Below are positions 1 to 53,252 of a stretch of DNA of 53,252 bases, in pieces. The stretch spans positions 1 through 53,252 of IMG/VR virus record IMGVR_UViG_3300013132_000065. One strand, given 5' to 3'. How positions within the stretch are numbered: position 1 is the stretch's first letter; every line of letters begins with the position of its first letter. The translations under genes and the position numbers were made by a program. The notes under the pieces were generated by a model that made no database searches, was not told the origin of the DNA, and worked only from the letters and a program-made list of their open reading frames with translations. Source of the stretch: a virus.

Positions 1-183
1 CAATATAATGCTGAAGTTTGTTATGGCATCCATGAAGCATATTATGATGATAATGGAAAAGTTGTTTCATGGACAATGAGACCTGTAGAAGTAACAGGTG
101 ACTCAATTCAAGAATTGCGTAAGACTTTAGAACATATGTTAAAGTGTTTGGACAAAGAAGTAATTGATGATCAAGTAGAATGA
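1..183 (+). CDS. Small conserved hypothetical protein, C-terminal part
   Basis: The reading frame is open from the first base of the window and ends at the TGA at 181-183, giving the last 60 residues (begins QYNAEVCYGIHEAYYDDNG). The pattern YGIHE-YYD-NGK-SW, followed by a leucine-rich helix (ELRKTLEHMLKCLD), resembles small uncharacterised proteins common in bacteria and phages. I do not know a function. The start lies outside the window. The stop overlaps the next start codon (ATGA), so the two genes are probably co-translated. Confidence 0.75.
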   Translation, partial: QYNAEVCYGIHEAYYDDNGKVVSWTMRPVEVTGDSIQELRKTLEHMLKCLDKEVIDDQVE

Positions 184-614
184 AAAATAAAGCATACTTA
201 AATAAAATTACACTTAAAGATATTAGGGTTATTTTCTTCCCTAAAAACTTTTATGAGAAGTATAGTTACTTAGGATCAATCCCTTATAGAGATGAAAAAA
301 CTATGCTTCATGCTTTGGTTATTGCCATGGATCATGAAGCAAAACCTAAATGGTGCCCCCGTTGGTTTTTGAGATTTTTGAATCTTTTTGGTAATGATAA
401 TTCAATTGTTAGAATTCGGAACTATACTTTACATCGTCTATATAAAACGTTGACAAAAGGTATTAGATTTTGGGATTACAAGACCAAATGGGCTGACTAT
501 GATTTGAGGATTTCTATTTCAGCACCTGAATATCTTTTTGCTTTATCTCAAGCTATTGAATTGTATACTTACAATGAAGGTGAACGGCTAGCAGAAGAAG
601 TATGTGAAGAGTAA
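180..614 (+). CDS. Hypothetical protein, 144 aa
   Basis: Starts with an ATGA overlap on the preceding gene. The protein is basic and rich in aromatic residues, with no signal peptide or membrane segment. A Cys-Pro-Arg-Trp stretch and many Tyr/Trp residues are visible, but no catalytic motif is recognised. It ends just before the endolysin gene, so it may be part of the same late transcript. Function unknown. Confidence 0.7.
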   Translation: MKNKAYLNKITLKDIRVIFFPKNFYEKYSYLGSIPYRDEKTMLHALVIAMDHEAKPKWCPRWFLRFLNLFGNDNSIVRIRNYTLHRLYKTLTKGIRFWDYKTKWADYDLRISISAPEYLFALSQAIELYTYNEGERLAEEVCEE

Positions 615-640
615 TACGGTATTAGATGGTATTTATTTAT

Positions 641-1327
641 ATGAAATTAGATATAAATAAAATCAAACAGATACCGTTGCAAGATACGCAGTTTTTTAAA
701 GAAGACACGGCAAAGACGCAGATCGTACTGCATCATACAGCCGGCAATTCTTCCGGTGTCAGTACTATTAAGGCATGGGATAGTGATGATCGTGGACGTA
801 TAGCAACATGCATTGCAATATCTGGCGCAGGCCAATCGCAAAATACATATGATGGTGAAATCTGCCAAGCATTTTCATCTAAACATTGGGCATATCATCT
901 CGGTATAAAACAAGATGTATTTAGATCTCGCGGCATTGCATATCAAAATTTAGATAAGTGCTCTATAGGTATTGAACTTTGCAATTGGGGGCCTTTAACA
1001 AAAAAAGGCAATAAGTTTTATAATTACATCAATCGCGAAGTTCCGGCTGACCAAGTATGTGTATTGAATACGCCATATAAAAAATACAAATACTATCATG
1101 CATATACAGATGCACAGATTGAATCGACCCGGCAATTGTTAGTATATTGGAATCAAGTATATAGCATTGATATAACATATAAAGAATCTGATATGTGGTC
1201 TGTCTCCAATCAAGCACTCCATGGCGTTAACGGTTTATATACCCATAACTCATACCGTACGGACAAGACAGACGTATCACCACAACCAAAACTAATTGCA
1301 ATGCTTAAAGCATTATGCAATGCATAA
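641..1327 (+). CDS. N-acetylmuramoyl-L-alanine amidase (endolysin)
   Basis: Amidase_2/PGRP-type peptidoglycan amidase that cuts the lactyl-amide bond between N-acetylmuramic acid and L-alanine, probably for host lysis. Seen in the sequence: the family zinc motif LHHTAG at about residues 30-35, a central AYHLG and IGIELCN strand pair, and the C-terminal zinc/catalytic region THNSYRTDKTDVSPQP (about 201-216), matching the family pattern H...K..D.(S/P).P. The 228 aa length suits a single-domain endolysin. The start at 641 is preferred over an in-frame ATG at 626, since MKLDIN begins the folded part. No signal peptide is seen, so export would need the adjacent holin-like protein. Confidence 0.88.
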   Translation: MKLDINKIKQIPLQDTQFFKEDTAKTQIVLHHTAGNSSGVSTIKAWDSDDRGRIATCIAISGAGQSQNTYDGEICQAFSSKHWAYHLGIKQDVFRSRGIAYQNLDKCSIGIELCNWGPLTKKGNKFYNYINREVPADQVCVLNTPYKKYKYYHAYTDAQIESTRQLLVYWNQVYSIDITYKESDMWSVSNQALHGVNGLYTHNSYRTDKTDVSPQPKLIAMLKALCNA

Positions 1328-1481
1328 AGATCCACAGAAGTTCAGTTGGCTAGATAAACTCCTAATAGTTTCATTGATACTACTAGCATTTAGTTACGTG
1401 GTAAGATTCATATTTCGAATCCCAGTATACATGTGGTTTTATATTGTATTGATTGCAATTATAATTTTCTATTCGACGTGA
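1320..1481 (+). CDS. Two-TM small protein, candidate holin
   Basis: The ATG at 1320 overlaps the last codons of the amidase gene. The 53-residue product has a basic N-terminus (MHKDPQKF), then two hydrophobic segments (about 13-30 and 34-52) separated by a short turn containing Arg and Pro. Size, two membrane spans and translational coupling to the endolysin fit a class II holin. Holins share little sequence, so this is inferred from context and topology. A spanin or other small membrane protein is an alternative. Confidence 0.6.
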   Translation: MHKDPQKFSWLDKLLIVSLILLAFSYVVRFIFRIPVYMWFYIVLIAIIIFYST

Positions 1482-1540
1482 GGTGTTAGCCTCGTCCAGC
1501 CTTCCGGCAGCCAGACTCAGCGAGCCGCTAACGCAGCCAT
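1471..1540 (+). other. GC-rich structured non-coding element
   Basis: Downstream of the holin-like gene, a locally GC-rich stretch can fold: GTTAGCCTCG at 1485-1494 pairs with CGAG (1521-1524) plus GCTAAC (1527-1532) with a two-base bulge, and the loop contains a smaller GCC-TTCC-GGC hairpin. An alternative hairpin GAGG-tgttag-CCTC (1480-1493) competes with it. There is no following T-run, so it is not a classic terminator. It may be a structured RNA, an attenuator or an RNA-processing site. Confidence 0.4.
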
Positions 1541-1626
1541 CCCTATTTAATGTTAACATAATCTATATGCTAGCCGTAACGGTGCGCATGCGCCATATAT
1601 ATGTCTATACTAAAACAAGGAACACA

Positions 1627-2781
1627 ATGAGACATTTCATGATTTTTGCCCTGCTATTCATGGCAGCGTGCCGCCCAGAACCCGTTACACCAGAACCAGA
1701 TCCACGTGGCACTAACGTGCAAGTTATAGGTGATATCACAACAAACAGTGTTTGGCAAGCGCATAACACATATGAATTAGTAGGCAGAGTTATAGTGCAA
1801 GCCGGTGCAACATTAACTATAGAACCGGGTACCATCATTAAGGGTGCGCCAGGTACAGGTGCCGCGGCATCAGCATTGATTGTAGCACAAGGTGCACGTA
1901 TACATGCAGTCGGTACCGCGGAGCTTCCTATCATATTTACTTCTACGGCAGATGATATTACACCGGAAGATGTGCAAGCCGGCGTATATGTTAGTCCGAA
2001 CTTGTCTAATACCATTACGGGCTTATGGGGAGGAGTGATAATATTAGGCAATGCACCTATATCAGCATCAACCGATATAACACAAATAGAAGGAATTCCA
2101 ACATCCGAAATAGCAGGTAGATATGGAGGTACCGATGCAATGGATTCATCCGGCATACTGCAGTATGTATCTATTAGGCATGGTGGAACAAATATTGGAT
2201 CCGGCAATGAAATTAACGGCTTAACGCTAGGAGGCGTTGGATCAGGTACTGTTATAGATAACATTGAAATTATAGCCAATCAAGATGATGGAATTGAATT
2301 GTTTGGAGGTAGCGTAACGGTTACCAATATAAGCATATGGAATGTAGGCGATGATGCCATAGATACAGATCAGGGATGGAGTGGTGAACTACGCAATTTC
2401 ATAGTGATATCACCCAATGGTCATGCGTTAGAATTGGACGGCCCAGAAGGGTTAGGCGAAGCAATGCATACCATATCGCAAGGATTAGTGATTGCCAATT
2501 GGAACGGCATGCTATCGCAAGATCTAGTAAATATGGATGACAATAGCAGAGTATCATTGCATGATATAACATTTACGCATGTAACAAGCAACAATAAGAT
2601 TAATCGAGTAACGGCTAATGCAGGAAGCATTGTATTTGAAAATATAGCAATAGATTGCACTGATTTAAATGCGCATGTAGCAAGCACATGGATACCGAAA
2701 GGTATAATGATAGGTAATGCAATGCATGTAAATGTAATGCCATGGTGGCAATGCGCAATGCTAGCATGCATACCGCAATAA
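1627..2781 (+). CDS. Beta-helix surface lipoprotein (Bacteroidota type)
   Basis: 384 aa starting at MRHFMIF, with AAGGA 5-9 bases upstream. The N-terminus is a lipoprotein signal with lipobox MAAC (Cys15), followed by a Pro/Glu-rich linker. The body contains ATLTIEPGTIIKG and many G-x-I/V-x-I rungs (for example TVIDNIEIIANQDDGIELFGG, about residues 215-235), as in the right-handed beta-helix lipoproteins common in Bacteroidota. It is likely exported and anchored in the outer membrane of infected cells, or remade as a virion surface part; its role is unknown. A surface-changing or superinfection-blocking role is conjecture. The last ~20 residues (WWQCAMLACIPQ) look atypical for the family. Confidence 0.75.
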   Translation: MRHFMIFALLFMAACRPEPVTPEPDPRGTNVQVIGDITTNSVWQAHNTYELVGRVIVQAGATLTIEPGTIIKGAPGTGAAASALIVAQGARIHAVGTAELPIIFTSTADDITPEDVQAGVYVSPNLSNTITGLWGGVIILGNAPISASTDITQIEGIPTSEIAGRYGGTDAMDSSGILQYVSIRHGGTNIGSGNEINGLTLGGVGSGTVIDNIEIIANQDDGIELFGGSVTVTNISIWNVGDDAIDTDQGWSGELRNFIVISPNGHALELDGPEGLGEAMHTISQGLVIANWNGMLSQDLVNMDDNSRVSLHDITFTHVTSNNKINRVTANAGSIVFENIAIDCTDLNAHVASTWIPKGIMIGNAMHVNVMPWWQCAMLACIPQ

Positions 2782-3031
2782 AGAGCATAGCCAGAATATA
2801 TAGCCTATTACTGTATAAGAGAACGTTATATGTGGTATAGTAGTTATGCAGTATATTTGATATAGCGGATGAGACATATCCGTGTAATGAAGGTATACAG
2901 ATAATTTTAAAAGATATTAATCTGAAACATGTAGTAGCGTATTTTAGGTAGCACATGTATACGAATATCTGGGGGGTAGCGTAAGAAATTTTTCTGGCAA
3001 AAAAAAATTTTCTATAATAAAGCCAATTAAA

Positions 3032-3063
3032 TTAGGATTTACGAAAAGTTTTATTACCTCTTG
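3032..3063 (+). promoter_or_regulatory. Promoter-like repeat unit 1
   Basis: TTAGGATTTACGAAAAG at 3032-3048 followed by TTATTACCTCTTG. The first half is nearly the same as the TTAGGATTCGAAAG blocks at 3205 and 4091. The -7-like box is imperfect (TACCTCTTG against TAnnTTTG). Confidence 0.35.
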
Positions 3064-3086
3064 ACCTTTTGAAAAGTTTATTTTGG

Positions 3087-3118
3087 CTTGTGCGTACGAG
3101 AAAATGTTATTACCTTTA
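3087..3118 (+). promoter_or_regulatory. Host-type promoter, CTTG-N20-TACCTTTA
   Basis: CTTG at 3087-3090, then exactly 20 bases, then TACCTTTA at 3111-3118. This fits the Bacteroidota primary-sigma pattern TTTG / TAnnTTTG with one mismatch in each box. It lies upstream of the AAA ATPase gene. Confidence 0.5.
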
Positions 3119-3204
3119 TGCAGGCCAATCCAGGCGTACGGGGCTTTGCGATTATGCTGCGTACATTACGAGCAAAACTTTCTGGAAACTTTTCTGCAGA
3201 AAGC

Positions 3205-3237
3205 TTAGGATTCGAAAGGAATGTTACCTTATCTTTA
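3205..3237 (+). promoter_or_regulatory. Promoter-like unit 3, TTAGGATTCGAAAG + TATCTTTA
   Basis: TTAGGATTCGAAAG (3205-3218) and TATCTTTA (3230-3237), with the same spacing as the unit at 4091-4123. It lies 37 bases before the AAA ATPase start. The repeated upstream block suggests a shared regulator or a phage-specific -33 region. Confidence 0.55.
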
Positions 3238-3274
3238 AGTATAAGAAAAGGAAATAAACCAAACCAAAACAAAA

Positions 3275-4072
3275 ATGGGACGTCCTAAAGGTAGCCGGAA
3301 TCGTAAAAGCGTAGTAGAGATGGATAACACCAAGATGTGTTTCAAGACATTCCAGCAAACCAAATCGCCGGCGAAGATGTTTGGTGATATGACCAACCTT
3401 GCTAAAATGGTTGCAACAGGTATTTCACCGTCATTGCTTGTAACGGGTATGCCTGGATTGGGTAAGACATATACTATTACCAATACGTTGCATGCAATGG
3501 GGTTGGAAGAGGGTATTGATTTTATTCATGTAAAGGGTCGTTCAACGGCCGCAGGATTGTTTATTACGCTTTTCGAGAATAGCGATAAGCTTATTATTTT
3601 TGATGATTGTGATAGCATCTTTAAAGATGCGGATGCCGTTAATTTGCTTAAAGGTGCGTTGGATAGTTACGAGCGCCGAGTAATTAGTTGGATGGCTGCA
3701 AAGCCGCTTAAGGATACCGACGGTGAACCAATGCCTAGGTCATTTGAATTCCGAGGCCGAGTTATTTTTATTAGCAACCTTCCAATTGCCAATATTGATA
3801 GTGCGATCCGAAGCCGAGCATTTGCGCAAGATATTACATTGACCGCAGATCAATTGATCCAGCGTATGACGGATCTCCTTCCAATGGTAGAGCAGCAAAT
3901 CAAAGATATGTCGATCAAGCAAGATGCATTGGAAGCACTCCGTGAAGCGCATATTAAATATGCCGGTGTAGAATTGAACTTCCGTAGCTTGATCAAAGCA
4001 ATCCGGATTCGGCAAATGGGATTTGATAACTGGAAAGAAATGGTTGCCGAACAAGTAATGGGTGTAGCGTAA
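3275..4072 (+). CDS. AAA+ ATPase with N-terminal AT-hook-like motif
   Basis: 265 aa P-loop ATPase. Walker A is GMPGLGKT (58-65), Walker B is LIIFDD (106-111), the sensor-1 Asn is in FISNLP (about 168), and SAIRSRAF (176-183) holds candidate arginine fingers. This is the order expected of an AAA+ module. The N-terminus MGRPKGSRNRKS looks like an AT-hook, so DNA binding is likely. Related small ATPases occur in large phages without a settled role; helicase loading or DNA remodelling would fit. Dense promoter repeats upstream suggest strong, probably early, expression. Confidence 0.8.
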   Translation: MGRPKGSRNRKSVVEMDNTKMCFKTFQQTKSPAKMFGDMTNLAKMVATGISPSLLVTGMPGLGKTYTITNTLHAMGLEEGIDFIHVKGRSTAAGLFITLFENSDKLIIFDDCDSIFKDADAVNLLKGALDSYERRVISWMAAKPLKDTDGEPMPRSFEFRGRVIFISNLPIANIDSAIRSRAFAQDITLTADQLIQRMTDLLPMVEQQIKDMSIKQDALEALREAHIKYAGVELNFRSLIKAIRIRQMGFDNWKEMVAEQVMGVA

Positions 4073-4090
4073 CAAATAGTTACGGTTTTA

Positions 4091-4123
4091 TTAGGATTCG
4101 AAAGAATATTATCCTTATCTTTA
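4091..4123 (+). promoter_or_regulatory. Promoter-like unit, second TTAGGATTCGAAAG + TATCTTTA
   Basis: Exact repeat of the 14-base block seen at 3205, followed at the same distance by TATCTTTA (4116-4123), 29 bases before the next start codon. A duplicated promoter driving the small gene at 4153 is the simplest reading. Confidence 0.55.
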
Positions 4124-4152
4124 TAAAAAAAGAAATAACCCAAATCAATACA

Positions 4153-4407
4153 ATGACAACCAAGAACTTCGATGTAATGGCCGACGGCCGGATCGCAGGA
4201 CCTAAAGATTATATGTCATGCCGCTTTGATACATTCATGGATCTGATCTATAATGGTCAGAGCGTGTTATATAAAGAGGCAATGCTGCGTAGTCCGGACT
4301 TTGAAACGGCAATTGCAGTATGCCTAGAGACCGATTACAATGCATGGAAGAACACCGCGCATCTAGCCAACCGCATGATGCATCCGGCGATCGGCACGGC
4401 TAGCTAA
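4153..4407 (+). CDS. Hypothetical protein, 84 aa
   Basis: Small soluble protein preceded by its own copy of the promoter repeat used by the AAA ATPase. No catalytic motif is recognised. Being next to the ATPase and sharing its promoter type suggests co-regulation, perhaps a partner, but function is unknown. It is the last gene before a 397-base non-coding region. Confidence 0.65.
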   Translation: MTTKNFDVMADGRIAGPKDYMSCRFDTFMDLIYNGQSVLYKEAMLRSPDFETAIAVCLETDYNAWKNTAHLANRMMHPAIGTAS

Positions 4408-4804
4408 AAAACAATTAGCATAGCAATAGCGCACCATATATATAGCAAGAGCATTATATATACACATAAGCATAGTATATATACGCATATCACCCAGAAC
4501 CAAGGCATACTTATACATACCCTAGGCAAGCACCCCAAAAGCGGGCTAAAACACCCAAAAACCACCCTATATAGGGGAGTATACCGGTTTACCTTAACAT
4601 ACCATGAGCTTCTGGTGCTCTGGGTGGCCTATTACCAATTTCTTTCGTGAACAACGCTTTTTGCCTATAGCCCCTGGTCTTTAAAGATCGAGGCATATGC
4701 CTCCACTACAATTATTGTAGTGCCCACTACACGTGTAGTGCCATTACTCGAATCCGGCATGCATATTTAATATTAGCAACTAACAATGACAAGCAAACAT
4801 AATC
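4408..4804. other. Non-coding region with palindromes
   Basis: 397 bases without a convincing gene. The first ~80 bases contain repeated TATATA tracts (ACCATATATATAGC, CATTATATATACAC, AGTATATATACGC). The middle holds C-rich stretches, and the last part carries three palindromes in a row (4690-4740). This could be an origin, an operator cluster or a structured leader; nothing decides between them. Confidence 0.5.
4690..4740. repeat. Array of three adjacent palindromes
   Basis: GAGGCATATGCCTC (4690-4703, perfect 14-base palindrome), CACTACAA-TTA-TTGTAGTG (4704-4722, 8-base stem) and CACTACACGTGTAGTG (4725-4740, perfect 16-base palindrome). The last two share the half-site CACTACA/TGTAGTG, as expected for tandem sites of a dimeric DNA-binding protein or stacked hairpins. 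Confidence 0.7.
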
Positions 4805-5443
4805 ATGACTATAACACGTGCATATATACAACAGCTGGTAACTGAAGAATTAAATAAATACCAATTCAATCGTATCATGGAATCCAAGCCATACTCTGGT
4901 AGCAAGATCATTGTATTTGATCTAGATGATACCCTAGTTATTACTAGAGCTCGTATTATAGTAACTGACCCTAAAACCAATAAAAGATACGCCCTTACCC
5001 CGGAGGAATATAATACATATCAAGTTCAGCCCGATCATCAATTAGACTTCTCCGAGTTTAGATCTTTGAATATATTGAAAGCTGGCAAGCTTATAGACTA
5101 TTACCTTAAGATATTGCAAGAAGCATATCGTCGGGGTATTCCTGTTAGCATTGTTACTGCACGCGATAATCGCAATTTAATCTATCAATGGTTCAAGGAG
5201 CATATTGGATATCCTATTGCGCGTACGCTCATATATGCTGTAACCGATCCCGTACATAATTTCCATGGAACTATTGCAGATCGTAAAAAGATGGCGTTCC
5301 GTGAGTTAATTGATCGAGGCTATACCGATTTTCAATTTTACGATGATGATCCGGAAAATCTACGACTCGTTAAATCAATTGAATCGGACTTTCCAAACGT
5401 ACGCATTGCTGCCCGGAGGGCTTATAAGCAATACTCTCGCTGA
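4805..5443 (+). CDS. HAD-family phosphatase with leader motif
   Basis: 212 aa. HAD motifs are in order: motif I DLDDTL (39-44, nucleophile Asp39 and acid/base Asp41), motif II VTAR (Thr118), motif III Lys near ADRKKM (161-162), motif IV YDDDPEN (about 179-185). It resembles the phosphatase half of phage polynucleotide kinases, so a 3'-phosphatase or small-molecule phosphatase is possible. It has no kinase P-loop. The first ~20 residues (ITRAYIQQLVTEELNK) match a leader motif shared with several neighbours, so the enzyme may be packaged in the virion. Substrate unknown. Confidence 0.75.
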   Translation: MTITRAYIQQLVTEELNKYQFNRIMESKPYSGSKIIVFDLDDTLVITRARIIVTDPKTNKRYALTPEEYNTYQVQPDHQLDFSEFRSLNILKAGKLIDYYLKILQEAYRRGIPVSIVTARDNRNLIYQWFKEHIGYPIARTLIYAVTDPVHNFHGTIADRKKMAFRELIDRGYTDFQFYDDDPENLRLVKSIESDFPNVRIAARRAYKQYSR

Positions 5444-5449
5444 TTATAA

Positions 5450-6202
5450 TTAACGCTGAGGCTGATATGCACCACCTAGGCCTCGCGAGGCTAATGCATC
5501 AGCTATCATGATAGCTTCACGACTTTGTGATCGTAGGGAGCGTGTACCGGGGCTAAGCCATGGCGAATCCACATGTATTTGGGTAACTGGCAAAGTTTGG
5601 TCTAGTATCCATGTTTCCTTTTCCTGATACCCGCCCGCCGCAGTTAAAAAATCCGGATTCATAAAAGCCAATGCTTTGACTTGCTTATAAGGAATAGTGA
5701 CAACAATGGCCCATCTGCCAGCTGGTAATCTACCCTGTGCAAAGTTCGCTGCTACCAACCAATCTAGCGATACTGATACAAAACCCGGGCTACGAGATTT
5801 AATGTGTTGTGATACGGGGCCTAATCGAAACCAATTGCCGGCGCTGACTTCCGTGATCTGGATCGCGGGATCTTGTATTAATTCCGCGCATTGTTCCACA
5901 GCTAAAGTCATGCCTCTATATACCCGATCGCTGTCAGCTAATCCCGGATCTAACACAGCTGGGAACTTTTGTTTTAAGGGCAATAATTGCTCGATAGCTG
6001 AGATATCAATCTGATCTTTTTCGCCATTCGTAAGGTAAGTATATAACTGCCACCAAAGCGCCTCTTCTTCCTCGGTATTCCTTTCCTTCATGCCGTCATA
6101 CACTTGCGCGATAAATCGATTATAACGGATGTGACGTTGGGGATTAGCCCATAAGAGATCGCCGTATTGGAATTCTCGTAATAATGTTTTCAATCGTATC
6201 AT
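5450..6202 (-). CDS. ADP-ribosyltransferase paralogue 1 (R-S-ExE)
   Basis: Only clear minus-strand gene in the window. Numbered from an in-frame ATG at 6208, R-S-E class ART motifs are YRG with Arg98, the SVS strand (145-147) and E196-K-E198 before TWIL. It would move ADP-ribose from NAD to a protein, with ExE typical of arginine-specific enzymes. The N-terminus MIRLKTLLREFQYGDLLWA is shared with the other paralogues and contains a possible L-x-E cleavage site. KFPAVLDP before the YRG motif is also shared. The start at 6202 is chosen because MIRL is conserved. T4 Alt is a known packaged phage ART. Target unknown. Confidence 0.85.
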   Translation of the reverse strand: MIRLKTLLREFQYGDLLWANPQRHIRYNRFIAQVYDGMKERNTEEEEALWWQLYTYLTNGEKDQIDISAIEQLLPLKQKFPAVLDPGLADSDRVYRGMTLAVEQCAELIQDPAIQITEVSAGNWFRLGPVSQHIKSRSPGFVSVSLDWLVAANFAQGRLPAGRWAIVVTIPYKQVKALAFMNPDFLTAAGGYQEKETWILDQTLPVTQIHVDSPWLSPGTRSLRSQSREAIMIADALASRGLGGAYQPQR

Positions 6203-6206
6203 ATAC

Positions 6207-6215
6207 ATAAATATA
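6207..6215 (-). promoter_or_regulatory. Candidate late promoter TATATTTAT (minus strand)
   Basis: On the minus strand TATATTTAT ends only 4 bases before the ART start at 6202. The sequence around it (TATATTTATGTATATGATACG) is almost the same as that before the ART gene at 9290. With transcription starting about 6 bases downstream, the mRNA would be essentially leaderless. Confidence 0.5.
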
Positions 6216-6324
6216 TAGCAGCCGTAGATCTAGTGTGTCTTGTGTAAGGCCGTAGGCTTCCGAAGGCCGGGCCCATGGGGGGGTGAAATGCATAGACCAC
6301 ACATTATATTTTATTAATTAAGGA

Positions 6325-6332
6325 ATATTTAT
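6325..6332 (+). promoter_or_regulatory. Candidate late promoter ATATTTAT
   Basis: ATATTTAT two bases before the ATG at 6335, in the divergent region between a minus-strand and a plus-strand gene. The intergenic part upstream (6216-6320) holds a GC-rich imperfect hairpin near 6253-6280 and a G-run, with no gene. Confidence 0.45.
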
Positions 6333-6334
6333 TA

Positions 6335-6673
6335 ATGAATATAACTAGGAATCATTCAATGATCAATCAAAAAAATGGTAAGGATAAAATGTCACGGCCA
6401 TCGCGATCAAATCGAGCCGGACTAACTGAATCAGCTTTACGTGCTATAATCTGTGAAGAGTTGCGCCGTGTGATCGCGGAAAGACGGGTATATCGGTCCG
6501 CGGAATACGAAGAAATGCATAGCGCGATTGAAACGATTCTAGATAATCTACGCTTCCTCGAACCGCCTCATATAGTGCCCGCCCGCGATGCACGCGAAGC
6601 AGTCCGCGATGTGCAAAAGGCCTTGCAAGCATTGTCTGAATTGATCGATCGGTACGGCACTGAAGATAGATGA
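6335..6673 (+). CDS. Leader-motif small helical protein
   Basis: 112 aa, highly charged and helical, no catalytic motif. Contains LRAIICEELRRVI at about 35-47, one of eight copies in this window of an (I/L)-I-x-E-E-(L/I) motif. An internal ATG at 6389 has AAGGAT just upstream; starting there would place the motif at residues 17-25, as in the other tagged proteins, so 6389 may be the true start. The stop overlaps the ART start (ATGA). It could be a packaged internal protein or a partner of the ART. Confidence 0.65.
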   Translation: MNITRNHSMINQKNGKDKMSRPSRSNRAGLTESALRAIICEELRRVIAERRVYRSAEYEEMHSAIETILDNLRFLEPPHIVPARDAREAVRDVQKALQALSELIDRYGTEDR

Positions 6674-7488
6674 TTCGATTACGTGACTTGCTCCTTGAGT
6701 TAGATTACGGTGACAAGCTATTTGCGGATGATTTGATCGACCCGAAACACCCTCGCGAAAAGGCTTGGGGACGATTTATCCAGCAAATATATCGACCGGA
6801 TTTTGAGCCCAACACTGGCGCGGAGCAGGAACTACTCGACCAATTGCAAGCATATATCGGCGTGGGCCACCGCAATGCGAAGCTTGCGAGTGCATTGCAG
6901 CAATTGCTACCACTGCGATCGCGATTCCCTCGTATATTAGATCCAACCGCGGCCAGCATCACGAGTGACGACGAAACGCCCATGCCATGGGCTGAGCCTT
7001 ATCCGGATCTTGCATGGCGCGGCACCTGGGCGCCGATGCCATGGGCAGCTAAGGTAATGGCTCAAAGCAAACATGTTCACAACGTAACCGTGTCCGATGA
7101 ATATTCGCTTCGTCATGTCATGTTTCGAGATGGGAGGGAAGTCGAGGCTACGGTTTTCGAGCGCCCGGGCGTGATTTATAAGTCATCAGGTGAGCGTATG
7201 ATTTCTTTTTCCGATCGGCCCGATGTCGCATTTAGATTCATGCGTGCACGCGCTAAGGATATATATAATCCAAGCAAACCGTCTGGCGTGCCAGTCGCGC
7301 TTGGCATTGCAAAAACGCACCCACGTTTAATCATGAATCCGGATGCTATGAATGCGTTAGGTAGCGATTTTGCGGGAGGTGAATCTGAAATGCTGTTGCT
7401 GACTAATGCGTTTACCCCGGATGTTGTTGTGTTTATAGATCCATATGGGCTTAAATACATAGATAACTATATAGATAACATCCAGTGA
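6670..7488 (+). CDS. ADP-ribosyltransferase paralogue 2 (R-S-ExE)
   Basis: 272 aa, ATGA overlap with the gene before it. The N-terminus MIRLRDLLLELDYGDKLFAD is the shared paralogue leader. RFPRILDP (86-92) precedes the catalytic region. ART motifs: WRG with Arg117 (Trp replaces the usual Tyr), SFS at 179-181, and E238-S-E240. An insertion between the Arg and STS motifs makes it longer than its siblings. The last part, VVVFIDP, matches the shared V-x-x-L-x-I-x-DP ending. GC content is visibly higher than in the neighbouring ARTs, so it may have a different history. Confidence 0.83.
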   Translation: MIRLRDLLLELDYGDKLFADDLIDPKHPREKAWGRFIQQIYRPDFEPNTGAEQELLDQLQAYIGVGHRNAKLASALQQLLPLRSRFPRILDPTAASITSDDETPMPWAEPYPDLAWRGTWAPMPWAAKVMAQSKHVHNVTVSDEYSLRHVMFRDGREVEATVFERPGVIYKSSGERMISFSDRPDVAFRFMRARAKDIYNPSKPSGVPVALGIAKTHPRLIMNPDAMNALGSDFAGGESEMLLLTNAFTPDVVVFIDPYGLKYIDNYIDNIQ

Positions 7489-7495
7489 GCAGCGT

Positions 7496-7503
7496 ATATT
7501 TAT
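7496..7503 (+). promoter_or_regulatory. Candidate late promoter ATATTTAT
   Basis: Lies in the 39-base gap between an ART gene and the gene at 7528, 24 bases before the ATG, embedded in TATATTTATA. Confidence 0.5.
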
Positions 7504-7527
7504 ATTAAAATTTAAGTAGAATTTATC

Positions 7528-7953
7528 ATGACCAGAAAACAACAAGCCATGTCAATGCTTCGTCGAATCATTCGCGAAGAAATTGATAAATTAGCGATGA
7601 GAGAATTCGAGATCAGGGAAGCTTCTCATGTAAATGAGGTTTCAGATTTTAACGACCCCGTTTTAGTTGCGTTTAGAGCAGCGCAGCTTCGCAGAAACCA
7701 GGATACCAAAAAAGCGCCGGCTTTAAAGCCAGCTGAAGCTAGGAAATTAAACTCACAGCTTGAAAAGATATATCGCGCGTTAAACGTACTTTATGTTGAT
7801 CGCAATAGAATCTTGAATGACATGGAACAAGAAGCTGAAATGGGCGGCGGTCCTATTGCCGATCGGTACAGTGATGACTTGGAAAAGCTAGAAGGTAAGA
7901 TAGCCAAACTCTTAACTCAACGCAAGGCAATAGAAATTAAATTAGCTCAGTGA
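7528..7953 (+). CDS. Leader-motif coiled-coil protein
   Basis: 141 aa. The N-terminus carries LRRIIREEIDKL at 11-22, the tag shared with several neighbours. The rest is strongly helical and charged, with heptad-like leucines (LEKIYRALNVL, LEKLEGKIAKLL) indicating coiled coil. No enzyme motif. Candidate internal virion protein, by the tag and its position in the ART block. Function otherwise unknown. Confidence 0.7.
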   Translation: MTRKQQAMSMLRRIIREEIDKLAMREFEIREASHVNEVSDFNDPVLVAFRAAQLRRNQDTKKAPALKPAEARKLNSQLEKIYRALNVLYVDRNRILNDMEQEAEMGGGPIADRYSDDLEKLEGKIAKLLTQRKAIEIKLAQ

Positions 7954-7975
7954 AATAACTAAAAAAAGAAATTTT

Positions 7976-8377
7976 ATGAATCATAGCCAAAACAAATCTG
8001 CCAAGCAAAAACTCGAAGAAATAATAACTAAAATTATACGTGAAGAGCTCGCGGAGGGTGGATGGAGTAAAAGCGCGTTGGCTGCATTTTCACGAAAAAC
8101 CAAGCCGGGTAGATACTTTATTACCACATCTAAAGACGCCAAACCCGGCTGGGCAACCTTCCCGACCATGGCCGGTTTTAACGCTTTTATACGGGACGAG
8201 CTCCGTCGAGGGAATGATTTCGCTAGAGGCGCGGAAGTCATTAACATACATGACAAACAAAAAGGTGATCGGGCAGTACTGCAATATTTTTGGTCGCCGC
8301 GCACAGGTGTAGACTATATTCGGCCGACAGTACCTAATGGTAAGCCAGGTGAAGTTAATCCAAAATATGTTTTGTAA
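7976..8377 (+). CDS. Leader-motif hypothetical protein, 133 aa
   Basis: The tag IITKIIREEL lies at 16-25. A Gly/Pro-containing globular part follows, including PGRYFITTSKDAKPGWATFP and an aromatic C-terminal region (LQYFWSPRTGVDYIRP). No recognised family. It sits between a tagged coiled-coil gene and an ART gene in the same direction, consistent with one transcription unit of internal-protein genes. Confidence 0.65.
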   Translation: MNHSQNKSAKQKLEEIITKIIREELAEGGWSKSALAAFSRKTKPGRYFITTSKDAKPGWATFPTMAGFNAFIRDELRRGNDFARGAEVINIHDKQKGDRAVLQYFWSPRTGVDYIRPTVPNGKPGEVNPKYVL

Positions 8378-8408
8378 CGAGAATTAATAACATTGATCAA
8401 TTTATGAT

Positions 8409-9242
8409 ATGAGTGTGATACGATTGCGAAAATTATTACAAGAATTTGAAGTTGGAAATTTACTATGGGCTGACTCATCAGATACTAGGCGTTCAGGGTA
8501 TTTTCAGAAATTTCTTAATACAGTTTATGGTGATGAGATAGAGCCTAATACTCCGGAGGAAGCGGCTGCATTAGAACGAATAGAATCTTTTATATTAAAT
8601 AATGATATTAAGACGCCTTCCGGTGTCCGTACATTAAATGAGCCGAAAAAATTTATAAAAGATTTATTAAAACTCAAGCCAAAATTTCCGGCAATGCTTG
8701 ACCCATTATATAATAATCCGAAGTTGAGTAACGATGCTTACATATATCGCGGAATGACAACTGAGTTATCTATAATAATTCACACTATTCAGTATGCTAA
8801 ATCGTTCGAAAGGATTCGGGCACAAAACGATAACCATTATATAAGTGTTAAACATCCCAAAGTAAGTATAAAATCACGTGCAAAAGGATTTATGAGTTTC
8901 ACCACAGGCTCTCAGAAGCTCTCCGGACTCGCCGTAGCTGATATATTCACAGGGCAAAACTTATGGTCAGCGTCCGGTGCAGGCCGTTGGGGAGTTATTA
9001 TTGGAATACGGTATGGAGATATTGCAGATAAGGCATTATTAAATCCGGAGTTTGTTGAAGCTATTGGCGGTTGGGGCGAATCTGAAATATGGTTATTAGA
9101 AGGAAAAATTGTACCTGATGTATTGTATATACGAGATCCATTCATATGGTATGGCACCGACAGTCGCGCGACTGTACCTAATGAAATAAAAAATGCCTTG
9201 AAGGCAAATCCTAACTTTCAACATATGACAGATGTAGTGTAA
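8409..9242 (+). CDS. ADP-ribosyltransferase paralogue 3 (R-S-ExE)
   Basis: 277 aa. Shared leader VIRLRKLLQEFEVGNLLWAD (3-22), then EPNTPEE (45-51) and KFPAMLDP (92-99), both found in sibling ARTs. Catalytic motifs: YRG with Arg114, SFT at 163-165, and E224-S-E226 before IWLL. AGRWGVIIGI lies between the second and third motifs as in paralogue 1. The ATG at 8409 is used; the equivalent of the sibling MIRL start would be the GTG at 8415. NAD-dependent protein ADP-ribosylation is expected; target unknown. Confidence 0.85.
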   Translation: MSVIRLRKLLQEFEVGNLLWADSSDTRRSGYFQKFLNTVYGDEIEPNTPEEAAALERIESFILNNDIKTPSGVRTLNEPKKFIKDLLKLKPKFPAMLDPLYNNPKLSNDAYIYRGMTTELSIIIHTIQYAKSFERIRAQNDNHYISVKHPKVSIKSRAKGFMSFTTGSQKLSGLAVADIFTGQNLWSASGAGRWGVIIGIRYGDIADKALLNPEFVEAIGGWGESEIWLLEGKIVPDVLYIRDPFIWYGTDSRATVPNEIKNALKANPNFQHMTDVV

Positions 9243-9275
9243 TTGCAATAATTTTACTTAAACACTTCATTACAT

Positions 9276-9283
9276 ATATTTAT
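9276..9283 (+). promoter_or_regulatory. Candidate late promoter ATATTTAT
   Basis: Six bases before the ATG of the ART gene at 9290, in the same local sequence as that upstream of the minus-strand ART gene. It implies a near-leaderless mRNA if it is the -10 element. Confidence 0.5.
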
Positions 9284-9289
9284 GTATAT

Positions 9290-10066
9290 ATGATACGACT
9301 ACGTCAATTATTACAAGAATTTGAAGTTGGAAAGCATCTATGGGCTGATGAAGATATATATAAATCGGCTCGTTCAAAACAAGCAAAATTCCTTCAAGCA
9401 CTATACCATGGTGCATGGGAACCTAATACTCCGGAAGAGCTAGCGGCCTGGCGTGAGATATATTACTACGTAATGACGAGTAAAAAGAGCCCGAACTTTA
9501 TAAAGATCTTAGACGATCTACTCGCTCTTAAGTCAAAATTTCCTAAAATACTTGATCCAGAATTATCACCGAAAACTAAGCTTTATCGTGGAATGACTTT
9601 AGACGCGGAGCGTATAGTTGAGTTGTTATATGCTAGCAATTCAGTAACTAAAGCGACGGGCTGGCAAAATTTTGATGACGTTCTCGGAGGCACTGTTATA
9701 CGAATTGCGATTGATCGCCGCTTCATCAGGTCACGTAGCGCGAAATTTTTATCAATGTCTACTGAATATACAGTTGCTAAAAATTTTGCCAGGTGGCCTA
9801 TGACACGTGCCGGTATGATGGACGGTTCTAGATGGCCTCTTATTGCGGAAATAAATTATAGTGATATCGAGGCCTTAGCTTTAATGAATCCAAAATTCAT
9901 GAATACTTTTTCTGTGTTAGACGAAGAGGAAATTTGGGTAGTTGCTGACGCGGTACCTATTACAGCTTTATATATAACTGATCCTAGATCAATTGATGCT
10001 CCCACGGAATACAATGAGGCTCAGCGGATGATCGCGAATGCATTAAATCGCAAAAATCCGCATTAA
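9290..10066 (+). CDS. ADP-ribosyltransferase paralogue 4 (R-S-ExE)
   Basis: 258 aa. Leader MIRLRQLLQEFEVGKHLWAD with candidate L-Q-E cleavage site at residues 8-10. EPNTPEE (44-50) and KFPKILDP (83-90) are shared with siblings. Catalytic motifs: YRG with Arg100, SMS at 155-157, and E212-E213-E214 before IWVV. It is the closest sibling of paralogue 3 in its first 20 residues. T4 Alt shows that phages can package an ART and inject it with the DNA; the leader here suggests the same, as an inference. Target unknown. Confidence 0.86.
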   Translation: MIRLRQLLQEFEVGKHLWADEDIYKSARSKQAKFLQALYHGAWEPNTPEELAAWREIYYYVMTSKKSPNFIKILDDLLALKSKFPKILDPELSPKTKLYRGMTLDAERIVELLYASNSVTKATGWQNFDDVLGGTVIRIAIDRRFIRSRSAKFLSMSTEYTVAKNFARWPMTRAGMMDGSRWPLIAEINYSDIEALALMNPKFMNTFSVLDEEEIWVVADAVPITALYITDPRSIDAPTEYNEAQRMIANALNRKNPH

Positions 10067-10095
10067 TCATTAACAACCCGTTTTTTATTGTACAT

Positions 10096-10103
10096 ATATT
10101 TAT
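10096..10103 (+). promoter_or_regulatory. Candidate late promoter ATATTTAT
   Basis: Lies in TACATATATTTATAC, 21 bases before the ATG at 10125. The leader would carry a weak TAGGAA ribosome site. Confidence 0.5.
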
Positions 10104-10124
10104 ACTAAATAACTAGGAATTGTT

Positions 10125-10475
10125 ATGAAACAGTATAAGTCGAGACTCTTACGTGAGTATATTTCGCGAGAAATTCGTACTCAATTAAAAGAAAATGATA
10201 GCAAGAATTTCGCTTCGGATAGTCAGTCTGATTTAGATATTGGCCATGTCGATGATGAGCCGGGTATGATAAAAGCTGACTTATATCGAATTGCTAAATA
10301 TGCAGTAGAATTATATAAATTAGTATCTCATTTAGAAGAAACGGGTAAAGAGGTTGACTTTCCGCATTGGTGGCAAGCTGATATCATTGAAGCTAAGGAT
10401 CGTATGATCAATGCTAAACACTATGTCCATGGCGAGCTGAATATGCCAGGATTTGATAAAATGTTAGGGCTATGA
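10125..10475 (+). CDS. Leader-motif hypothetical protein, 116 aa
   Basis: N-terminal LLREYISREIRTQL (8-21), a looser copy of the tag found on neighbouring proteins. An acidic, mostly helical body follows, with no catalytic motif. It is the first gene of a tightly overlapping set: its stop overlaps the lipoprotein start (ATGA), which in turn overlaps the next ART start. Confidence 0.65.
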   Translation: MKQYKSRLLREYISREIRTQLKENDSKNFASDSQSDLDIGHVDDEPGMIKADLYRIAKYAVELYKLVSHLEETGKEVDFPHWWQADIIEAKDRMINAKHYVHGELNMPGFDKMLGL

Positions 10476-10783
10476 AAGTTATATATAGTATAGTTGCATG
10501 TATATGCTTATTAGTTAGTTGCACATCATCATCACATATGCAATGTGATGAAGTATATTCATATGATTATAATTGCCCAGAACGCGATTATTATAATTTT
10601 AATGTATACCGCGCGTATTATCCAAATACCGAGACAGTATACTTTGTGCCCTATTATGTGCCAAACACACACGAGCCGAAATGTAATGATCATGCAACGC
10701 CTAGTAGGGAAATTATAACGGGGCGCCGGCCATCTTTATCATCTCACCGTACTAATAAACGCCCTGAGACAAATGAACAATGA
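10472..10783 (+). CDS. Small Tyr-rich lipoprotein
   Basis: 103 aa with a lipoprotein signal: short basic start, hydrophobic core, lipobox LVSC with Cys17. The mature part is rich in Tyr, Asn and Pro (YDYNCPERDYYNFNVYRAYY) and ends in a basic tail. Translationally coupled on both sides by ATGA overlaps, between a tagged protein and an ART. It could be an outer-membrane factor made late in infection, for example one that blocks superinfection; this is only inferred from location and signal. Confidence 0.7.
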   Translation: MKVIYSIVACICLLVSCTSSSHMQCDEVYSYDYNCPERDYYNFNVYRAYYPNTETVYFVPYYVPNTHEPKCNDHATPSREIITGRRPSLSSHRTNKRPETNEQ

Positions 10784-11532
10784 GGCTATTACATTTATTG
10801 CATGAGTTTGAATATGGTGAAAATTTATTTGCCGATCCTAGTCATTATAGCAATGTACAGACTACATCTGACTTAAATATCATTGGCTATCGTAACTATG
10901 CAGATATAGAAACTGATACTGAGGATGAGACGCGCGCGTTAGAATTACTCGATGTATTTTATTCTGGTGATTTTGTCAACTTAGATGAAACCGCATTGTA
11001 TAAACTCATCGCACCACTAAAAAAACTTAAATCAAAATTTCCAAAAATATTAGACCCACGTACTAGTCCCGGTATTGGGCAAATGGTGTACCGCGGTGCA
11101 ACTATATCTTTAGATTTAGTTAAAGATATGCCGTATACGGTCGCTGGCAGCAATATTATACTTGAAGTGCCTAAAAATTTTAAAGTACGGCCGCAATCTG
11201 GACGGCCTATACACTCTTTTAGTATTAAACGGTATATGGCAGTTAATTATGCATTAAATCAAACATTAATGTCAGTAGAAAATCCAAGCCGTGTACCAGC
11301 TATAATTTGCGTAGATGTAAATGATCCTAATTTATTATTTTCAACTCGTTTTTCAGAGCTACATAGTATATATAGAGAAGAAGAAGAAGTATTTTATGCT
11401 AACTATGATATTACAGTAAACGAGTTAATTCTAAAGTCAGCAATTATAGAAGATATATATAAAGAACATGCTAATAGCAGTAATCATGTTGTACGCAGTG
11501 TATATACTAAATGGTATAATGCTATCAATTAA
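10780..11532 (+). CDS. ADP-ribosyltransferase paralogue 5 (R-S-ExE)
   Basis: 250 aa. Leader MRLLHLLHEFEYGENLFADP, with L-H-E at 7-9. KSKFPKILDP (84-93) is shared with siblings. Catalytic motifs: YRG with Arg105, SFS at 146-148, and a run of four Glu (200-203) supplying E201-x-E203 before VFY. The region between the STS and ExE motifs lacks the RW-x-V-I strand seen in paralogues 1, 3 and 4, so this copy has diverged. It starts with an ATGA overlap on the lipoprotein gene. Confidence 0.82.
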   Translation: MRLLHLLHEFEYGENLFADPSHYSNVQTTSDLNIIGYRNYADIETDTEDETRALELLDVFYSGDFVNLDETALYKLIAPLKKLKSKFPKILDPRTSPGIGQMVYRGATISLDLVKDMPYTVAGSNIILEVPKNFKVRPQSGRPIHSFSIKRYMAVNYALNQTLMSVENPSRVPAIICVDVNDPNLLFSTRFSELHSIYREEEEVFYANYDITVNELILKSAIIEDIYKEHANSSNHVVRSVYTKWYNAIN

Positions 11533-11539
11533 TATTTAT
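11532..11539 (+). promoter_or_regulatory. Candidate late promoter ATATTTAT
   Basis: Overlaps the stop of the preceding ART gene and lies 4 bases before the ATG at 11544. Another near-leaderless arrangement. Confidence 0.45.
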
Positions 11540-11543
11540 TAAT

Positions 11544-13280
11544 ATGATAAGTTTAATTCAACTATTACGAGAAATACGTTTATTTGAAAAAAATAAAACG
11601 GTAGATTTTTTCCGAAAAAATCCTAATCTATTAAAACAGTTTACTGTGCCAGACCCAGGAAACAAGAATATTAACGCTGCTGATTATTACCCAAGCCCGA
11701 CGGGGAAGGAGTCGAGACTCAGCCGAGTTGCTTTAGAAATGCTAGAAAAAGCATTTCCACATAAGTTCAATGACCGACTTTTCAAAACGCTATGGGAATA
11801 CGATTATTTGGTTAAAACAATTATCAAAGCCCCAACATATCAAGAGTTGCTAGATAAACACTTAGATGTTTTACCGACAAATGAAAAGGGGGAACCATGG
11901 ATGGATTATATGGATCATGAATTCATGTCCACAAATTACAATAAAATACGGCGAATAGCTCGAGCAGCAGTTGCCAAATCGGCAGGTTTGAGTCATATAG
12001 GTAGAAAGCGTTATGTCAAAGCTATGTATAAATTAGGGCTAGATCCGAATGACGTCGAGGCCGCAATGTCATGGGTAGGTTATTACACAGGCGGCAGTTA
12101 TCGTAAACTTCCTAAGGAGATATTTGAAACACTACAGCAATTATCCGTTGATCCTAGTCGTTTACCAAAATATATATATCGTGGACTTTTTTATGATGGT
12201 GCTAAGATTAAAGATCAAGAAAAGTTTTTAAGTAAATGGAAAGAAGGCTCAATGCCTAAAGAAGCATTACGTAAAGCTACTAGTTTTTCTGGAGATAAAG
12301 GCACTGCAATTAACTTTATGGTGAACCAAGACAAAGTTAAAGATGCTAAATCGGGATATCATATCCTACTAAAATGGAAAGTTCGCCCAGAGGCTGTTGT
12401 CGCTGATTTACGAAACTTACCTGTCGATACAAGGTTTTGGAACCAACATGAATTCATAGTACATCCGGATGTTAAAGACTATGTCGTAGATAAACTTATA
12501 CCATATAAAGATTCTACCGATTATGCCTCCTATAGCGATACACCATATGTTAAATTTCAAGACGCGACAAAAGGCGGATTTGGAGCGTACGGGCTGGATA
12601 AGCCTGATACACTGAAAACATTTTTATTATCACCGTATGATAAATACAGTACTAACGAAAAAATTGCATATAAGCAATTATACAATATGACTGTACAGGA
12701 AGTACAGCAAGAATACACAATGTTTCGTAATTATTATGAAGATGCTTTTCAGAAGATAAAAAATGCAGTACTGCCAGTATATGTAGTTAGCGACGCGCTA
12801 GTTTTTAGCGGCGGTGGAAAAGATTTCACGTTTAGCAAAGTTCATACCGGATCTACGCGAAATACTCTAGAATTTCAAATATTTGTACGTTTAAGTTATT
12901 ATTCCGCAGATAACAGTACAGAACTATTCGGGCCTGAGGTAACTGCAATGTTGCAACGCAATTATATAGATTCGGGTAAATTTAAATCAATGCGTGATGT
13001 ATTTAATGCATTAGAGAATAGTATGAAACAACCAACTGGTTATAGTTCACTTACATTACGCCCAGGCGGCGGTTATTATAGCATGAAATTTGATTTAGAA
13101 CTTCCAAAATCATTTATACTAGATGATATACCAGGTGACCGTTACAACGCCGCCGGCATATCAATTTGGGAAGATATCATGAAGATTTTTGACGGTAAAA
13201 TGATAGCTGATCGATGCCGAGAAATAGTTTCTAGAAACCTTAAAAGACTTCCACCGACAGTAAAAATTTCAGTAAAATGA
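11544..13280 (+). CDS. Large ADP-ribosyltransferase, Q-x-E variant
   Basis: 578 aa, about twice the size of its siblings. It starts with leader MISLIQLLREIRLF (L-R-E at 8-10). An N-terminal domain of ~200 residues precedes the ART core: YRG with Arg213, SFS at 247-249, and Q301-H-E303 in FWNQHEFIV. A Gln two residues before the catalytic Glu is known from ARTs that modify Asn or other residues rather than Arg, so specificity may differ. About 260 further residues follow, ending in a beta-rich region; not recognised. The stop overlaps the next start (ATGA). Target unknown. Confidence 0.75.
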   Translation: MISLIQLLREIRLFEKNKTVDFFRKNPNLLKQFTVPDPGNKNINAADYYPSPTGKESRLSRVALEMLEKAFPHKFNDRLFKTLWEYDYLVKTIIKAPTYQELLDKHLDVLPTNEKGEPWMDYMDHEFMSTNYNKIRRIARAAVAKSAGLSHIGRKRYVKAMYKLGLDPNDVEAAMSWVGYYTGGSYRKLPKEIFETLQQLSVDPSRLPKYIYRGLFYDGAKIKDQEKFLSKWKEGSMPKEALRKATSFSGDKGTAINFMVNQDKVKDAKSGYHILLKWKVRPEAVVADLRNLPVDTRFWNQHEFIVHPDVKDYVVDKLIPYKDSTDYASYSDTPYVKFQDATKGGFGAYGLDKPDTLKTFLLSPYDKYSTNEKIAYKQLYNMTVQEVQQEYTMFRNYYEDAFQKIKNAVLPVYVVSDALVFSGGGKDFTFSKVHTGSTRNTLEFQIFVRLSYYSADNSTELFGPEVTAMLQRNYIDSGKFKSMRDVFNALENSMKQPTGYSSLTLRPGGGYYSMKFDLELPKSFILDDIPGDRYNAAGISIWEDIMKIFDGKMIADRCREIVSRNLKRLPPTVKISVK

Positions 13281-13729
13281 TTAAGCTAAAGTTGTTATTA
13301 GAAAATACATATTCATCATGGGTACGGCCGTCAATTGACTCATTAAAGCAAGAATTTCGCGTTGAACATGAACTTAAAGGCCATTCTTGGTTTGCAGATG
13401 AAACAGAATTTCTTGAAGCAGCGCGCCGCGCAAAAGCCATAACTATAACGCCGGCAATTGATAGAAAAATTGATTATCGTAGTGGCACAAAAACATATGA
13501 TCAATTAGTTAGATTGCTACAAGGCTATAAGTCTTGGGGTAAATATCGCAGTGAAGAAAAATTGCAAAACATGTATGCTCGACTACGCGACAATTTAGAC
13601 ATGGATATGCCAATCGTATTAAAGTTTCCTAATGGCAGTATGCGCGTGTTCGGCGGCAATACTCGCATGGACATAGCATTTCAGTTAGGTATCAATCCCA
13701 AAGTATTAATGATTGAAGTTCCTTCATAA
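13277..13729 (+). CDS. Leader-motif protein with ParB-like fold signature
   Basis: 150 aa. The N-terminus MIKLKLLLENTYSSW matches the leader of the ART paralogues (L-L-E at 7-9), but the body is different. The C-terminal part has VLKFPNGSMRVFGGNTRMDIAFQLG (114-138); the G-G-N-T-R-x-x-x-A pattern is typical of ParB/sulfiredoxin-like nucleases and NTP-binding proteins. It is a short version, so activity is uncertain. The ATGA overlap with the large ART gene points to co-expression and perhaps co-packaging. Confidence 0.68.
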   Translation: MIKLKLLLENTYSSWVRPSIDSLKQEFRVEHELKGHSWFADETEFLEAARRAKAITITPAIDRKIDYRSGTKTYDQLVRLLQGYKSWGKYRSEEKLQNMYARLRDNLDMDMPIVLKFPNGSMRVFGGNTRMDIAFQLGINPKVLMIEVPS

Positions 13730-13769
13730 TTTTTTTTGAATATCGGTAAATTATTTATATAATACTGAT

Positions 13770-13970
13770 ATGTTCGAGTTTATCGCATTATATTTTTTAA
13801 TTGGAATATTGGCTACAATTTGTTTTGAATTGGCAATAAATCAATTTGAAATTGATATAATTACTAATTCTGACAGACTGTTTGCAATTATCTTATGGCC
13901 GCTGTGGGCGTTAATATTCATAGTCTCATTCGTTACAACGGTTATAACAAATTTTACAAAAAAAAGCTGA
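13770..13970 (+). CDS. Small two-TM membrane protein
   Basis: 66 aa with two hydrophobic spans (about 2-24 and 37-60) and a basic tail (NFTKKS). ATTATTTAT, a variant of the candidate late motif, lies 11 bases upstream. No family recognised; a membrane-acting accessory protein. Confidence 0.6.
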   Translation: MFEFIALYFLIGILATICFELAINQFEIDIITNSDRLFAIILWPLWALIFIVSFVTTVITNFTKKS

Positions 13971-13977
13971 TAAAATA

Positions 13978-14009
13978 TTTGTCTTTAGTATACAATGTTC
14001 TTATCTTTA
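13978..14009 (+). promoter_or_regulatory. Host-type promoter, TTTG-N20-TATCTTTA
   Basis: TTTG at 13978-13981, exactly 20 bases, TATCTTTA at 14002-14009, followed by AGAAGGATAA and the ATG at 14029. It closely matches the Bacteroidota -33/-7 pattern. Confidence 0.65.
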
Positions 14010-14028
14010 TGATAGAAGGATAAATAAA

Positions 14029-14184
14029 ATGAAAAAACAAATTAAAGCAGACAGCATTCAATTAATTGAATCATACCTAGCAGATGAAAGTAAATCAATT
14101 GGCGAGGTTGGTATGAGTGGCACGTTAGTGCATGCACGAAAGACGTTCAAACAATTATTAGAAATTTTAAAAACCTCTAAATAA
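14029..14184 (+). CDS. Small hypothetical protein, 51 aa
   Basis: Begins MKKQIKADSIQLIESYLADE and ends in a helix KTFKQLLEILKTSK. It has its own host-type promoter and an AGAAGGA ribosome site 8 bases upstream, which supports it as a real gene. Function unknown. Confidence 0.62.
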   Translation: MKKQIKADSIQLIESYLADESKSIGEVGMSGTLVHARKTFKQLLEILKTSK

Positions 14185-14191
14185 AAAAGTG

Positions 14192-14440
14192 ATGCAACAT
14201 TTTATTGACTACGCTCTCTCCCGTTATTCATGGAGCTGGTGCCCTGATCTTAAAGTAGCATTTATTCATGAAAAGGATCAAGACGGTAACGATATTGTAG
14301 AAATTACATCTATTTTTACCGAGAGCGGCGATGAGATTACCGATATTGTTCGTTATGAATTATTCAATGACATTGAAATGTATATCTATGATAATCTCGA
14401 ATCATACGCTGATGATCATGTAGACGATGAAGCTAAATAA
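14192..14440 (+). CDS. Small acidic hypothetical protein, 83 aa
   Basis: The ATG at 14192 is chosen over the GTG just before it. Very acidic (many Asp/Glu, tail DDHVDDEAK). Lies 7 bases after the previous stop and behind the same host-type promoter. No motif recognised. Confidence 0.62.
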   Translation: MQHFIDYALSRYSWSWCPDLKVAFIHEKDQDGNDIVEITSIFTESGDEITDIVRYELFNDIEMYIYDNLESYADDHVDDEAK

Positions 14441-14449
14441 ATTTCATTA

Positions 14450-14776
14450 ATGAGACATATTTTATATGCTATTTCAGCATTTATATTAATCGTCATCTGT
14501 AGTAATTTAGTAATTTGGATGACAAGTACCCGTGATATATCAGCAATAGTAGTACTTAAAGAAGTGGTTGTATATAAAGTAGATGAGCAGTACATACATT
14601 ATTATTTAATCTATACCGACCAAGGCGTATTTAAACTTGATAACAATACCACATCAAATGGCGTACCATGCAATGATTGGTATAGTTCATTAGAGTCATA
14701 TCAGCGGTATAATATGACTGTACATGGGTATCGTAACGAAATGTTAGGTCTTTATCCAAAGGTTATCAGTTTTTAA
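14450..14776 (+). CDS. Membrane-anchored small protein
   Basis: 108 aa. A single N-terminal hydrophobic span (about 4-25, LYAISAFILIVICSNLVIWM) is followed by a small, probably extracytoplasmic beta-rich domain (IVVLKEVVVYKVDEQYIHYYLIY). It lies in the small-gene run after the promoter at 13978. Function unknown. Confidence 0.62.
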   Translation: MRHILYAISAFILIVICSNLVIWMTSTRDISAIVVLKEVVVYKVDEQYIHYYLIYTDQGVFKLDNNTTSNGVPCNDWYSSLESYQRYNMTVHGYRNEMLGLYPKVISF

Positions 14777-14792
14777 TTAAAAAATATTCGCA

Positions 14793-14981
14793 ATGTCATT
14801 TGATGATTCAATATCGATTCTGTTGAATTTAGGTTGGATTGAAGTTGTAGGTGTTAATCACGAAGGCGAGTTTTTGTATGAATTGACCCCAACTGGGACT
14901 GCAGAGTTGCAAGATGCAATTTATGTATTTGATACGTATTTTTCTAACATATATATGTTACCACCGGACCGAGTTAATTAA
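14793..14981 (+). CDS. Small winged-helix-like protein, 62 aa
   Basis: The pattern LGWIEVVGVNHEGEFLYELTPTGTAEL looks like the wing strand and last helix of a small winged-helix DNA-binding fold. It is too short to assign further. A regulator or anti-host factor is possible. Confidence 0.55.
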   Translation: MSFDDSISILLNLGWIEVVGVNHEGEFLYELTPTGTAELQDAIYVFDTYFSNIYMLPPDRVN

Positions 14982-14990
14982 TTAGTTTGC

Positions 14991-14998
14991 ATATTTAT
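14991..14998 (+). promoter_or_regulatory. Candidate late promoter ATATTTAT
   Basis: In GCATATTTATAC, 33 bases before the ATG at 15032. Confidence 0.42.
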
Positions 14999-15031
14999 AC
15001 AAAAAATAGTATAAATTTATGGACTAGTTAC

Positions 15032-15397
15032 ATGACGCATAAAGAATTTTTTGTATGGTTATCTGGATTTTTGTCAGCGGTAGAATCTAACACGTTATTC
15101 GAAATAATTAAACGGCAAATGGCCGAGGTTGAAGAAACTAAATTTATCGTATCACATCCAGATATTACCGTAAAACAGCCTGCGATACCAGAACCGGCAG
15201 TCGAAGAAACTTCGGCTGTTACGGACGTTATAGTCGAACCTGAACCTATTGTCGAGCCCGAACCTGTCACTGAACCTGAACCTATTGTTATATCTAATCG
15301 CAAATCACCGTTTTATTCGTCAGCCGCTCCGGATAAAAAAAAAGTAGTTGAGCAGGTTCCGGAACTCAGTAAACCAAGATTATTGTATAGGATATAA
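15032..15397 (+). CDS. Acidic repeat protein, 121 aa
   Basis: Starts at MTHKEFFVWLSGFLSAVES; an in-frame ATG at 14987 lies within the upstream promoter-like motif and is less likely. The first 40 residues form a helical, aromatic domain. A Pro/Glu repeat follows (VEPEPIVEPEPVTEPEPIV), then a basic tail. The MTHKEF-WL-GFL-A pattern is familiar from small proteins in other large phages, but no function is known. Confidence 0.65.
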   Translation: MTHKEFFVWLSGFLSAVESNTLFEIIKRQMAEVEETKFIVSHPDITVKQPAIPEPAVEETSAVTDVIVEPEPIVEPEPVTEPEPIVISNRKSPFYSSAAPDKKKVVEQVPELSKPRLLYRI

Positions 15398-15399
15398 TA

Positions 15400-15627
15400 A
15401 TGCCAGCGGTAAGCAAACAGCAACAAAAATTCTTTGGAGTAGTAAAATCAATGCAACAAGGAGATATGCCAGCTCGCGGGGCGGCGGGTAAAGTTGCTAA
15501 AACTATGAGTAAGTCAGATGTGGATAAGTTTGCTAGTACAAAGCACGATAAATTGCCTAATAAACTACGGGAGATGGTGATTAATATAATTCGTGAAGAA
15601 CTAATAAAACTACGAAAAAAAAGGTAA
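15400..15627 (+). CDS. DUF3008-like small protein with C-terminal tag
   Basis: 75 aa. MPAVSKQQQKFFGVVKSMQQGD followed by VAKTMSKSDVDKFASTKHDKLP matches the DUF3008-type family of small proteins found in phages and bacteria (the two patterns S-K-Q-Q-x-F-F and D-x-x-x-F-A-x-T-K-H). The tail INIIREELIKLRKKR carries the same IIREEL motif as the N-termini of several neighbours, here at the C-terminus. Function unknown. Confidence 0.75.
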   Translation: MPAVSKQQQKFFGVVKSMQQGDMPARGAAGKVAKTMSKSDVDKFASTKHDKLPNKLREMVINIIREELIKLRKKR

Positions 15628-15632
15628 TTATC

Positions 15633-16361
15633 ATGGGTATAATGAATGTCAAGTTTATGCAGTATACAATATTAGTGTTGACTTATTTACTGTTGTTATC
15701 GTGTGATAAACAGGCATATGTACATGATAATACGATCGATCATAGTGTTGAATTAATTCAGGCTTATGAACCTAACTTACCTGAAAGCGTTATACAACAA
15801 GCAAGGGGTAGTCGGCTAAAATCAAATTTTTTATCAGTAACGCCGGATACCGTCTATACATCAAATGATTTACTAGATTTTTTATCGGTATATGGCACTA
15901 TAGTACCGGACATAACACCTGAATTCGTTAATTATTACCAGGATATTGGCTCTGGCCATACTAACGCTAAGTTAGATAACTTAACAATGCCAGAAGATGA
16001 AAATAGAATTTATGAGTGGTTCATTAATAATATACTGGTATACACAGGGTATAACTTGCCGTTAGTTGCAACTGCTAATTTGCTTGAATGTGAAGGTGTT
16101 ATGATGATCAAACTTAAAGTAACGGATCCTGTGACATTGGCTGAGTATGAACGAGAACAATGGTCTTATATAGAATACCTTTTTATTCCGGACAGCGTGG
16201 CATGCGACTGTACTGATTGTCCGTTATATTGGGATGTAATTCCAATACCGCCCACCCCGGGGCCGTATGATTATCAGACAAAACATGCTAAATGGGACTT
16301 AAATTATGATAATGTCATTAATGTTAATGACTTACTTATATTGTTAGCCTATTATAGTTAA
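15633..16361 (+). CDS. Lipoprotein with C-terminal dockerin-like loop
   Basis: 242 aa. Lipoprotein signal with hydrophobic core and lipobox LLSC (Cys24). The middle region is not recognised; it contains a CDCTDC cluster around 190-196. The C-terminus WDLNYDNVINVNDLLILLAYY is a calcium-loop/dockerin-like half, close to those ending the next two genes. The three neighbouring genes therefore look like a set of cell-surface or secreted proteins. A Bacteroidota-type export route is inferred. Whether it acts on the host envelope or on competitors is unknown. Confidence 0.72.
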   Translation: MGIMNVKFMQYTILVLTYLLLLSCDKQAYVHDNTIDHSVELIQAYEPNLPESVIQQARGSRLKSNFLSVTPDTVYTSNDLLDFLSVYGTIVPDITPEFVNYYQDIGSGHTNAKLDNLTMPEDENRIYEWFINNILVYTGYNLPLVATANLLECEGVMMIKLKVTDPVTLAEYEREQWSYIEYLFIPDSVACDCTDCPLYWDVIPIPPTPGPYDYQTKHAKWDLNYDNVINVNDLLILLAYYS

Positions 16362-16372
16362 CTAGGAGTGAA

Positions 16373-17506
16373 ATGAAAAAAGTATTACTGTTACTATTGC
16401 TAAATATGTTTGCATTTTTTTTGGTAGCACAAGAAGAATGTGGCACTACTACATCTAAAATTGAGTATAATAAAGCTAGCCGACATGCTAAAAGTATGGC
16501 CATGGCTAGATCATCTGGTACTGTACAACTTAAAGAAATTCCTATTGTTTTTCATATTTTTTATTCTGAGTCAATAGCCAATTCGTATGTTCCTCGCGAG
16601 GCCGTGGTTGAGGCATTTTATGACATAAATAGAAATTTTATAGGAACAAAATTTAGATTTCGGTTAGTTGATATTAAATATCAAAACTTAGCTGAATTTG
16701 CGTGGCATAATGATTTCTTAAACGGTAGTACTAATTTACCTAATAAAAATCATGGCAGAATGCATGATTTAGCTAATAGTACTTATTTAGACCCCAATTC
16801 TCACTTAAATATTTATATTTGCCCAAAATTTAGTACAGCCGGGCTTAAAGGGTTTTCATTTACTACTCCATATGCCCCAGTTGTAGGGCAAGGATTAAAA
16901 CCTGCTGACGGCGTTTGGATTAGAACTGATGTATTTGGCGTTAATCTTCCATATTTAGCTCAGTACAATACATTAAACAAAATAGTCGTTCATGAGATAG
17001 GCCATTATTTGGGACTATTTCATACATTTCAAGGCAGTGCCGGGTGTGATCCAGATGTCTTACCTTTAGATTGTGCAACTACAGGCGATCTAGTATGTGA
17101 CACGCCTCCTATAAAATCTTCGGTTATAGCAAATCACTGCAATCCTAGATGTCCTGACAATTGGACGCCTGGGATGCCATGGGAATCTTATACCTATGAT
17201 AACTTTATGGATTATTTAGCCGATAATTGTAGATATAGTTTTACTGCTGGCCAGATTGATCGAATGCACCAGCATGTTATACAACAACGTCCCGATGTTT
17301 ATCAAACTATAACTGTACAACAGCAAGTTGATTTAGATAGGAACTATAGTATAGGTTCATCCGATATGTTATTATTGTTATCTTGTATAAATCAACCTAT
17401 AGAATCTAAAGATTGCTATTTATGTGACTTTGATTTTAATAAAGTAGTAGGCGTATCCGACCTTCAACTTTTACTTTCCTTTATGGGAACTACTTACCCA
17501 AAGTAA
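16373..17506 (+). CDS. Secreted M43-family zinc metalloprotease
   Basis: 377 aa. Signal peptide with cleavage after LVAQ (about 20), typical of Bacteroidota. Zinc motif HEIGHYLGLFH (207-217) and Met-turn NFMDYL (278-282) are those of cytophagalysin/pappalysin-like (M43) peptidases. The Cys pairs around CDPDVLPLDC and VCDTPP are also typical. The C-terminal part carries two dockerin-like calcium loops (DLDRNYSIGSSDMLLLL and DFDFNKVVGVSDLQLLL). Unlike the next gene it lacks an obvious T9SS sorting domain. A secreted protease in a phage is unusual; it may process surface proteins. Confidence 0.85.
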   Translation: MKKVLLLLLLNMFAFFLVAQEECGTTTSKIEYNKASRHAKSMAMARSSGTVQLKEIPIVFHIFYSESIANSYVPREAVVEAFYDINRNFIGTKFRFRLVDIKYQNLAEFAWHNDFLNGSTNLPNKNHGRMHDLANSTYLDPNSHLNIYICPKFSTAGLKGFSFTTPYAPVVGQGLKPADGVWIRTDVFGVNLPYLAQYNTLNKIVVHEIGHYLGLFHTFQGSAGCDPDVLPLDCATTGDLVCDTPPIKSSVIANHCNPRCPDNWTPGMPWESYTYDNFMDYLADNCRYSFTAGQIDRMHQHVIQQRPDVYQTITVQQQVDLDRNYSIGSSDMLLLLSCINQPIESKDCYLCDFDFNKVVGVSDLQLLLSFMGTTYPK

Positions 17507-17509
17507 TCT

Positions 17510-17517
17510 ATATTTAT
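17510..17517 (+). promoter_or_regulatory. Candidate late promoter ATATTTAT
   Basis: In TATATTTATA just after the previous stop, 25 bases before the ATG of the second metalloprotease. Confidence 0.48.
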
Positions 17518-17542
17518 ACATAGATTTACAAACTTTAATCAC

Positions 17543-18901
17543 ATGAAACAGTTTATCATTATACTAGGATTTTTATCCTTTACGTTAAGTTCCGTAGCAC
17601 AAGAACCTATGAGTTGTGCTATGTTAGGTGATACAAAAAATGTATTGCCAATGGGATTCTTAAAAAACAAAAGTAATCGTAGTAATACTGCCAAAACGAT
17701 TCCGGTAGTAGTTCATATAGTTTATACTGATGCTATAGAAAATACATATGTCCCTGTTGAGGCTATCCAACCTGCTATAGATCAATTAAATGTTGACTTC
17801 GAAGGAACTAATATATTATTTGAACTAGTAGGTTATGATTATACAGATTTATCTACCTATGTTTGGCATGATGCATATGTAAGTGGGCAGGTATGTTTTC
17901 CTACATACCAAAACCAAGCTACCATGTTAGCTAATGACGTGGCATGGGACATTTCAGAATATTGTAACATATACGTTATACCTAAAATGTGCTCTACAAT
18001 ATTAGGCTATGCATATGTAGGATATGGGCCAAATAATGCTGATGACGGTGTTTGGGTACTCACTAAAACTTTTGGTATTGGCGAATGGCCCCACCTGAAT
18101 CCCGCATATAACGAAAATGAAACCTTAACTCATGAGTTAGGACACTACTGCGGTTTATTTCATACATTCAATTTAAACCCAGGCACATGCGGTGCACAAG
18201 ACCCAGATATCCCTTGTGAATACGAAGGAGATTATGTTTGTGATACTCCTCCTACTAAACCTAGTGCTGGTTGTCCCGGTACTACTGGTTATCACTGTCC
18301 TATAACCAATTATGATGGCGGTGTTTGGTTTAATGCTCGTAATCATATGGATTATGGGGGCCAATATTGCAGAGATGAATTCACACCGGGCCAAATAGAT
18401 AGAATGCATGCTATGCTTGAATATCAAAGATATGAATTGTATAGCGATGATTCCGTAATACCATTCTGTCCCGGAGATTTTAATGGCGATGGGAACATAG
18501 GTACGGCTGATTTATTAGTAATATTATCAAACTACGGTTGTATAGGATGTGGTCCTTCACAAGGGGATGCTACTTTAGACTATGTAGTAGGTGTAGCTGA
18601 TATTAATTGGGTACTAGCCAATTGGGGTGAAATTTGCGGTGATGGTATAGGAATGATAGAAGGGGAAAATATTTATTTACCTCAACTACCATACGTTCCT
18701 CAAAAGCCGAAACAATCAATTCCGTTTAAGACGTTAGCAGCGTTACTAGTTCAAGAACCTAAGCCAATTCTAGAAATAAACTATTATGATATCATTGGGC
18801 GAAATATTAATCTGTCAGAATTAGTACAAACACGTGGCATATATGTCGTTGAAATTATTTTTGAAGATGGTTCACGGGCTGTGTTAAAAACGTATAACTA
18901 A
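17543..18901 (+). CDS. Secreted M43 metalloprotease with T9SS sorting domain
   Basis: 452 aa. Signal peptide ending SSVAQ (20). Catalytic motif HELGHYCGLFH (197-207), Met-turn NHMDYG (267-272). Dockerin-like loops DFNGDGNIGTADLLVIL (312-328) and DATLDYVVGVADINWVL (342-358). The last ~45 residues, with EINYYDIIGRNINLSEL, RGIYVVEI and an ending KTYN, match a type A T9SS C-terminal sorting domain (consensus: Y-D-x-x-G-R, then G-x-Y, then a basic K-x end). It would be exported and cell-anchored by the type IX system found only in Bacteroidota. Paralogue of the previous gene. Substrate unknown. Confidence 0.88.
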   Translation: MKQFIIILGFLSFTLSSVAQEPMSCAMLGDTKNVLPMGFLKNKSNRSNTAKTIPVVVHIVYTDAIENTYVPVEAIQPAIDQLNVDFEGTNILFELVGYDYTDLSTYVWHDAYVSGQVCFPTYQNQATMLANDVAWDISEYCNIYVIPKMCSTILGYAYVGYGPNNADDGVWVLTKTFGIGEWPHLNPAYNENETLTHELGHYCGLFHTFNLNPGTCGAQDPDIPCEYEGDYVCDTPPTKPSAGCPGTTGYHCPITNYDGGVWFNARNHMDYGGQYCRDEFTPGQIDRMHAMLEYQRYELYSDDSVIPFCPGDFNGDGNIGTADLLVILSNYGCIGCGPSQGDATLDYVVGVADINWVLANWGEICGDGIGMIEGENIYLPQLPYVPQKPKQSIPFKTLAALLVQEPKPILEINYYDIIGRNINLSELVQTRGIYVVEIIFEDGSRAVLKTYN

Positions 18902-18927
18902 TTTTCTTTAAAAAAGTATGCCAATAA

Positions 18928-18959
18928 TTTGGATACGATGGATTTAGTTCTTATCTTTA
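18928..18959 (+). promoter_or_regulatory. Host-type promoter, TTTG-N20-TATCTTTA
   Basis: TTTG at 18928-18931, exactly 20 bases, TATCTTTA at 18952-18959, then AAAGAAGGAAG and an ATG at 18998. Same box sequences and spacing as the promoter at 13978. Confidence 0.65.
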
Positions 18960-18997
18960 TATAAAGAAGGAAGAAAAAAATTCAAAACAAATTAGTT

Positions 18998-19159
18998 ATG
19001 GTAAAAACTTTCGGAACCATTGAAGTTGAGTTGACCGGGTCATTGCTTCGAGTACGTGAAAAAGGCGAGCTTGTTAAATCCGAATTGCTTCGGGCTGATG
19101 ACGCCATGTATAAGTTCAATGATATGTGTAAACGTGTAGAAAAATATCTTGCACAATAA
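18998..19159 (+). CDS. Small hypothetical protein, 53 aa
   Basis: MVKTFGTIEVELTGSLLRVRE..., a compact beta strand pair then a helix ending VEKYLAQ. First gene behind a strong host-type promoter. The stop overlaps the next start (TAATG), which supports coding. Confidence 0.65.
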   Translation: MVKTFGTIEVELTGSLLRVREKGELVKSELLRADDAMYKFNDMCKRVEKYLAQ

Positions 19160-19458
19160 TGATCACGCACGAGAGTATTTATCCCCCAGTAATCGTAACG
19201 ATTGCATCTGGTACATATGTATGCCCGGGCTGGCGCCGAGTTCCTGATAATACGACGGTGAATGATATTACATGGACTCCACCGGTGCGCGTAGAGCGAC
19301 CATTGCTTGAAGCAGTGATTGCTAGTAGTGATGGTAAAAGTCAATACACTGTTACAAATCGTAACGATATTTGGAGTTGTTCGTGCACAGGCTTTAAATA
19401 TCATAAGCGTTGCAAGCATATCGATCATGTCAAACAAACGAAAGTTAGCGATAGGTGA
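19159..19458 (+). CDS. SWIM zinc-finger protein
   Basis: 99 aa. The C-terminal SCSCTGFKYHKRCKHIDHV holds Cys74, Cys76, Cys85 and His87, the CxC...CxH pattern of SWIM fingers, preceded by the usual YTVTNRNDIWSC strand. Small SWIM proteins occur in other T4-like phages; they probably bind DNA or a protein partner. Overlaps genes on both sides. Confidence 0.78.
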   Translation: MITHESIYPPVIVTIASGTYVCPGWRRVPDNTTVNDITWTPPVRVERPLLEAVIASSDGKSQYTVTNRNDIWSCSCTGFKYHKRCKHIDHVKQTKVSDR

Positions 19459-19753
19459 TAAGGTACGTGCACGTTTTTTAGGCGGGCTCGTGCAATGTAT
19501 CGTAATTGAGGTGATGCCTAATTCGTCATATAAACTACGTATGTACGATGGCATCATTATTCCTAATTGTTTTTGGAAGGACGAAGCAGACCGTAAATCG
19601 CCATGGTATATCGAAGACTTCCTAGGCAATACTGAAGAGTCAAAGTCAACAGTATATCAAAGTACCATGGAACACACTAATGATAAAGCTGAACTCGATG
19701 CTGCCATCAAAAAACAACGAAAATTCATCCGCGGCAAGCATTCGAAAGATTGA
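19427..19753 (+). CDS. Hypothetical protein, KOW/SH3-like, 108 aa
   Basis: Starts at MSNKRKLAIGD, overlapping the SWIM gene by 32 bases. The pattern LAIGDKVRARFLGGLVQCIVIEVMPNSSYKLRMYDGIIIP resembles a small SH3/Tudor/KOW barrel. A charged tail follows. Nucleic acid or protein binding is plausible; function unknown. Confidence 0.62.
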   Translation: MSNKRKLAIGDKVRARFLGGLVQCIVIEVMPNSSYKLRMYDGIIIPNCFWKDEADRKSPWYIEDFLGNTEESKSTVYQSTMEHTNDKAELDAAIKKQRKFIRGKHSKD

Positions 19754-19958
19754 ACCGTACCGATATATACATATATATAAATGTCTAATCGAGAATCGAA
19801 TATGTCAGGCCTGGGTCGAATATCCCATGTTTTGCGATTGTCCTGATCCGGGTAGTCGAGAAAACAAAGCAGAGTTAAAAAGACGATTTGGGTTTACATA
19901 TAGAGGATTTCAATTAGTTAAATTTAAAGTTTTAAGTTCAAGGAGAAACAATGCCTAG
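19680..19958 (+). CDS. Hypothetical protein, start uncertain
   Basis: The conserved-looking part is AWVEYPMFCDCPDPGSRENKAELKRRFGF near the C-terminus. The ATG at 19680 lies inside the previous gene and gives 22 residues that look random, so the true start may be a non-ATG codon near 19749. It ends just inside the next gene, which has a good AAGGAG site. Confidence 0.5.
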   Translation: MIKLNSMLPSKNNENSSAASIRKIEPYRYIHIYKCLIENRICQAWVEYPMFCDCPDPGSRENKAELKRRFGFTYRGFQLVKFKVLSSRRNNA

Positions 19959-20088
19959 AAAAATTTCTGTTAGCGGTTATACGGAACGTGTGCAAAAAAA
20001 GCGTCCCGGTATTCATACAAAATGTAGATCTAGTAAAAATAAAAAATCTAAAAACTACAAAAAAACGTACCGCGGTCAAGGTAGATAA
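19951..20088 (+). CDS. Small basic conserved protein, 45 aa
   Basis: MPRKISVSGYTERVQKK... ending YKKTYRGQGR; about a third Lys/Arg. AAGGAG lies 6 bases before the ATG. Small proteins with this PRK-SGYT start and YRGQGR end occur in other phages, as far as I recall. Nucleic-acid binding is plausible from the charge. Confidence 0.68.
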   Translation: MPRKISVSGYTERVQKKRPGIHTKCRSSKNKKSKNYKKTYRGQGR

Positions 20089-20090
20089 TC

Positions 20091-20279
20091 ATGAACAGGG
20101 AAGATCGTTTTTTATTCATTCATAATGAAATTAATTCACGCAATCTCACTGCTGAGTTTAGGACGCAGATTGCCAAAATGAAATTCCAAGATCATCATCG
20201 TTTCAAGGATATGCTCGAACGATGGGAATATGCATATGAAAAGTTAATTATTAAAACAGAACAATCGAACCATACGTAA
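20091..20279 (+). CDS. Small helical hypothetical protein, 62 aa
   Basis: Begins MNREDRFLFIHNEINS two bases after the previous stop. Charged helices, no motif. Function unknown. Confidence 0.58.
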   Translation: MNREDRFLFIHNEINSRNLTAEFRTQIAKMKFQDHHRFKDMLERWEYAYEKLIIKTEQSNHT

Positions 20280-20286
20280 TATTTAT
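20279..20286 (+). promoter_or_regulatory. Candidate late promoter ATATTTAT
   Basis: Overlaps the previous stop codon and lies 7 bases before the ATG at 20294. Confidence 0.42.
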
Positions 20287-20293
20287 TTAAAAC

Positions 20294-20506
20294 ATGATTA
20301 TATTAGAAAACATAGAAACAGGCAATTACCATGAAGGAAATGTGCTTGAATTCTTCGTTAACGAAGAAACGCTGATTGGAGAGGTTTATCTAGACGGCTT
20401 TTTGATTTTTCAAGACATTGATATAATTGACGAAGAACAACTAGAATTGTCCTTCAATAAAAACTTCATCCAGACTGATGTGGATGATTACCAATACGAT
20501 TTTTAA
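20294..20506 (+). CDS. Small acidic hypothetical protein, 70 aa
   Basis: Very acidic (ends DVDDYQYDF) with beta-strand-like hydrophobic stretches. No motif; DNA mimicry cannot be judged from sequence alone. Function unknown. Confidence 0.58.
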   Translation: MIILENIETGNYHEGNVLEFFVNEETLIGEVYLDGFLIFQDIDIIDEEQLELSFNKNFIQTDVDDYQYDF

Positions 20507-20512
20507 TTATTT

Positions 20513-20520
20513 ATATTTAT
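20513..20520 (+). promoter_or_regulatory. Candidate late promoter ATATTTAT
   Basis: 16 bases before the ATG at 20537; the short leader carries AAAGGAG, a good ribosome site. Confidence 0.52.
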
Positions 20521-20536
20521 AACAAAGGAGTATGTT

Positions 20537-20722
20537 ATGACATCACAAGAATTATTTACTAACATGGAAGCCCATTGGAATGAGTTCGCGGAAAATCACA
20601 ATAAGTACGTTGATAAGGGTAATAAGGCAGCTGCTACCCGCGCTCGTAAATCTATTGGCGAACTTAAAAAACTTATTACAGAATACAGAAAAGAGTCAGT
20701 TGCTGAAAGCAAAAGAACCTGA
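20537..20722 (+). CDS. Histone H1 (Hc1)-like DNA-binding protein
   Basis: 61 aa. A helical N-terminus is followed by KGNKAAATRARKSIGELKK, then ITEYRKES. The pattern K-G-N-K-A-A-x-T-R-A-R-K-x-x-x-E-L-K is the signature of the small Hc1/histone H1-like proteins that are common in Bacteroidota. It probably binds or compacts DNA, either phage DNA for packaging or host chromosome. It has a good ribosome site and a candidate late promoter. A phage-borne copy may have come from the host line. Confidence 0.8.
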   Translation: MTSQELFTNMEAHWNEFAENHNKYVDKGNKAAATRARKSIGELKKLITEYRKESVAESKRT

Positions 20723-20726
20723 TACA

Positions 20727-21122
20727 ATGAAACCTAACCGTAAATACAATATTAGAGCTATCATACGAGAGGAGCTTAATAACATTATCCGTGAACAGGA
20801 TGGTAAGTATGGACGTCTTCTCGATGCTGAAAATTTCGACCCGATTGATCCTGAAGTCTATGTACAAGGATTTGGTACAATGACACGGTCTTCGCTTCAT
20901 ATGGATATTGCAAAACGTTTGATAAGTATTGCACGTACTGCTAAACAGGCAGCGTCGAGCGGTACTAATTCATATGATAAATTTAAGGTATTGCAATCCG
21001 AGTTAGGTGATAAATCACAAATTATGCAGCTGATTAAGGCTGAACTTGATGTGGCTAATGAGCTCGAGACTATACGTACTCGAGGCGGACGCCGTACAAC
21101 GCCAATTCCTAAGCAAAATTAA
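20727..21122 (+). CDS. Leader-motif hypothetical protein, 131 aa
   Basis: The start at 20727 (MKPNRKYNIRAIIREELNNIIREQDG) is chosen because it places the shared IIREEL tag at residues 12-17, and the upstream frame lies inside the Hc1-like gene. The rest is helical, ending in a basic tail (TRGGRRTTPIPKQN). Possible internal virion protein; function unknown. Confidence 0.65.
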   Translation: MKPNRKYNIRAIIREELNNIIREQDGKYGRLLDAENFDPIDPEVYVQGFGTMTRSSLHMDIAKRLISIARTAKQAASSGTNSYDKFKVLQSELGDKSQIMQLIKAELDVANELETIRTRGGRRTTPIPKQN

Positions 21123-21167
21123 TTTTGTTTTAAATAAAAAAGTTATTATATTTTCAAAAAAAAAGTT

Positions 21168-21374
21168 ATGAGTTATTATCTAGCAAAAGTTAAAGTAGCC
21201 ACTGATACTCCCAAAGGAGTTAAATGGCAAACAGAGTCTTATCTTGTCAATGCCGCGACGGTCACACATGCCGAAGCCCTCATCAATGAAGAGTTTCAGC
21301 AAGGCGGTGTTGATTTTGACGTAAAGTCGATTTCAAGTAGTTCAATTATTAAGGTCGTTGAGTCAAAAAAATAA
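21168..21374 (+). CDS. DUF4494 family protein
   Basis: 68 aa. The pattern YYLAKVKVATDTPKGVKWQTESYLVNAATVTHAEALINEEF matches DUF4494, a small family typical of Bacteroidota and their phages. Function unknown. Supports the host assignment. Confidence 0.7.
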   Translation: MSYYLAKVKVATDTPKGVKWQTESYLVNAATVTHAEALINEEFQQGGVDFDVKSISSSSIIKVVESKK

Positions 21375-21380
21375 TTTAGT

Positions 21381-21761
21381 ATGACTAAATATTTACCCGG
21401 CGATCATGTTGTCATTTTTAATGATAACAGACTTGAGGTTGGATTAGTTACAAATGTACGTAAACGTAAAAATGCTGTAGCTGGATATGACGTACGTACG
21501 GAACGCGGTTCTGCTCTCCCAATTGTTCCAATTGGAAAGTCTAAGTCAAAAACAGCATTGTATATTGATGCGGAGATGACGGCTATCTGGACGCAGTCTG
21601 GCGGAAGTACTAACCTGTACATTGATAAAAATGTTGGCCATACGCGCGCGAATTATAGTAACACGATTGCATTACGGCTAGATGGCGATGATGGTAAAGT
21701 AGGGCATTTTGAAAAATACCACGACTTTATCTTCCCAACTATTGGCGCTAGATCATATTAA
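21381..21761 (+). CDS. Hypothetical protein with SH3-like start, 126 aa
   Basis: YLPGDHVVIFNDNRLEVGLVTNVRKRKNAVAGYDVRTERG looks like a small barrel domain. The rest is not recognised. It sits 6 bases after the DUF4494 gene and 2 bases before the next gene. Function unknown. Confidence 0.62.
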   Translation: MTKYLPGDHVVIFNDNRLEVGLVTNVRKRKNAVAGYDVRTERGSALPIVPIGKSKSKTALYIDAEMTAIWTQSGGSTNLYIDKNVGHTRANYSNTIALRLDGDDGKVGHFEKYHDFIFPTIGARSY

Positions 21762-21763
21762 TC

Positions 21764-22063
21764 ATGAATAAGTTTAAGCAGTTAGTACTAAAGCATTATC
21801 CAAATGCATATCTAGATTATTCAGAGGACGGATATACAGTTCTCTCAGATGGCATATTCCTAGCGGAAGAATATTTGATGCCAAACACATATGATCCGGA
21901 TAAAGCATGGGAGTATGCGGCCATGTGTTGTAAAATTACACAAAATTTCAACCGTACGCATCCGCTACGAATGGACCTATCATCTATTGAACAAAAAATT
22001 GGGCGTATCAATCAACGAAAGCGAAAATCGTATGTTAGAGCAGCTAAGACAAAAACTACATAA
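21764..22063 (+). CDS. Hypothetical protein, 99 aa
   Basis: Starts MNKFKQLVLKHYPNAYLDYSEDGYTVLSDG and has a basic C-terminus (INQRKRKSYVRAAKTKTT). Its 3' end overlaps the methyltransferase gene by 32 bases. No family recognised. Confidence 0.62.
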   Translation: MNKFKQLVLKHYPNAYLDYSEDGYTVLSDGIFLAEEYLMPNTYDPDKAWEYAAMCCKITQNFNRTHPLRMDLSSIEQKIGRINQRKRKSYVRAAKTKTT

Positions 22064-22775
22064 ATCATTTGATACGTTTGTATCAAAATTAGAAGCTTCA
22101 CAACAAATGCCAACGATTAAAGAAGACCAAAAAGTCATAAATGGGACTATAGATGTAATGCCCGTTGAAGATCTTCGTGATGACATGATCGCTGCATCTG
22201 ATTATTTACAATTTTCAGCTGAGGCTGTCGGATATGCTAGTCGAGAACAGCAATTTAATATGTATAATGCCGTCGGATCACATATCAATGTAATGGAGGC
22301 ATCTATTATAGATTTCGGTGCTGGTCGAGGTGATTTTGCTAGATGGATTTGTTCTACTTATAATACATCTCCGGCTAATATCAATTACATTGGATTGGAT
22401 TTCAATGAAAATTTAGTGACAGCGTCGCGCGATTTAGGTGATGAAGTTGATGTACGTAATATCGACTGGTTTTTGCTAGATAGTGATATGCGCGCAGATT
22501 GGTGTATCAACGTAAATTCTAGTAATCTGCGATATGATGCAAATGTCAACTTGTCAGACCGCGAATATCTTGAAAAGACTATTGACGTAATGGTTGAACA
22601 TGCTGATATCGGAGCAATAATTTCACTATCATCGGATGTATCAAATGTTCAAGATGGCTTGATTAATTGGAATCCGGGTGATATATTTAATTGGGCAGTA
22701 AAAAAATACGGTACTGTTGCATTAGATCATTCATTCTCAGAACACGTTTTTGTTTTAATTATTTATAAATCTTAA
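22032..22775 (+). CDS. Class I SAM-dependent methyltransferase
   Basis: The start at 22032 (MLEQLRQKLHKSF) is preferred to the frame-open position at 21891, because the upstream part is inside the previous gene. SAM-binding motif I is IIDFGAGRGDF (about 92-102); the ribose-binding acid after strand 2 is in YIGLDFNE (about 120-127). Rossmann-type layout, 247 aa. No DPPY or PC motif is seen, so DNA methylation is not indicated; the substrate could be a protein or small molecule. Similar phage genes have no settled role. Confidence 0.72.
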   Translation: MLEQLRQKLHKSFDTFVSKLEASQQMPTIKEDQKVINGTIDVMPVEDLRDDMIAASDYLQFSAEAVGYASREQQFNMYNAVGSHINVMEASIIDFGAGRGDFARWICSTYNTSPANINYIGLDFNENLVTASRDLGDEVDVRNIDWFLLDSDMRADWCINVNSSNLRYDANVNLSDREYLEKTIDVMVEHADIGAIISLSSDVSNVQDGLINWNPGDIFNWAVKKYGTVALDHSFSEHVFVLIIYKS

Positions 22776-22785
22776 AAAAATCTCA

Positions 22786-23061
22786 ATGAGTATTAACAGC
22801 AGATATGCAGTCGACCAAAAAAAGGTCCGTCGTTATGGAAAACACTATGGTTCAATCGACTTCGAATGTAATCACGAAGTTACGGCAGATGTTTTTAGCC
22901 AAATGCCGGATCGTCCGGTCATTGGTACATTTACAATTGCCGGCAAAAATTTCGATCTTACATGGGATGAAATGGAGTTAATTGAAGATACGATGCGAAT
23001 CGCAAGGGAGACAACCCTCAAACGGTATCGCTTAGGTATGATGGGAACACTAAGTCGATAA
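22786..23061 (+). CDS. Hypothetical protein, 91 aa
   Basis: MSINSRYAVDQKKVRRYGKHYGSIDFECNHEV... with strands followed by a helix and a basic C-terminus. No motif recognised. Two bases separate it from the next gene. Confidence 0.62.
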   Translation: MSINSRYAVDQKKVRRYGKHYGSIDFECNHEVTADVFSQMPDRPVIGTFTIAGKNFDLTWDEMELIEDTMRIARETTLKRYRLGMMGTLSR

Positions 23062-23062
23062 A

Positions 23063-23275
23063 ATGGGCTTTCACCGGCGCACAATAAACATTGATATATT
23101 ACGTACCGTATATAAAAATGAAGGCGTCGATGGAATCGATCGATTGATCAATGGAAGATATGATGTATTATCTATTAACGATACACCGTCGATGGAAATA
23201 TATCATATCTTCCAATCTCATTTTGATTCCGACACGTTCAAATGCCAATTGATACGTAATATTCTTACGGTATAA
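23063..23275 (+). CDS. Small hypothetical protein, 70 aa
   Basis: MGFHRRTINIDILRTVYKNEGVDGIDRLINGRYD..., mixed alpha/beta. Coupled to the previous gene. Function unknown. Confidence 0.58.
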   Translation: MGFHRRTINIDILRTVYKNEGVDGIDRLINGRYDVLSINDTPSMEIYHIFQSHFDSDTFKCQLIRNILTV

Positions 23276-23290
23276 TAATATTTCATGCAA

Positions 23291-23337
23291 ATATTTATTC
23301 AAAAGAGGGTATATACCACGGCCGCTGTCACTCTCTT
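23291..23337 (+). promoter_or_regulatory. Candidate late promoter with 5' leader hairpin
   Basis: ATATTTAT at 23291-23298, followed after 4 bases by AAGAGGGT (23303-23310), which pairs with ACTCTCTT (23330-23337; 8 pairs, one G-T). If transcription starts about 6 bases after the motif, the hairpin would sit at the extreme 5' end of the mRNA for the gene at 23362. The Hsp20 leader has the same arrangement. Confidence 0.48.
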
Positions 23338-23361
23338 AACTTATTAATATAGGTGATAGCA

Positions 23362-23757
23362 ATGAAATTTCGTGACATACAGTTGCATGAAGATGATTTT
23401 GATGTATTTGTAACACTCAATCCATCGCAGAAACTAGAGTTTATTGATGAAATCAAACGTAACGGTACTGTGGATGCAGATCGTTATGCAGATGAAGCCG
23501 AAAATGATGTAAATGTCAGTGTGTTTCAATATCAGGAAGTTGTACATGGCGACGAATTCATGAATATCATGCAATATGATAATATTTTACGATTAAACTC
23601 GACGAGTCTTAAAATGATACGTAAGTTTGTACATAAACTATGGATGGATGGATTAATTATGAATCATATCAATATTAAAAAATCCAAGTTAGATACACAT
23701 CGTTACTTACGAGTATATAGATTAATCGAGCAATACAACCCTATTTGTGAAAACTAA
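23362..23757 (+). CDS. Hypothetical protein, 131 aa
   Basis: The ATG at 23362 is chosen over the GTG at 23353; AGGTGAT lies upstream. MKFRDIQLHEDDFDVFVTLNPSQKLEFIDEI..., acidic N-terminal half and a basic, helical C-terminal half. No motif recognised. Long leader with a hairpin, unlike most genes here. Confidence 0.62.
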   Translation: MKFRDIQLHEDDFDVFVTLNPSQKLEFIDEIKRNGTVDADRYADEAENDVNVSVFQYQEVVHGDEFMNIMQYDNILRLNSTSLKMIRKFVHKLWMDGLIMNHINIKKSKLDTHRYLRVYRLIEQYNPICEN

Positions 23758-23790
23758 TACATTTCGGTTGTAATTTTCAAAAAAACCAAT

Positions 23791-23830
23791 ATATTTATAT
23801 TATATAAGGTTGATACTGCGGGTCGGCCTT
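23791..23830 (+). promoter_or_regulatory. Candidate late promoter and leader hairpin of hsp20
   Basis: ATATTTAT at 23791-23798, then AAGGTTGAT (23806-23814) pairing with GTCGGCCTT (23822-23830; 9 pairs, three of them G-T). The 71-base leader ends in AAGGAGG, the strongest ribosome site in the window, 7 bases before the ATG. Confidence 0.52.
23817..23828. repeat. Inverted repeat flanking hsp20, left copy
   Basis: TGCGGGTCGGCC is the exact reverse complement of GGCCGACCCGCA at 24287-24298. The two copies bracket the Hsp20 gene, one in the leader and one 15 bases past the stop. Confidence 0.7.
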
Positions 23831-23869
23831 ATTATAAATTATTTTTTTAACCATCTAAGGAGGTAAACA

Positions 23870-24271
23870 ATGAGTAGACATCCACTACATGCTTTCGATC
23901 TCTTAGTAAGAGATATGTTTAATGCAAATTCTGAATTTGCATCCGCGTTTCAAACAAAAGTACATCATCCCGTCGATATCCGAGAAACTGATTCCGGATT
24001 GCTTATTGAAATCGCAGTAGTCGGCGCTGACCGAGATGATATTGAGCTAATAGCCCAAGGCGATACAATTAGAGTTGCATATCGTAAAGATAGTCGCGAT
24101 GAAGCTGATTTTATTCAGCGTGGTATTGCAAAACGTAATTTTGATATTGGCTGGCGCTTAGCTAGTAAATTTAATGTTGAGAAGACTTCGGCTTCTCTAG
24201 ACAAGGGACTTCTTTCAATTGAAGTTCCATATAAAAAAGAAGAAGCAACTTTTAAAGTTACAATTCACTAA
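23870..24271 (+). CDS. Small heat shock protein, Hsp20 family
   Basis: 133 aa. Alpha-crystallin domain: PVDIRETDSGLLIEIAVVGADRDDIELIAQGDTIRV, then FNVEKTSASLDKGLLSIEVPYK, which contains the family's A-x-x-x-x-G-L-L-x-I signature. It holds unfolding proteins in a refoldable state. T4-like phages of cyanobacteria also carry Hsp20 genes. Here it has a strong AAGGAGG site, a leader hairpin and flanking inverted repeats, suggesting high and separately controlled expression. The N-terminal arm is short. Confidence 0.88.
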   Translation: MSRHPLHAFDLLVRDMFNANSEFASAFQTKVHHPVDIRETDSGLLIEIAVVGADRDDIELIAQGDTIRVAYRKDSRDEADFIQRGIAKRNFDIGWRLASKFNVEKTSASLDKGLLSIEVPYKKEEATFKVTIH

Positions 24272-24286
24272 TTAGTTACAACCCAC

Positions 24287-24298
24287 GGCCGACCCGCA
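24287..24298. repeat. Inverted repeat flanking hsp20, right copy
   Basis: GGCCGACCCGCA, exact reverse complement of the left copy at 23817-23828. In the mRNA the two could pair and join the 5' and 3' ends. Confidence 0.7.
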
Positions 24299-24340
24299 AA
24301 TCAGCCCCTATTTCTTATTTTAAGAACGATCTATGTAGGC

Positions 24341-24535
24341 ATGAAGCATGAACAATATATAGAGTACCAAAATCAACTCTACATTGTAGATCGTATAATT
24401 AGTACATCTAAGTTTAAAGGTGAGCTCAATGCAGATATATTAAAGCAATGGTCAAATTGTGATACTATTCTGCAACGAGAAAATCAATTTTATTTTTGTA
24501 AGCTAGTCCCGGACGCTGAAATTATTTCTGGCTAA
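24341..24535 (+). CDS. Small hypothetical protein, 64 aa
   Basis: MKHEQYIEYQNQLYIVDRIISTSKFKG..., a small strand-rich protein. Lies between Hsp20 and UvsE genes. No motif. Confidence 0.57.
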   Translation: MKHEQYIEYQNQLYIVDRIISTSKFKGELNADILKQWSNCDTILQRENQFYFCKLVPDAEIISG

Positions 24536-24538
24536 AAG

Positions 24539-24570
24539 GTTGTGCATATCAACTTTTTTACTTATCTTTA
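24539..24570 (+). promoter_or_regulatory. Host-type promoter, GTTG-N20-TATCTTTA
   Basis: GTTG at 24539-24542, exactly 20 bases, TATCTTTA at 24563-24570. Only three bases separate the -7 box from the UvsE start codon, so the transcript should begin at or next to the ATG. Confidence 0.6.
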
Positions 24571-24573
24571 AGT

Positions 24574-25629
24574 ATGAATAATTTAGTACAGGTTGGTTAT
24601 GCATGTGTCAATATGACGCTCACCAATCGTCCCAAACACCTAGGCGGTCGCGTTACTACATCACGCAGTTGTCGCAAAGCCAAATGGCATCCGACGCGTG
24701 ATTTGCATACAATTGGCGAGCTTGCAGTAGCAAATGCCAACGATTTGCTTTTGTATTTGCGTTGGAACGAAGACAATAACATTCGCCTATTTAGACTAGG
24801 TTCAGAGTTAGTGCCATGGCATGACCAATTCGAATTGCATGAGCTGCCGCAATATGACGAATTAGCTAGCCTGTTACGAGCAGCCGGTGACTATGCCAAA
24901 TTACATGGTCATCGTATTACAACTCATCCTGGCCCGTTTCATGTACTAGGTTCTCCTTCTCAAGACGTGGCTGACAAGACTATTATCGGTCTCGAACGTC
25001 ACTCTGACATCTTCGACCTTATGGGCTTCGACCCGTCGCCGTATAACAAGATCAATATTCATATCGGCGGCGCATATGGCGATCGCGAGAGCACTGCCGC
25101 GCGATGGATTGCCAATTGGCGTCGTTTGTCTGACTTTTGCAAGGCTCGATTAGTTATCGAGAATGACGACAAGCCAAGCATGTATAGTGTTGCGCAGTTA
25201 TATGAGCTGTTTCATCATGAGATTGGCATTCCTATTACATTCGACTACTTCCACCATTCATTTCATACCGGCGGTTTATCCGAACGCGAGGCCCTCGAGC
25301 TAGCTGGTTCAACGTGGCCACGTGACGTAGTTCAATGTACACATTACAGCGAGTCGCGCCGCGACGAATATAGTAACGAATTGCAGCAGCTATGTATGCG
25401 GCAAGGTATTACATTCGACGATATGCCAAATTGGCCGACATTTGCTGCAATGTACAAACAATTTCAGAAGATCAAGGCACCGGCACATTCTGATTACATT
25501 ACAGGTACGATCAACAGCTACGGCAATCGTATTGACGTCATGGTCGAGGCCAAAGCCAAGGAATTAGCAGTTCTTCAATACAAGCATGCCCAAAAAGCCG
25601 CGCAAACAAATGATTTAATTCTAGTATAA
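24574..25629 (+). CDS. uvsE: UV DNA damage endonuclease (UvsE/UVDE)
   Basis: 351 aa TIM-barrel nuclease that nicks DNA 5' of UV photoproducts. The N-terminus VQVGYACVNMTL and the motifs WNEDNNIRLFRLGSELVPW, RITTHPGPF, NIHIGGAYGDR, LVIENDD, ITFDYFHH and CTHYSES are those of the family; His, Glu and Asp residues in these motifs bind the metal ions. The start is fixed by the family N-terminus. Length is near the family norm. A phage copy would repair UV-damaged phage DNA, much as T4 does with an unrelated enzyme. It has its own host-type promoter, so it may be expressed early. Confidence 0.92.
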   Translation: MNNLVQVGYACVNMTLTNRPKHLGGRVTTSRSCRKAKWHPTRDLHTIGELAVANANDLLLYLRWNEDNNIRLFRLGSELVPWHDQFELHELPQYDELASLLRAAGDYAKLHGHRITTHPGPFHVLGSPSQDVADKTIIGLERHSDIFDLMGFDPSPYNKINIHIGGAYGDRESTAARWIANWRRLSDFCKARLVIENDDKPSMYSVAQLYELFHHEIGIPITFDYFHHSFHTGGLSEREALELAGSTWPRDVVQCTHYSESRRDEYSNELQQLCMRQGITFDDMPNWPTFAAMYKQFQKIKAPAHSDYITGTINSYGNRIDVMVEAKAKELAVLQYKHAQKAAQTNDLILV

Positions 25630-25636
25630 TATTTAT
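25629..25636 (+). promoter_or_regulatory. Candidate late promoter ATATTTAT
   Basis: Overlaps the UvsE stop and lies 14 bases before the ATG at 25651; AAAAAGG follows as a ribosome site. Confidence 0.5.
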
Positions 25637-25650
25637 TAAAAAGGTTTATA

Positions 25651-25824
25651 ATGAGAGATAGAGAAAATGTATTACGTCTACTAGACGAAGTAGACAACAT
25701 GGTTATGATTTTAGATAGTACTGTCGAACGCGGTCTTCCAATAGATCCTGCAGAAGCTCGATCGCGTTTTCGACAAATGCGTCAAAAATTACAAATTATA
25801 ACAGACCGAGTTTCTGCATCATAA
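25651..25824 (+). CDS. Small conserved phage protein, 57 aa
   Basis: MRDRENVLRLLDEVDNMVMILDS then a helix FRQMRQKLQIITDRVSAS. Helical hairpin-like, with AAAAAGG upstream. Similar small helical proteins occur beside membrane-protein and gp55 genes in other T4-like phages, as far as I recall. Function unknown. Confidence 0.68.
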   Translation: MRDRENVLRLLDEVDNMVMILDSTVERGLPIDPAEARSRFRQMRQKLQIITDRVSAS

Positions 25825-25830
25825 TGAACA

Positions 25831-26883
25831 ATGAAAAACAGAATATTCCCGTTTATCATTGCATTTAGTGCATTATCAGTTTCATTATCAGCGGCGTTTT
25901 ATTCTGTTACAGGATTAAGTAAACTATTTGCAGGTGCTAGTTTTGAGGTACTAATTATGGCATCTTCACTTGAAGTGTCTAAATTAGTTATTGCATCGCT
26001 ATTGTATCAATATTGGCATCAATTAAACAAACTACTACGCACCTACCTAGTATTAGCCTGTACTATTTTAATTCTAATTACTAGTATTGGAATATACGGC
26101 TTTTTATCGGCTGCATATCAACAAACCGCAGCTTCCGCTGGTAGTGTTGATAAACAAATTGAATTAGTTGAAATAAAGCGAGACAATATCAATCAACAAC
26201 TGAGTGTGTATAACGCAGAAAAAACAGATATATCCGCGGCTATTACGGAATTAAGATCTGGCATATCACGCAATGTTGTACAATATACGGATGCACGCGG
26301 TAATCAAGTAACTACTACATCTGCTGCAAATCGTAAAGCTTTAGAACGTCAGTTAGATCAGACAACACAGCGCCAAGCCATACTAAATACAAAAATAGAT
26401 AGTTTGAATACTATTTTATTTGATTATGAAACGCAAATAACAGACTTAAAAATTAATGGTGATACCGCCGGCGAACTAGGACCTTTAAAGTATTTATCTG
26501 GGCTTACGGGTGTTACAATGGATAAAATTATTAACGTACTATTACTCATAATAATTTTTGTATTTGATCCTTTGGCTATATCATTAGTAATAGCGGCAAA
26601 TTTTGCATTCGCACAACTTAAAAAGAAAGATGATGTTATCACGGACAAAGATGACCAACGTGTAGCATTGGTTGAAATGATGCAAACGGACGAAGATAAC
26701 GGATTATATGAAGATGAGCCTGCAGCAACAGCTGACGTTGTAGCCGAGGGTGATATAGATTCTGCTACAGATACTATTACTGATGATGATCGTTTTTGGT
26801 TAGAGGCGATGGCTAAGAAAGAACAGGAATCTACTAAAAAAATTAAAGACCGATATCGAAATTCTTATTGGGCTCAACACTAA
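25831..26883 (+). CDS. Four-TM membrane protein with long coiled coil
   Basis: 350 aa. Hydrophobic spans at about 5-27, 38-60, 70-95 and 235-262. Between the third and fourth lies a long coiled coil (about 105-215, with QIELVEIKRDNINQQL and ALERQLDQTTQRQAIL), probably outside the cytoplasm. A charged, acidic C-terminal tail of ~80 residues follows. Similar proteins are seen in T4-like marine phages, without known role. The layout suggests a sensor or an envelope-spanning element. Confidence 0.72.
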   Translation: MKNRIFPFIIAFSALSVSLSAAFYSVTGLSKLFAGASFEVLIMASSLEVSKLVIASLLYQYWHQLNKLLRTYLVLACTILILITSIGIYGFLSAAYQQTAASAGSVDKQIELVEIKRDNINQQLSVYNAEKTDISAAITELRSGISRNVVQYTDARGNQVTTTSAANRKALERQLDQTTQRQAILNTKIDSLNTILFDYETQITDLKINGDTAGELGPLKYLSGLTGVTMDKIINVLLLIIIFVFDPLAISLVIAANFAFAQLKKKDDVITDKDDQRVALVEMMQTDEDNGLYEDEPAATADVVAEGDIDSATDTITDDDRFWLEAMAKKEQESTKKIKDRYRNSYWAQH

Positions 26884-26892
26884 ACTAGTTTC

Positions 26893-27411
26893 ATGAAAAA
26901 AACTAAATACGATTTTAAAACACGCACACGTAACAATAAACGTTACATGATTTGCCGTAACAGTATTGAAAGTACTACTCATTGGTCATGGGAACATCTT
27001 AAAGATAAGCCTAGATGTAATCGTTGGGAGGAAGTTGGTAAAGATACTGTTGCGGTATTATGCAATGTATGTACTCAGCTAACAGTTCCGCCGCCCGAAC
27101 CTCGTCGTGGGCATGTATCAAAAGGCCGGCCACGCGGATGGCAATTTATGCAAGAATTTGTAGATGCCGATGGCAATGTATTTCATAAAGGTATAGAACA
27201 ACCAACGCTTAAAGGCACATTACAGCCAACAGAAGCTAAAGAACCGCCAAAAAAACTATCTCGTAAAGAGAAAGAGGAACTTAAAGATAAGATATTGCAG
27301 CAAATTGCATTTACTCGAGGTGAAGTAAAAAAAGCTAAGTTTAAAAAGGATATTAAGGCCGGCAATACTAAAATGCGCAGACTGCAACGAGATCTGAAAA
27401 AACTTAACTAA
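26893..27411 (+). CDS. Conserved phage protein with Cys cluster and AT-hook-like motif
   Basis: 172 aa. An N-terminal region with Cys residues (MICRN, PRCNRW, LCNVC) may bind zinc. A basic GRPRGWQFM segment resembles an AT-hook, followed by a helical basic tail (KKLSRKEKEELKDK..., ending RRLQRDLKKLN). Its position two genes before ClpP and five before gp55 hints at a role in transcription or DNA handling, but this is inference. Confidence 0.65.
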   Translation: MKKTKYDFKTRTRNNKRYMICRNSIESTTHWSWEHLKDKPRCNRWEEVGKDTVAVLCNVCTQLTVPPPEPRRGHVSKGRPRGWQFMQEFVDADGNVFHKGIEQPTLKGTLQPTEAKEPPKKLSRKEKEELKDKILQQIAFTRGEVKKAKFKKDIKAGNTKMRRLQRDLKKLN

Positions 27412-27451
27412 TTATTTGTGATAAAAATAATTTGTTAATATATTTGAATAT

Positions 27452-28045
27452 ATGAGTATATACAATGATACGCCTCAATCTAACAAACAACTTGTTAGTT
27501 TAGAGCAAGTACCTATCACTGATCAGTTATCATCGTTACTTGACTTAAATGATAATATCATTTTTTTAAGCGGTGAAATTGACGAACATGCACTAGCCCA
27601 GTTTATTATGAAAGTACGTATTTTAGACTTTCATAACGCGCCTGAGTATATAAATGTCGTAATCAATTCACCTGGCGGCGACTTACTTGATGCGTTAGGT
27701 ATTATTGATTTCATGGAATCATCTTCTATTAAGTTTAATACAATCTGCCGCGGCGCAGCGTATTCAGCTGCAGCAATGATTTTATTAGCTGGCACGGGCA
27801 CCCGTGTTGCTAGCAAGCGATCATCTATTATGTTACACCAACCTACACAAGATCTTGGGTGGATGACAACATCTGATTTAACTAATATATCAAAGTACAG
27901 TCAGTCTCAATTAGTAGTAATTTATGAACTATTAGAACAACGTACGAATAAAGACACGGTATGGTGGGCCGATAAATTACGTACTGATTTCTGGCTAAGT
28001 GCACAAGATGCATTAGAATTAAATATAATTGACCAAATAATTTAA
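27452..28045 (+). CDS. ClpP-like serine protease
   Basis: 197 aa. ClpP fold with NSPGGDLLDALGI (72-84), nucleophile Ser105 in GAAYSAAAMILLAG, His129 in SIMLHQP, and a candidate Asp179 in the C-terminal segment. This is the full ClpP triad pattern. ClpP normally works with an AAA+ unfoldase; none is adjacent here, so it may use the host ClpX, replace host ClpP, or act in prohead maturation. ClpP homologues are known in other T4-like phages. The gene ends two bases before the HD gene. Confidence 0.88.
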   Translation: MSIYNDTPQSNKQLVSLEQVPITDQLSSLLDLNDNIIFLSGEIDEHALAQFIMKVRILDFHNAPEYINVVINSPGGDLLDALGIIDFMESSSIKFNTICRGAAYSAAAMILLAGTGTRVASKRSSIMLHQPTQDLGWMTTSDLTNISKYSQSQLVVIYELLEQRTNKDTVWWADKLRTDFWLSAQDALELNIIDQII

Positions 28046-28047
28046 AC

Positions 28048-28782
28048 ATGAGTTTAACAATAGACCAGATTGCTGAAAATTGGAAAACATACCGTGAACG
28101 CGTTAACGCATGGTTTCCGGAGCGCGCTGAAGCGCTAAACAAAATGTATGATGTCCTCGAGGACCGTATGATGATGATGCCAGCCTCAAGTATTGATCAT
28201 TATCATAATGCATTTGATGGCGGATATGTAGATCACGTACTACGTGTTATGGACTGTGCATCTAAACTGTATTCAGTATGGGGCGAGCTAGGTGCTAGTT
28301 TAGATGGATTTACCGAGGAAGAATTAATGTTCGCTGCAATGCATCATGACTTAGGAAAAGCTGGATTTCCTAATGATGGTGGACAAATTTATGTTGTTAA
28401 TGAGTCAGAGTGGCATCGTAAAAACCAAGGTAAAATGTATTCACATAACCCTAACAACCCATTTACAATGGTACCCGATTTAGGGCTATGGATGTTACAG
28501 AATTTTAAAATTTATGTAACTTGGAATGAATATCAGGGTATACGTATCCATGATGGACTATACGATGACGCAAATAAACCATATTATATTTCTAGGAATG
28601 CTGAGAGTAAGTTACGTACTAACTTACCGATGATTTTGCATCATGCAGATTTGTTAGCAGCACGTATTGAATATGAAATGTGGCGTGATAAATCAGTTAC
28701 AAAATCAACGTCAAAAAAGAAACCTACCGGACCTAAGCCATCAATTGATGCAACTAAATTGTTTGAAGACTTGTTCGGTTGA
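28048..28782 (+). CDS. HD-domain phosphohydrolase
   Basis: 244 aa. HD motif: His63 in YVDHVLRV, His100-Asp101 in MHHDLGK, a further His168-Asp169 (IHDG) and Asp201 in LHHADLLAARIE. These are the metal ligands of HD phosphohydrolases. Substrates in the family include dNTPs, cyclic or linear nucleotides and ppGpp. Degrading a host signal nucleotide or adjusting dNTP pools would both fit a phage. A basic linker (SKKKPTGPKP) precedes a short acidic C-terminus. Confidence 0.82.
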   Translation: MSLTIDQIAENWKTYRERVNAWFPERAEALNKMYDVLEDRMMMMPASSIDHYHNAFDGGYVDHVLRVMDCASKLYSVWGELGASLDGFTEEELMFAAMHHDLGKAGFPNDGGQIYVVNESEWHRKNQGKMYSHNPNNPFTMVPDLGLWMLQNFKIYVTWNEYQGIRIHDGLYDDANKPYYISRNAESKLRTNLPMILHHADLLAARIEYEMWRDKSVTKSTSKKKPTGPKPSIDATKLFEDLFG

Positions 28783-28797
28783 TAAACGGAGAATTTA

Positions 28798-29082
28798 ATG
28801 TTAGTAGGATTAATTATTGTAAGTGTTTTATTAGCCGTTGCAATTAGTATTATCATAATGCAATTGATACGGCAGGAAAAATTAGAAGAATATGTTCAAG
28901 ATCTTGAAGACTCAAATACCGAATATTATACATTCTTTAAGACATTACGAGCTCGTATAGGTGATTCGAATGCCGCGCTCCGAGCTGTAGATAGACGCGG
29001 CGCTTTCCAGTCTGACGATGAGGTTGGATTTATTTTCGCTGAAATGCGCCGTATTATAGAAGAACTTGATAGGAGTTTTTAA
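28798..29082 (+). CDS. Membrane-anchored small protein upstream of gp55
   Basis: 94 aa. N-terminal TM span (2-22, LVGLIIVSVLLAVAISIIIM), then a charged helix, ending in the motif DRRGAFQSDDEVGFIF. This D-x-x-G-x-F-x-x-D-D-E-V-G-F motif recurs in small phage proteins next to the late sigma factor. Overlaps gp55 (TAATG), with a probable regulatory or coupling role. Function not known. Confidence 0.72.
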   Translation: MLVGLIIVSVLLAVAISIIIMQLIRQEKLEEYVQDLEDSNTEYYTFFKTLRARIGDSNAALRAVDRRGAFQSDDEVGFIFAEMRRIIEELDRSF

Positions 29083-29837
29083 TGAACTCTGCACAAGATT
29101 TTTATGATTGGCTCAAAACTCATGAACCTGATGATGATGGTATTAAGCGCGGTCGAAAGCCGTCTAAAAAGCAATATTTTACTATAGTAACGGAGAATGC
29201 AATCGTTGCTTATAATAATGAATCAGATGAACATGAACGTAATAAATTATATAGAAATCATATACATCAGCCATTTGATAAGCTTGTAGAAAATATTTAC
29301 CATACATTTAAATTTAGTTATTTTGATATACCGTACGAAGATATTAAATGCGAAGTCATTGCATTTCTTAATGAAAAAATTCATAAGTATAAAGCCGGTA
29401 AAGGTAAAGCATTTTCCTACTTTTCTATCATTGCAAAGAATTATTTAATAATTCAAAACAATCAGAATTATGCAAAGCTTAAATCTAGAGTAGACGTTAA
29501 TGAAATTGATGATTCGCGTGATTTAGATCGAGAAGTATCGACAAGCGACCAACAAGGTCAATTGCGTGATTTTACAAATCTATGGTGTGAGTGGTATGAC
29601 GTAAATCTATCATCTATATTCACTACTAGTAGAGACATAATTGTAGCGGATGCTATTTTAGAATTATTCCGCATGCGCGATAACATCGAAGATTTTAATA
29701 AAAAGGCCCTGTACATTCTCATCCGAGAGCGTACGGGGTTACGCACACAAAATATTACCAAGGTTATTAATATAATGAAGCGTGACTTTGAAAAAATGTA
29801 TGTAGTATATCATCAGCGCGGCCGAGTGCGTTCATGA
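29082..29837 (+). CDS. 55: Late-transcription sigma factor, T4 gp55-like
   Basis: 251 aa. The central KGKAFSYFSIIAKNYLIIQNNQNY (about 106-129) is a sigma region 2 core of the gp55 type, preceded by RNHIHQPFDKLVENIYHTFKF. gp55 replaces host sigma to read late promoters, with a T4-like clamp and gp33 in the model phage. The protein is longer than T4 gp55. It is coupled to the previous gene. Candidate target sites in this window are the ATATTTAT boxes. Confidence 0.83.
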   Translation: MNSAQDFYDWLKTHEPDDDGIKRGRKPSKKQYFTIVTENAIVAYNNESDEHERNKLYRNHIHQPFDKLVENIYHTFKFSYFDIPYEDIKCEVIAFLNEKIHKYKAGKGKAFSYFSIIAKNYLIIQNNQNYAKLKSRVDVNEIDDSRDLDREVSTSDQQGQLRDFTNLWCEWYDVNLSSIFTTSRDIIVADAILELFRMRDNIEDFNKKALYILIRERTGLRTQNITKVINIMKRDFEKMYVVYHQRGRVRS

Positions 29838-29850
29838 ACTTGATATTTAG

Positions 29851-29858
29851 ATATTTAT
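29851..29858 (+). promoter_or_regulatory. Candidate late promoter ATATTTAT
   Basis: 15 bases before the ATG at 29874, the first gene of the baseplate module; AAAGGGA follows as a ribosome site. Confidence 0.55.
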
Positions 29859-29873
29859 TTTAAAGGGACTATT

Positions 29874-30269
29874 ATGGGGCCAAACGATTTTGAACTCTTT
29901 AAAGGTACTACATTTTCAGATTTAATGAAAGATGTGTATCATAATTCCAAAAAAAAATCTAGGCAAATAGATTCTTTAATACAACAATTAGAACCGTTAG
30001 TTAAAAATGTTAGTGATGCAACGCTAATAGTTCCTATGATAAAGGACTATATAGAGGTATCTGTTAAAAACGATGATGCATTAGTTAAATTGGCATCAAT
30101 TGTTCAACGATTAGTTAATACCAATTCTAAAGAAGATAACTCTGAATTTGGGTTATCAGATGAAGAACGTACTAGACTTTTACAGGAGGCAGAGGATGAG
30201 GTAAAGTCATTACGATCTAATCAACCTACACTTAACGAGGATTCGAGTGGAGTACGCACAGGTAGTTGA
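29874..30269 (+). CDS. Conserved phage protein, 131 aa
   Basis: Begins MGPNDFELFKGTTFSDLMKDVYHNSKKKSRQIDSLIQQL; helical, with an acidic C-terminus (DEERTRLLQEAEDEV). The F-K-G-T-T-F-S-D-L start is familiar from proteins placed next to baseplate hub genes in other large phages. Likely virion assembly or baseplate related, by position only. Overlaps the next gene by 23 bases. Confidence 0.66.
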   Translation: MGPNDFELFKGTTFSDLMKDVYHNSKKKSRQIDSLIQQLEPLVKNVSDATLIVPMIKDYIEVSVKNDDALVKLASIVQRLVNTNSKEDNSEFGLSDEERTRLLQEAEDEVKSLRSNQPTLNEDSSGVRTGS

Positions 30270-31401
30270 TGAAGGTAACGGCGGAGTATATAATCGTACG
30301 ATCATTGATTACAATGGCGAACGACGAGATCGTATGCCTGGCGAAATTTTAGTACGTAAACAAAACAAACGTACTAGTACTCCATCAGAGTTATATGTAG
30401 TGCCAATATTTGACTTTATTACACGCGTGCCATTAAATGGTGAATTGGTCATAATTTTTCAGCTACCAAATGGCAATGCATCAACTAAATACGGCGATTT
30501 ACGTTGGTTTTATTTAACAACGCCGGCCATGCATGGCAGCCGAAATTTAAATATGTTACCATGGATAATGAATACTGTAGTACCGGGTTCAATGTTAGGC
30601 TCGGTCGGCGGAATTGCAAATGCCCAAGAACCAAAACAAAATACATTTAAAGAAAAGACCGTACCCGATCTTCAACCATATGAAGGTGATTTAATTATCA
30701 ATGATAGGTTCGGCTCTTCTATTAGATTTACAGCCGGCATAGATAAATCTGCACGCGCAGGTGATGGTTCTGTGTTATATTCTGCTTTACCGCCATGGGA
30801 TGGGCCCGCGGGCGACCCATTAATGGTCATTACAACTGGCAATTCAACTAATTCATCTAAATATGCAATTGAAAACTTTGATACTGATGCTGGTAGCATT
30901 ATTTTATCAACGTCTCAAAAGATTGATATATCAGCTGCGCATGACAATTTAGGTAAAGGCATTACGCCGATACGTAATTACAATAAGCCGCAAATATTAC
31001 TAAATAGTGACAGAGTCATTATAAATAGTAAAACTGATGAAATTGTATTATCAGGTAAACGAACTGTTTCTGTAGTAACGCCAAATTGGGCATCGGATAT
31101 GGATCGTTTTTTTAGCATGGTCGGCGATATGCATAATGAGCTAAAAAGTTTACAAACTGAAGTATCAGCACTTTCAGCACAAGTAAATGCATTAGCATCG
31201 ACGGCCGTCACATACGGCACGACTCAATCGACTATAATTGCAGCGGCCCCTATATTTGCGCCTTTAGCACCGCCAAATGCTACATTAATAACATCGGCTA
31301 CGGGCGTTGTAACGCAGACGTCATTAATAACGGGTAAACTGCTTCAAATTAAAACAAATCTAGGTAAAATTGATACAATTTTATCAACTCTAAAACAATG
31401 A
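30247..31401 (+). CDS. Baseplate hub/spike protein, T4 gp5-like without lysozyme
   Basis: GTG start; 384 aa. The N-terminal part (about 1-110) has the OB-fold look of gp5 (GEILVRKQ, then VPLNGELVIIFQLPNG). A middle beta-rich region includes RVIINSKTDEIVLSG, and the C-terminus is a coiled-coil/trimer-like helix region (DMHNELKSLQTEVSALSAQVNAL). T4 gp5 carries a lysozyme domain between OB and spike; no such domain is visible here. It would form the membrane-piercing central spike. Confidence 0.72.
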   Translation: MEYAQVVDEGNGGVYNRTIIDYNGERRDRMPGEILVRKQNKRTSTPSELYVVPIFDFITRVPLNGELVIIFQLPNGNASTKYGDLRWFYLTTPAMHGSRNLNMLPWIMNTVVPGSMLGSVGGIANAQEPKQNTFKEKTVPDLQPYEGDLIINDRFGSSIRFTAGIDKSARAGDGSVLYSALPPWDGPAGDPLMVITTGNSTNSSKYAIENFDTDAGSIILSTSQKIDISAAHDNLGKGITPIRNYNKPQILLNSDRVIINSKTDEIVLSGKRTVSVVTPNWASDMDRFFSMVGDMHNELKSLQTEVSALSAQVNALASTAVTYGTTQSTIIAAAPIFAPLAPPNATLITSATGVVTQTSLITGKLLQIKTNLGKIDTILSTLKQ

Positions 31402-31402
31402 C

Positions 31403-31410
31403 ATATTTAT
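31403..31410 (+). promoter_or_regulatory. Candidate late promoter ATATTTAT
   Basis: 14 bases before the ATG at 31425; AAAGGAA lies in the leader. Confidence 0.54.
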
Positions 31411-31424
31411 TATAAAGGAAGTTT

Positions 31425-31850
31425 ATGAAAACCGAATCATTTCTAAATACACTACGTAAAATTATCCGAGAAGAAGTACGTAATGCTGTACGACAAGAAT
31501 TGAATGAGGCTCTTAACACAAAAAAGCCTTATAAAGAAGTTATTAACCATGGCGTAAATTTACAGCGCGAAGCAACAAAGCCAGCTGCTAGAAAACAATA
31601 CGTTAAAAACGAAATGTTAAATAATATTCTAAATGAAACATCGACTATCAATGATGGCGGATGGGACACATTAGAATTTAAATCAGAACTAGCTCAGGCA
31701 TATGGCATGAATTCTACAAATATAATTCAAGATATGTCTGGCAATGCATTTGATGTTAATGATTTAAAGAAAACTGACGCCGGCGCCGCTGTGGCAAATG
31801 CACTTACTAGAGACTATTCGTCATTAATGAAAGCTATCAATAAAAAATAA
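31425..31850 (+). CDS. Leader-motif protein in the baseplate module
   Basis: 141 aa. N-terminal LRKIIREEVRNAVRQELNEAL (10-30) is a long copy of the IIREEL tag. The body contains TTINDGGWDTLEF-like turns and a helical end (ANALTRDYSSLMKAINKK). It lies between the gp5-like and gp25-like genes. Being tagged yet in the tail module, it shows that the tag is not confined to the ART block. Role unknown. Confidence 0.68.
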   Translation: MKTESFLNTLRKIIREEVRNAVRQELNEALNTKKPYKEVINHGVNLQREATKPAARKQYVKNEMLNNILNETSTINDGGWDTLEFKSELAQAYGMNSTNIIQDMSGNAFDVNDLKKTDAGAAVANALTRDYSSLMKAINKK

Positions 31851-31862
31851 GGATAACTAGTA

Positions 31863-32399
31863 TTGGCACGGACAATTTATAGATATGAACCAAATCGACA
31901 GACGCCGGATAAAGGAATAGGCATTTTATTGCCATTTAATAAAGCTGCCGTCGGTCGTTCTACACAAGAAACTTCATATCAGTCCGGAGTTGATGGTAAA
32001 GGCGTATTTAATACATCGTATACAACTGAAGCACAGTCTATTAGCAATTTACAGAATTTGTTATTGACAGTGAAAGGTGAGCGTCTAATGCAGCCTGACT
32101 TTGGTACTCGAATCAAAGAATATTTATTTCAACCAGCAACACCACAAGTAGCTGATGAGTTGTCAGATTCTATATCAGCTGATATTAATTTTTGGTTGCC
32201 TTATATCGTACTTAATAATGTAGATGTCATTATTAATGAACATAGAATCGACATACGTATACGATTCCGCGCATCTCAGACTGGCGCTAATTTAGTTATC
32301 AACTTATTTGCACAAGAAAATGTAATACTTACATCTGAAGCTGTTATTGATGATTCAGTAACATCTGGTAGATTAGTTGAGGTATTTGGAGGATTTTAA
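31863..32399 (+). CDS. 25: Baseplate wedge protein, gp25-like
   Basis: TTG start with AAGGATA upstream; 178 aa. Contains the gp25/GPW pattern SISNLQNLLLTVKGERLMQPDFGTRIKEYLF, followed by a beta sheet (NNVDVIINEHRIDIRIRF). gp25 is the wedge protein that nucleates sheath assembly in T4-like and related contractile systems. It overlaps gp6 by one base (TAATG). Confidence 0.9.
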   Translation: MARTIYRYEPNRQTPDKGIGILLPFNKAAVGRSTQETSYQSGVDGKGVFNTSYTTEAQSISNLQNLLLTVKGERLMQPDFGTRIKEYLFQPATPQVADELSDSISADINFWLPYIVLNNVDVIINEHRIDIRIRFRASQTGANLVINLFAQENVILTSEAVIDDSVTSGRLVEVFGGF

Positions 32400-34276
32400 T
32401 GACACTAGTAAAGAAAGATGTAAAATACCTTAATAAAGATTTTGCACAATTTAGGCAAAATTTAATTAACTTCGCTAGGGCATATTATCCTAACACATAC
32501 AGCGATTTTAACGAATCATCGCCTGGCATGATGTTTATGGAGATGGCATCGTATGTAGGCGATGTATTATCATATTATACAGATACGGCATTTAGAGAAT
32601 CGTTATTAACTAGTGCAAACGAAGAGGCTAATGTAATACAATTAGCACAGTTATTTGGCTATAAGCCTAGGCTAAACTCTCCGGCAATCGTAGAATTAGA
32701 CGTATACCAACTAGTTCCGGCAATTGGTACTGGTGCAAATGCTCGGCCCGATAACCGATATGCATTAACAATTCAGCCAGGTATGCAGGTAACAGGCAAT
32801 GATAATATTGTATTTCGTACATTATCTTCTGTAGATTTTACCTCATCTAGTTCATTTGATCCGTTAGATATAACTGTATATGAAATTGATGGATCTGGGA
32901 ATGTGCAGTATTATTTATATAAAAAGAAAGTCCGTGCAATATCAGGCAATGTAAAGTCTCAATCTTATACATTTACTGATCCAAAGCCTTACGATAAAAT
33001 TGTTTTATCTGACACAAATGTGTTAGAGATAATAAGTATTGTCAGCGATGAAGGCTCTACATGGCGCGAAGTAGATTACTTAGCACAAGATACGGTTTTT
33101 GAAGACATTGAAAACATCCCGTTTAATGAGCCAGGTCTATCACAGTATAGAAGTTCTGTGCCATATATACTAAAATTACGTCGTACGCCACGTAGATTTA
33201 TTACTAGAATACGTGAAGACCAGCGTACTGAGATACAATTTGGTTCTGGCATTAGTTCAGATTCTGATGAAGAATTGATTCCTAACCCAATTAATATTGG
33301 TAGTGGGTTAGATTATTTATCACGTACGACTAATAACAACATTGACCCGTCAAATTTTTTATATACTAGTACATATGGACTAGCACCTAACAACGAAACA
33401 TTGACTGTTACATATGCAGTAGGTGGCGGTGTTCAAGACAATGTAAGTGTTAATACATTAACATCGATTATATCGATTGATTATAATACTACTACGCAAA
33501 TATATGGTGTTGATTTAAACTTTGTTAAATCATCAGTCGCCGTTAATAACATTTCTGCAGCAGGTGGCGGAAAAACTCGCGATGATATTGATAATATACG
33601 CCAAAATGCTATGGCAGCATTTGCTGCACAAAATCGTGCTATAACACGTGAAGATTACATTGCTCGGTGTTATGCAATGCCGGCAAAATATGGGTCAGTT
33701 GCAAAGGCATACATAGTAAGTGATACTCAAATTGATACATCAGATAATGATTATCCGCGTGAAACGATATCTAATCCGTTAGCATTAAATTTATATACAT
33801 TAGGATATGATTCTAACGGTAATTTCGTATCATTAAATGACGCCGTTAAGGAAAATTTACGTACGTACTTGTCAAATTATCGTATGTTAACAGATGCAAT
33901 TAATATTAAAACTGCATATGTCATCAATATAGGCGTAGAGTTTGATATCATAGCTAGGCCTAATGCTAACAGTAATGAGGTCATTTTACGTTGTATTAGC
34001 CGGCTCAAAACATTACTAAACAATAGCCGAATGCAGATTAACGGCAGTATAAACATATCAAACTTAATGACTGAATTAGATAAACTAGATGGCGTACAGA
34101 GCGTACCTAGGTTAGAAATTACAAATAATTATGACCCGTCATACGGCTATAGCGGTAATGTATATAGTATTTCTGGCGCTACTAAAAACGGTATCATCTA
34201 CCCTAGCCTAGACCCTAGTATATTTGAAGTTAAATATCCCGACTCGGATATACGTGGACGGATTGTAAAGGCATAA
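32399..34276 (+). CDS. 6: Baseplate wedge protein, gp6-like
   Basis: 625 aa, close to T4 gp6 (660). N-terminal DFNESSPGMMFMEMASYVGDVLSYYTDTAFRES and central RDDIDNIRQNAMAAFAAQNRAITREDYIARC are hallmark stretches of the gp6/gpJ baseplate family. gp6 dimers connect neighbouring wedges and form the inner baseplate ring that opens on infection. Directly follows gp25, as in other contractile systems. Confidence 0.9.
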   Translation: MTLVKKDVKYLNKDFAQFRQNLINFARAYYPNTYSDFNESSPGMMFMEMASYVGDVLSYYTDTAFRESLLTSANEEANVIQLAQLFGYKPRLNSPAIVELDVYQLVPAIGTGANARPDNRYALTIQPGMQVTGNDNIVFRTLSSVDFTSSSSFDPLDITVYEIDGSGNVQYYLYKKKVRAISGNVKSQSYTFTDPKPYDKIVLSDTNVLEIISIVSDEGSTWREVDYLAQDTVFEDIENIPFNEPGLSQYRSSVPYILKLRRTPRRFITRIREDQRTEIQFGSGISSDSDEELIPNPINIGSGLDYLSRTTNNNIDPSNFLYTSTYGLAPNNETLTVTYAVGGGVQDNVSVNTLTSIISIDYNTTTQIYGVDLNFVKSSVAVNNISAAGGGKTRDDIDNIRQNAMAAFAAQNRAITREDYIARCYAMPAKYGSVAKAYIVSDTQIDTSDNDYPRETISNPLALNLYTLGYDSNGNFVSLNDAVKENLRTYLSNYRMLTDAINIKTAYVINIGVEFDIIARPNANSNEVILRCISRLKTLLNNSRMQINGSINISNLMTELDKLDGVQSVPRLEITNNYDPSYGYSGNVYSISGATKNGIIYPSLDPSIFEVKYPDSDIRGRIVKA

Positions 34277-34277
34277 C

Positions 34278-35429
34278 ATGTATAAATTGTATTATATTGA
34301 CCGCGATGCTACTATATATGAACGGTACCCTGAACGTAATACCGGCGGTGACGCTATTTTAGAATTAACAAAAATTGTATGCGGTTCACGTGATGATAAC
34401 CGTAATATAATAGCTGATACATATAATACTAGAATTTTATTAGATTGTAGTACACAGATATCATCGTTACGCAATGATGTAAACTCTGGCAGAATGCCGG
34501 CATTTGCTAATCATCCGTTATCATCATCGGCGTATATATCACTACGATTGGCAAATGGCGATTCAGTTCCTAGTAATTTTTCAATTGAAGCATATCCACT
34601 ATCAGAATCTTGGTCAGCTGGCACAGGCGTATATGATTCGATACCCGAATCTAGACTTGGCGCATCATGGTATTATCGTACCGGCACTGACGTAAATTCA
34701 ACCTTAGCTTGGAATACGGGGTCTGCGGAATCTTCACAACAAGAGAGTGTTACACGAAATGGCGGCGGCACGTGGCTAACCGAATCTATTTACAAAGCTG
34801 TACAGTCGTTTACTAACAACCAGACAATAGATGTACGGCTAAATGTTACTAACATTGTTAATGCATGGATATCATCTGACATAACTGATCATGGATTAGT
34901 TATTAAATGGCCTCATGAGGTAGAAATATCTGATCAAGTAGCCGGCAGTTTAAAGTTTTTTAGTCGCGAATCGAATACAATTTTTGTACCTAGGCTTGAA
35001 GTAGGTTATAATGACACCGTATTAACGGGCACAGGGTCATTTGCATCAATAACTAGTAATACATATGTACCATATTTCACAAATCTACGTGCTAAATATC
35101 ATGAAGCTGACAAATCAAAATTACGCTTAAGCGTTCGTCCCGAATTTCCTATCCGTACATATCAAACATCATCAGTTTATTTAGACAACTATCGGTTACC
35201 GGTAACATCATATTGGAGTGTAATTGACTCGGTAACGCGTGATACTATCATACCATTTAATACAGGTTCTACTCAAGTATCATGTGATGCCAATGGAAGT
35301 TATATTGCATTAGACTTTAATTCATTTATGACCGAACGTTATTATAATATCGTTTTGCGTATTGAGCGTGATAACGGCAATGACATACAAATTCACGACA
35401 ATAAATACTATTTTAAAGTTGAAAGATAA
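34278..35429 (+). CDS. Baseplate-region structural protein, DNRLRE-like domain
   Basis: 383 aa. Middle part: IDVRLNVTNIVNAWISSDITDHGLVIKWPHEVE, then LKFFSRESNTIFVPRLEVGYND. The combination of N-G/H-G-L-x-I-K and F-x-S-R-E...P-x-L-x-V-x-Y is like DNRLRE-type beta-sandwich domains. Likely a virion decoration or wedge protein. No T4 counterpart recognised. Coupled to the next gene (TAATG). Confidence 0.62.
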   Translation: MYKLYYIDRDATIYERYPERNTGGDAILELTKIVCGSRDDNRNIIADTYNTRILLDCSTQISSLRNDVNSGRMPAFANHPLSSSAYISLRLANGDSVPSNFSIEAYPLSESWSAGTGVYDSIPESRLGASWYYRTGTDVNSTLAWNTGSAESSQQESVTRNGGGTWLTESIYKAVQSFTNNQTIDVRLNVTNIVNAWISSDITDHGLVIKWPHEVEISDQVAGSLKFFSRESNTIFVPRLEVGYNDTVLTGTGSFASITSNTYVPYFTNLRAKYHEADKSKLRLSVRPEFPIRTYQTSSVYLDNYRLPVTSYWSVIDSVTRDTIIPFNTGSTQVSCDANGSYIALDFNSFMTERYYNIVLRIERDNGNDIQIHDNKYYFKVER

Positions 35430-37678
35430 TGGCAAATCGTTATACACAATCACCTAAGCCAGAACAATCGCCAGTAAAACTAGATAAGCTTTTACTTGAT
35501 ATTATGCGAGACGAGTTTCCTGACGATCTATTATATCAAAATGGTCAACTTACACCTCAGCCTAACGAAGAATTACTACAACAAATAATTTTACCAGAAT
35601 ATACGCCAGCAAGTCGTAACAATAAAAAAGTATTAACTGTCACATCAAAACGCACTGAACATGCTAATTATGTATTAACTAAGTCCGTACCCGGCGTAGA
35701 TGATGAAACGTTAGATGATTTATTAGATGAGGAATGGAATTATTTTACTGACACTCCAGGCACTGCAACGGATAGAGAATCAAATATATTTTTAATCCAT
35801 CCTCGGCAAGCACTCAAACCATTAGACTATCATGATGCCTATTTAACTAAAGGCCCTCAGTTATTAGGCTCTACTGATACGGTTGATGATATTTTTTGTG
35901 TCTATTTTATACGCAATGGCGTCGCATATCCAATACCTAATTACAAAACGCTTGAAGTCATGTTAGTTGAGCGCGGATTGACATATAATAACATTCAAGT
36001 TGCATCGGATACTCAATTACGAGAATTTGATTTAGTTATGGATGGTAATACTGATATTGTTAATATCCGCGTAACACCTGATGCAGAGTTTGAGGCTCGT
36101 AGCTTAGCAAATCGTAGTAGTGAGTGGGATTATCAAATACGGTATGAAAGTGGATATAGACCACGTGAGCCATTTAAACGAGATCCGGGAGATTATTTTA
36201 ATCCTATCCTACGTACGTATTTTGATACTGCCTTTCGTGGCCAAAGCCTTAGAGAATCATTACGAGAGCGGTTTGAAGGATCAATGGTTGTTTTGAGCTG
36301 GCCAATCGGTGTTACATCAACGACTGAGTTTGACAATGCCGTTGTACGTAATGATAATTCACAATTAAATGATCTAGTGAATAGTGTTCGTATAATGACT
36401 AATGGCTATTGGAAGCAAGTTACTGACGGCCCGGTATTTCGTGCATATGCATATCGAAACAATTTTGATGTATCCGGATATCGCGATCCGTCCGGCCGGT
36501 ATGGTCAGCAAGGGTATATTAATTTACTAGTTGAAAATGGCGGGATTACTGTATTAGCTGCGGAGAATATAACAAATGATTTGCAGGGCGATGACGTAGC
36601 ATGGAATGCATTTCCGCATATTGCAGAAATCGATCGTATGGATGCTACTGAATACGAGCAGTATATTGATTTGTATAGTGGAACCCCATTCGCGAATGAA
36701 TATTTAAGACCTTATGAGCCAGCTGGCAGTGTTAAATACTATGATAAAAATTTATTATCTAATTTAGCAGAACAGGCTTCACAGCAATCACAATTAGATA
36801 ATGTTCTAGATGTTATAAACGATAAATACGAAGATTTAGCTGCATTAGCATCGGATATTTCAACACTAATTGATAGTAATAACTTGAAATGTTCAGATCG
36901 GTTGTCACTCACATTAAATGATTTATTCCAAGTGCCGGTGTCTACAGATCGTTGGTTATTTGTTAAGCGTAAATCAAATGACCTTAAGGTTAAAACAACT
37001 GAGAATAGTTTATTTCGTTTAATAGAAAAAACTCAAAAAATTACAGCTAATTTATCACGTGATGATGAAAATCTCATTGCCGGCAAATGGTCATGTGTGC
37101 CAATTGATAATTCTGATCTCGATGGTAATTTTATAAACTTTAATAAGTTTGAATTGCCGCGCGATCGTAACGGCCGCGATAGAGTAGCAATGAAAGACGA
37201 CAATTATCTAATTGATAGTGTTATAACTGCATTTTCGCATATCGAGGTAAATGAAAGATATGACGGGCGCGATAAATTTGTAACCGAGGCTGAACGACTA
37301 GATGAGACACGTTATAACGCATCTCGCCAGCTGGCAACTGTTATTAAAACATTCGAACAGATTCAGGAACGTTTACGTACTAGTACTACATTAGAACAAT
37401 TTCAGTCAATCTTAAATGACTTAAATGAAGTTGAAAAGGCATGTAATATTGCACAGGAGGTGGTAGATGAAATTGACGACTTTAATTCTAATTTAGACCG
37501 TGTTGCAAAAAAATATGTAGCTAATATGTATAATTCAATACAAACATTACGTAAATTAGTTTATGAACGTAGTGGTTCTGGAAGTAAATACGGAATATTA
37601 TGGCCGGCTAGTGCTATAACAATTATGACAAAATATTTGCCCGGTAAAATTTACAATAACTATCAGCCCGAGGTATAA
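35429..37678 (+). CDS. Baseplate/tail structural protein, 749 aa
   Basis: Large soluble protein in the wedge operon. Mostly mixed alpha/beta with several helical stretches that may be coiled coil (SNLAEQASQQSQLDNVLDVINDKYEDLAALA, and TVIKTFEQIQERLRTS). Its place after gp6 is where gp7-like proteins stand in T4, but I cannot show homology. Probable baseplate wedge or inter-wedge part. Confidence 0.65.
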   Translation: MANRYTQSPKPEQSPVKLDKLLLDIMRDEFPDDLLYQNGQLTPQPNEELLQQIILPEYTPASRNNKKVLTVTSKRTEHANYVLTKSVPGVDDETLDDLLDEEWNYFTDTPGTATDRESNIFLIHPRQALKPLDYHDAYLTKGPQLLGSTDTVDDIFCVYFIRNGVAYPIPNYKTLEVMLVERGLTYNNIQVASDTQLREFDLVMDGNTDIVNIRVTPDAEFEARSLANRSSEWDYQIRYESGYRPREPFKRDPGDYFNPILRTYFDTAFRGQSLRESLRERFEGSMVVLSWPIGVTSTTEFDNAVVRNDNSQLNDLVNSVRIMTNGYWKQVTDGPVFRAYAYRNNFDVSGYRDPSGRYGQQGYINLLVENGGITVLAAENITNDLQGDDVAWNAFPHIAEIDRMDATEYEQYIDLYSGTPFANEYLRPYEPAGSVKYYDKNLLSNLAEQASQQSQLDNVLDVINDKYEDLAALASDISTLIDSNNLKCSDRLSLTLNDLFQVPVSTDRWLFVKRKSNDLKVKTTENSLFRLIEKTQKITANLSRDDENLIAGKWSCVPIDNSDLDGNFINFNKFELPRDRNGRDRVAMKDDNYLIDSVITAFSHIEVNERYDGRDKFVTEAERLDETRYNASRQLATVIKTFEQIQERLRTSTTLEQFQSILNDLNEVEKACNIAQEVVDEIDDFNSNLDRVAKKYVANMYNSIQTLRKLVYERSGSGSKYGILWPASAITIMTKYLPGKIYNNYQPEV

Positions 37679-37680
37679 CA

Positions 37681-40600
37681 ATGAGTTTAGATAGATTTTC
37701 AAACCGAGAAGAAATTTTACGTAATGATGGCGTGACTACAGGCATTTCATGGAAATTAAGTGATGTAGATTTACTACAACTAGATTTAAAAAATGTAACT
37801 TTGTCTGAAACAGCTGATGTTGAACTTCATGCATATGTACGAGATTTAGGCGATTATGTTGTCGGCGGAATCATTGACGAGTTTGGTTTTGAACAAAATA
37901 CCATATGGATTGACCATGCAAATGCCATGGCAAAATTTGGCATTACGCGCGGCGAATTTGAAATTGTTATCAATGTACATAAACCAGTATTAGGAAATGC
38001 TAGTGAGCCAATTGTATTTATTAAAGAAATATCGCCGGATCGTAGAGAACTACATTTAAAATTAATTCCGACAGATGATATTTCATTAGATGGTGTTGTT
38101 GACAATTACCTTAAGGAATACGGTGCACCTGATGCTTTTGCGTTAGCATTAAATTTCGGTGAAAATAGAATTTATAAAATCATCAATCAGCGTGACTGGC
38201 GCGAATCGGATGATGTCGTAGTTCGTTTATATACACCACTACCTGACAATATAGATGTAAATGACACTGCATGGATTGTTGAAGAACTTATTGATCCATT
38301 TGTTGATAACATCTTTTTATATGAAGAGCCGCCGGCACCGACAACATACACATTACGTGGTGCAAACTTTGACGCAGATTCGCAGTATAATACAGTTACT
38401 GAGACAGAGTTTAAATCATGGAATACATTACTAGCTAGTAATCTAACAACATCTCAGCAAGTTGTTGATAAATACTTTTCTGGTTCATTATCTGGAATTC
38501 AACTAGGTATTGATTATTCAGGCTTTGATAATTTTGTATTTTATTCTTCCGCTAAAGAACGTTTAGATAATTTTATTTATAAATTAGAATTAATTGAACA
38601 TTACAGTTCTAGTATTAGTACACTGCAAAATGCATCTGGCACAGATTCTAATTCACTAATCAATAATATTTCTATCAATCGCGATCGTATGAATTCAGTG
38701 ATTGGCGGATTTGATGCTTGGGAGCGTTGGCTGTATTACGAACCCACTAGTAGTTTATCTACACATGGAATATCAGGATCATACATAGGTGCTCAAGGAT
38801 ATACTGTAACGCCATGGCCTAAGTATCTAAATAACGGCTCTTATAAAAACCATACATCAGATAGTACAATTGGCACGAATTGGTATACAACATTAACATC
38901 ATATGCTGAGTTATATGACCAACAAAACGATTCTGCGCTAGTAAAAACAATCCCGGAACATATTAGAACTGATGCAAATAATAGTGAGTATGAGTTATTT
39001 GTTAATATGATCGGGCATCATTTTGATATTTTATACACATATATAAATGCCTTAACAAAAACATATAAGCCGGAAGAACAGCCGAAGCTCGGTGTTAGTA
39101 AAGAAATATTATATAATGTTGCTGAATCACTAGGCTGGAAATTAGCGAATGGTAAGCAGGCATCATCGTTATGGCAGTATGCATTAGGTACTAATGCATC
39201 GGGCTCATATGCTAGTACCGGGTCTTTATTTTCTAAAACAGATGAGGAAATAACTACGGAGGTTTGGCGCCGTATTGTAAATAATTTACCTTATTTACTA
39301 AAAACAAAAGGCACAGAACGTTCTATTAAAGCCTTAATGAATACATACGGCATTCCACAGACGTTACTGTCAATTCGCGAGTATGGCGGGCCGACAGTTA
39401 GTGATGATGCCCCGATATTGATTGAAGATAAATTTAATTATGCATTACACTTAGATGGTAATTCATATGTACGATATGACACTGATTACTATCGTAGAGA
39501 TTTATTTAATCATATTCAAGGAACTGTTCCAATTCCCACTGATAAAGTAGTTCCGTTTTCTCGCGAGATACGATTCAAGCCGGCTACAAAAACAACTATG
39601 CAGCTACTAAACACAGTATCGCGAATAACTGTTACTGAAACATATGCTAGTAGTATTATATTGCAGCATACAGCTTCATATTCCGGAAGTAGTGAATACG
39701 GCCGGATTGTTTATTCGCATGCGCAGCATCCATATGGTTTATTTGTTGTATCAGGTAGTACTCCATGGTTACCATTATATAATGGAGAATTTTGGAACTT
39801 GCATTGGTACTGGTCTGGCAGTGCAAATGTATATAACAATAATAACTCTACCTTATTTAATGGTAAAATTAAAATCGATATATACCAAAAATCTAATATT
39901 CGTAATACTATTATTAGAACCGGTAGTTTGCAAGTCGGGCCATTTTTAGATATTTCTGCTAATTATGTATATCCGCATTTAGGATGGGGCACATCTTTCG
40001 ATGACAGCTACCTTTTCACTGGATCGATATATATAGGAGGCATAACAGGGAAATCAGATACATATAATGTATTTAACAGCATTGACACAACACTGCTAAA
40101 ACAATCCAATGGCTATATACCGTCTAAATTTAATGGATACATACAAGAATATCGCGAGTGGATGGAGCGATTAGATGATAATACCCTTAGACAGCATACG
40201 CTCAATCCAACATCATACATAGGCAGTTTATCAGCTACATCATCATATACTACATTAGTACGTCATTATCCATTTGGCACCGACCTTAAAGCGGTGAATT
40301 TATCTGTTAATGGCACTATTATTTCATCATCGCATCCAAACCAAACTATTAAAGATTTTTCTAATCCGTCAGGTGATGCATTTAATTCGAACGCACGTGC
40401 ATATGGATTTTCTACACCAGTAAATGCGGAGCGTGGTAATTTTGAGCCCGTAGAAGAACGATATTATATTAAATCAATCTCTGCCGGCGCGAATACGCCT
40501 AGATCTCAAAAAATTAGACTCGAAGACAATTATTTAGTTCGAGCACTATCCCCTACAAATACTGGGGAACGCTCAACATTTGATTATGCTCCGGTTGATA

Positions 40601-41649
40601 CTAATAGATTAGGGCTATTTTATTCACATGCTGATCAAGTTAATAAAGATATATTCAATCAATTTGCCGGACTTTCGTTAGACGATTACCTAGGTAATCC
40701 GGAAGATGAGTTTGAATCTATCTACCCTGAGCTAAACTTTATATCTAAAGAGTATTGGAAAAAGTTTTCAGATCGTAACGATATTAATGCTTATATACGA
40801 GTATTTAGTCAGTTTGATTTTACGTTATTTAATCAAATCAAGCAGTTATTGCCTGAACGTATTGATGATGTAATGGGCTTAATAGTCGAACCCAATGCAC
40901 TGGAACGTGCAAAGGTTCAAATAACAAAGCGTCCGGAATTATCAACACCGCAGTATGATATTTTACTAGAATCACCAGTACCTGACGCATCGGGTGAGTA
41001 TATTTTATACACAGCTAGTATTTCACCTTCGCCGGTATTGTCAGAAACAGTTACATTATATCATGTCAATGATAACGGTTATGCAGATACCGGTAATTAC
41101 CTCATGGATATCGATAGAGGAATTGACTTTGTATTACCATCGACATATAAGCACATATATACTGTATTTCCATATCAACAAGACCCCGTCTCAGCTGCTA
41201 GTATGGGTTTGCCGTTTGAAATTACCGGGTCTGAACATCCGTTAATTACCTCACCGTTAGGTAGTGTAATTGACTCATATCGTACTAGTAACGTATACAA
41301 ATTGGTAATATATCATTATTCGAGCAGTGTTGCCGGCAACAAATATATACGTGACAAGTATACAGCTGTTAGTAGATCACTAGGCTTGTATTATTCTAGA
41401 AGTTTAGATGTTGCTAACTACTATGATGATGTATATGAAAACAGCGAAAATATACGGTTCAGTGGCACACGTATTACATGCCCGGGTATAAATCAAAATT
41501 CTACTATATCAGCTATAGGGTTTAAACCAGTAATTGAAGTTTATGAAACAAATGCTAATCAATTAATATTTAATCAAACGCCAGTTCCTGATCCACGTGG
41601 CACTTCAACATCGCCTAGAATTGCTCCCGGAAACATAATAGTTAGATAA
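37681..41649 (+). CDS. Large baseplate/tail protein with lectin-like domain
   Basis: 1322 aa, the largest complete structural gene here. Around residues 534-562, NNLPYLLKTKGTERSIKALMNTYGIPQTLLSIREYGGP is a stretch typical of phage tail/baseplate proteins that extend outward. From about 586 to 843 the sequence (YALHLDGNSYVRYD... ending KFNGYIQEYREWMERL) has the pattern of a LamG/concanavalin-like sandwich, which often binds sugars. gp7 would be its size-class counterpart in T4; homology is not shown. Possible role in attaching fibres. Confidence 0.7.
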   Translation: MSLDRFSNREEILRNDGVTTGISWKLSDVDLLQLDLKNVTLSETADVELHAYVRDLGDYVVGGIIDEFGFEQNTIWIDHANAMAKFGITRGEFEIVINVHKPVLGNASEPIVFIKEISPDRRELHLKLIPTDDISLDGVVDNYLKEYGAPDAFALALNFGENRIYKIINQRDWRESDDVVVRLYTPLPDNIDVNDTAWIVEELIDPFVDNIFLYEEPPAPTTYTLRGANFDADSQYNTVTETEFKSWNTLLASNLTTSQQVVDKYFSGSLSGIQLGIDYSGFDNFVFYSSAKERLDNFIYKLELIEHYSSSISTLQNASGTDSNSLINNISINRDRMNSVIGGFDAWERWLYYEPTSSLSTHGISGSYIGAQGYTVTPWPKYLNNGSYKNHTSDSTIGTNWYTTLTSYAELYDQQNDSALVKTIPEHIRTDANNSEYELFVNMIGHHFDILYTYINALTKTYKPEEQPKLGVSKEILYNVAESLGWKLANGKQASSLWQYALGTNASGSYASTGSLFSKTDEEITTEVWRRIVNNLPYLLKTKGTERSIKALMNTYGIPQTLLSIREYGGPTVSDDAPILIEDKFNYALHLDGNSYVRYDTDYYRRDLFNHIQGTVPIPTDKVVPFSREIRFKPATKTTMQLLNTVSRITVTETYASSIILQHTASYSGSSEYGRIVYSHAQHPYGLFVVSGSTPWLPLYNGEFWNLHWYWSGSANVYNNNNSTLFNGKIKIDIYQKSNIRNTIIRTGSLQVGPFLDISANYVYPHLGWGTSFDDSYLFTGSIYIGGITGKSDTYNVFNSIDTTLLKQSNGYIPSKFNGYIQEYREWMERLDDNTLRQHTLNPTSYIGSLSATSSYTTLVRHYPFGTDLKAVNLSVNGTIISSSHPNQTIKDFSNPSGDAFNSNARAYGFSTPVNAERGNFEPVEERYYIKSISAGANTPRSQKIRLEDNYLVRALSPTNTGERSTFDYAPVDTNRLGLFYSHADQVNKDIFNQFAGLSLDDYLGNPEDEFESIYPELNFISKEYWKKFSDRNDINAYIRVFSQFDFTLFNQIKQLLPERIDDVMGLIVEPNALERAKVQITKRPELSTPQYDILLESPVPDASGEYILYTASISPSPVLSETVTLYHVNDNGYADTGNYLMDIDRGIDFVLPSTYKHIYTVFPYQQDPVSAASMGLPFEITGSEHPLITSPLGSVIDSYRTSNVYKLVIYHYSSSVAGNKYIRDKYTAVSRSLGLYYSRSLDVANYYDDVYENSENIRFSGTRITCPGINQNSTISAIGFKPVIEVYETNANQLIFNQTPVPDPRGTSTSPRIAPGNIIVR

Positions 41650-41662
41650 TTATTACCTACAT

Positions 41663-41670
41663 ATATTTAT
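41663..41670 (+). promoter_or_regulatory. Candidate late promoter ATATTTAT
   Basis: 18 bases before the ATG at 41689 with GATGGGAA in the leader. Confidence 0.53.
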
Positions 41671-41688
41671 TAAAAAGATGGGAAAAAC

Positions 41689-42360
41689 ATGGGATATTTA
41701 AACAATAGTACTATAACAATCGATGCGATTCTAACAAAAAAAGGACGTGAATTGTTAGCCCGCGGTAGAGATGAATTTAAGATTACTCAATTTGCATTAG
41801 CAGATGATGAAGTGGATTATGATCTATACAATCCAGATCATCCTCTAGGAACTGCATACTATGGAGCTGCGATTGAAAATATGCCTATTGTAGAAGCGTT
41901 GCCGGATGAAACACAGATGTTAAAGTATAAACTCGTTACCTTGCCTAAAGGTACAGCAAATATACCAGTCGTGAGTATCGGCCAATCTGCAGTTTCGTTA
42001 GAAAATAATCAATCATATGTAATACGACCACAGACCGTAAACTTCCAAGGCGGTAATCGTACATTTGGCTATACTGCAATTTTATCAGATTCTGATGCGG
42101 GTACGTTATCAGCGACTGTAGCAGCTCCTAATGTTAATGCCGCAGCCTCTGCACCTCAATTTATCGGTGACTCGGAAGCTGCACAAAGTATCACAGTAAC
42201 AGGTCTAGAGTTTGAGTTTGTAGCAAAACCGCAATTATTATCATCTAAAACAGCAACAATACTTATCATTGGAAATGAAACAGGTGGACGTGCTACATTA
42301 AACGTCACAGTTAACCGTGTACAAGTAGCAACGGTTGCTCCAACATCGGCTACAAGATAA
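41689..42360 (+). CDS. Structural protein, 223 aa
   Basis: MGYLNNSTITIDAILTKKGRELLARGRDEFKITQFALADDEVDYDLYNP is a start common to virion proteins of large phages. The second half is rich in Ala, Thr and Val and looks like an Ig-like beta sandwich (QSITVTGLEFEFVAKPQLLSSKTATILIIG). Probably a tail or baseplate-exposed protein. Opens a three-gene set with the next two. Confidence 0.7.
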   Translation: MGYLNNSTITIDAILTKKGRELLARGRDEFKITQFALADDEVDYDLYNPDHPLGTAYYGAAIENMPIVEALPDETQMLKYKLVTLPKGTANIPVVSIGQSAVSLENNQSYVIRPQTVNFQGGNRTFGYTAILSDSDAGTLSATVAAPNVNAAASAPQFIGDSEAAQSITVTGLEFEFVAKPQLLSSKTATILIIGNETGGRATLNVTVNRVQVATVAPTSATR

Positions 42361-42374
42361 AAGGATAGAAATCT

Positions 42375-43601
42375 ATGGCAATTAATAATCGTTCAGTAGC
42401 ACCAGTCTCGAGGTTTGCTACAAGTCCGGCTAATTCGAACAATGTAAACGCTCGGGTAAATGATCTAGCTAGACAATTAGCAAATGACATTTTAAGTGAA
42501 AGAGAGCAAGCTGCACTACGATCGAGAAATGGTCGTATATTTACGCCTTTCGCGGTTCCCGATGATGTATTATCAAATCAAGTTGAAACGGTAACTAAAG
42601 GATTATTTTCTGATAATGCCGGCAGTATGACATCGTTTTTTACTAGTTCTACTGCAACGACAACGCAACGGTCATATTTTTATGAATTATATGATAAGAG
42701 ATTAAGTACAAATCCAACTGCCACTCCTATGCTGTCAATTGCATACGGACATTATTATGGGTCTGGGTCTGTCGATCTTACAGGCAATTTAAATAATGAT
42801 ACGCCGGCACGTGCTATTTACAAACAATATGCACAATTATTATTACCACCGAATGACCGTAAATTTACATTTAATGGTGTTGATAGTGATTATATTTATG
42901 TATTAAATTTTAATAGAGCACGATTCCGCGAAAAGTTAGATCCAGGTAATTTTGAAATTACATTAGCTCAAATGAATGGCCCGGGCTCGCCGGCGACTAC
43001 AGGTACCGGATATCGACAAATTATTGATGATTCATCTATTTCATCTGCAACCGAAGGTGAAGCAGGTCAAATATATAATTTAATATCTGGTTCTATTGAC
43101 GGTGGTACGAAAATATTTAATCGGTCTAGTCCTACATATTTCGGATTATTTTATCCACAACATGGTATAGCTATTTTAAACGGTGTACAAGTAAATAAAC
43201 CATTAGCTAATGGTGGGTTAAATTTTGGTACAGCTACCGGCAGCCAGGTTGAGGGTAACAATCGTCAACGGCTGTATTTATCATTATCAGCGTCAGATGC
43301 TCGTACACCGGCTGCTATTAATGGCGGAATACAGGGTAGATCTGCAGAACAAGTTAAATCTACATATTATTTCGTACGCGTTAAAAATGCTGAGTACAAT
43401 TACTCGAATAATCCTACATTTGCTTCTGGTTCATTAGGACAATTAGCATATAGTTCATTTGTCAATGATCCACGTACGTATATTACAACAGTAGGATTAT
43501 ATAACGATCGTCGCGAGTTGTTGGCGGTAGCTAAACTAAGTCAACCACTACTTAAATCATTTACTAGAGAAGCATTAATTAAAGTTAAATTAGACTTTTA
43601 A
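42375..43601 (+). CDS. Structural protein, 408 aa
   Basis: Contains GRIFTPFAVPDDVLSN and a strand-rich middle (RKFTFNGVDSDYIYVLNFNRARFREKLDPGNFEITL). The last ~45 residues, YITTVGLYNDRRELLAVAKLSQPLLKSF...KVKLDF, are clearly related to the C-terminus of the next gene. The shared C-terminal module suggests both bind the same partner in the virion. Family function unknown. Confidence 0.7.
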   Translation: MAINNRSVAPVSRFATSPANSNNVNARVNDLARQLANDILSEREQAALRSRNGRIFTPFAVPDDVLSNQVETVTKGLFSDNAGSMTSFFTSSTATTTQRSYFYELYDKRLSTNPTATPMLSIAYGHYYGSGSVDLTGNLNNDTPARAIYKQYAQLLLPPNDRKFTFNGVDSDYIYVLNFNRARFREKLDPGNFEITLAQMNGPGSPATTGTGYRQIIDDSSISSATEGEAGQIYNLISGSIDGGTKIFNRSSPTYFGLFYPQHGIAILNGVQVNKPLANGGLNFGTATGSQVEGNNRQRLYLSLSASDARTPAAINGGIQGRSAEQVKSTYYFVRVKNAEYNYSNNPTFASGSLGQLAYSSFVNDPRTYITTVGLYNDRRELLAVAKLSQPLLKSFTREALIKVKLDF

Positions 43602-43611
43602 TTGAGATGTC

Positions 43612-45351
43612 ATGCCAGCAACGCCTACAGTCTTTCATGGCATTAGATCAAATGATTTTCAACGCCGGCCGTTTCGAGCGTATAAACGATATCGTTTAAC
43701 GAATACGACTTATTCAGGATCCGGTGCTGCTTTTCAACAAGCGTTATACACATCAAATAGAATTGATTTATTTGATACAACTGTAACGTATCCGACGAAT
43801 TCATATGATGATTCAAATCAGCATGTAATCTGGAAATGGATAGATCATCGATATTACAGACATCCGTATGATCCCGCTAAATCATTTGAATTAACCAATC
43901 GCGATAAAAATATAAAGCGTTTAGATATATCAGCATCGGTTATTACATTACCTTATTTAAACGTGGGCGAACGTATTAAACCCGGTTCTATATCAATATC
44001 TGCTACCCCTGTTAATACAGCAATAACATTAGCTGATGACTATCAAGGCAACTTACGTGATCCATTAATTAGGACAGCTTCGTTTGCAAATGACAAACGT
44101 AATGTTTTTTATTTATCATTCAACGATAAATTTAGAAAATTTCCGTACGGCTTGGGTGTTTATGATACTAGTAGCATTCAATATATATTAAATAAACAAG
44201 AACGTAGCGATGCTACAATACAGAATGTTGAGTTAATTAACGGTATTACCGCAAAAAATTCATCTAAAACTATCGGACGCGCTGGTAAATTTACAACAAA
44301 TGCATTTATACGTATACCACATGATGATATTTTTAATAGATTTCAGGCATGTGATGAATGGACAATATCATTTTGGTATAAAACTGAAGCTGAAAATGAT
44401 GCACAAGCTACGTTAATTAGTAAGATCGGTGAGGTTACAGAACGTAAGTTAATTACATCGAATGGACAAAATGTAGTACGTGATGTTATTAAGCCTATAG
44501 CTAGTTTACCAGCTATACATAACGGTAATTGGTCTTCATATAGAATGCCATTTTATTTAGGTGTACGCCAGTCGGGAGCGGGTGAATATGTTTATTTTAG
44601 ATCAAGTAACGGATCGCGTGATATTGTAGTTAGTTCTAGTTTACTAACTTCGGAGACATGGCGACATGTCGCGGTTAGAAATTCTGGCTCTATGTGTAGG
44701 TTATATTTAAACGGTGTTGCTAGTAGTAATTCGAGTTCATTACCAAATTTAACATCTAACATGTCTAACGTTTTAATAGGAAAGGGGTCTACGTTAGTCA
44801 ATAACAGTGTCGATATTAGTATGAGCGAAATTAGATTCTATGATTATGCCGCGAGTGCTACGGAGATTACTTCATTAGCTAACAATCATTTTTTATCAGC
44901 ATCATGTTTACAGACCAATGTCGTAGGTAATGCATTTTATCGTAACGGTCAAATTATAGTATCATCGCCATTACCAAGATATAATTCCGGTTCGGGCTTT
45001 TTTGGAAAAACGTGGTCGCTTTCATATCAAGGGCAACATACAATATATGAAAATGAAGTGTTAGTACGTATACCCGCAGATCAATTAAATGTATCAACGA
45101 ATCCATCTGCTACATATCAGCCAGCGACTGTATTAAATAGTGCATGTGATACAGGCGATTCACCTAACAATAAGTTAACTCCGGGCGAGTTACGTAAGCC
45201 CATGTTCCTCGATGGTACAGCTAAACCGTATATTACAACGATCGGTTTATATAATGATACGGGTGAATTGCTAGTAGTTGGTAAATTAGCGACACCAGTG
45301 CAAAAGCGAGATGATATTGATATGAGTATTGTCGTACGCTGGGATTACTAA
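43612..45351 (+). CDS. Structural protein with LamG-like domain
   Basis: 579 aa. About residues 229-426: AFIRIPHDDIFNRFQACDEWTISFWYKTE, then ETWRHVAVRNSGSMCRLYLNG, then LIGKGSTLVNNSVDISMSEIRFYDYA, the strand order of LamG/concanavalin sandwiches that bind glycans. The C-terminus (YITTIGLYNDTGELLVVGKLATPVQK...VVRWDY) repeats that of the previous gene. Candidate receptor-contacting or adhesion protein of the tail. Confidence 0.75.
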   Translation: MPATPTVFHGIRSNDFQRRPFRAYKRYRLTNTTYSGSGAAFQQALYTSNRIDLFDTTVTYPTNSYDDSNQHVIWKWIDHRYYRHPYDPAKSFELTNRDKNIKRLDISASVITLPYLNVGERIKPGSISISATPVNTAITLADDYQGNLRDPLIRTASFANDKRNVFYLSFNDKFRKFPYGLGVYDTSSIQYILNKQERSDATIQNVELINGITAKNSSKTIGRAGKFTTNAFIRIPHDDIFNRFQACDEWTISFWYKTEAENDAQATLISKIGEVTERKLITSNGQNVVRDVIKPIASLPAIHNGNWSSYRMPFYLGVRQSGAGEYVYFRSSNGSRDIVVSSSLLTSETWRHVAVRNSGSMCRLYLNGVASSNSSSLPNLTSNMSNVLIGKGSTLVNNSVDISMSEIRFYDYAASATEITSLANNHFLSASCLQTNVVGNAFYRNGQIIVSSPLPRYNSGSGFFGKTWSLSYQGQHTIYENEVLVRIPADQLNVSTNPSATYQPATVLNSACDTGDSPNNKLTPGELRKPMFLDGTAKPYITTIGLYNDTGELLVVGKLATPVQKRDDIDMSIVVRWDY

Positions 45352-45374
45352 AAATAGTTACAGGGAAATGAGTT

Positions 45375-45782
45375 ATGGCATGGAAATCAAAATCTAAAAT
45401 ACGACGCAATGCAATTAAACATGGATATAGATCCGGGTTTGAATTAAAAGTTGCTGAACAGTTAAATGAAGAATCTATACAATTCGGATATGAAGATACG
45501 GTTATAAATTATATTAAACCTGAAACAAGACATAAGTATACGATTGACTTTAGTCTACCTAACGGCATTTTAGTTGAAACTAAAGGTAGGTGGACACTCG
45601 AGGACCGTAAAAAACATTTGCTAGTAAAAGCTCAACACCCGGAATTAGATATACGCATAGTATTTCAGAGCGCATCTACTAAAATATCTAAAGGCTCAAA
45701 GACTACATACGCGGACTTTTGTATAAAACATAATATCATATGGGCAGAAAAAAAAGTACCGGAAAGTTGGTATAACTCTTGA
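45375..45782 (+). CDS. Holliday-junction resolvase, T7 endonuclease I-like
   Basis: 135 aa. Close match to T7 gp3: FELKVAEQLNEE, YTIDFSLPNGILVETKG, DRKKHLLVKAQHPELDIRIVF, then KISKGSKTTYADFCIKH. Catalytic residues by position: Glu23, Asp58, Glu68 and Lys70. It would cut four-way and branched DNA before packaging. T4 uses an unrelated enzyme (gp49), so this is a swap of a functional part. It sits between tail genes and primase. Confidence 0.93.
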   Translation: MAWKSKSKIRRNAIKHGYRSGFELKVAEQLNEESIQFGYEDTVINYIKPETRHKYTIDFSLPNGILVETKGRWTLEDRKKHLLVKAQHPELDIRIVFQSASTKISKGSKTTYADFCIKHNIIWAEKKVPESWYNS

Positions 45783-45901
45783 CCTTATGAGATTTTGTTA
45801 ATAAATTCGTTATTAATTAATTTTCATTTAAATATGAAACATGTTTGAATGAAACATTGATGTTTGTAAATGATCAATGCTATTAAATATTAATACAAAA
45901 C

Positions 45902-46828
45902 ATGAGCGTGCAGTCTGTCATTACATTGTTAAATTCTGTTTTAGGTAGTGGCAAGCACACTTCGGAGGATGATATTGCATATCACTGTCCTTTTTGTAGT
46001 CATCATAAACGTAAGTTAGAGATTAATATACGATCGCAACATTGGCACTGTTGGGTTTGTAATACGTCCGGACGTAAGTTAGGTATTTTATTTCGCAAAC
46101 TAAATGTATCGCGCGATAAAATTGCAAAATTAACAACATTACTAGATGATGTTCAGCCTAGACCTTCGAAGACTAGTACCGATACGCCGATTGTTAGTTT
46201 ACCTAATGAATTTAAGCCATTGTGGGTAATCAACCAAGTATCACCTGAATTTCGTAACGCCGTTGCATATCTAAAGTCACGTGGTATCACAATATATGAT
46301 ATTCTTAAATATAGAATAGGATACTGCGAAGATGGTATGTATAGTGGTAAAATTATCATACCTAGTTACGATGCTAGCGGTAATTTAAATTATTTTGTAT
46401 CACGTGCATACTATGCAAACGATCGGATCAAACATAAAAATCCTGCTATATCAAAAGATATTGTCGGCTTTGAGCTGCATATAAACTGGCATATGCCGAT
46501 TGTGCTAGTCGAAGGAGCATTTGATGCAATTGCTGTTAAGCGTAATGCCATACCGCTGTTTGGTAAAACTATTTCAAATGCATTGAAGCGTCGTATTATA
46601 GAAAAGGGTGTCCGAGACATTTATATATGTTTAGATGATGATGCTAAAAAACAGTCGATTGAGGCAGCTGAATATTTTATTGCTAACGGGGTCAATGTAT
46701 ACGTTGTAGATATTTCAGGTAAAGATCCATCTGAATTAGGGTTTGCTCGTATTACACAATTAATTAATAGTGCATGTCAATTATCTGCACATAGACTAAT
46801 GGAAGAAAAAATCTTATGCGCACTATAA
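45902..46828 (+). CDS. DNA primase, DnaG/gp61-like
   Basis: 308 aa. N-terminal zinc finger with Cys29, Cys32, Cys50 and Cys53 (HCPFC...HCWVC). Toprim domain: VEGAFDAIAV with Glu204, then CLDDDAKK with Asp245-247. Makes RNA primers for the lagging strand. It is smaller than cellular DnaG and close to phage primases in length. No helicase domain is attached. Its last 13 bases overlap the Mre11-Rad50 fusion gene. Confidence 0.87.
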   Translation: MSVQSVITLLNSVLGSGKHTSEDDIAYHCPFCSHHKRKLEINIRSQHWHCWVCNTSGRKLGILFRKLNVSRDKIAKLTTLLDDVQPRPSKTSTDTPIVSLPNEFKPLWVINQVSPEFRNAVAYLKSRGITIYDILKYRIGYCEDGMYSGKIIIPSYDASGNLNYFVSRAYYANDRIKHKNPAISKDIVGFELHINWHMPIVLVEGAFDAIAVKRNAIPLFGKTISNALKRRIIEKGVRDIYICLDDDAKKQSIEAAEYFIANGVNVYVVDISGKDPSELGFARITQLINSACQLSAHRLMEEKILCAL

Positions 46829-49800
46829 ACATTGGATTAGATCATATTGATCGTATTTATCACATTGCTGATGTACATATTCGTAACGTAAAACGACATA
46901 AAGAGTATGAACAGGTCTTTAAAAAGTTATATAGCTATATAAAAAAGACAAAGACAGCAAATTCAGTTATTTATCTAGCCGGCGATATAGTGCATGCCAA
47001 GACTGACATGTCGCCAGAATTAGTGCATCAGGTAGCAGAATTTTTCCGTAAATTAGCTGATATCGCGCCAGTGTTATTGATTACAGGAAATCATGATTGT
47101 AACTTAAATAACTCGAGTCGATTAGATGCCCTATCTCCCATTGTTACAGCCGTAAAACATCCTAATATACACTATCTTAAAGACAACGGTATATACTTGA
47201 TATCAGGTATACACTTTAATGTTATGTCCGTGTTTAACAAGCCATCTGATTATATTAAAGCAGATGATTTTACTGGCGAGTATAAGATTGCATTACATCA
47301 TGGCGCTGTTAATAATGCATCAACAGACGCTGGATTTTCGTTAAGTAACACACATGTAACTACTGAAATTTTTAATGGATATGATATATCACTGCTAGGT
47401 GATATTCATAAAATGCAGTTTTTAAATAATGATAAAACTATAGCATATGCTGGTTCATTAATTCAACAGAATCATGGTGAAGGATTAAAACATGGTATTT
47501 TAGTTTGGGATATTGCAACTCGTACGGCTGAATTTGTAAAAATAGAAAATGTTTTCGGGTATTATACATTTATCGTAGATCAAGGCAAGATTCAAAACCC
47601 GTCTGCAGACGTGCCTAAAAAACCTAGGTTACGTATTAAAGTAACAGACACTGATACGGCTGATTTAAAATCAATTATATCAGAAATAAAGCAGTTATAC
47701 TCGGTGCAGGAAATTGCAATACAAAAAGTAAATGCGCTAAATACATCTAACATACAGCAAAAAATTAATTTTGGTGATGTGAGAGATGTTGAATGGCAAA
47801 ATAACAATATTACTGATTATTTGTCTAACGAGTTAGCTTTAGAAGATGCTACACTAGATGTTGTACGCCATATAAATCGTTTAGTACACTCTAGATTACC
47901 AGAATCTGAGTTAACACGAAATGTTATATGGACACCTAAATATTTTGAATTTTCTAACATGTTTAGTTACGGCGAAAATAATGTCATTAACTTTGATAAT
48001 ATTCATGGAACTAATGGATTATTTGCACCAAACGCTAGCGGTAAGTCTACATTATTAGATGCGTTAGCATTTTGTTGTTTTGATAAATGTAGCCGTACTA
48101 CTAAGGCTATTCATGTATTAAATAACAAAAAATCATCATTTGTATGTAAATTTTGTTTTGACTTAAACGGTAAACATTATGTGATTGAGCGTACTGGCAT
48201 AAAAAATAACAAAGGGCATGTTAAAGTAGATGTTAACTTTTGGCATGAAGAAGCAGATGGAACTATTGAATCATTAAACGGTGACCAGCGTGATAGTACC
48301 AATAAAATTATACGTCAATTTTTAGGTTCATATGAAGACTTCGTGTTAACAGCACTATCATTACAAAACAATAATTCCGGATTTATTGATAAATCACAAC
48401 GCGAACGTAAAGATCTACTGTCACAGTTTTTAGACATTGATATATTTGAATTGCAATATCAAATTGCCGCGGAAGACATACGAGAAACCGCATCAATTAT
48501 CAAAGAGTATAAAAGGCAAGATCATTCATCTATATTAGCCACTAATGAACAATTGATTATGCAGTTAGAAACGCCGTTACAACGTATGCAAGATGAGCGT
48601 GATCAACATATGACAATGTTTAGTGATTTAACAGATATTATTGTAAACTTAACAGGTGAATTAAAATATATAGACGCTGATATTTCTAGCATTGATGACT
48701 TGCGTGTTGAATATGAACAACTGCAATTGCATATAGCATCACTACAAGACACACTGCAACACAAGCAAGATTATCATCATCAAGTAACTACAGAACTAGT
48801 ACAAATAGATAATGACCTTAAAACGTATGATATTCATGAGTTGCAACGATTAGCTAATGAATATGAAAGAGTTGAACTAGAAATAAGCAAAATAAAACAG
48901 GAGCTTGTTTTAGCAGAACGCGTCATTGACCATGCTAACAATATTGTTTCAAAACTAGATAAACATCAATGGGACCCGAACTGCCAGTACTGTATGGCAA
49001 ACCCATGGTTGCAAGAATCTAAAGAAACGGCAGATAAATTACCAAGCCTTATTAAGCAACGTGATGTGTATCGGCAACAATTAACTGATTTAACATCATT
49101 ATTTAATAGACTAGCCGCGGATAAAATATATGATAAGTTAAATGAGTATAGCACGTTACAGACAAAACAGCAACGTGTAGAAAATGATATGCAGCGCGCA
49201 CAAAATGAGATTGATGCAACAGTTAACAAGATTACTGCGCAAGATGAGTTATTGAAAACAGTAATACAACGATTACGAGCTGCAATTGAACGTAAAGATG
49301 ATATTGAATTTAACAAGCGTAAGCGTGAAGAAATCTCGGATGTACGGTCTGAACAAGAGCAGCTTAAGCAGGAAATTGAATTGTTAGATGATAAACTCAT
49401 GACAATATCAGGTAAACTTCAAGTTGCAAAAAATTCACGTGATGAGGCTATTAAATCAATCGCTAGACTAAAAGACTTAGAAATACAATACAAAGGATAT
49501 GAATATTATTTGTTAGCTGTAAAACGTGACGGCGTACCATATCAATTGATTTCTCGAGCATTACCGCAACTTGAGGCTGAGATAAATAATATTTTAAATC
49601 AAATTGTTGATTTTAGTGTTATGTTAGAAACAGATGGTAAAAATATCAATGCATATATTGTATATGATGATAATAACTATTGGCCAATTGAATTGACCTC
49701 CGGAATGGAAAAGTTTATTGCAAGTCTAGCTATTAGGGCATCATTAATTAATATTACTAGTTTACCACGTCCAAATTTCTTAGCAATTGACGAAGGCTTT

Positions 49801-49971
49801 GGTGTATTAGACTCTGATAATCTTAATAGTATGTATTTATTGTTTGATTACTTAAAGTCACAATTCGGATTCATTATGTGTATTTCGCACATTGATGCAA
49901 TGCGAGATGTTGTAGATCGCCTAGTTGAAATCAAAAAAGTAAATGGATATTCGCAAATAAATTATGCTTGA
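46816..49971 (+). CDS. 46/47: Fused Mre11-Rad50 (gp47-gp46) recombination nuclease
   Basis: 1051 aa. Residues 1-~340 form the Mre11/SbcD phosphoesterase: ADVH (18-21), AGDIVH (55-60), GNHD (91-94), HHG (161-163), GDIH (195-198). Residues ~370-1051 form Rad50/SbcC: Walker A APNASGKST (about 402-410), zinc hook C723-Q-Y-C726 between two coiled-coil arms, signature LTSGMEKF (about 961-968) and Walker B LAIDEGFGVLD with Asp992-Glu993. T4 and most relatives make these as two genes. The complex resects DNA ends for recombination-driven replication and degrades host DNA. No frameshift or internal stop is seen. Confidence 0.93.
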   Translation: MRTINIGLDHIDRIYHIADVHIRNVKRHKEYEQVFKKLYSYIKKTKTANSVIYLAGDIVHAKTDMSPELVHQVAEFFRKLADIAPVLLITGNHDCNLNNSSRLDALSPIVTAVKHPNIHYLKDNGIYLISGIHFNVMSVFNKPSDYIKADDFTGEYKIALHHGAVNNASTDAGFSLSNTHVTTEIFNGYDISLLGDIHKMQFLNNDKTIAYAGSLIQQNHGEGLKHGILVWDIATRTAEFVKIENVFGYYTFIVDQGKIQNPSADVPKKPRLRIKVTDTDTADLKSIISEIKQLYSVQEIAIQKVNALNTSNIQQKINFGDVRDVEWQNNNITDYLSNELALEDATLDVVRHINRLVHSRLPESELTRNVIWTPKYFEFSNMFSYGENNVINFDNIHGTNGLFAPNASGKSTLLDALAFCCFDKCSRTTKAIHVLNNKKSSFVCKFCFDLNGKHYVIERTGIKNNKGHVKVDVNFWHEEADGTIESLNGDQRDSTNKIIRQFLGSYEDFVLTALSLQNNNSGFIDKSQRERKDLLSQFLDIDIFELQYQIAAEDIRETASIIKEYKRQDHSSILATNEQLIMQLETPLQRMQDERDQHMTMFSDLTDIIVNLTGELKYIDADISSIDDLRVEYEQLQLHIASLQDTLQHKQDYHHQVTTELVQIDNDLKTYDIHELQRLANEYERVELEISKIKQELVLAERVIDHANNIVSKLDKHQWDPNCQYCMANPWLQESKETADKLPSLIKQRDVYRQQLTDLTSLFNRLAADKIYDKLNEYSTLQTKQQRVENDMQRAQNEIDATVNKITAQDELLKTVIQRLRAAIERKDDIEFNKRKREEISDVRSEQEQLKQEIELLDDKLMTISGKLQVAKNSRDEAIKSIARLKDLEIQYKGYEYYLLAVKRDGVPYQLISRALPQLEAEINNILNQIVDFSVMLETDGKNINAYIVYDDNNYWPIELTSGMEKFIASLAIRASLINITSLPRPNFLAIDEGFGVLDSDNLNSMYLLFDYLKSQFGFIMCISHIDAMRDVVDRLVEIKKVNGYSQINYA

Positions 49972-49978
49972 TATTTAT
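49971..49978 (+). promoter_or_regulatory. Candidate late promoter ATATTTAT
   Basis: Overlaps the last base of the fusion gene stop and lies 21 bases before the ATG at 50000; CCAGGAA is in the leader. Confidence 0.52.
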
Positions 49979-49999
49979 TATAAATACCAGGAATAATGA

Positions 50000-52900
50000 A
50001 TGTCAGAATATACGTTCCGCGAACGGGCAGTACGGCCTAAAGTAGCATATATAGGTTATAAAGATTATTCTTATGATGTACAGGATGATAGCTTAACATC
50101 ATCGGACTATTTTGAGATAGTTGAGTTTCCTAGCAAATTAACGGCTGGAAAGAACTTAATTAAGTTAAGAGGTAATCGTGAGAATTTAGTAGATAATAGT
50201 AATATCAATGTTGAGATATTAGATTATAACAACGATCCTGTCTTTTATAAGCCTATAACATATGTAGAACGTGACGGCACACGCGTTATTGCAATTTACA
50301 TTTATCCAGAAACTGCTCCGGGCCCAGCACGTATATTTTTAACAGGCCGGGCATTACGAGATTTAAATGGCCGCCAATTACGATTTAGCCAAGATTATAA
50401 CGACCCGGACTTTTTAAACAAACCAAATTTAATTTGGGCACGTTCAATTGCAATTGCACCGAACGAACCTAATAGTACAGAAATAATATTTGTACGTCAG
50501 CCAAAAGTAACTATTACAGAGTCTGTACAACCGTATTTACAGCCGGTTACTACAAACAATGTTTTTACTAAAAAATTAGCAACAGGTATTGCATCTAATT
50601 TATCACAAGGATTTGGATATCAAACTGCTGCTCCGGTTAGTACATTATTACCAATTGCACCCGCATCATTAACAAATGATGGCAATAATATTACACAGCC
50701 TATAGTTTCGGCGAATGTTTTTACTAGCAATATTAATGTCGGTGATACTATTGAAACATCTGGTGCAACAGTTACTAGTAGTCCAACTTCTATAGTAGTT
50801 GGATCTGGTATTAACTTTTCATTAAGCCCTACATCTACTAGCACCGAGCAGTTTAAATTTTCATCATCCATGGCTAATGGCGTTTTAGTTATTACTAATC
50901 CATTAGTTCAAGCCGATCCGAATGCATATGTATTTGGTACCGTACAAAACGGCTTTGATGTTGCAGTACCAATTGGTGTGAGTGTTGTACCAACCAAGAT
51001 GGTACAAGTAAACAGCAGCGGCCAGGTACGTTTATATGGCACGTGGACTTTTGGTATCAAATCTATAACAAATGCTACGACAGCACGTGTTGTGCAAATT
51101 GATGGGTACACTAGCAATAACTTTAATACCAATGATGTGCCATTATGGCGATTCCGAGGCGGAAATGCAACACAAACCTCCGGCTTCCCTAATATGAATA
51201 CAGAAGCGGCATTTACCGCCGGCGGCTACGGAGTTATATCTAACAGAATTTTATCTGCTAATAATTTTACGGCTAGTTTTATTGAACCATATGTAGTAAC
51301 ACAAACAGAAAATTCAGCGTCATTTGCAGATATAATATTATCGGATATAGAGCCCGAAACAGGCGATGTGTTTAAAATAAAGACATTGTATAAGCCATCC
51401 GGTATGTTTGGTGATTTTATTGATCTAGGTGATTCTATTTTAGAAGAACAAGAGTTATTGATTGATACTCAGTCATTTGAGACTAATGTTACGGTAGGCG
51501 CTGCTTATGAGCATTATGGCCGATTTGAATCTTTGTCAGAAATCAATCAGTATTGGGAAGTATACAAACAAAGTGAAATAGGCGTATATGGCACTTTATA
51601 TGAATTAAATTTAGTGTTATTTAATTTTAGAACAACAGATCTGTTTTATGATTCTGAAAATTTACTCGGAGGTACAAAATTAAATTTTGAAGGTTCGATA
51701 ACCGCGCCAAATATTAATTCATACTTATTAAATCAAGGTACATTATTTAGAATAAAGTCAGCATATCAACCAAAACTATATGCTAATACAACATATAAAG
51801 TTAGAGCAAAATTATTACTTCATAGCACGGATTCATTATCAGTTGATCCTAGGATACCATTTCCACGGCTAGATGTTTATATATCAGGTTCTCAGCCGAC
51901 ATTGTTATCAGAAAATATTATTGTAAATGGCAATGCCTTTTTACCAAACAATTGGCAAGAAACTTTAACAGGTGATTTTGCAAATCGTTCTATAGCCGGA
52001 TACCATTTAGGTACTGTAACATGTGCCCCAGTCATAAATACGCGTGTTGATATAGAATTTGTTTTTCAAGTCAATGAAGATGTGCCTAAAGCCAATATTG
52101 GATTTATGTTAAGATCTGGCGATTGGACTATAGCTGATATAGAACTTAAATCATATAAAGAATCTGGATTTTCACCAAATTATGTGCGTATTGGTAAACG
52201 CGTGCCGACAGAACACTTAAAGACGCCACTTACATTTAAGTTTCAATATTATGATTATACGGGTAGGCTAGCTAACCAACAAACTGCAGCATACGGCGTC
52301 GTTTTTCAAGGCGATAATTTTTATATCGATGGTGTTAATAATATTTTAACGGGTTCATTGTTTTTAGGTAATACAATTGGCACTGGCGTTGAAATGGCCG
52401 GCGTAAATTCTGCATTTATACGGTCTGTAGGATATTACGGATATTCTGCATCATTAGCAACGGGTAATGGTAAAAATGGAGGATTTTTAATTTATAGTGG
52501 CTCTGTATTACCGCAAGAAAAAAATAAATTTTCCGGCAATACGTATAAAGGTGTTGGTATGGAACTTGTATCAGATGATGATTCAGGCCATTTAATATTT
52601 CATACCAATCCATCTATTCTAGACATTAAAGCACGATCATTTTTCATTGGTAACACTAATGCGCAATTTATATCAGGTGCAAATTCTAATATAGAAATTT
52701 CATCATCATTATTTCATTTAGACCCTGTTAACAATAGGCTAGTAATAGGTGCCGATGCTGTTATTAATGCAACACTAACGACGGATGAAATTATAACACC
52801 CGCGACTATCGCCGGCGCACCTAGTACAGTTGCAAACGCATCATCATCTATATTATCTAACGGATATGCTAAATTTGTATCTGCTTCAATAGGTGGCTTT

Positions 52901-53252
52901 AATGTAACGCCGTCGCAAATAAGATCTACAAATAATAATGTCGTGTTACGGTCAAACGGACAGATCACAGGCTCTGAATTAAAATTAACACGTACCGTCA
53001 ACGGCACACCTTACACATATGTGGATACGGTTGCGGGTGTAGCAGACTTTTCAAATGTTGGTAGAGTTTTATATGTACCAACATCTATGGGACATTTTAG
53101 TGGCAGTACTGCGGTAGACATGGCCAGCGGGTTTAAAACATTAGAATTATCAACACAGCCTAATATAACAGGTTCTGTGTATTTTATACCATTAGTCGGT
53201 GAAAGTAAACTATCAATATCATTTAATTGGCGATTAGGCATGACTGACATTA
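50000..53252 (+). CDS. Tail fibre-like protein, N-terminal part
   Basis: Open from 50000 (MSEYTFRERAVRPKVAYIGYKDYSYDVQDD) to the window end, at least 1084 residues with no stop; an ATG at 49996 is in another frame. The first ~150 residues look like a compact virion-attachment domain. Thr/Ser/Asn-rich and beta-rich segments follow, then repeats such as SIGGFNVTPSQIRSTNNNVVLRSNG near the end, a pattern common just before fibre tips. Probably the long fibre or receptor-binding protein. The C-terminal tip is outside the window. Confidence 0.78.
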   Translation, partial: MSEYTFRERAVRPKVAYIGYKDYSYDVQDDSLTSSDYFEIVEFPSKLTAGKNLIKLRGNRENLVDNSNINVEILDYNNDPVFYKPITYVERDGTRVIAIYIYPETAPGPARIFLTGRALRDLNGRQLRFSQDYNDPDFLNKPNLIWARSIAIAPNEPNSTEIIFVRQPKVTITESVQPYLQPVTTNNVFTKKLATGIASNLSQGFGYQTAAPVSTLLPIAPASLTNDGNNITQPIVSANVFTSNINVGDTIETSGATVTSSPTSIVVGSGINFSLSPTSTSTEQFKFSSSMANGVLVITNPLVQADPNAYVFGTVQNGFDVAVPIGVSVVPTKMVQVNSSGQVRLYGTWTFGIKSITNATTARVVQIDGYTSNNFNTNDVPLWRFRGGNATQTSGFPNMNTEAAFTAGGYGVISNRILSANNFTASFIEPYVVTQTENSASFADIILSDIEPETGDVFKIKTLYKPSGMFGDFIDLGDSILEEQELLIDTQSFETNVTVGAAYEHYGRFESLSEINQYWEVYKQSEIGVYGTLYELNLVLFNFRTTDLFYDSENLLGGTKLNFEGSITAPNINSYLLNQGTLFRIKSAYQPKLYANTTYKVRAKLLLHSTDSLSVDPRIPFPRLDVYISGSQPTLLSENIIVNGNAFLPNNWQETLTGDFANRSIAGYHLGTVTCAPVINTRVDIEFVFQVNEDVPKANIGFMLRSGDWTIADIELKSYKESGFSPNYVRIGKRVPTEHLKTPLTFKFQYYDYTGRLANQQTAAYGVVFQGDNFYIDGVNNILTGSLFLGNTIGTGVEMAGVNSAFIRSVGYYGYSASLATGNGKNGGFLIYSGSVLPQEKNKFSGNTYKGVGMELVSDDDSGHLIFHTNPSILDIKARSFFIGNTNAQFISGANSNIEISSSLFHLDPVNNRLVIGADAVINATLTTDEIITPATIAGAPSTVANASSSILSNGYAKFVSASIGGFNVTPSQIRSTNNNVVLRSNGQITGSELKLTRTVNGTPYTYVDTVAGVADFSNVGRVLYVPTSMGHFSGSTAVDMASGFKTLELSTQPNITGSVYFIPLVGESKLSISFNWRLGMTDI

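What the first reader, a model, noticed from the sequence alone, without database searches (positions are those of the whole stretch)
4805..31850. Second tag, IIREEL, on eight otherwise unrelated proteins
A short helix with (I/L)-(I/V)-x-E-E-(L/I) or a looser form recurs at 4805 (HAD), 6335, 7528, 7976, 10125, 15400, 20727 and 31425. The proteins share nothing else that I can see. It lies at the N-terminus in seven and at the C-terminus in one. It again contains [I/L]-x-E. A modular sorting signal for packaging, or a docking helix for one common partner, would explain it.
Basis: partly seen in the sequence, partly recalled or inferred. Interest (0 to 1): 0.72.

Follow-up and report, generated by a model that had tools for sequence, protein, structure and literature searches.

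The report
Phage capsid-loading address tag (inferred)
A roughly 21-residue helix, found almost always at the very start of dozens of otherwise unrelated small proteins in a group of T4-related marine and freshwater phages, ends in a T4-type head-protease cleavage site and is most likely the address label that loads them into the virus head for injection into the host, although packaging itself has not been shown.

Summary
In the window, [ILV][ILVM]xEE[LIVM] occurs seven times; all seven lie near a protein end once the starts of 6335 and 20580 are corrected (about 0.3 expected); 10125 has the looser form. In relatives the motif is the middle of a ~21-residue N-terminal module, MKxSELRKLIREEVRKVLxE, on about 50 unrelated bodies. 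[ILVM]xE ends exactly 11 residues after the motif start in 34 of 59 body clusters (1.4 expected). That is the T4-type prohead-protease site; relatives encode a Peptidase_S77 protease and capsid proteins with a matching [IV]xE|[AS] site. Bodies of tagged proteins reappear beside head genes, inside large multi-module proteins, and as DUF3008, whose cyanophage orthologue is annotated as a virion protein and carries a T4-like KTFKEFLE motif where this lineage has the tag. I conclude it is a lineage-specific capsid-targeting sequence analogous to that of T4 internal proteins. Four window copies (6335, 7528, 20727, 31425) are recovered above all decoys by an HMM trained without the window; 7976 is borderline; 4805, 10125 and 15400 rest on context. 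31425, in the tail operon, is the weakest fit to the mechanism. Packaging and cleavage are inferred.

The parts
4805..4882 (+). tag, MTITRAYIQQLVTEELNKYQFNRIME|S, N-terminal extension on a HAD-like phosphatase (gene 4805-5443)
   Evidence: strict core motif; IxE ends at +15; most other HAD-like proteins in relatives start near the domain; not recovered by the HMM
6389..6481 (+). tag, ...ALRAIICEELRRVIAE|R (ORF 6335-6673; probable start 6389)
   Evidence: HMM trained without the window, 14.1 bits, above all decoys; IxE exactly at +11
7528..7620 (+). tag, MTRKQQAMSMLRRIIREEIDKLAMREFEIRE|A (gene 7528-7953)
   Evidence: HMM 15.6 bits; the body is a segment of larger proteins in L083, L084, L085 and immuto gp079
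7976..8056 (+). tag, ...IITKIIREELAE|G (gene 7976-8377)
   Evidence: strict core; LxE at +7; HMM borderline, 4.8 bits against best decoy 4.2
10125..10193 (+). looser tag, MKQYKSRLLREYISREIRTQLKE|N (gene 10125-10475)
   Evidence: LxE exactly at +11; body is a module of immuto gp079 and resembles by eye the tagged gene after the capsid gene in relatives; HMM alone not significant
15559..15624 (+). C-terminal tag NKLREMVINIIREELIKLRKKR on a DUF3008 protein (gene 15400-15627)
   Evidence: DUF3008 in Pfam; DUF3008 proteins L156 and L159 carry the same kind of helix after the domain, cyanophage orthologues a T4-like KTFKEFLE; HMM alone not significant
20727..20795 (+). tag, MKPNRKYNIRAIIREELNNIIRE|Q (ORF 20580-21122; true start probably 20727)
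   Evidence: HMM 8.9 bits; IxE at +11; related tagged protein in G013 (L242:1385-1789)...QIVTEELQNVIME|Q, same body cluster
31425..31508 (+). tag-like helix MKTESFLNTLRKIIREEVRNAVRQELNE|A of a conserved protein between the gp5-like and gp25-like genes (gene 31425-31850)
   Evidence: HMM 17.9 bits; helix family-wide, [ILVM]xE at its end in 31 of 35 aligned relatives; N-terminal helix is the better-predicted part of a low-confidence model
5450..11532 (.). neighbouring genes with the other, shorter tag (M-x-RLRxLLxE): ADP-ribosyltransferase-like proteins at 5450(-), 6670, 8409, 9290, 10780, interleaved with tagged genes
   Evidence: alignment keeps R, S and ExE; ADP-ribosyltransferase-superfamily structures make up most of the top matches of the 9290 model

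Best explanation
IIREEL is the core of a capsid-targeting sequence. The N-terminal ~21 residues (MKxSELRKLIREEVRKVLxE) form an amphipathic helix that binds the internal scaffold (core) of the assembling head, so the protein behind it is enclosed. When the prohead is complete, the T4-gp21-type (Peptidase_S77) protease cuts after the final [IL]xE, freeing the mature protein inside the head, from where it is injected with the DNA. The cargoes are small, diverse, mostly orphan proteins (one HAD-like phosphatase, one DUF3008 protein), encoded among ADP-ribosyltransferase-like proteins bearing a second, shorter tag. By analogy with T4 IPI, IPII, IPIII and Alt they probably disarm host defences or reprogramme the host. 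Shown by sequence here: the module, its position, its fixed LxE, its spread over unrelated bodies, the protease and capsid-site context in relatives. Inferred: core binding, cleavage, packaging, injection and cargo function.
For: Terminal enrichment: window 7 strict matches; LR756508 21 N-terminal against 3.0 expected with 8 against 6.8 internal, capsid-gene loci 24 against 3.9 with 3 against 18 internal; G009 10 against 0.9, G010 9 against 0.4, G011 7 against 0.4. Modular: 81 non-redundant tagged proteins in 61 body clusters, some of them chance matches. [ILVM]xE exactly at +11 in 34 of 59 clusters, 1.4 expected, max 5 of 500 shuffles, although the pattern used to pick them did not ask for it. 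In the window 7 of 7 N-terminal tags have [ILVM]xE within +7 to +15, 1.8 expected. Peptidase_S77 in 9 of 10 relatives. In the listed non-redundant capsid-protein N-termini the region T4 cuts reads QL[IV]xE followed mostly by A or S. Tagged genes lie between protease and scaffold and just after the capsid gene in G005. Bodies of 10125 and 7528 are modules of immuto gp079, L083, L084, L085. DUF3008: tag here, T4-like KTFKEFLE in cyanophages; the S-SCSM1 orthologue is annotated virion protein, and that phage's virion proteome was determined by mass spectrometry (PMC9602691). T4 precedent: propeptides of 10-19 residues target unrelated internal proteins and are then cut (PMC9026906; PMC12373910).
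Against: No virion proteomics or cleavage data were found for this lineage. The window is a fragment in which no head genes were recognised. Sequence similarity to the T4 CTS itself is limited to the LxE end. 31425 sits in the tail operon and its helix is conserved even in relatives with no other tagged proteins (G001, Mel-JY01). 4805, 10125 and 15400 are not separable from decoys by sequence alone, and only two window tags (6335, 20727) match the full-length strict pattern. Tagged genes are also scattered far from the head cluster, though the T4 ip genes too lie in two loci (PMC12373910). I did not read the S-SCSM1 supplementary list that names its 45 virion proteins.
Confidence: 0.8

Rival explanations
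1. Docking helix for a common partner outside the capsid, for example host RNA polymerase or a phage early complex; the proteins are made in the cell and never packaged.
For: A short amphipathic helix on unrelated proteins would look the same; no packaging data exist; tagged genes are scattered.
Against: A fixed [ILVM]xE at the helix end that matches the capsid-protein site has no role in this model; bodies reappear in large multi-module proteins and beside capsid genes; a DUF3008 orthologue is annotated as a virion protein.
Confidence: 0.1
2. Mixed set: 6335, 7528, 7976, 10125 and 20727 carry a real capsid-targeting tag, while 31425 is an unrelated coiled-coil helix of a tail or baseplate protein and 4805 and 15400 are look-alikes.
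For: 31425 lies between gp5-like and gp25-like genes in many relatives, its helix varies in length and is family-wide; 4805 and 15400 are not recovered above decoys; no relative of 4805 was found.
Against: The 31425 family keeps [ILVM]xE at the helix end in 31 of 35 sequences despite indels; DUF3008 relatives carry a similar helix at the same place; most other HAD-like proteins in relatives lack such an extension.
Confidence: 0.3
3. Chance or convergent amphipathic helices at protein starts.
For: E-, K- and I-rich proteomes favour such strings; a few matches in the regex set are chance.
Against: Terminal enrichment far above shuffles, absent from four relatives; fixed LxE spacing; many residues shared between tags are encoded by different codons, so it is protein, not DNA, that is conserved.
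Confidence: 0.02

Closest known systems
Capsid-targeting sequence of phage T4 internal proteins IPI, IPII, IPIII and Alt (PMC9026906, PMC12373910)
   Same: Short N-terminal propeptide on otherwise unrelated small proteins; ends in [LI]xE; phage group has an S77 prohead protease and an [IV]xE maturation site in the capsid protein; ADP-ribosyltransferase-like genes nearby, as T4 packages Alt.
   Different: About 21-31 residues here against 10-19; different sequence (LRKLIREEVRKVL core against MKTYQEFIAE, the latter from memory); up to about 20 tagged proteins in a single genome; sometimes C-terminal or internal (DUF3008).
T4-like CTS motifs in cyanophages (K[TS][FL]KEFLE in DUF3008 proteins; MKSFLQFLKE|A on the S-SCSM1 NMNAT)
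   Same: Stand after the DUF3008 domain, where this lineage has the IREE tag; both S-SCSM1 proteins are annotated as virion proteins, and NMNAT is named in the proteome text.
   Different: Shorter, phenylalanine-based, resembling T4 IPIII rather than the LIREEV helix.
Propeptides of head proteins in phiKZ-like giant phages such as SPN3US (PMC5694885)
   Same: Prohead protease cuts after xxE; head proteins enter the particle with propeptides.
   Different: AxE specificity and mostly long propeptides, over 100 residues in several proteins.

Membership tests
T4-type capsid-targeting sequence (CTS) | short N-terminal propeptide shared by otherwise unrelated proteins | tested here: met
   61 body clusters with the tag near the N-terminus, some of them chance matches
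T4-type capsid-targeting sequence (CTS) | propeptide ends at a prohead-protease site [LI]xE | tested here: met
   [ILVM]xE at +11 in 34 of 59 clusters against 1.4 expected; 7 of 7 N-terminal window tags within +7 to +15; actual cutting not tested
T4-type capsid-targeting sequence (CTS) | phage group encodes a gp21-type (S77) prohead protease and a capsid protein with the same site | tested here: met
   9 of 10 relatives; QL[IV]xE|[AS] in capsid proteins; the window fragment shows no head genes, so tested in relatives only
T4-type capsid-targeting sequence (CTS) | sequence resembles T4 IPIII CTS | tested here: not met
   Only the LxE end is shared, judged by eye against the T4 sequence from memory; hence analogue, not member of the IP family
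T4-type capsid-targeting sequence (CTS) | tagged proteins are inside virions and cut there | not testable with these tools
   Only indirect: DUF3008 orthologue annotated as virion protein in S-SCSM1
T4-type capsid-targeting sequence (CTS) | tag alone sends a reporter into the head | not testable with these tools
   Needs a fusion experiment
DUF3008 (PF11450) | score above Pfam gathering cut-off | tested here: met
   15400: 24.4 bits against cut-off 24; phrog_28725 E 1.5e-17

The most novel reading that the evidence does not exclude
These phages run two parallel loading addresses, a short M-x-RLRxLLxE tag for ADP-ribosyltransferase-like proteins and a long LIREEV tag for small orphan proteins, and the long tag docks by imitating a helix of the scaffold itself: the scaffold gp22 of relatives carries LDLEEIIRELE-type motifs in its variable acidic linker (47 of 49 scaffolds tested; the motif was defined from these same sequences).
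Probability: 0.25. Interest if true: 0.75.

Novelty: new variant of a known kind. Interest (0 to 1): 0.62.

Why it matters
If right, a ~21-residue string identifies injected proteins directly from sequence in a widespread group of aquatic T4-related phages, including a 484-kb one. It turns dozens of orphan genes into candidate injected anti-defence or host-takeover proteins that can be tested, and offers a new loading tag for delivering proteins with phage heads.

Tried and rejected
tblastn of a bare 20-21 residue tag against phage records is nearly blind: one record, LR756508.1, at E = 3, and none for a second tag. Hmmscan of bare tags gave only weak hits. No relatives of 4805, 7976, 20727 or 9290 in IMG/VR by peptide patterns. 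Pfam and PHROGs over 57 tagged proteins gave almost no functional domain beyond the HAD protein. AlphaFold2 of 31425 gave a low-confidence model with helices (pLDDT 67, pTM 0.21). Foldseek alone gave no confident match for the 9290 model. A crude test for the shorter tag was noisy. Tag as a DNA repeat: not favoured, since many shared residues use different codons. No paper with six variants of the tag string was found in the library; one search for IREEV listed only unrelated papers among those shown. The paper I looked up for immuto-type Flavobacterium phages does not mention immuto or virion mass spectrometry.
Full report
Setting. The window is a 53,252-base virus record, probably a fragment, with baseplate, tail, recombination and primase genes; I recognised no head genes in it. 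Its gp6-like baseplate protein is nearest to Microcystis phage Mel-JY01, the 484-kb uncultured phage LR756508 and Flavobacterium phage immuto. Relatives were taken from IMG/VR by the baseplate protein and by a relative's major capsid protein, and several contigs were read end to end or nearly so, as were LR756508, Mel-JY01 and most of immuto.

Observation. The strict form of the motif occurs in seven of 69 predicted proteins. As called, five lie within 35 residues of an end; the other two become N-terminal when the start is moved to 6389 and 20727. Shuffles expect about 0.3 for both ends together. In an HMM test trained only on relatives' tags, 31425, 7528, 6335 and 20580/20727 score above everything in 20 decoy proteomes; 7976 is borderline; 15400 and 10125 are within decoys and 4805 is missed. 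These three rest on context.

The unit is larger than the motif. In LR756508 there are 21 N-terminal matches against 3.0 expected, with internal matches at background; in loci around the capsid gene 24 against 3.9; in contigs G009, G010, G011 10, 9 and 7 against less than 1 each. Four relatives (G001, G002, G003, Mel-JY01) show no enrichment beyond shuffles and no full tag. Around the capsid gene and in G009-G011 the consensus is MKxSELRKLIREEVRKVLxE. The tagged proteins fall into 61 clusters with no body similarity between clusters; a few single members look like chance matches, so about 50 is a fair number. At the end of the tag stands [ILVM]xE, exactly 11 residues after the motif start, in 34 of 59 clusters against 1.4 expected and at most 5 in 500 shuffles. 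The pattern used to collect the proteins did not ask for this. All seven N-terminal window tags have such a site within +7 to +15; 1.8 expected. Codon comparison within single genomes shows that many of the shared residues are spelled differently, so selection on the protein is likely.

Link to the head. Nine of ten relatives tested encode a Peptidase_S77 prohead protease. In the listed non-redundant capsid-protein N-termini of relatives the region that T4 removes ends in QL[IV]xE, followed mostly by A or S. In G005 one tagged gene lies between protease and scaffold and another directly after the capsid gene. The second belongs to a cluster of seven tagged proteins, most of them just after capsid genes; the window's 10125 body resembles it by eye, and both match immuto gp079, though at different places. 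The 7528 body also matches immuto gp079, and inside gp079 segments are separated by MNE, VNE and LNE strings (read by eye). Similar modules occur in large proteins of L083, L084 and L085.

The DUF3008 case. The window's C-terminal example, 15400, is a DUF3008 protein. In two relatives DUF3008 is followed by QELRNTIREVIKQSLRE or EELRNTIREVIKQSIISE; in cyanophages S-SCSM1, S-SM2 and S-WAM1 the C-terminal or later part carries RTFKEFLE, KTLKEFLE or KSFKEFLE, which resemble the T4 internal-protein signal. In P-TIM40 no such motif was seen in the part fetched. The S-SCSM1 orthologue is annotated as a virion protein; that phage's purified virions were analysed by mass spectrometry, 45 proteins found, NMNAT among those named (PMC9602691). 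That NMNAT begins MKSFLQFLKE|A.

Mechanism. T4 internal proteins carry 10-19-residue N-terminal propeptides that send them into the scaffold core and are cut off by gp21 (PMC9026906); the leader is the only part Ip1-3 share (PMC12373910). The tag meets the sequence-level criteria: short, N-terminal, shared by unrelated proteins, ending in the protease site. I therefore infer core binding, cleavage, packaging and injection. Neighbouring genes at 5450-11532 carry a second, shorter tag and keep the R, S and ExE residues of ADP-ribosyltransferases; a model of 9290 matches mainly ADP-ribosyltransferase-superfamily structures in a second-look alignment (best Z 6.9), though Foldseek alone was not confident. 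T4 packages such an enzyme, Alt.

The weak member. 31425 lies between gp5-like and gp25-like genes in many relatives, with its helix conserved through the family even where no other tagged protein is seen. Its helix also ends in [ILVM]xE in 31 of 35 sequences despite length changes. Whether it is a head protein or a tail protein with a similar helix is open.

Verdict. A lineage-specific variant of a known kind of signal. The tag string was not found in the held literature with the terms tried. Packaging has not been demonstrated for any tagged protein of this lineage.

Noticed in passing
L105:25061-25456, L107:11675-12139, L223:1399-2463 (relatives): Another N-terminal string, MKKQILSEQFxRMQxLAGIITES or MKQELITEAARLQKLAGILKEA, resembles the C-terminus of the scaffold protein (RFKKLAGL, RWKKLANL), perhaps a further core-docking tag.
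   Followed up: no
Scaffold genes upstream of the capsid gene in L138-L217: Acidic, variable scaffold linker carries LDLEEIIRELE-type motifs and sometimes IDINEIIRSLREED, similar to the tag core.
   Followed up: partly
window:5450-11532: Five ADP-ribosyltransferase-like paralogues with a shared short N-terminal string (M-x-RLRxLLxE) in a row of genes; 11544 may be a sixth by its motifs.
   Followed up: partly
window:15633-18901: One lipoprotein-like and two secreted-looking proteins with HExxH metalloprotease motifs (HEIGH, HELGH) and dockerin-like repeats (read by eye), unusual in a phage.
   Followed up: no
L107:14006-16531: Immuto gp079 (841 aa) strings together segments that are separate small genes in the window, divided by MNE, VNE and LNE strings.
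   Followed up: partly
window:23870-24271, window:27452-28045: By eye, an Hsp20-like small heat-shock protein and a ClpP-like protease.
   Followed up: no

What the first reader, a model, noticed from the sequence alone, without database searches (positions are those of the whole stretch)
5450..13280. Battery of six ADP-ribosyltransferase paralogues
Six genes in 8 kb carry the R-S-E ART pattern: YRG or WRG, then S-x-S/T, then E-x-E (or Q-x-E). Five share an N-terminal region including KFP-x-x-LDP. T4 has three ARTs (Alt, ModA, ModB), with Alt packaged and injected. An expanded and diverged set suggests several host targets, a competition with host defences, or different roles by time. This looks like an effector arsenal rather than one enzyme.
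Basis: partly seen in the sequence, partly recalled or inferred. Interest (0 to 1): 0.85.

Follow-up and report, generated by a model that had tools for sequence, protein, structure and literature searches.

The report
Head-packaged ADP-ribosyltransferase arsenal in phage
A marine T4-related virus of bacteria carries six genes for enzymes that probably tag host molecules with ADP-ribose, and these and their unrelated neighbours start with the same short address label, which suggests that the virus packs them in its head and injects them into the bacterium.

Summary
Confirmed: six ORFs at 5450-13280, and only these six of the window's 68 ORFs, carry the R-S-E pattern (shuffles: mean 0.27, maximum 2). 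Five (A-E) form a new family without Pfam, PHROG or NCBIfam match. In 33 members from uncultivated T4-like phages the catalytic R-G, S and E-x-E are invariant. AlphaFold2 gives a confident model (pLDDT 86) whose named high-probability viral matches are mostly Alt-type ADP-ribosyltransferases; no solved structure matches significantly. The sixth (F, Q-x-E) is outside this family and rests on motif order.

The shared N-terminus MIRLRxLLxE is a module. Unrelated proteins of the block carry it or a second tag: 10 of 13 ORFs at 4805-13729 against 2 of 55 elsewhere (Fisher 6e-8), scored with models built from other phages without ARTs. Tags differ between phage lineages and agree between neighbours. 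They end in L/I-x-E where the conserved body begins, as in capsid targeting sequences of T4 internal proteins cleaved by gp21. Best reading: several ARTs and other effectors are packed in the head and injected. Packaging is inferred, not shown. The paralogues fall into several old lineages. New variant of a known kind.

The parts
5450..6208 (-). ART paralogue A, 252 aa (YRG / S-V-S / E-K-E)
6173..6208 (-). putative capsid targeting sequence of A, MYMIRLKTLLRE|FQYG
   Evidence: p=0.001
6335..6673 (+). 112-aa tag-bearing neighbour (ALRAIICEELRRVIAE after an N-terminal extension)
   Evidence: sequence; outside the 34-residue window scored
6670..7488 (+). ART paralogue B, 272 aa (WRG / S-F-S / E-S-E)
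6670..6699 (+). putative capsid targeting sequence of B, MIRLRDLLLE|LDYG
   Evidence: p=0.0005
7528..7953 (+). 141-aa neighbour with type-2 tag (MLRRIIREEIDKL), body not an ART
   Evidence: no internal segment scored as high
7976..8377 (+). 133-aa neighbour with type-2-like tag (IITKIIREELAEGG)
   Evidence: p=0.029, weak
8409..9242 (+). ART paralogue C, 277 aa (YRG / S-F-T / E-S-E)
8409..8444 (+). putative capsid targeting sequence of C, MSVIRLRKLLQE|FEVG
   Evidence: p=0.004
9290..10066 (+). ART paralogue D, 258 aa (R100, S155, E212, E214); structure predicted
9290..9319 (+). putative capsid targeting sequence of D, MIRLRQLLQE|FEVG; residues 1-10 have low confidence in the model, residue 11 onward high
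   Evidence: p=0.004
10125..10475 (+). 116-aa neighbour with type-2-like tag (RLLREYISREIRTQLKE)
   Evidence: p=0.0007
10780..11532 (+). ART paralogue E, 250 aa (YRG / S-F-S / E-E-E)
10780..10806 (+). putative capsid targeting sequence of E, MRLLHLLHE|FEYG
   Evidence: p=0.018
11544..13280 (+). ART-like protein F, 578 aa (YRG / S-F-S / Q-H-E), not in the A-E family
   Evidence: (weak, in register); model failed
11544..11573 (+). putative capsid targeting sequence of F, MISLIQLLRE
   Evidence: p=0.006
13277..13729 (+). conserved neighbour of the ARTs in six contigs, 150 aa, GNTRMD motif, ParB-like by eye; tag MIKLKLLLE
   Evidence: (p=0.0017)
4805..5443 (+). HAD / polynucleotide-kinase-phosphatase-like protein with tag (YIQQLVTEELNK)
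   Evidence: phrog_415, E=8e-11; p=0.005

Best explanation
The block at 4805-13729 is a cargo locus. Its proteins are made late, carried into the growing prohead by a short N-terminal tag that binds the scaffold core, trimmed by the prohead protease after L/I-x-E, kept in the mature head with the DNA and injected at infection. Five of them (A-E), and probably a sixth (F), are mono-ADP-ribosyltransferases of the R-S-E clade; they would use host NAD to modify host molecules in the first moments of infection. A-E keep E-x-E, the form typical of arginine-directed enzymes (Alt, ModA, ModB type); F has Q-x-E, which suggests a non-arginine acceptor. Several diverged copies mean several targets or rapid turnover against host countermeasures. 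Shown here: the motif set, its invariance, the fold prediction, the modular tags and their statistics. Inferred: catalysis, late expression, packaging, cleavage, injection, targets.
For: ART: R-S-E pattern in exactly six of 68 ORFs; R100, G101, S155, E212 and E214 invariant in 33 of 33 members; AlphaFold2 pLDDT 86, pTM 0.84; viral Foldseek matches to an Alt-type ART of phage ValKK3 (probability 1.00), CF1 (0.89) and a phage head-morphogenesis-domain protein (0.99); family profile against the T4 Mod family E = 4.8e-4, in register on SxS...A..FA, better than Mod against Alt, 0.038. Delivery: similar N-termini on proteins with unrelated bodies, 137 pairs against 6.1 expected in contig G008, 22 against 0.2 in G022, 25 against 0.3 in G015, 19 against 0.7 in G013, nothing comparable at C-termini; tag models trained on other phages without ARTs mark 10 of 13 ORFs of the block against 2 of 55 elsewhere, Fisher 6e-8; ART tag and GNTRMD-neighbour tag agree within phages while the neighbour's bodies are 49-61% identical across phages; L/I-x-E stands directly before the conserved body whether the tag is 7, 9, 10, 12, 13 or 20 residues long; model confidence jumps from 51 to 90 at residue 11; MCPs of relatives have the same kind of site (QLISE|A, QIVSE|A, QLVTE|A by eye). 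T4 tags: 10-19 residues, gp21 cuts after L/I-x-E (PMC9026906).
Against: No virion proteomics or enzyme assay. TM-scores of the viral structural matches are low (0.27-0.36) and no solved structure matches significantly. No T4-type late promoter enrichment. Within the window alone, pairwise N-terminal similarity of unrelated proteins is not significant (2 pairs against 0.6); the signal comes from the cross-genome models. The tag also occurs on a gene in the tail/baseplate cluster (31425-31850), so it may not be specific to head cargo. The window holds no prohead protease, scaffold or MCP.
Confidence: 0.66

Rival explanations
1. A-F are ARTs made from injected DNA inside the host, like T4 ModA and ModB, and the N-terminal tag serves another purpose, such as binding a phage or host complex.
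For: T4 ModA and ModB act later in the cycle and are not the packaged ART (PMC9503650); no direct packaging data; the tag also appears on a gene in the tail/baseplate cluster.
Against: The tag sits on many unrelated proteins, ends in L/I-x-E at the boundary of the folded body, and matches the size and cleavage motif of T4 tags (PMC9026906).
Confidence: 0.2
2. The proteins have an ART-like fold but are not active ARTs; they are internal structural or decoy proteins.
For: Low TM-scores; no significant PDB match.
Against: All catalytic positions are invariant in 33 sequences, many only about 25-35% identical, which is hard to explain without catalysis.
Confidence: 0.08
3. The shared N-termini are conserved DNA or mRNA elements (start-site signal, recombination joint) rather than a protein signal.
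For: In G008 several codons of the tag are the same in most copies.
Against: Synonymous codons vary within the tag in G008 and widely in the window; L/I-x-E and the hydrophobic pattern are kept while length varies.
Confidence: 0.05

Closest known systems
T4 Alt (packaged ART, R-S-E clade, PMC9503650)
   Same: ART with R-S-E motif; the new proteins are predicted, like Alt, to be packed in the head through a short N-terminal propeptide ending in L/I-x-E and injected
   Different: Alt is one 682-aa protein; here five paralogues of about 255 aa plus one of 578 aa; no sequence match to Alt (hhalign E 0.47-0.51)
T4 ModA/ModB
   Same: About 200 aa, YRG/WRG ... SxS/T-x4-A-x2-FA ... E-x-E order; weak in-register profile match
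   Different: Mod proteins have no such tag and act later in the cycle; no BLAST- or HMM-level homology
T-even internal protein locus (IPI, IPII, IPIII; PMC12373910, PMC3012670)
   Same: Unrelated accessory proteins that share only an N-terminal capsid-targeting leader; T4 IPs each disarm a different host restriction system
   Different: Cargo here is mainly ARTs; tag sequences differ (MIRLRxLLxE, MKKSELRxLIREE, MKKIKLFEEFLxE against MKTYQEFIAE in IPIII, the last from memory)
Polyvalent proteins and MuF-ART fusions (PMC9503650)
   Same: Head-delivered ART domains
   Different: There ARTs are fused to head or multidomain proteins; here separate genes with a tag

Membership tests
ADP-ribosyltransferase, R-S-E clade (A-E) | Catalytic R, S-x-S/T and E/Q-x-E in order | tested here: met
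   R, G, S, E, E 33 of 33; third position of SxS/T 32 of 33
ADP-ribosyltransferase, R-S-E clade (A-E) | ART fold | tested here: inconclusive
   Confident model; several high-probability viral matches are named ARTs but TM-scores are 0.27-0.36; no significant PDB match
ADP-ribosyltransferase, R-S-E clade (A-E) | NAD-dependent transfer | not testable with these tools
   needs an assay
ADP-ribosyltransferase, R-S-E clade (F) | Motifs and fold | tested here: inconclusive
   Motif order present; in-register weak profile matches (E 0.0015 with A2, 0.0025 with Mod); model failed, pLDDT 39
Known Pfam/PHROG/NCBIfam ART families | Score above the curated cut-off | tested here: not met
   no ART family matched even at permissive E-values
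T4-type internal (capsid-targeted) protein | Short N-terminal propeptide shared with unrelated cargo | tested here: met
T4-type internal (capsid-targeted) protein | L/I-x-E prohead protease site at the end of the propeptide | tested here: met
   29 of 33 by regular expression, 32 of 33 by eye
T4-type internal (capsid-targeted) protein | gp21-type protease present in the same phage | tested here: inconclusive
   present in ART-bearing contigs G008, G009 and weakly G013; not in the window, which is a fragment
T4-type internal (capsid-targeted) protein | Found cleaved in the virion and injected | not testable with these tools
   needs virion proteomics

The most novel reading that the evidence does not exclude
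A widespread group of uncultivated T4-like phages uses lineage-specific capsid addresses, up to dozens of tagged genes per genome, to load the head with a large interchangeable payload in which several ART families act together on different host targets at injection, so that the head works as a re-addressable effector delivery device.
Probability: 0.4. Interest if true: 0.85.

Novelty: new variant of a known kind. Interest (0 to 1): 0.66.

Why it matters
The tags give a sequence rule that turns many 'hypothetical' genes of abundant T4-like marine phages into predicted injected effectors, testable with one virion proteome. The ARTs are a family not covered by current libraries, with five diverged copies in one phage fragment, and each may reveal a host process worth disabling at the first moment of infection. 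Different tags in different lineages with the same cargo would also show how cargo is exchanged and re-addressed between phages.

Tried and rejected
Single-sequence searches of D and F in viral contigs found nothing; the alignment-based search found the family. A weak match in Vibrio phage 2.058.O lies in no gene-like ORF: chance. One bacterial genome scan found no relatives. The model of F without relatives is useless. PDB sequence search with the family profile: nothing. T4 late promoter TATAAATA: 16 sites against 14.9 expected. The window-only pairwise tag test was not significant; it was followed by models trained on other phages with ARTs left out. A recent tandem duplication of A-E was rejected by the tree: the label needs 4 changes, at least 3 forced by supported branches. 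Having more ARTs than T4 is true but not a record: Bacillus phage G has at least 10 (PMC9503650). The tag models do not pick out the scaffold N-termini of relatives (p 0.03-0.4), so I do not claim that the tag copies the scaffold.

Full report
Observation. The six ORFs exist at the stated coordinates. Of 68 non-overlapping window ORFs, exactly these six carry [YW]RG ... S-x-S/T ... E/Q-x-E at ART-like spacing; shuffling gives a mean of 0.27 and at most 2. A-E are homologous. F is not detected by their profile. A lies on the minus strand.

Where the window comes from. It is a 53-kb virus record of a T4-like myovirus: baseplate wedge gp6-like protein 52.5% identical to Microcystis phage Mel-JY01 and 39.8% to Flavobacterium phage immuto, SbcC-like exonuclease and endonuclease. 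Hundreds of related contigs exist in environmental data. Head genes are not in the window.

The ART family. No Pfam, PHROG, NCBIfam or PADLOC match to an ART for A-F (family members against Pfam and PHROG). Alignment-based scans found relatives only in uncultivated phage contigs, none in the one scan of bacterial genomes, and none in cultured phages with three different queries (one chance match rejected). Several contigs hold two or three copies. In 33 members R100, G101, S155, E212 and E214 of D are invariant. AlphaFold2 on 20 sequences gave pLDDT 86 and pTM 0.84. Foldseek found no significant solved structure, but its high-probability viral matches include an Alt-type ART of Vibrio phage ValKK3 (1.00), an ADP-ribosylase of Citrobacter phage CF1 (0.89) and a phage head-morphogenesis-domain protein (0.99); TM-scores are low. 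A profile comparison with T4 ModA/ModB relatives aligns only the serine motif, in register, E = 4.8e-4; Mod against Alt, two known ARTs of one phage, gives 0.038. I take A-E as ARTs (about 0.88) and F as probable (about 0.65).

Age of the set. The five window copies do not form one clade; at least three changes are forced by supported branches. A and D sit near copies of contig L107, B near L122/L119, E near the L117 group. Branches are long and exact placements are unsure, but one recent tandem amplification does not fit.

The tag. The N-terminus of A-E is MIRLRxLLxE followed by the conserved [FLI]-[ED]-[YF]-G. F (MISLIQLLRE) and the unrelated downstream protein 13277-13729 (MIKLKLLLE) begin alike. 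In related contigs the same happens with other sequences: G008 and G015 MIKLKDLLxE and MKKSELRxLIREEVRKxLNE on many different proteins, G022 MKKIKLFEEFLxE, G013 MKYIKLYEQFLNE. Counting similar N-termini on proteins with non-homologous bodies gives 137 pairs against 6.1 in G008, 22 against 0.2 in G022, 25 against 0.3 in G015, 19 against 0.7 in G013, 6 against 0.9 in G009 and 10 against 1.9 in G017; the window alone gives 2 against 0.6. Position models built from other phages with ARTs left out mark 10 of 13 ORFs in 4805-13729 and 2 of 55 elsewhere, Fisher p = 6e-8 (type-2 training still held one ART, that of G017). The downstream GNTRMD protein is 49-61% identical to the window's copy in five other contigs, but its tag changes with the phage and agrees with that of the ART beside it (permutation 4 of 120). 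In contig L024 the ART has the long tag MKKSELRQLIKEEIGRVLKE, shared with three upstream neighbours.

Why it looks like a capsid targeting sequence. T4 internal proteins have 10-19-residue propeptides; the first 10 residues of IPIII suffice for packaging; residues 4 and 7 matter for targeting and 8 and 10 for processing; gp21 cuts after L/I-x-E (PMC9026906). D has hydrophobic residues at 4, 7 and 8 and E at 10. L/I-x-E lies directly before the conserved body in 29 of 33 members by a strict expression and in 32 by eye, with tags of 7 to 20 residues. In the model residues 1-10 have confidence 51 and residues 11-20 have 90. Capsid proteins of the relatives carry the same kind of site, read by eye, and a gp21-type protease is present in ART-bearing contigs G008, G009 and, weakly, G013. 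T4 internal proteins share only their leader and each blocks a different restriction system (PMC12373910). About 44% of phage ARTs lie in contexts that suggest head packaging (PMC9503650).

Mechanism and limits. The most likely chain is late synthesis, binding of the tag to the scaffold core, cutting by the protease, retention with the DNA, injection, and ADP-ribosylation of host molecules. Only the sequence features are shown. E-x-E in A-E suggests arginine acceptors and Q-x-E in F a different one (general knowledge of R-S-E enzymes). No late promoter signal was found, and one tagged gene lies in the tail/baseplate cluster, so the tag may have wider use.

Novelty. Packaged ARTs, tagged internal proteins and phages with many ARTs are each known. 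New are this ART family, the set of five plus one in one block, the lineage-specific tags shared with many unrelated genes, and the combination.

Noticed in passing
window 16373-17506 and 17543-18901: Two adjacent M43-type metallopeptidases (Pfam E 1e-12 and 1e-17) whose N-termini look like signal peptides: unusual secreted proteases in a phage.
   Followed up: partly
window 10472-10783; L023 4185-4475: Small lipoprotein-like protein (..CTSSSHMQCDEVY.. / ..CSTTSNMQCDEMY..) next to an ART in both contigs.
   Followed up: no
window 13277-13729; L014, L015, L018, L024, L139: Tagged protein with GNTRMD motif conserved beside the ARTs in six contigs; ParB-like by eye, no family match.
   Followed up: partly
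L010 22429-23595 (Microcystis phage Mel-JY01): Unannotated protein with an R-S-E-like pattern (YRA ... STT ... ESE) encoded between prohead protease and major capsid protein; no Pfam match, no relative in the phage collection.
   Followed up: partly
L128 10392-11357 and L139 14469-14864: Tagged proteins with sub-threshold matches to ART-PolyVal (E=0.018) and Tpt1/KptA (E=0.023): other ART types may share the delivery tag.
   Followed up: partly
window 31425-31850; L007 22463-22993: Protein in the tail/baseplate gene cluster with a strong type-2 tag (LRKIIREEV), same position in Mel-JY01.
   Followed up: no
L012 15626-16867; L013 15061-15456; L012 1675-2139: In phage immuto the scaffold-like protein ends in RWQKLAGIIK and two other proteins begin with MKKQILSEQFxRMQxLAGIITES: a possible third tag type that copies the scaffold C-terminus.
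   Followed up: no
window 15400-15627: DUF3008 protein (just above the Pfam cut-off) that ends in an IIREEL motif resembling the type-2 tag.
   Followed up: no

What the first reader, a model, noticed from the sequence alone, without database searches (positions are those of the whole stretch)
15633..18901. Phage-encoded secreted proteases with T9SS sorting signal and dockerin-like loops
Three adjacent genes encode a lipoprotein and two M43 metalloproteases, all ending in dockerin-like calcium loops, and the last also has a type A T9SS sorting domain. A lytic-type phage that exports proteases through a host-specific secretion route would be uncommon. They may cleave surface proteins to aid release or spread, block superinfection or inactivate competitors.
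Basis: partly seen in the sequence, partly recalled or inferred. Interest (0 to 1): 0.78.

Follow-up and report, generated by a model that had tools for sequence, protein, structure and literature searches.

The report
Phage-only exported M43 protease module
A phage of Bacteroidota bacteria carries a lipoprotein and two exported protein-cutting enzymes from a family branch seen here only in phages, often encoded beside the gene that opens the host cell, which suggests such phages use proteases to breach or strip the cell envelope.

Summary
The three genes are real, at the stated coordinates, and phage-borne: the same trio occurs in three other viral contigs, so a chimera is excluded. Both proteases are M43 (pappalysin) enzymes with intact zinc site, Met-turn and cysteine-switch cysteine (40 of 40 aligned relatives). 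All three proteins end in EF-hand/dockerin-like loops. The "T9SS type A domain" of the last gene reaches no curated profile; its tail of about 40 residues does resemble the "short CTD" of Prevotella intermedia. In 51 of 81 loci a holin lies within 2.5 kb on the same strand. Only 3 of 79 carry the T9SS-like tail. Best reading: exported, latent envelope proteases of the late/lysis programme, with M43b possibly routed over the outer membrane. Function is inferred; the window itself has no holin beside the module.

The parts
15633..16361 (+). Lipoprotein (242 aa): lipobox Cys24, single C-terminal EF-hand loop
   Evidence: found in 5 other viral contigs, all of which also carry M43 genes
15687..15704 (+). 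Lipobox LLLLSC
16296..16331 (+). EF-hand/dockerin-like loop of the lipoprotein (aa 222-233)
   Evidence: present in the 4 complete sequences, the window included (the fifth is cut off)
16373..17506 (+). M43a, exported pappalysin-family metalloprotease (377 aa) with EF-hand pair, no T9SS-like tail
   Evidence: PF05572 E 1.1e-12; dN/dS 0.08 against the G001 orthologue
16991..17023 (+). M43a zinc-binding motif HEIGHYLGLFH
17330..17461 (+). M43a EF-hand/dockerin-like pair (aa 320-331 and 352-363)
   Evidence: G003 orthologue reaches PF00404 over cut-off
17543..18901 (+). M43b, exported pappalysin-family metalloprotease (452 aa) with EF-hand pair and short-CTD-like tail
   Evidence: PF05572 E 1.3e-17; model closest to mirolysin and ulilysin
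17606..17617 (+). M43b pro-segment stretch ending in invariant Cys25 (predicted cysteine switch)
   Evidence: Cys in 40 of 40; switch mechanism from PMC11674741 passages
18131..18163 (+). M43b zinc-binding motif HELGHYCGLFH
18341..18355 (+). M43b Met-turn NHMDY with Tyr271 (tyrosine switch)
   Evidence: Met and Tyr in 40 of 40
18476..18601 (+). M43b EF-hand/dockerin-like pair (aa 312-323 and 342-353)
   Evidence: Asp 312, 323, 342, 353 in 40 of 40
18785..18898 (+). M43b C-terminal tail resembling a short T9SS CTD (motif B YDIIGR, D GIY, E Lys)
   Evidence: no TIGR04183 match

Best explanation
The locus is an exported proteolytic module of a Bacteroidota phage. Shown: a lipoprotein and two M43 lower-pappalysin proteases with complete catalytic motifs, the proteases under purifying selection, the set kept together (adjacent or rearranged) in related phages. 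Inferred: Sec carries them out of the cytoplasm; the proteases stay latent by a cysteine switch and need calcium (EF-hand pair) to fold or act; the lipoprotein sits in a membrane; M43b may go on through the host's T9SS by a short CTD. Inferred from the phage-only clade, most of whose examined members lie close behind a holin: they are late proteins that cut envelope or surface proteins of the infected cell around lysis and release, in addition to, not instead of, the endolysin.
For: Catalytic residues and switch Cys 40 of 40. Phage-only clade 100/99; best bacterial identity mostly 27-38% (up to 42% over shorter stretches) against 43-100% to the nearest viral row within that clade. Signal-peptide-like N-terminus 73 of 78 (the other 5 miss the threshold narrowly) against 21 of 532 other ORFs. 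Holin (PHROG 3427, 24 of 24 members, best 2e-22) within 2.5 kb on the same strand in 51 of 81 loci, M15 endolysin in 11, either in 55, the order M15-holin-M43 in 7; 12 of 18 70%-identity clusters have at least one such member. An M15 endolysin lies 1.3 kb behind M43b in G002, a close relative of the window. The slot after the holin holds another exported protein with a T9SS CTD over cut-off in other phages. dN/dS 0.08-0.15 for the two proteases. Trio in window, G001, G003, G005.
Against: No holin or endolysin within 2.5 kb in the window; its Amidase_2 endolysin is 14 kb away. 26 of 81 loci lack the link (some are fragments cut just before M43); in G035 and G039 the holin is present but about 14 kb from M43. 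Starting from the holin, only 17 of the 80 best loci have M43 behind it. Loci are redundant, so counts are not independent. 13 of 35 M43 contigs also carry an M15 endolysin, so M43 is not the endolysin. Tail and lipoprotein models are low confidence. There are no expression, secretion or activity data.
Confidence: 0.5

Rival explanations
1. Surface shaving against superinfection or re-adsorption: the proteases are exported during infection and remove receptors or surface proteins from the infected cell and its debris, without a role in lysis itself.
For: Export signals; the T9SS-like tail of M43b and the type B CTD protein in G003 would place products on the cell surface; superinfection exclusion was also proposed for Cryophage cargo (PMC7468147 passage).
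Against: Does not by itself explain the tight holin-M43 gene order; most members lack a T9SS-like tail (3 of 79 have it).
Confidence: 0.25
2. Exported accessory cargo (moron): a secreted digestive or competition protein carried in a convenient late-operon slot and acting outside the infected cell.
For: The post-holin slot is variable: M43 in some phages, 707-835 aa Cys-rich T9SS cargo in others; bacterial M43 relatives are mostly T9SS cargo (25 of 39 closed ORFs with a YPNP-type tail).
Against: A deep phage-only clade with recurrent pairing and strong purifying selection is more than a passing cargo gene.
Confidence: 0.2
3. Virion- or baseplate-associated protease used at entry.
For: In many loci a very long late-region protein precedes the holin and M43; one such family matches a virion structural PHROG.
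Against: Signal-peptide-like starts in nearly all members and no structural PHROG for M43 itself.
Confidence: 0.05

Closest known systems
Lower pappalysins (peptidase family M43): mirolysin of Tannerella forsythia, ulilysin of Methanosarcina acetivorans
   Same: Same family; best solved relatives by profile (E 6.6e-26) and by model (E 3.4e-13); pro-segment Cys, Met-turn, Tyr switch
   Different: Phage-borne, own clade, EF-hand/dockerin-like pair behind the catalytic domain
Phage-encoded T9SS cargo: Cryophage (PMC7468147) and crAss-like BACON ORFs (PMC6949934)
   Same: Phage proteins with signals for the host's T9SS
   Different: Those are an endoglucanase, a GH39, a PA14 protein and BACON proteins annotated with T9SS sorting domains; here proteases with a short tail under every curated cut-off
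Short T9SS CTDs of Prevotella intermedia (PMC11969387)
   Same: Tail of about 40-45 residues (paper: 43-55) with motif B (Tyr, Gly, basic residue), motif D GxY and a basic motif E, in that order
   Different: The stretch between motif B and motif D is longer here (11 residues between YDIIGR and GIY; the paper gives 1-6); the paper reports short CTDs only in P. intermedia; no experiment here
Phage lysis cassettes (holin, endolysin, spanin)
   Same: In relatives the gene lies directly behind a holin, sometimes in the order endolysin-holin-M43
   Different: An M43 protease in this slot was not found in print by searches; in the window the module is not in a lysis cassette

Membership tests
Peptidase family M43 / lower pappalysin | HExxHxxGxxH zinc motif, Met-turn, profile match | tested here: met
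   PF05572 over cut-off for both window proteins; residues 40 of 40
Peptidase family M43 / lower pappalysin | Pro-segment cysteine of the cysteine switch | tested here: met
   Cys25 in 40 of 40; its role is taken from PMC11674741; latency itself not assayed
Peptidase family M43 / lower pappalysin | Proteolytic activity | not testable with these tools
   needs the purified protein
Dockerin type I | Profile match over cut-off | tested here: inconclusive
   No match for the window proteins; over cut-off for the relatives L013 M43a and L090
Dockerin type I | Binds a cohesin partner | not tested
   No cohesin search was made; the pair may be only a calcium-binding module
T9SS type A cargo (TIGR04183) | C-terminal sorting domain over the curated cut-off | tested here: not met
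   No match in the window
Short-CTD T9SS cargo (P. intermedia type) | Tail of about 40-55 residues with motifs B, D, E | tested here: inconclusive
   Post hoc pattern fits; 3 of 20000 shuffles of the window tail fit; half-CTD profile 6.8 bits; B-D spacing longer than in the paper
Short-CTD T9SS cargo (P. intermedia type) | Secretion depends on the host's T9SS | not testable with these tools
   needs an experiment
Phage lysis-cassette protein | Encoded with holin or endolysin | tested here: inconclusive
   55 of 81 loci yes, the window no
Phage lysis-cassette protein | Needed for normal lysis | not testable with these tools
   needs a knock-out

The most novel reading that the evidence does not exclude
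Bacteroidota phages have their own class of lysis/release factor: a Sec-exported, calcium-dependent, cysteine-switch-latent pappalysin coupled to the holin, which digests envelope proteins at lysis (doing by proteolysis what spanins do by membrane fusion). In the window's phage group it has been doubled and joined to a lipoprotein, and one copy carries a minimal T9SS signal of about 40 residues that lets it work on the outside too.
Probability: 0.25. Interest if true: 0.82.

Novelty: new variant of a known kind. Interest (0 to 1): 0.62.

Why it matters
How phages of the abundant T9SS-bearing Bacteroidota get through the outer membrane and its protein coat is, as far as I recall, poorly known. 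A widespread phage-only protease clade that often sits behind the holin gives a concrete, testable candidate. The short tail, if functional, would be a minimal T9SS signal outside Prevotella intermedia.

Tried and rejected
Chimera or bacterial contamination: rejected (independent viral contigs with the same genes; phage genes around; terminase and portal beside M43 in L038). M43 as the endolysin itself: rejected as a general reading, since 13 of 35 contigs also carry an M15 endolysin. Cultured relatives: tblastn in 50,697 phage records gave one weak, unannotated hit or none. PF13585 (type B CTD) in 0 of 49 M43 contigs; TIGR04183 in 0 of 37. The G003 229-aa protein's tail looked T9SS-like by eye but failed the test (393 of 1000 shuffles as good). 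The fourth M43 of G003 (702 aa) has the best tail, but it nests among Flavobacteriales, so it is a separate acquisition. Structure of the lipoprotein: mean pLDDT 45, not used. phrog_2 was tried as a terminase marker and was evidently the wrong family (hits in 11 of 14 control genomes): uninformative. Promoter and terminator scan: nothing above shuffles. A full-CTD profile gave the window tail only 4.4 bits, with about 3 of 500 shuffles as good or better among the rows printed.

Rows dropped before counts: 3 viral rows under 250 aa from the tree; 9 of 30 CTD loci without a usable closed ORF; 4 M43 ORFs under 330 aa from the tail classes.

Full report
Observation. Gene 1 is a predicted lipoprotein; genes 2 (M43a) and 3 (M43b) are M43 peptidases over the Pfam cut-off. 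The AlphaFold model of M43b (mean pLDDT 68.7) is closest to mirolysin and ulilysin, and a profile of 40 phage relatives finds the same two enzymes first. Catalytic His/Glu, Met-turn Met, Tyr and the pro-segment Cys are present in 40 of 40 aligned proteins. In mirolysin and ulilysin that Cys blocks the zinc (cysteine switch; passages of PMC11674741; listing with starts of abstracts of PMC6949598 and PMC8259862). EF-hand loops at the C-ends are real: four ligand Asp are invariant in 40 of 40; PF00404 is reached by two relatives, not by the window proteins.

The T9SS tail. TIGR04183 and PF18962 do not match. Twenty-one CTDs from Bacteroidota genomes that match TIGR04183 served as a yardstick: the full profile gives the window tail 4.4 bits; a profile of the C-terminal half gives 6.8 bits, rank 6 of 1681 phage C-termini, with 4 of 1000 shuffles as good; the two orthologues score 8.3 and 8.2 bits, 0 of 1000 shuffles. 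PMC11969387 (passages) describes short CTDs of 43-55 residues in P. intermedia with motifs B, D and E, and cites that the last 22 residues of Hbp35 were the only part absolutely required for secretion of GFP. The window tail has Y-D-I-I-G-R, G-I-Y and a late Lys in that order. A pattern written afterwards fits 4 distinct phage proteins among 1681 C-termini (6 rows, two proteins listed twice), 5 of 33,620 shuffles, 3 of 20,000 shuffles of the window tail, and no short-like end among 1708 bacterial C-termini. Against: PMC11285876 (passages) gives 70-100 residues as the CTD in P. gingivalis and calls its folded architecture essential; the M43b relatives of G003, G004 and G005 lack the tail. The T9SS claim stays open, about even.

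Relatives. Scans of IMG/VR with single proteins gave four contigs; with a 9-member profile, 255 confirmed loci, of which the best 80 were kept. In a tree of 50 viral and 51 bacterial domains, 49 viral rows, both window proteins among them, form one side of a 100/99 branch; only the 702-aa M43 of G003 nests among Flavobacteriales (the tool warns of long branches). The clade looks old in phages. Of 39 closed bacterial M43 ORFs, 25 have a YPNP-type tail; of 79 full-length phage proteins, 3 have a T9SS-like tail.

Neighbourhood. A protein of about 150 aa lies directly before M43 in many loci; all 24 aligned members match the holin family PHROG 3427, while Pfam's GTA_holin_3TM stays under its cut-off. 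By tblastn, 51 of 81 loci (80 viral and the window) have it within 2.5 kb on the same strand, 11 an M15 endolysin, 55 either, 7 the order M15-holin-M43. By cluster of 70% identity it is 12 of 18. Against: no link in 26 of 81 loci, the window among them; G035 and G039 have the holin about 14 kb away; and from the holin side only 17 of 80 loci have M43. In four other holin loci the largest ORF next to the holin is a 707-835 aa Cys-rich exported protein whose T9SS type A domain is over the curated cut-off. Over 47 contigs, 8 have such a domain, and in 6 of these 8 the ORF starts at 0 to about 2.6 kb behind the holin. The slot after the holin thus looks like a place for exported proteins.

The module in the window's group. 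The lipoprotein occurs in five other contigs, all with M43 genes. Lipoprotein, M43a and M43b occur together in the window, G001, G003 and G005; in G003 and G005 M43a lies on the strand opposite to the lipoprotein, so the set has survived rearrangement. G002 shows no M43a and has an M15 endolysin 1.3 kb behind M43b. dN/dS is 0.08 for M43a and 0.09-0.15 for M43b; in the tail dN is 0.15-0.28 with dS 0.5, 2.0 or saturated. For the lipoprotein, dS was saturated in two of three pairs.

Mechanism. Shown: complete catalytic motifs, export-like starts, phage-only clade, frequent holin neighbour, selection. Inferred: latency in the periplasm, calcium need, action on envelope or surface proteins around lysis, T9SS passage of M43b. 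The amidase endolysin of the window lies at 626-1327 (PF01510 1.8e-10), so the proteases would act beside it.

Novelty. T9SS cargo in phages is in print (PMC7468147 passages; PMC6949934 passages). A search for papers holding phage, M43, holin and metalloprotease gave none; phage, holin, metalloprotease and lysis cassette gave ten whose titles point elsewhere (listing only); a wider search on M43 and phages gave no fitting title among the 15 listed of 1,030. Subscription journals are mostly absent from that library. I file it as a new variant of a known kind.

Noticed in passing
window 5450-6208 (-), 6670-7488, 8409-9242, 9290-10066, 10780-11532 (+): Array of paralogous ORFs sharing an N-terminal MIRLRxLLxEFxYGxxLwAD-like motif and an RG-containing stretch (by eye ADP-ribosyltransferase-like); no Pfam or PHROG match for those tested.
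   Followed up: partly
window 1483-2781: A further exported-looking lipoprotein (lipobox after a later ATG), weakly like pectate lyase (PF03211 E 0.0011, below cut-off).
   Followed up: partly
L021 5040-7175 (G003, 152-kb relative): 712-aa phage protein with a T9SS type B (CHU_C) domain over the curated cut-offs.
   Followed up: partly
L229 3923-6043, L240 4047-6464, L241 3929-6433, L268 3932-6070: Cys-rich GCTDPxAxNYN-repeat proteins with T9SS type A domains over cut-off, encoded right behind a phage holin.
   Followed up: partly
L064, L067, L072, L073, L074, L075, L085 (next gene after M43): GroEL (phrog_5725, 4.5e-125 for L073) and a GroES-like ORF follow M43 in this subgroup.
   Followed up: no
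L070, L071, L093, L102, L103, L106, L107, L109: Small exported thioredoxin-like ORF (by eye; no Pfam match) directly before M43, in most with a one-TM ORF and the holin before it; it may serve disulphide formation in the Cys-rich protease.
   Followed up: no
L115 and L118 (Crocinitomicaceae/Bacteroidetes M43 genes): Bacterial M43 proteins that end in a dockerin-like EF-hand instead of a T9SS CTD, like the phage ones; the C-terminal EF-hand may itself be an anchoring or sorting module.
   Followed up: no
M43 C-termini of the holin group (e.g. L036 2652-3905): Recurrent short C-terminal motif K/RPExxxE after the EF-hand pair in 31 of 79 proteins, and FYRE/RGRSPF in 28 of 79; function unknown.
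   Followed up: no
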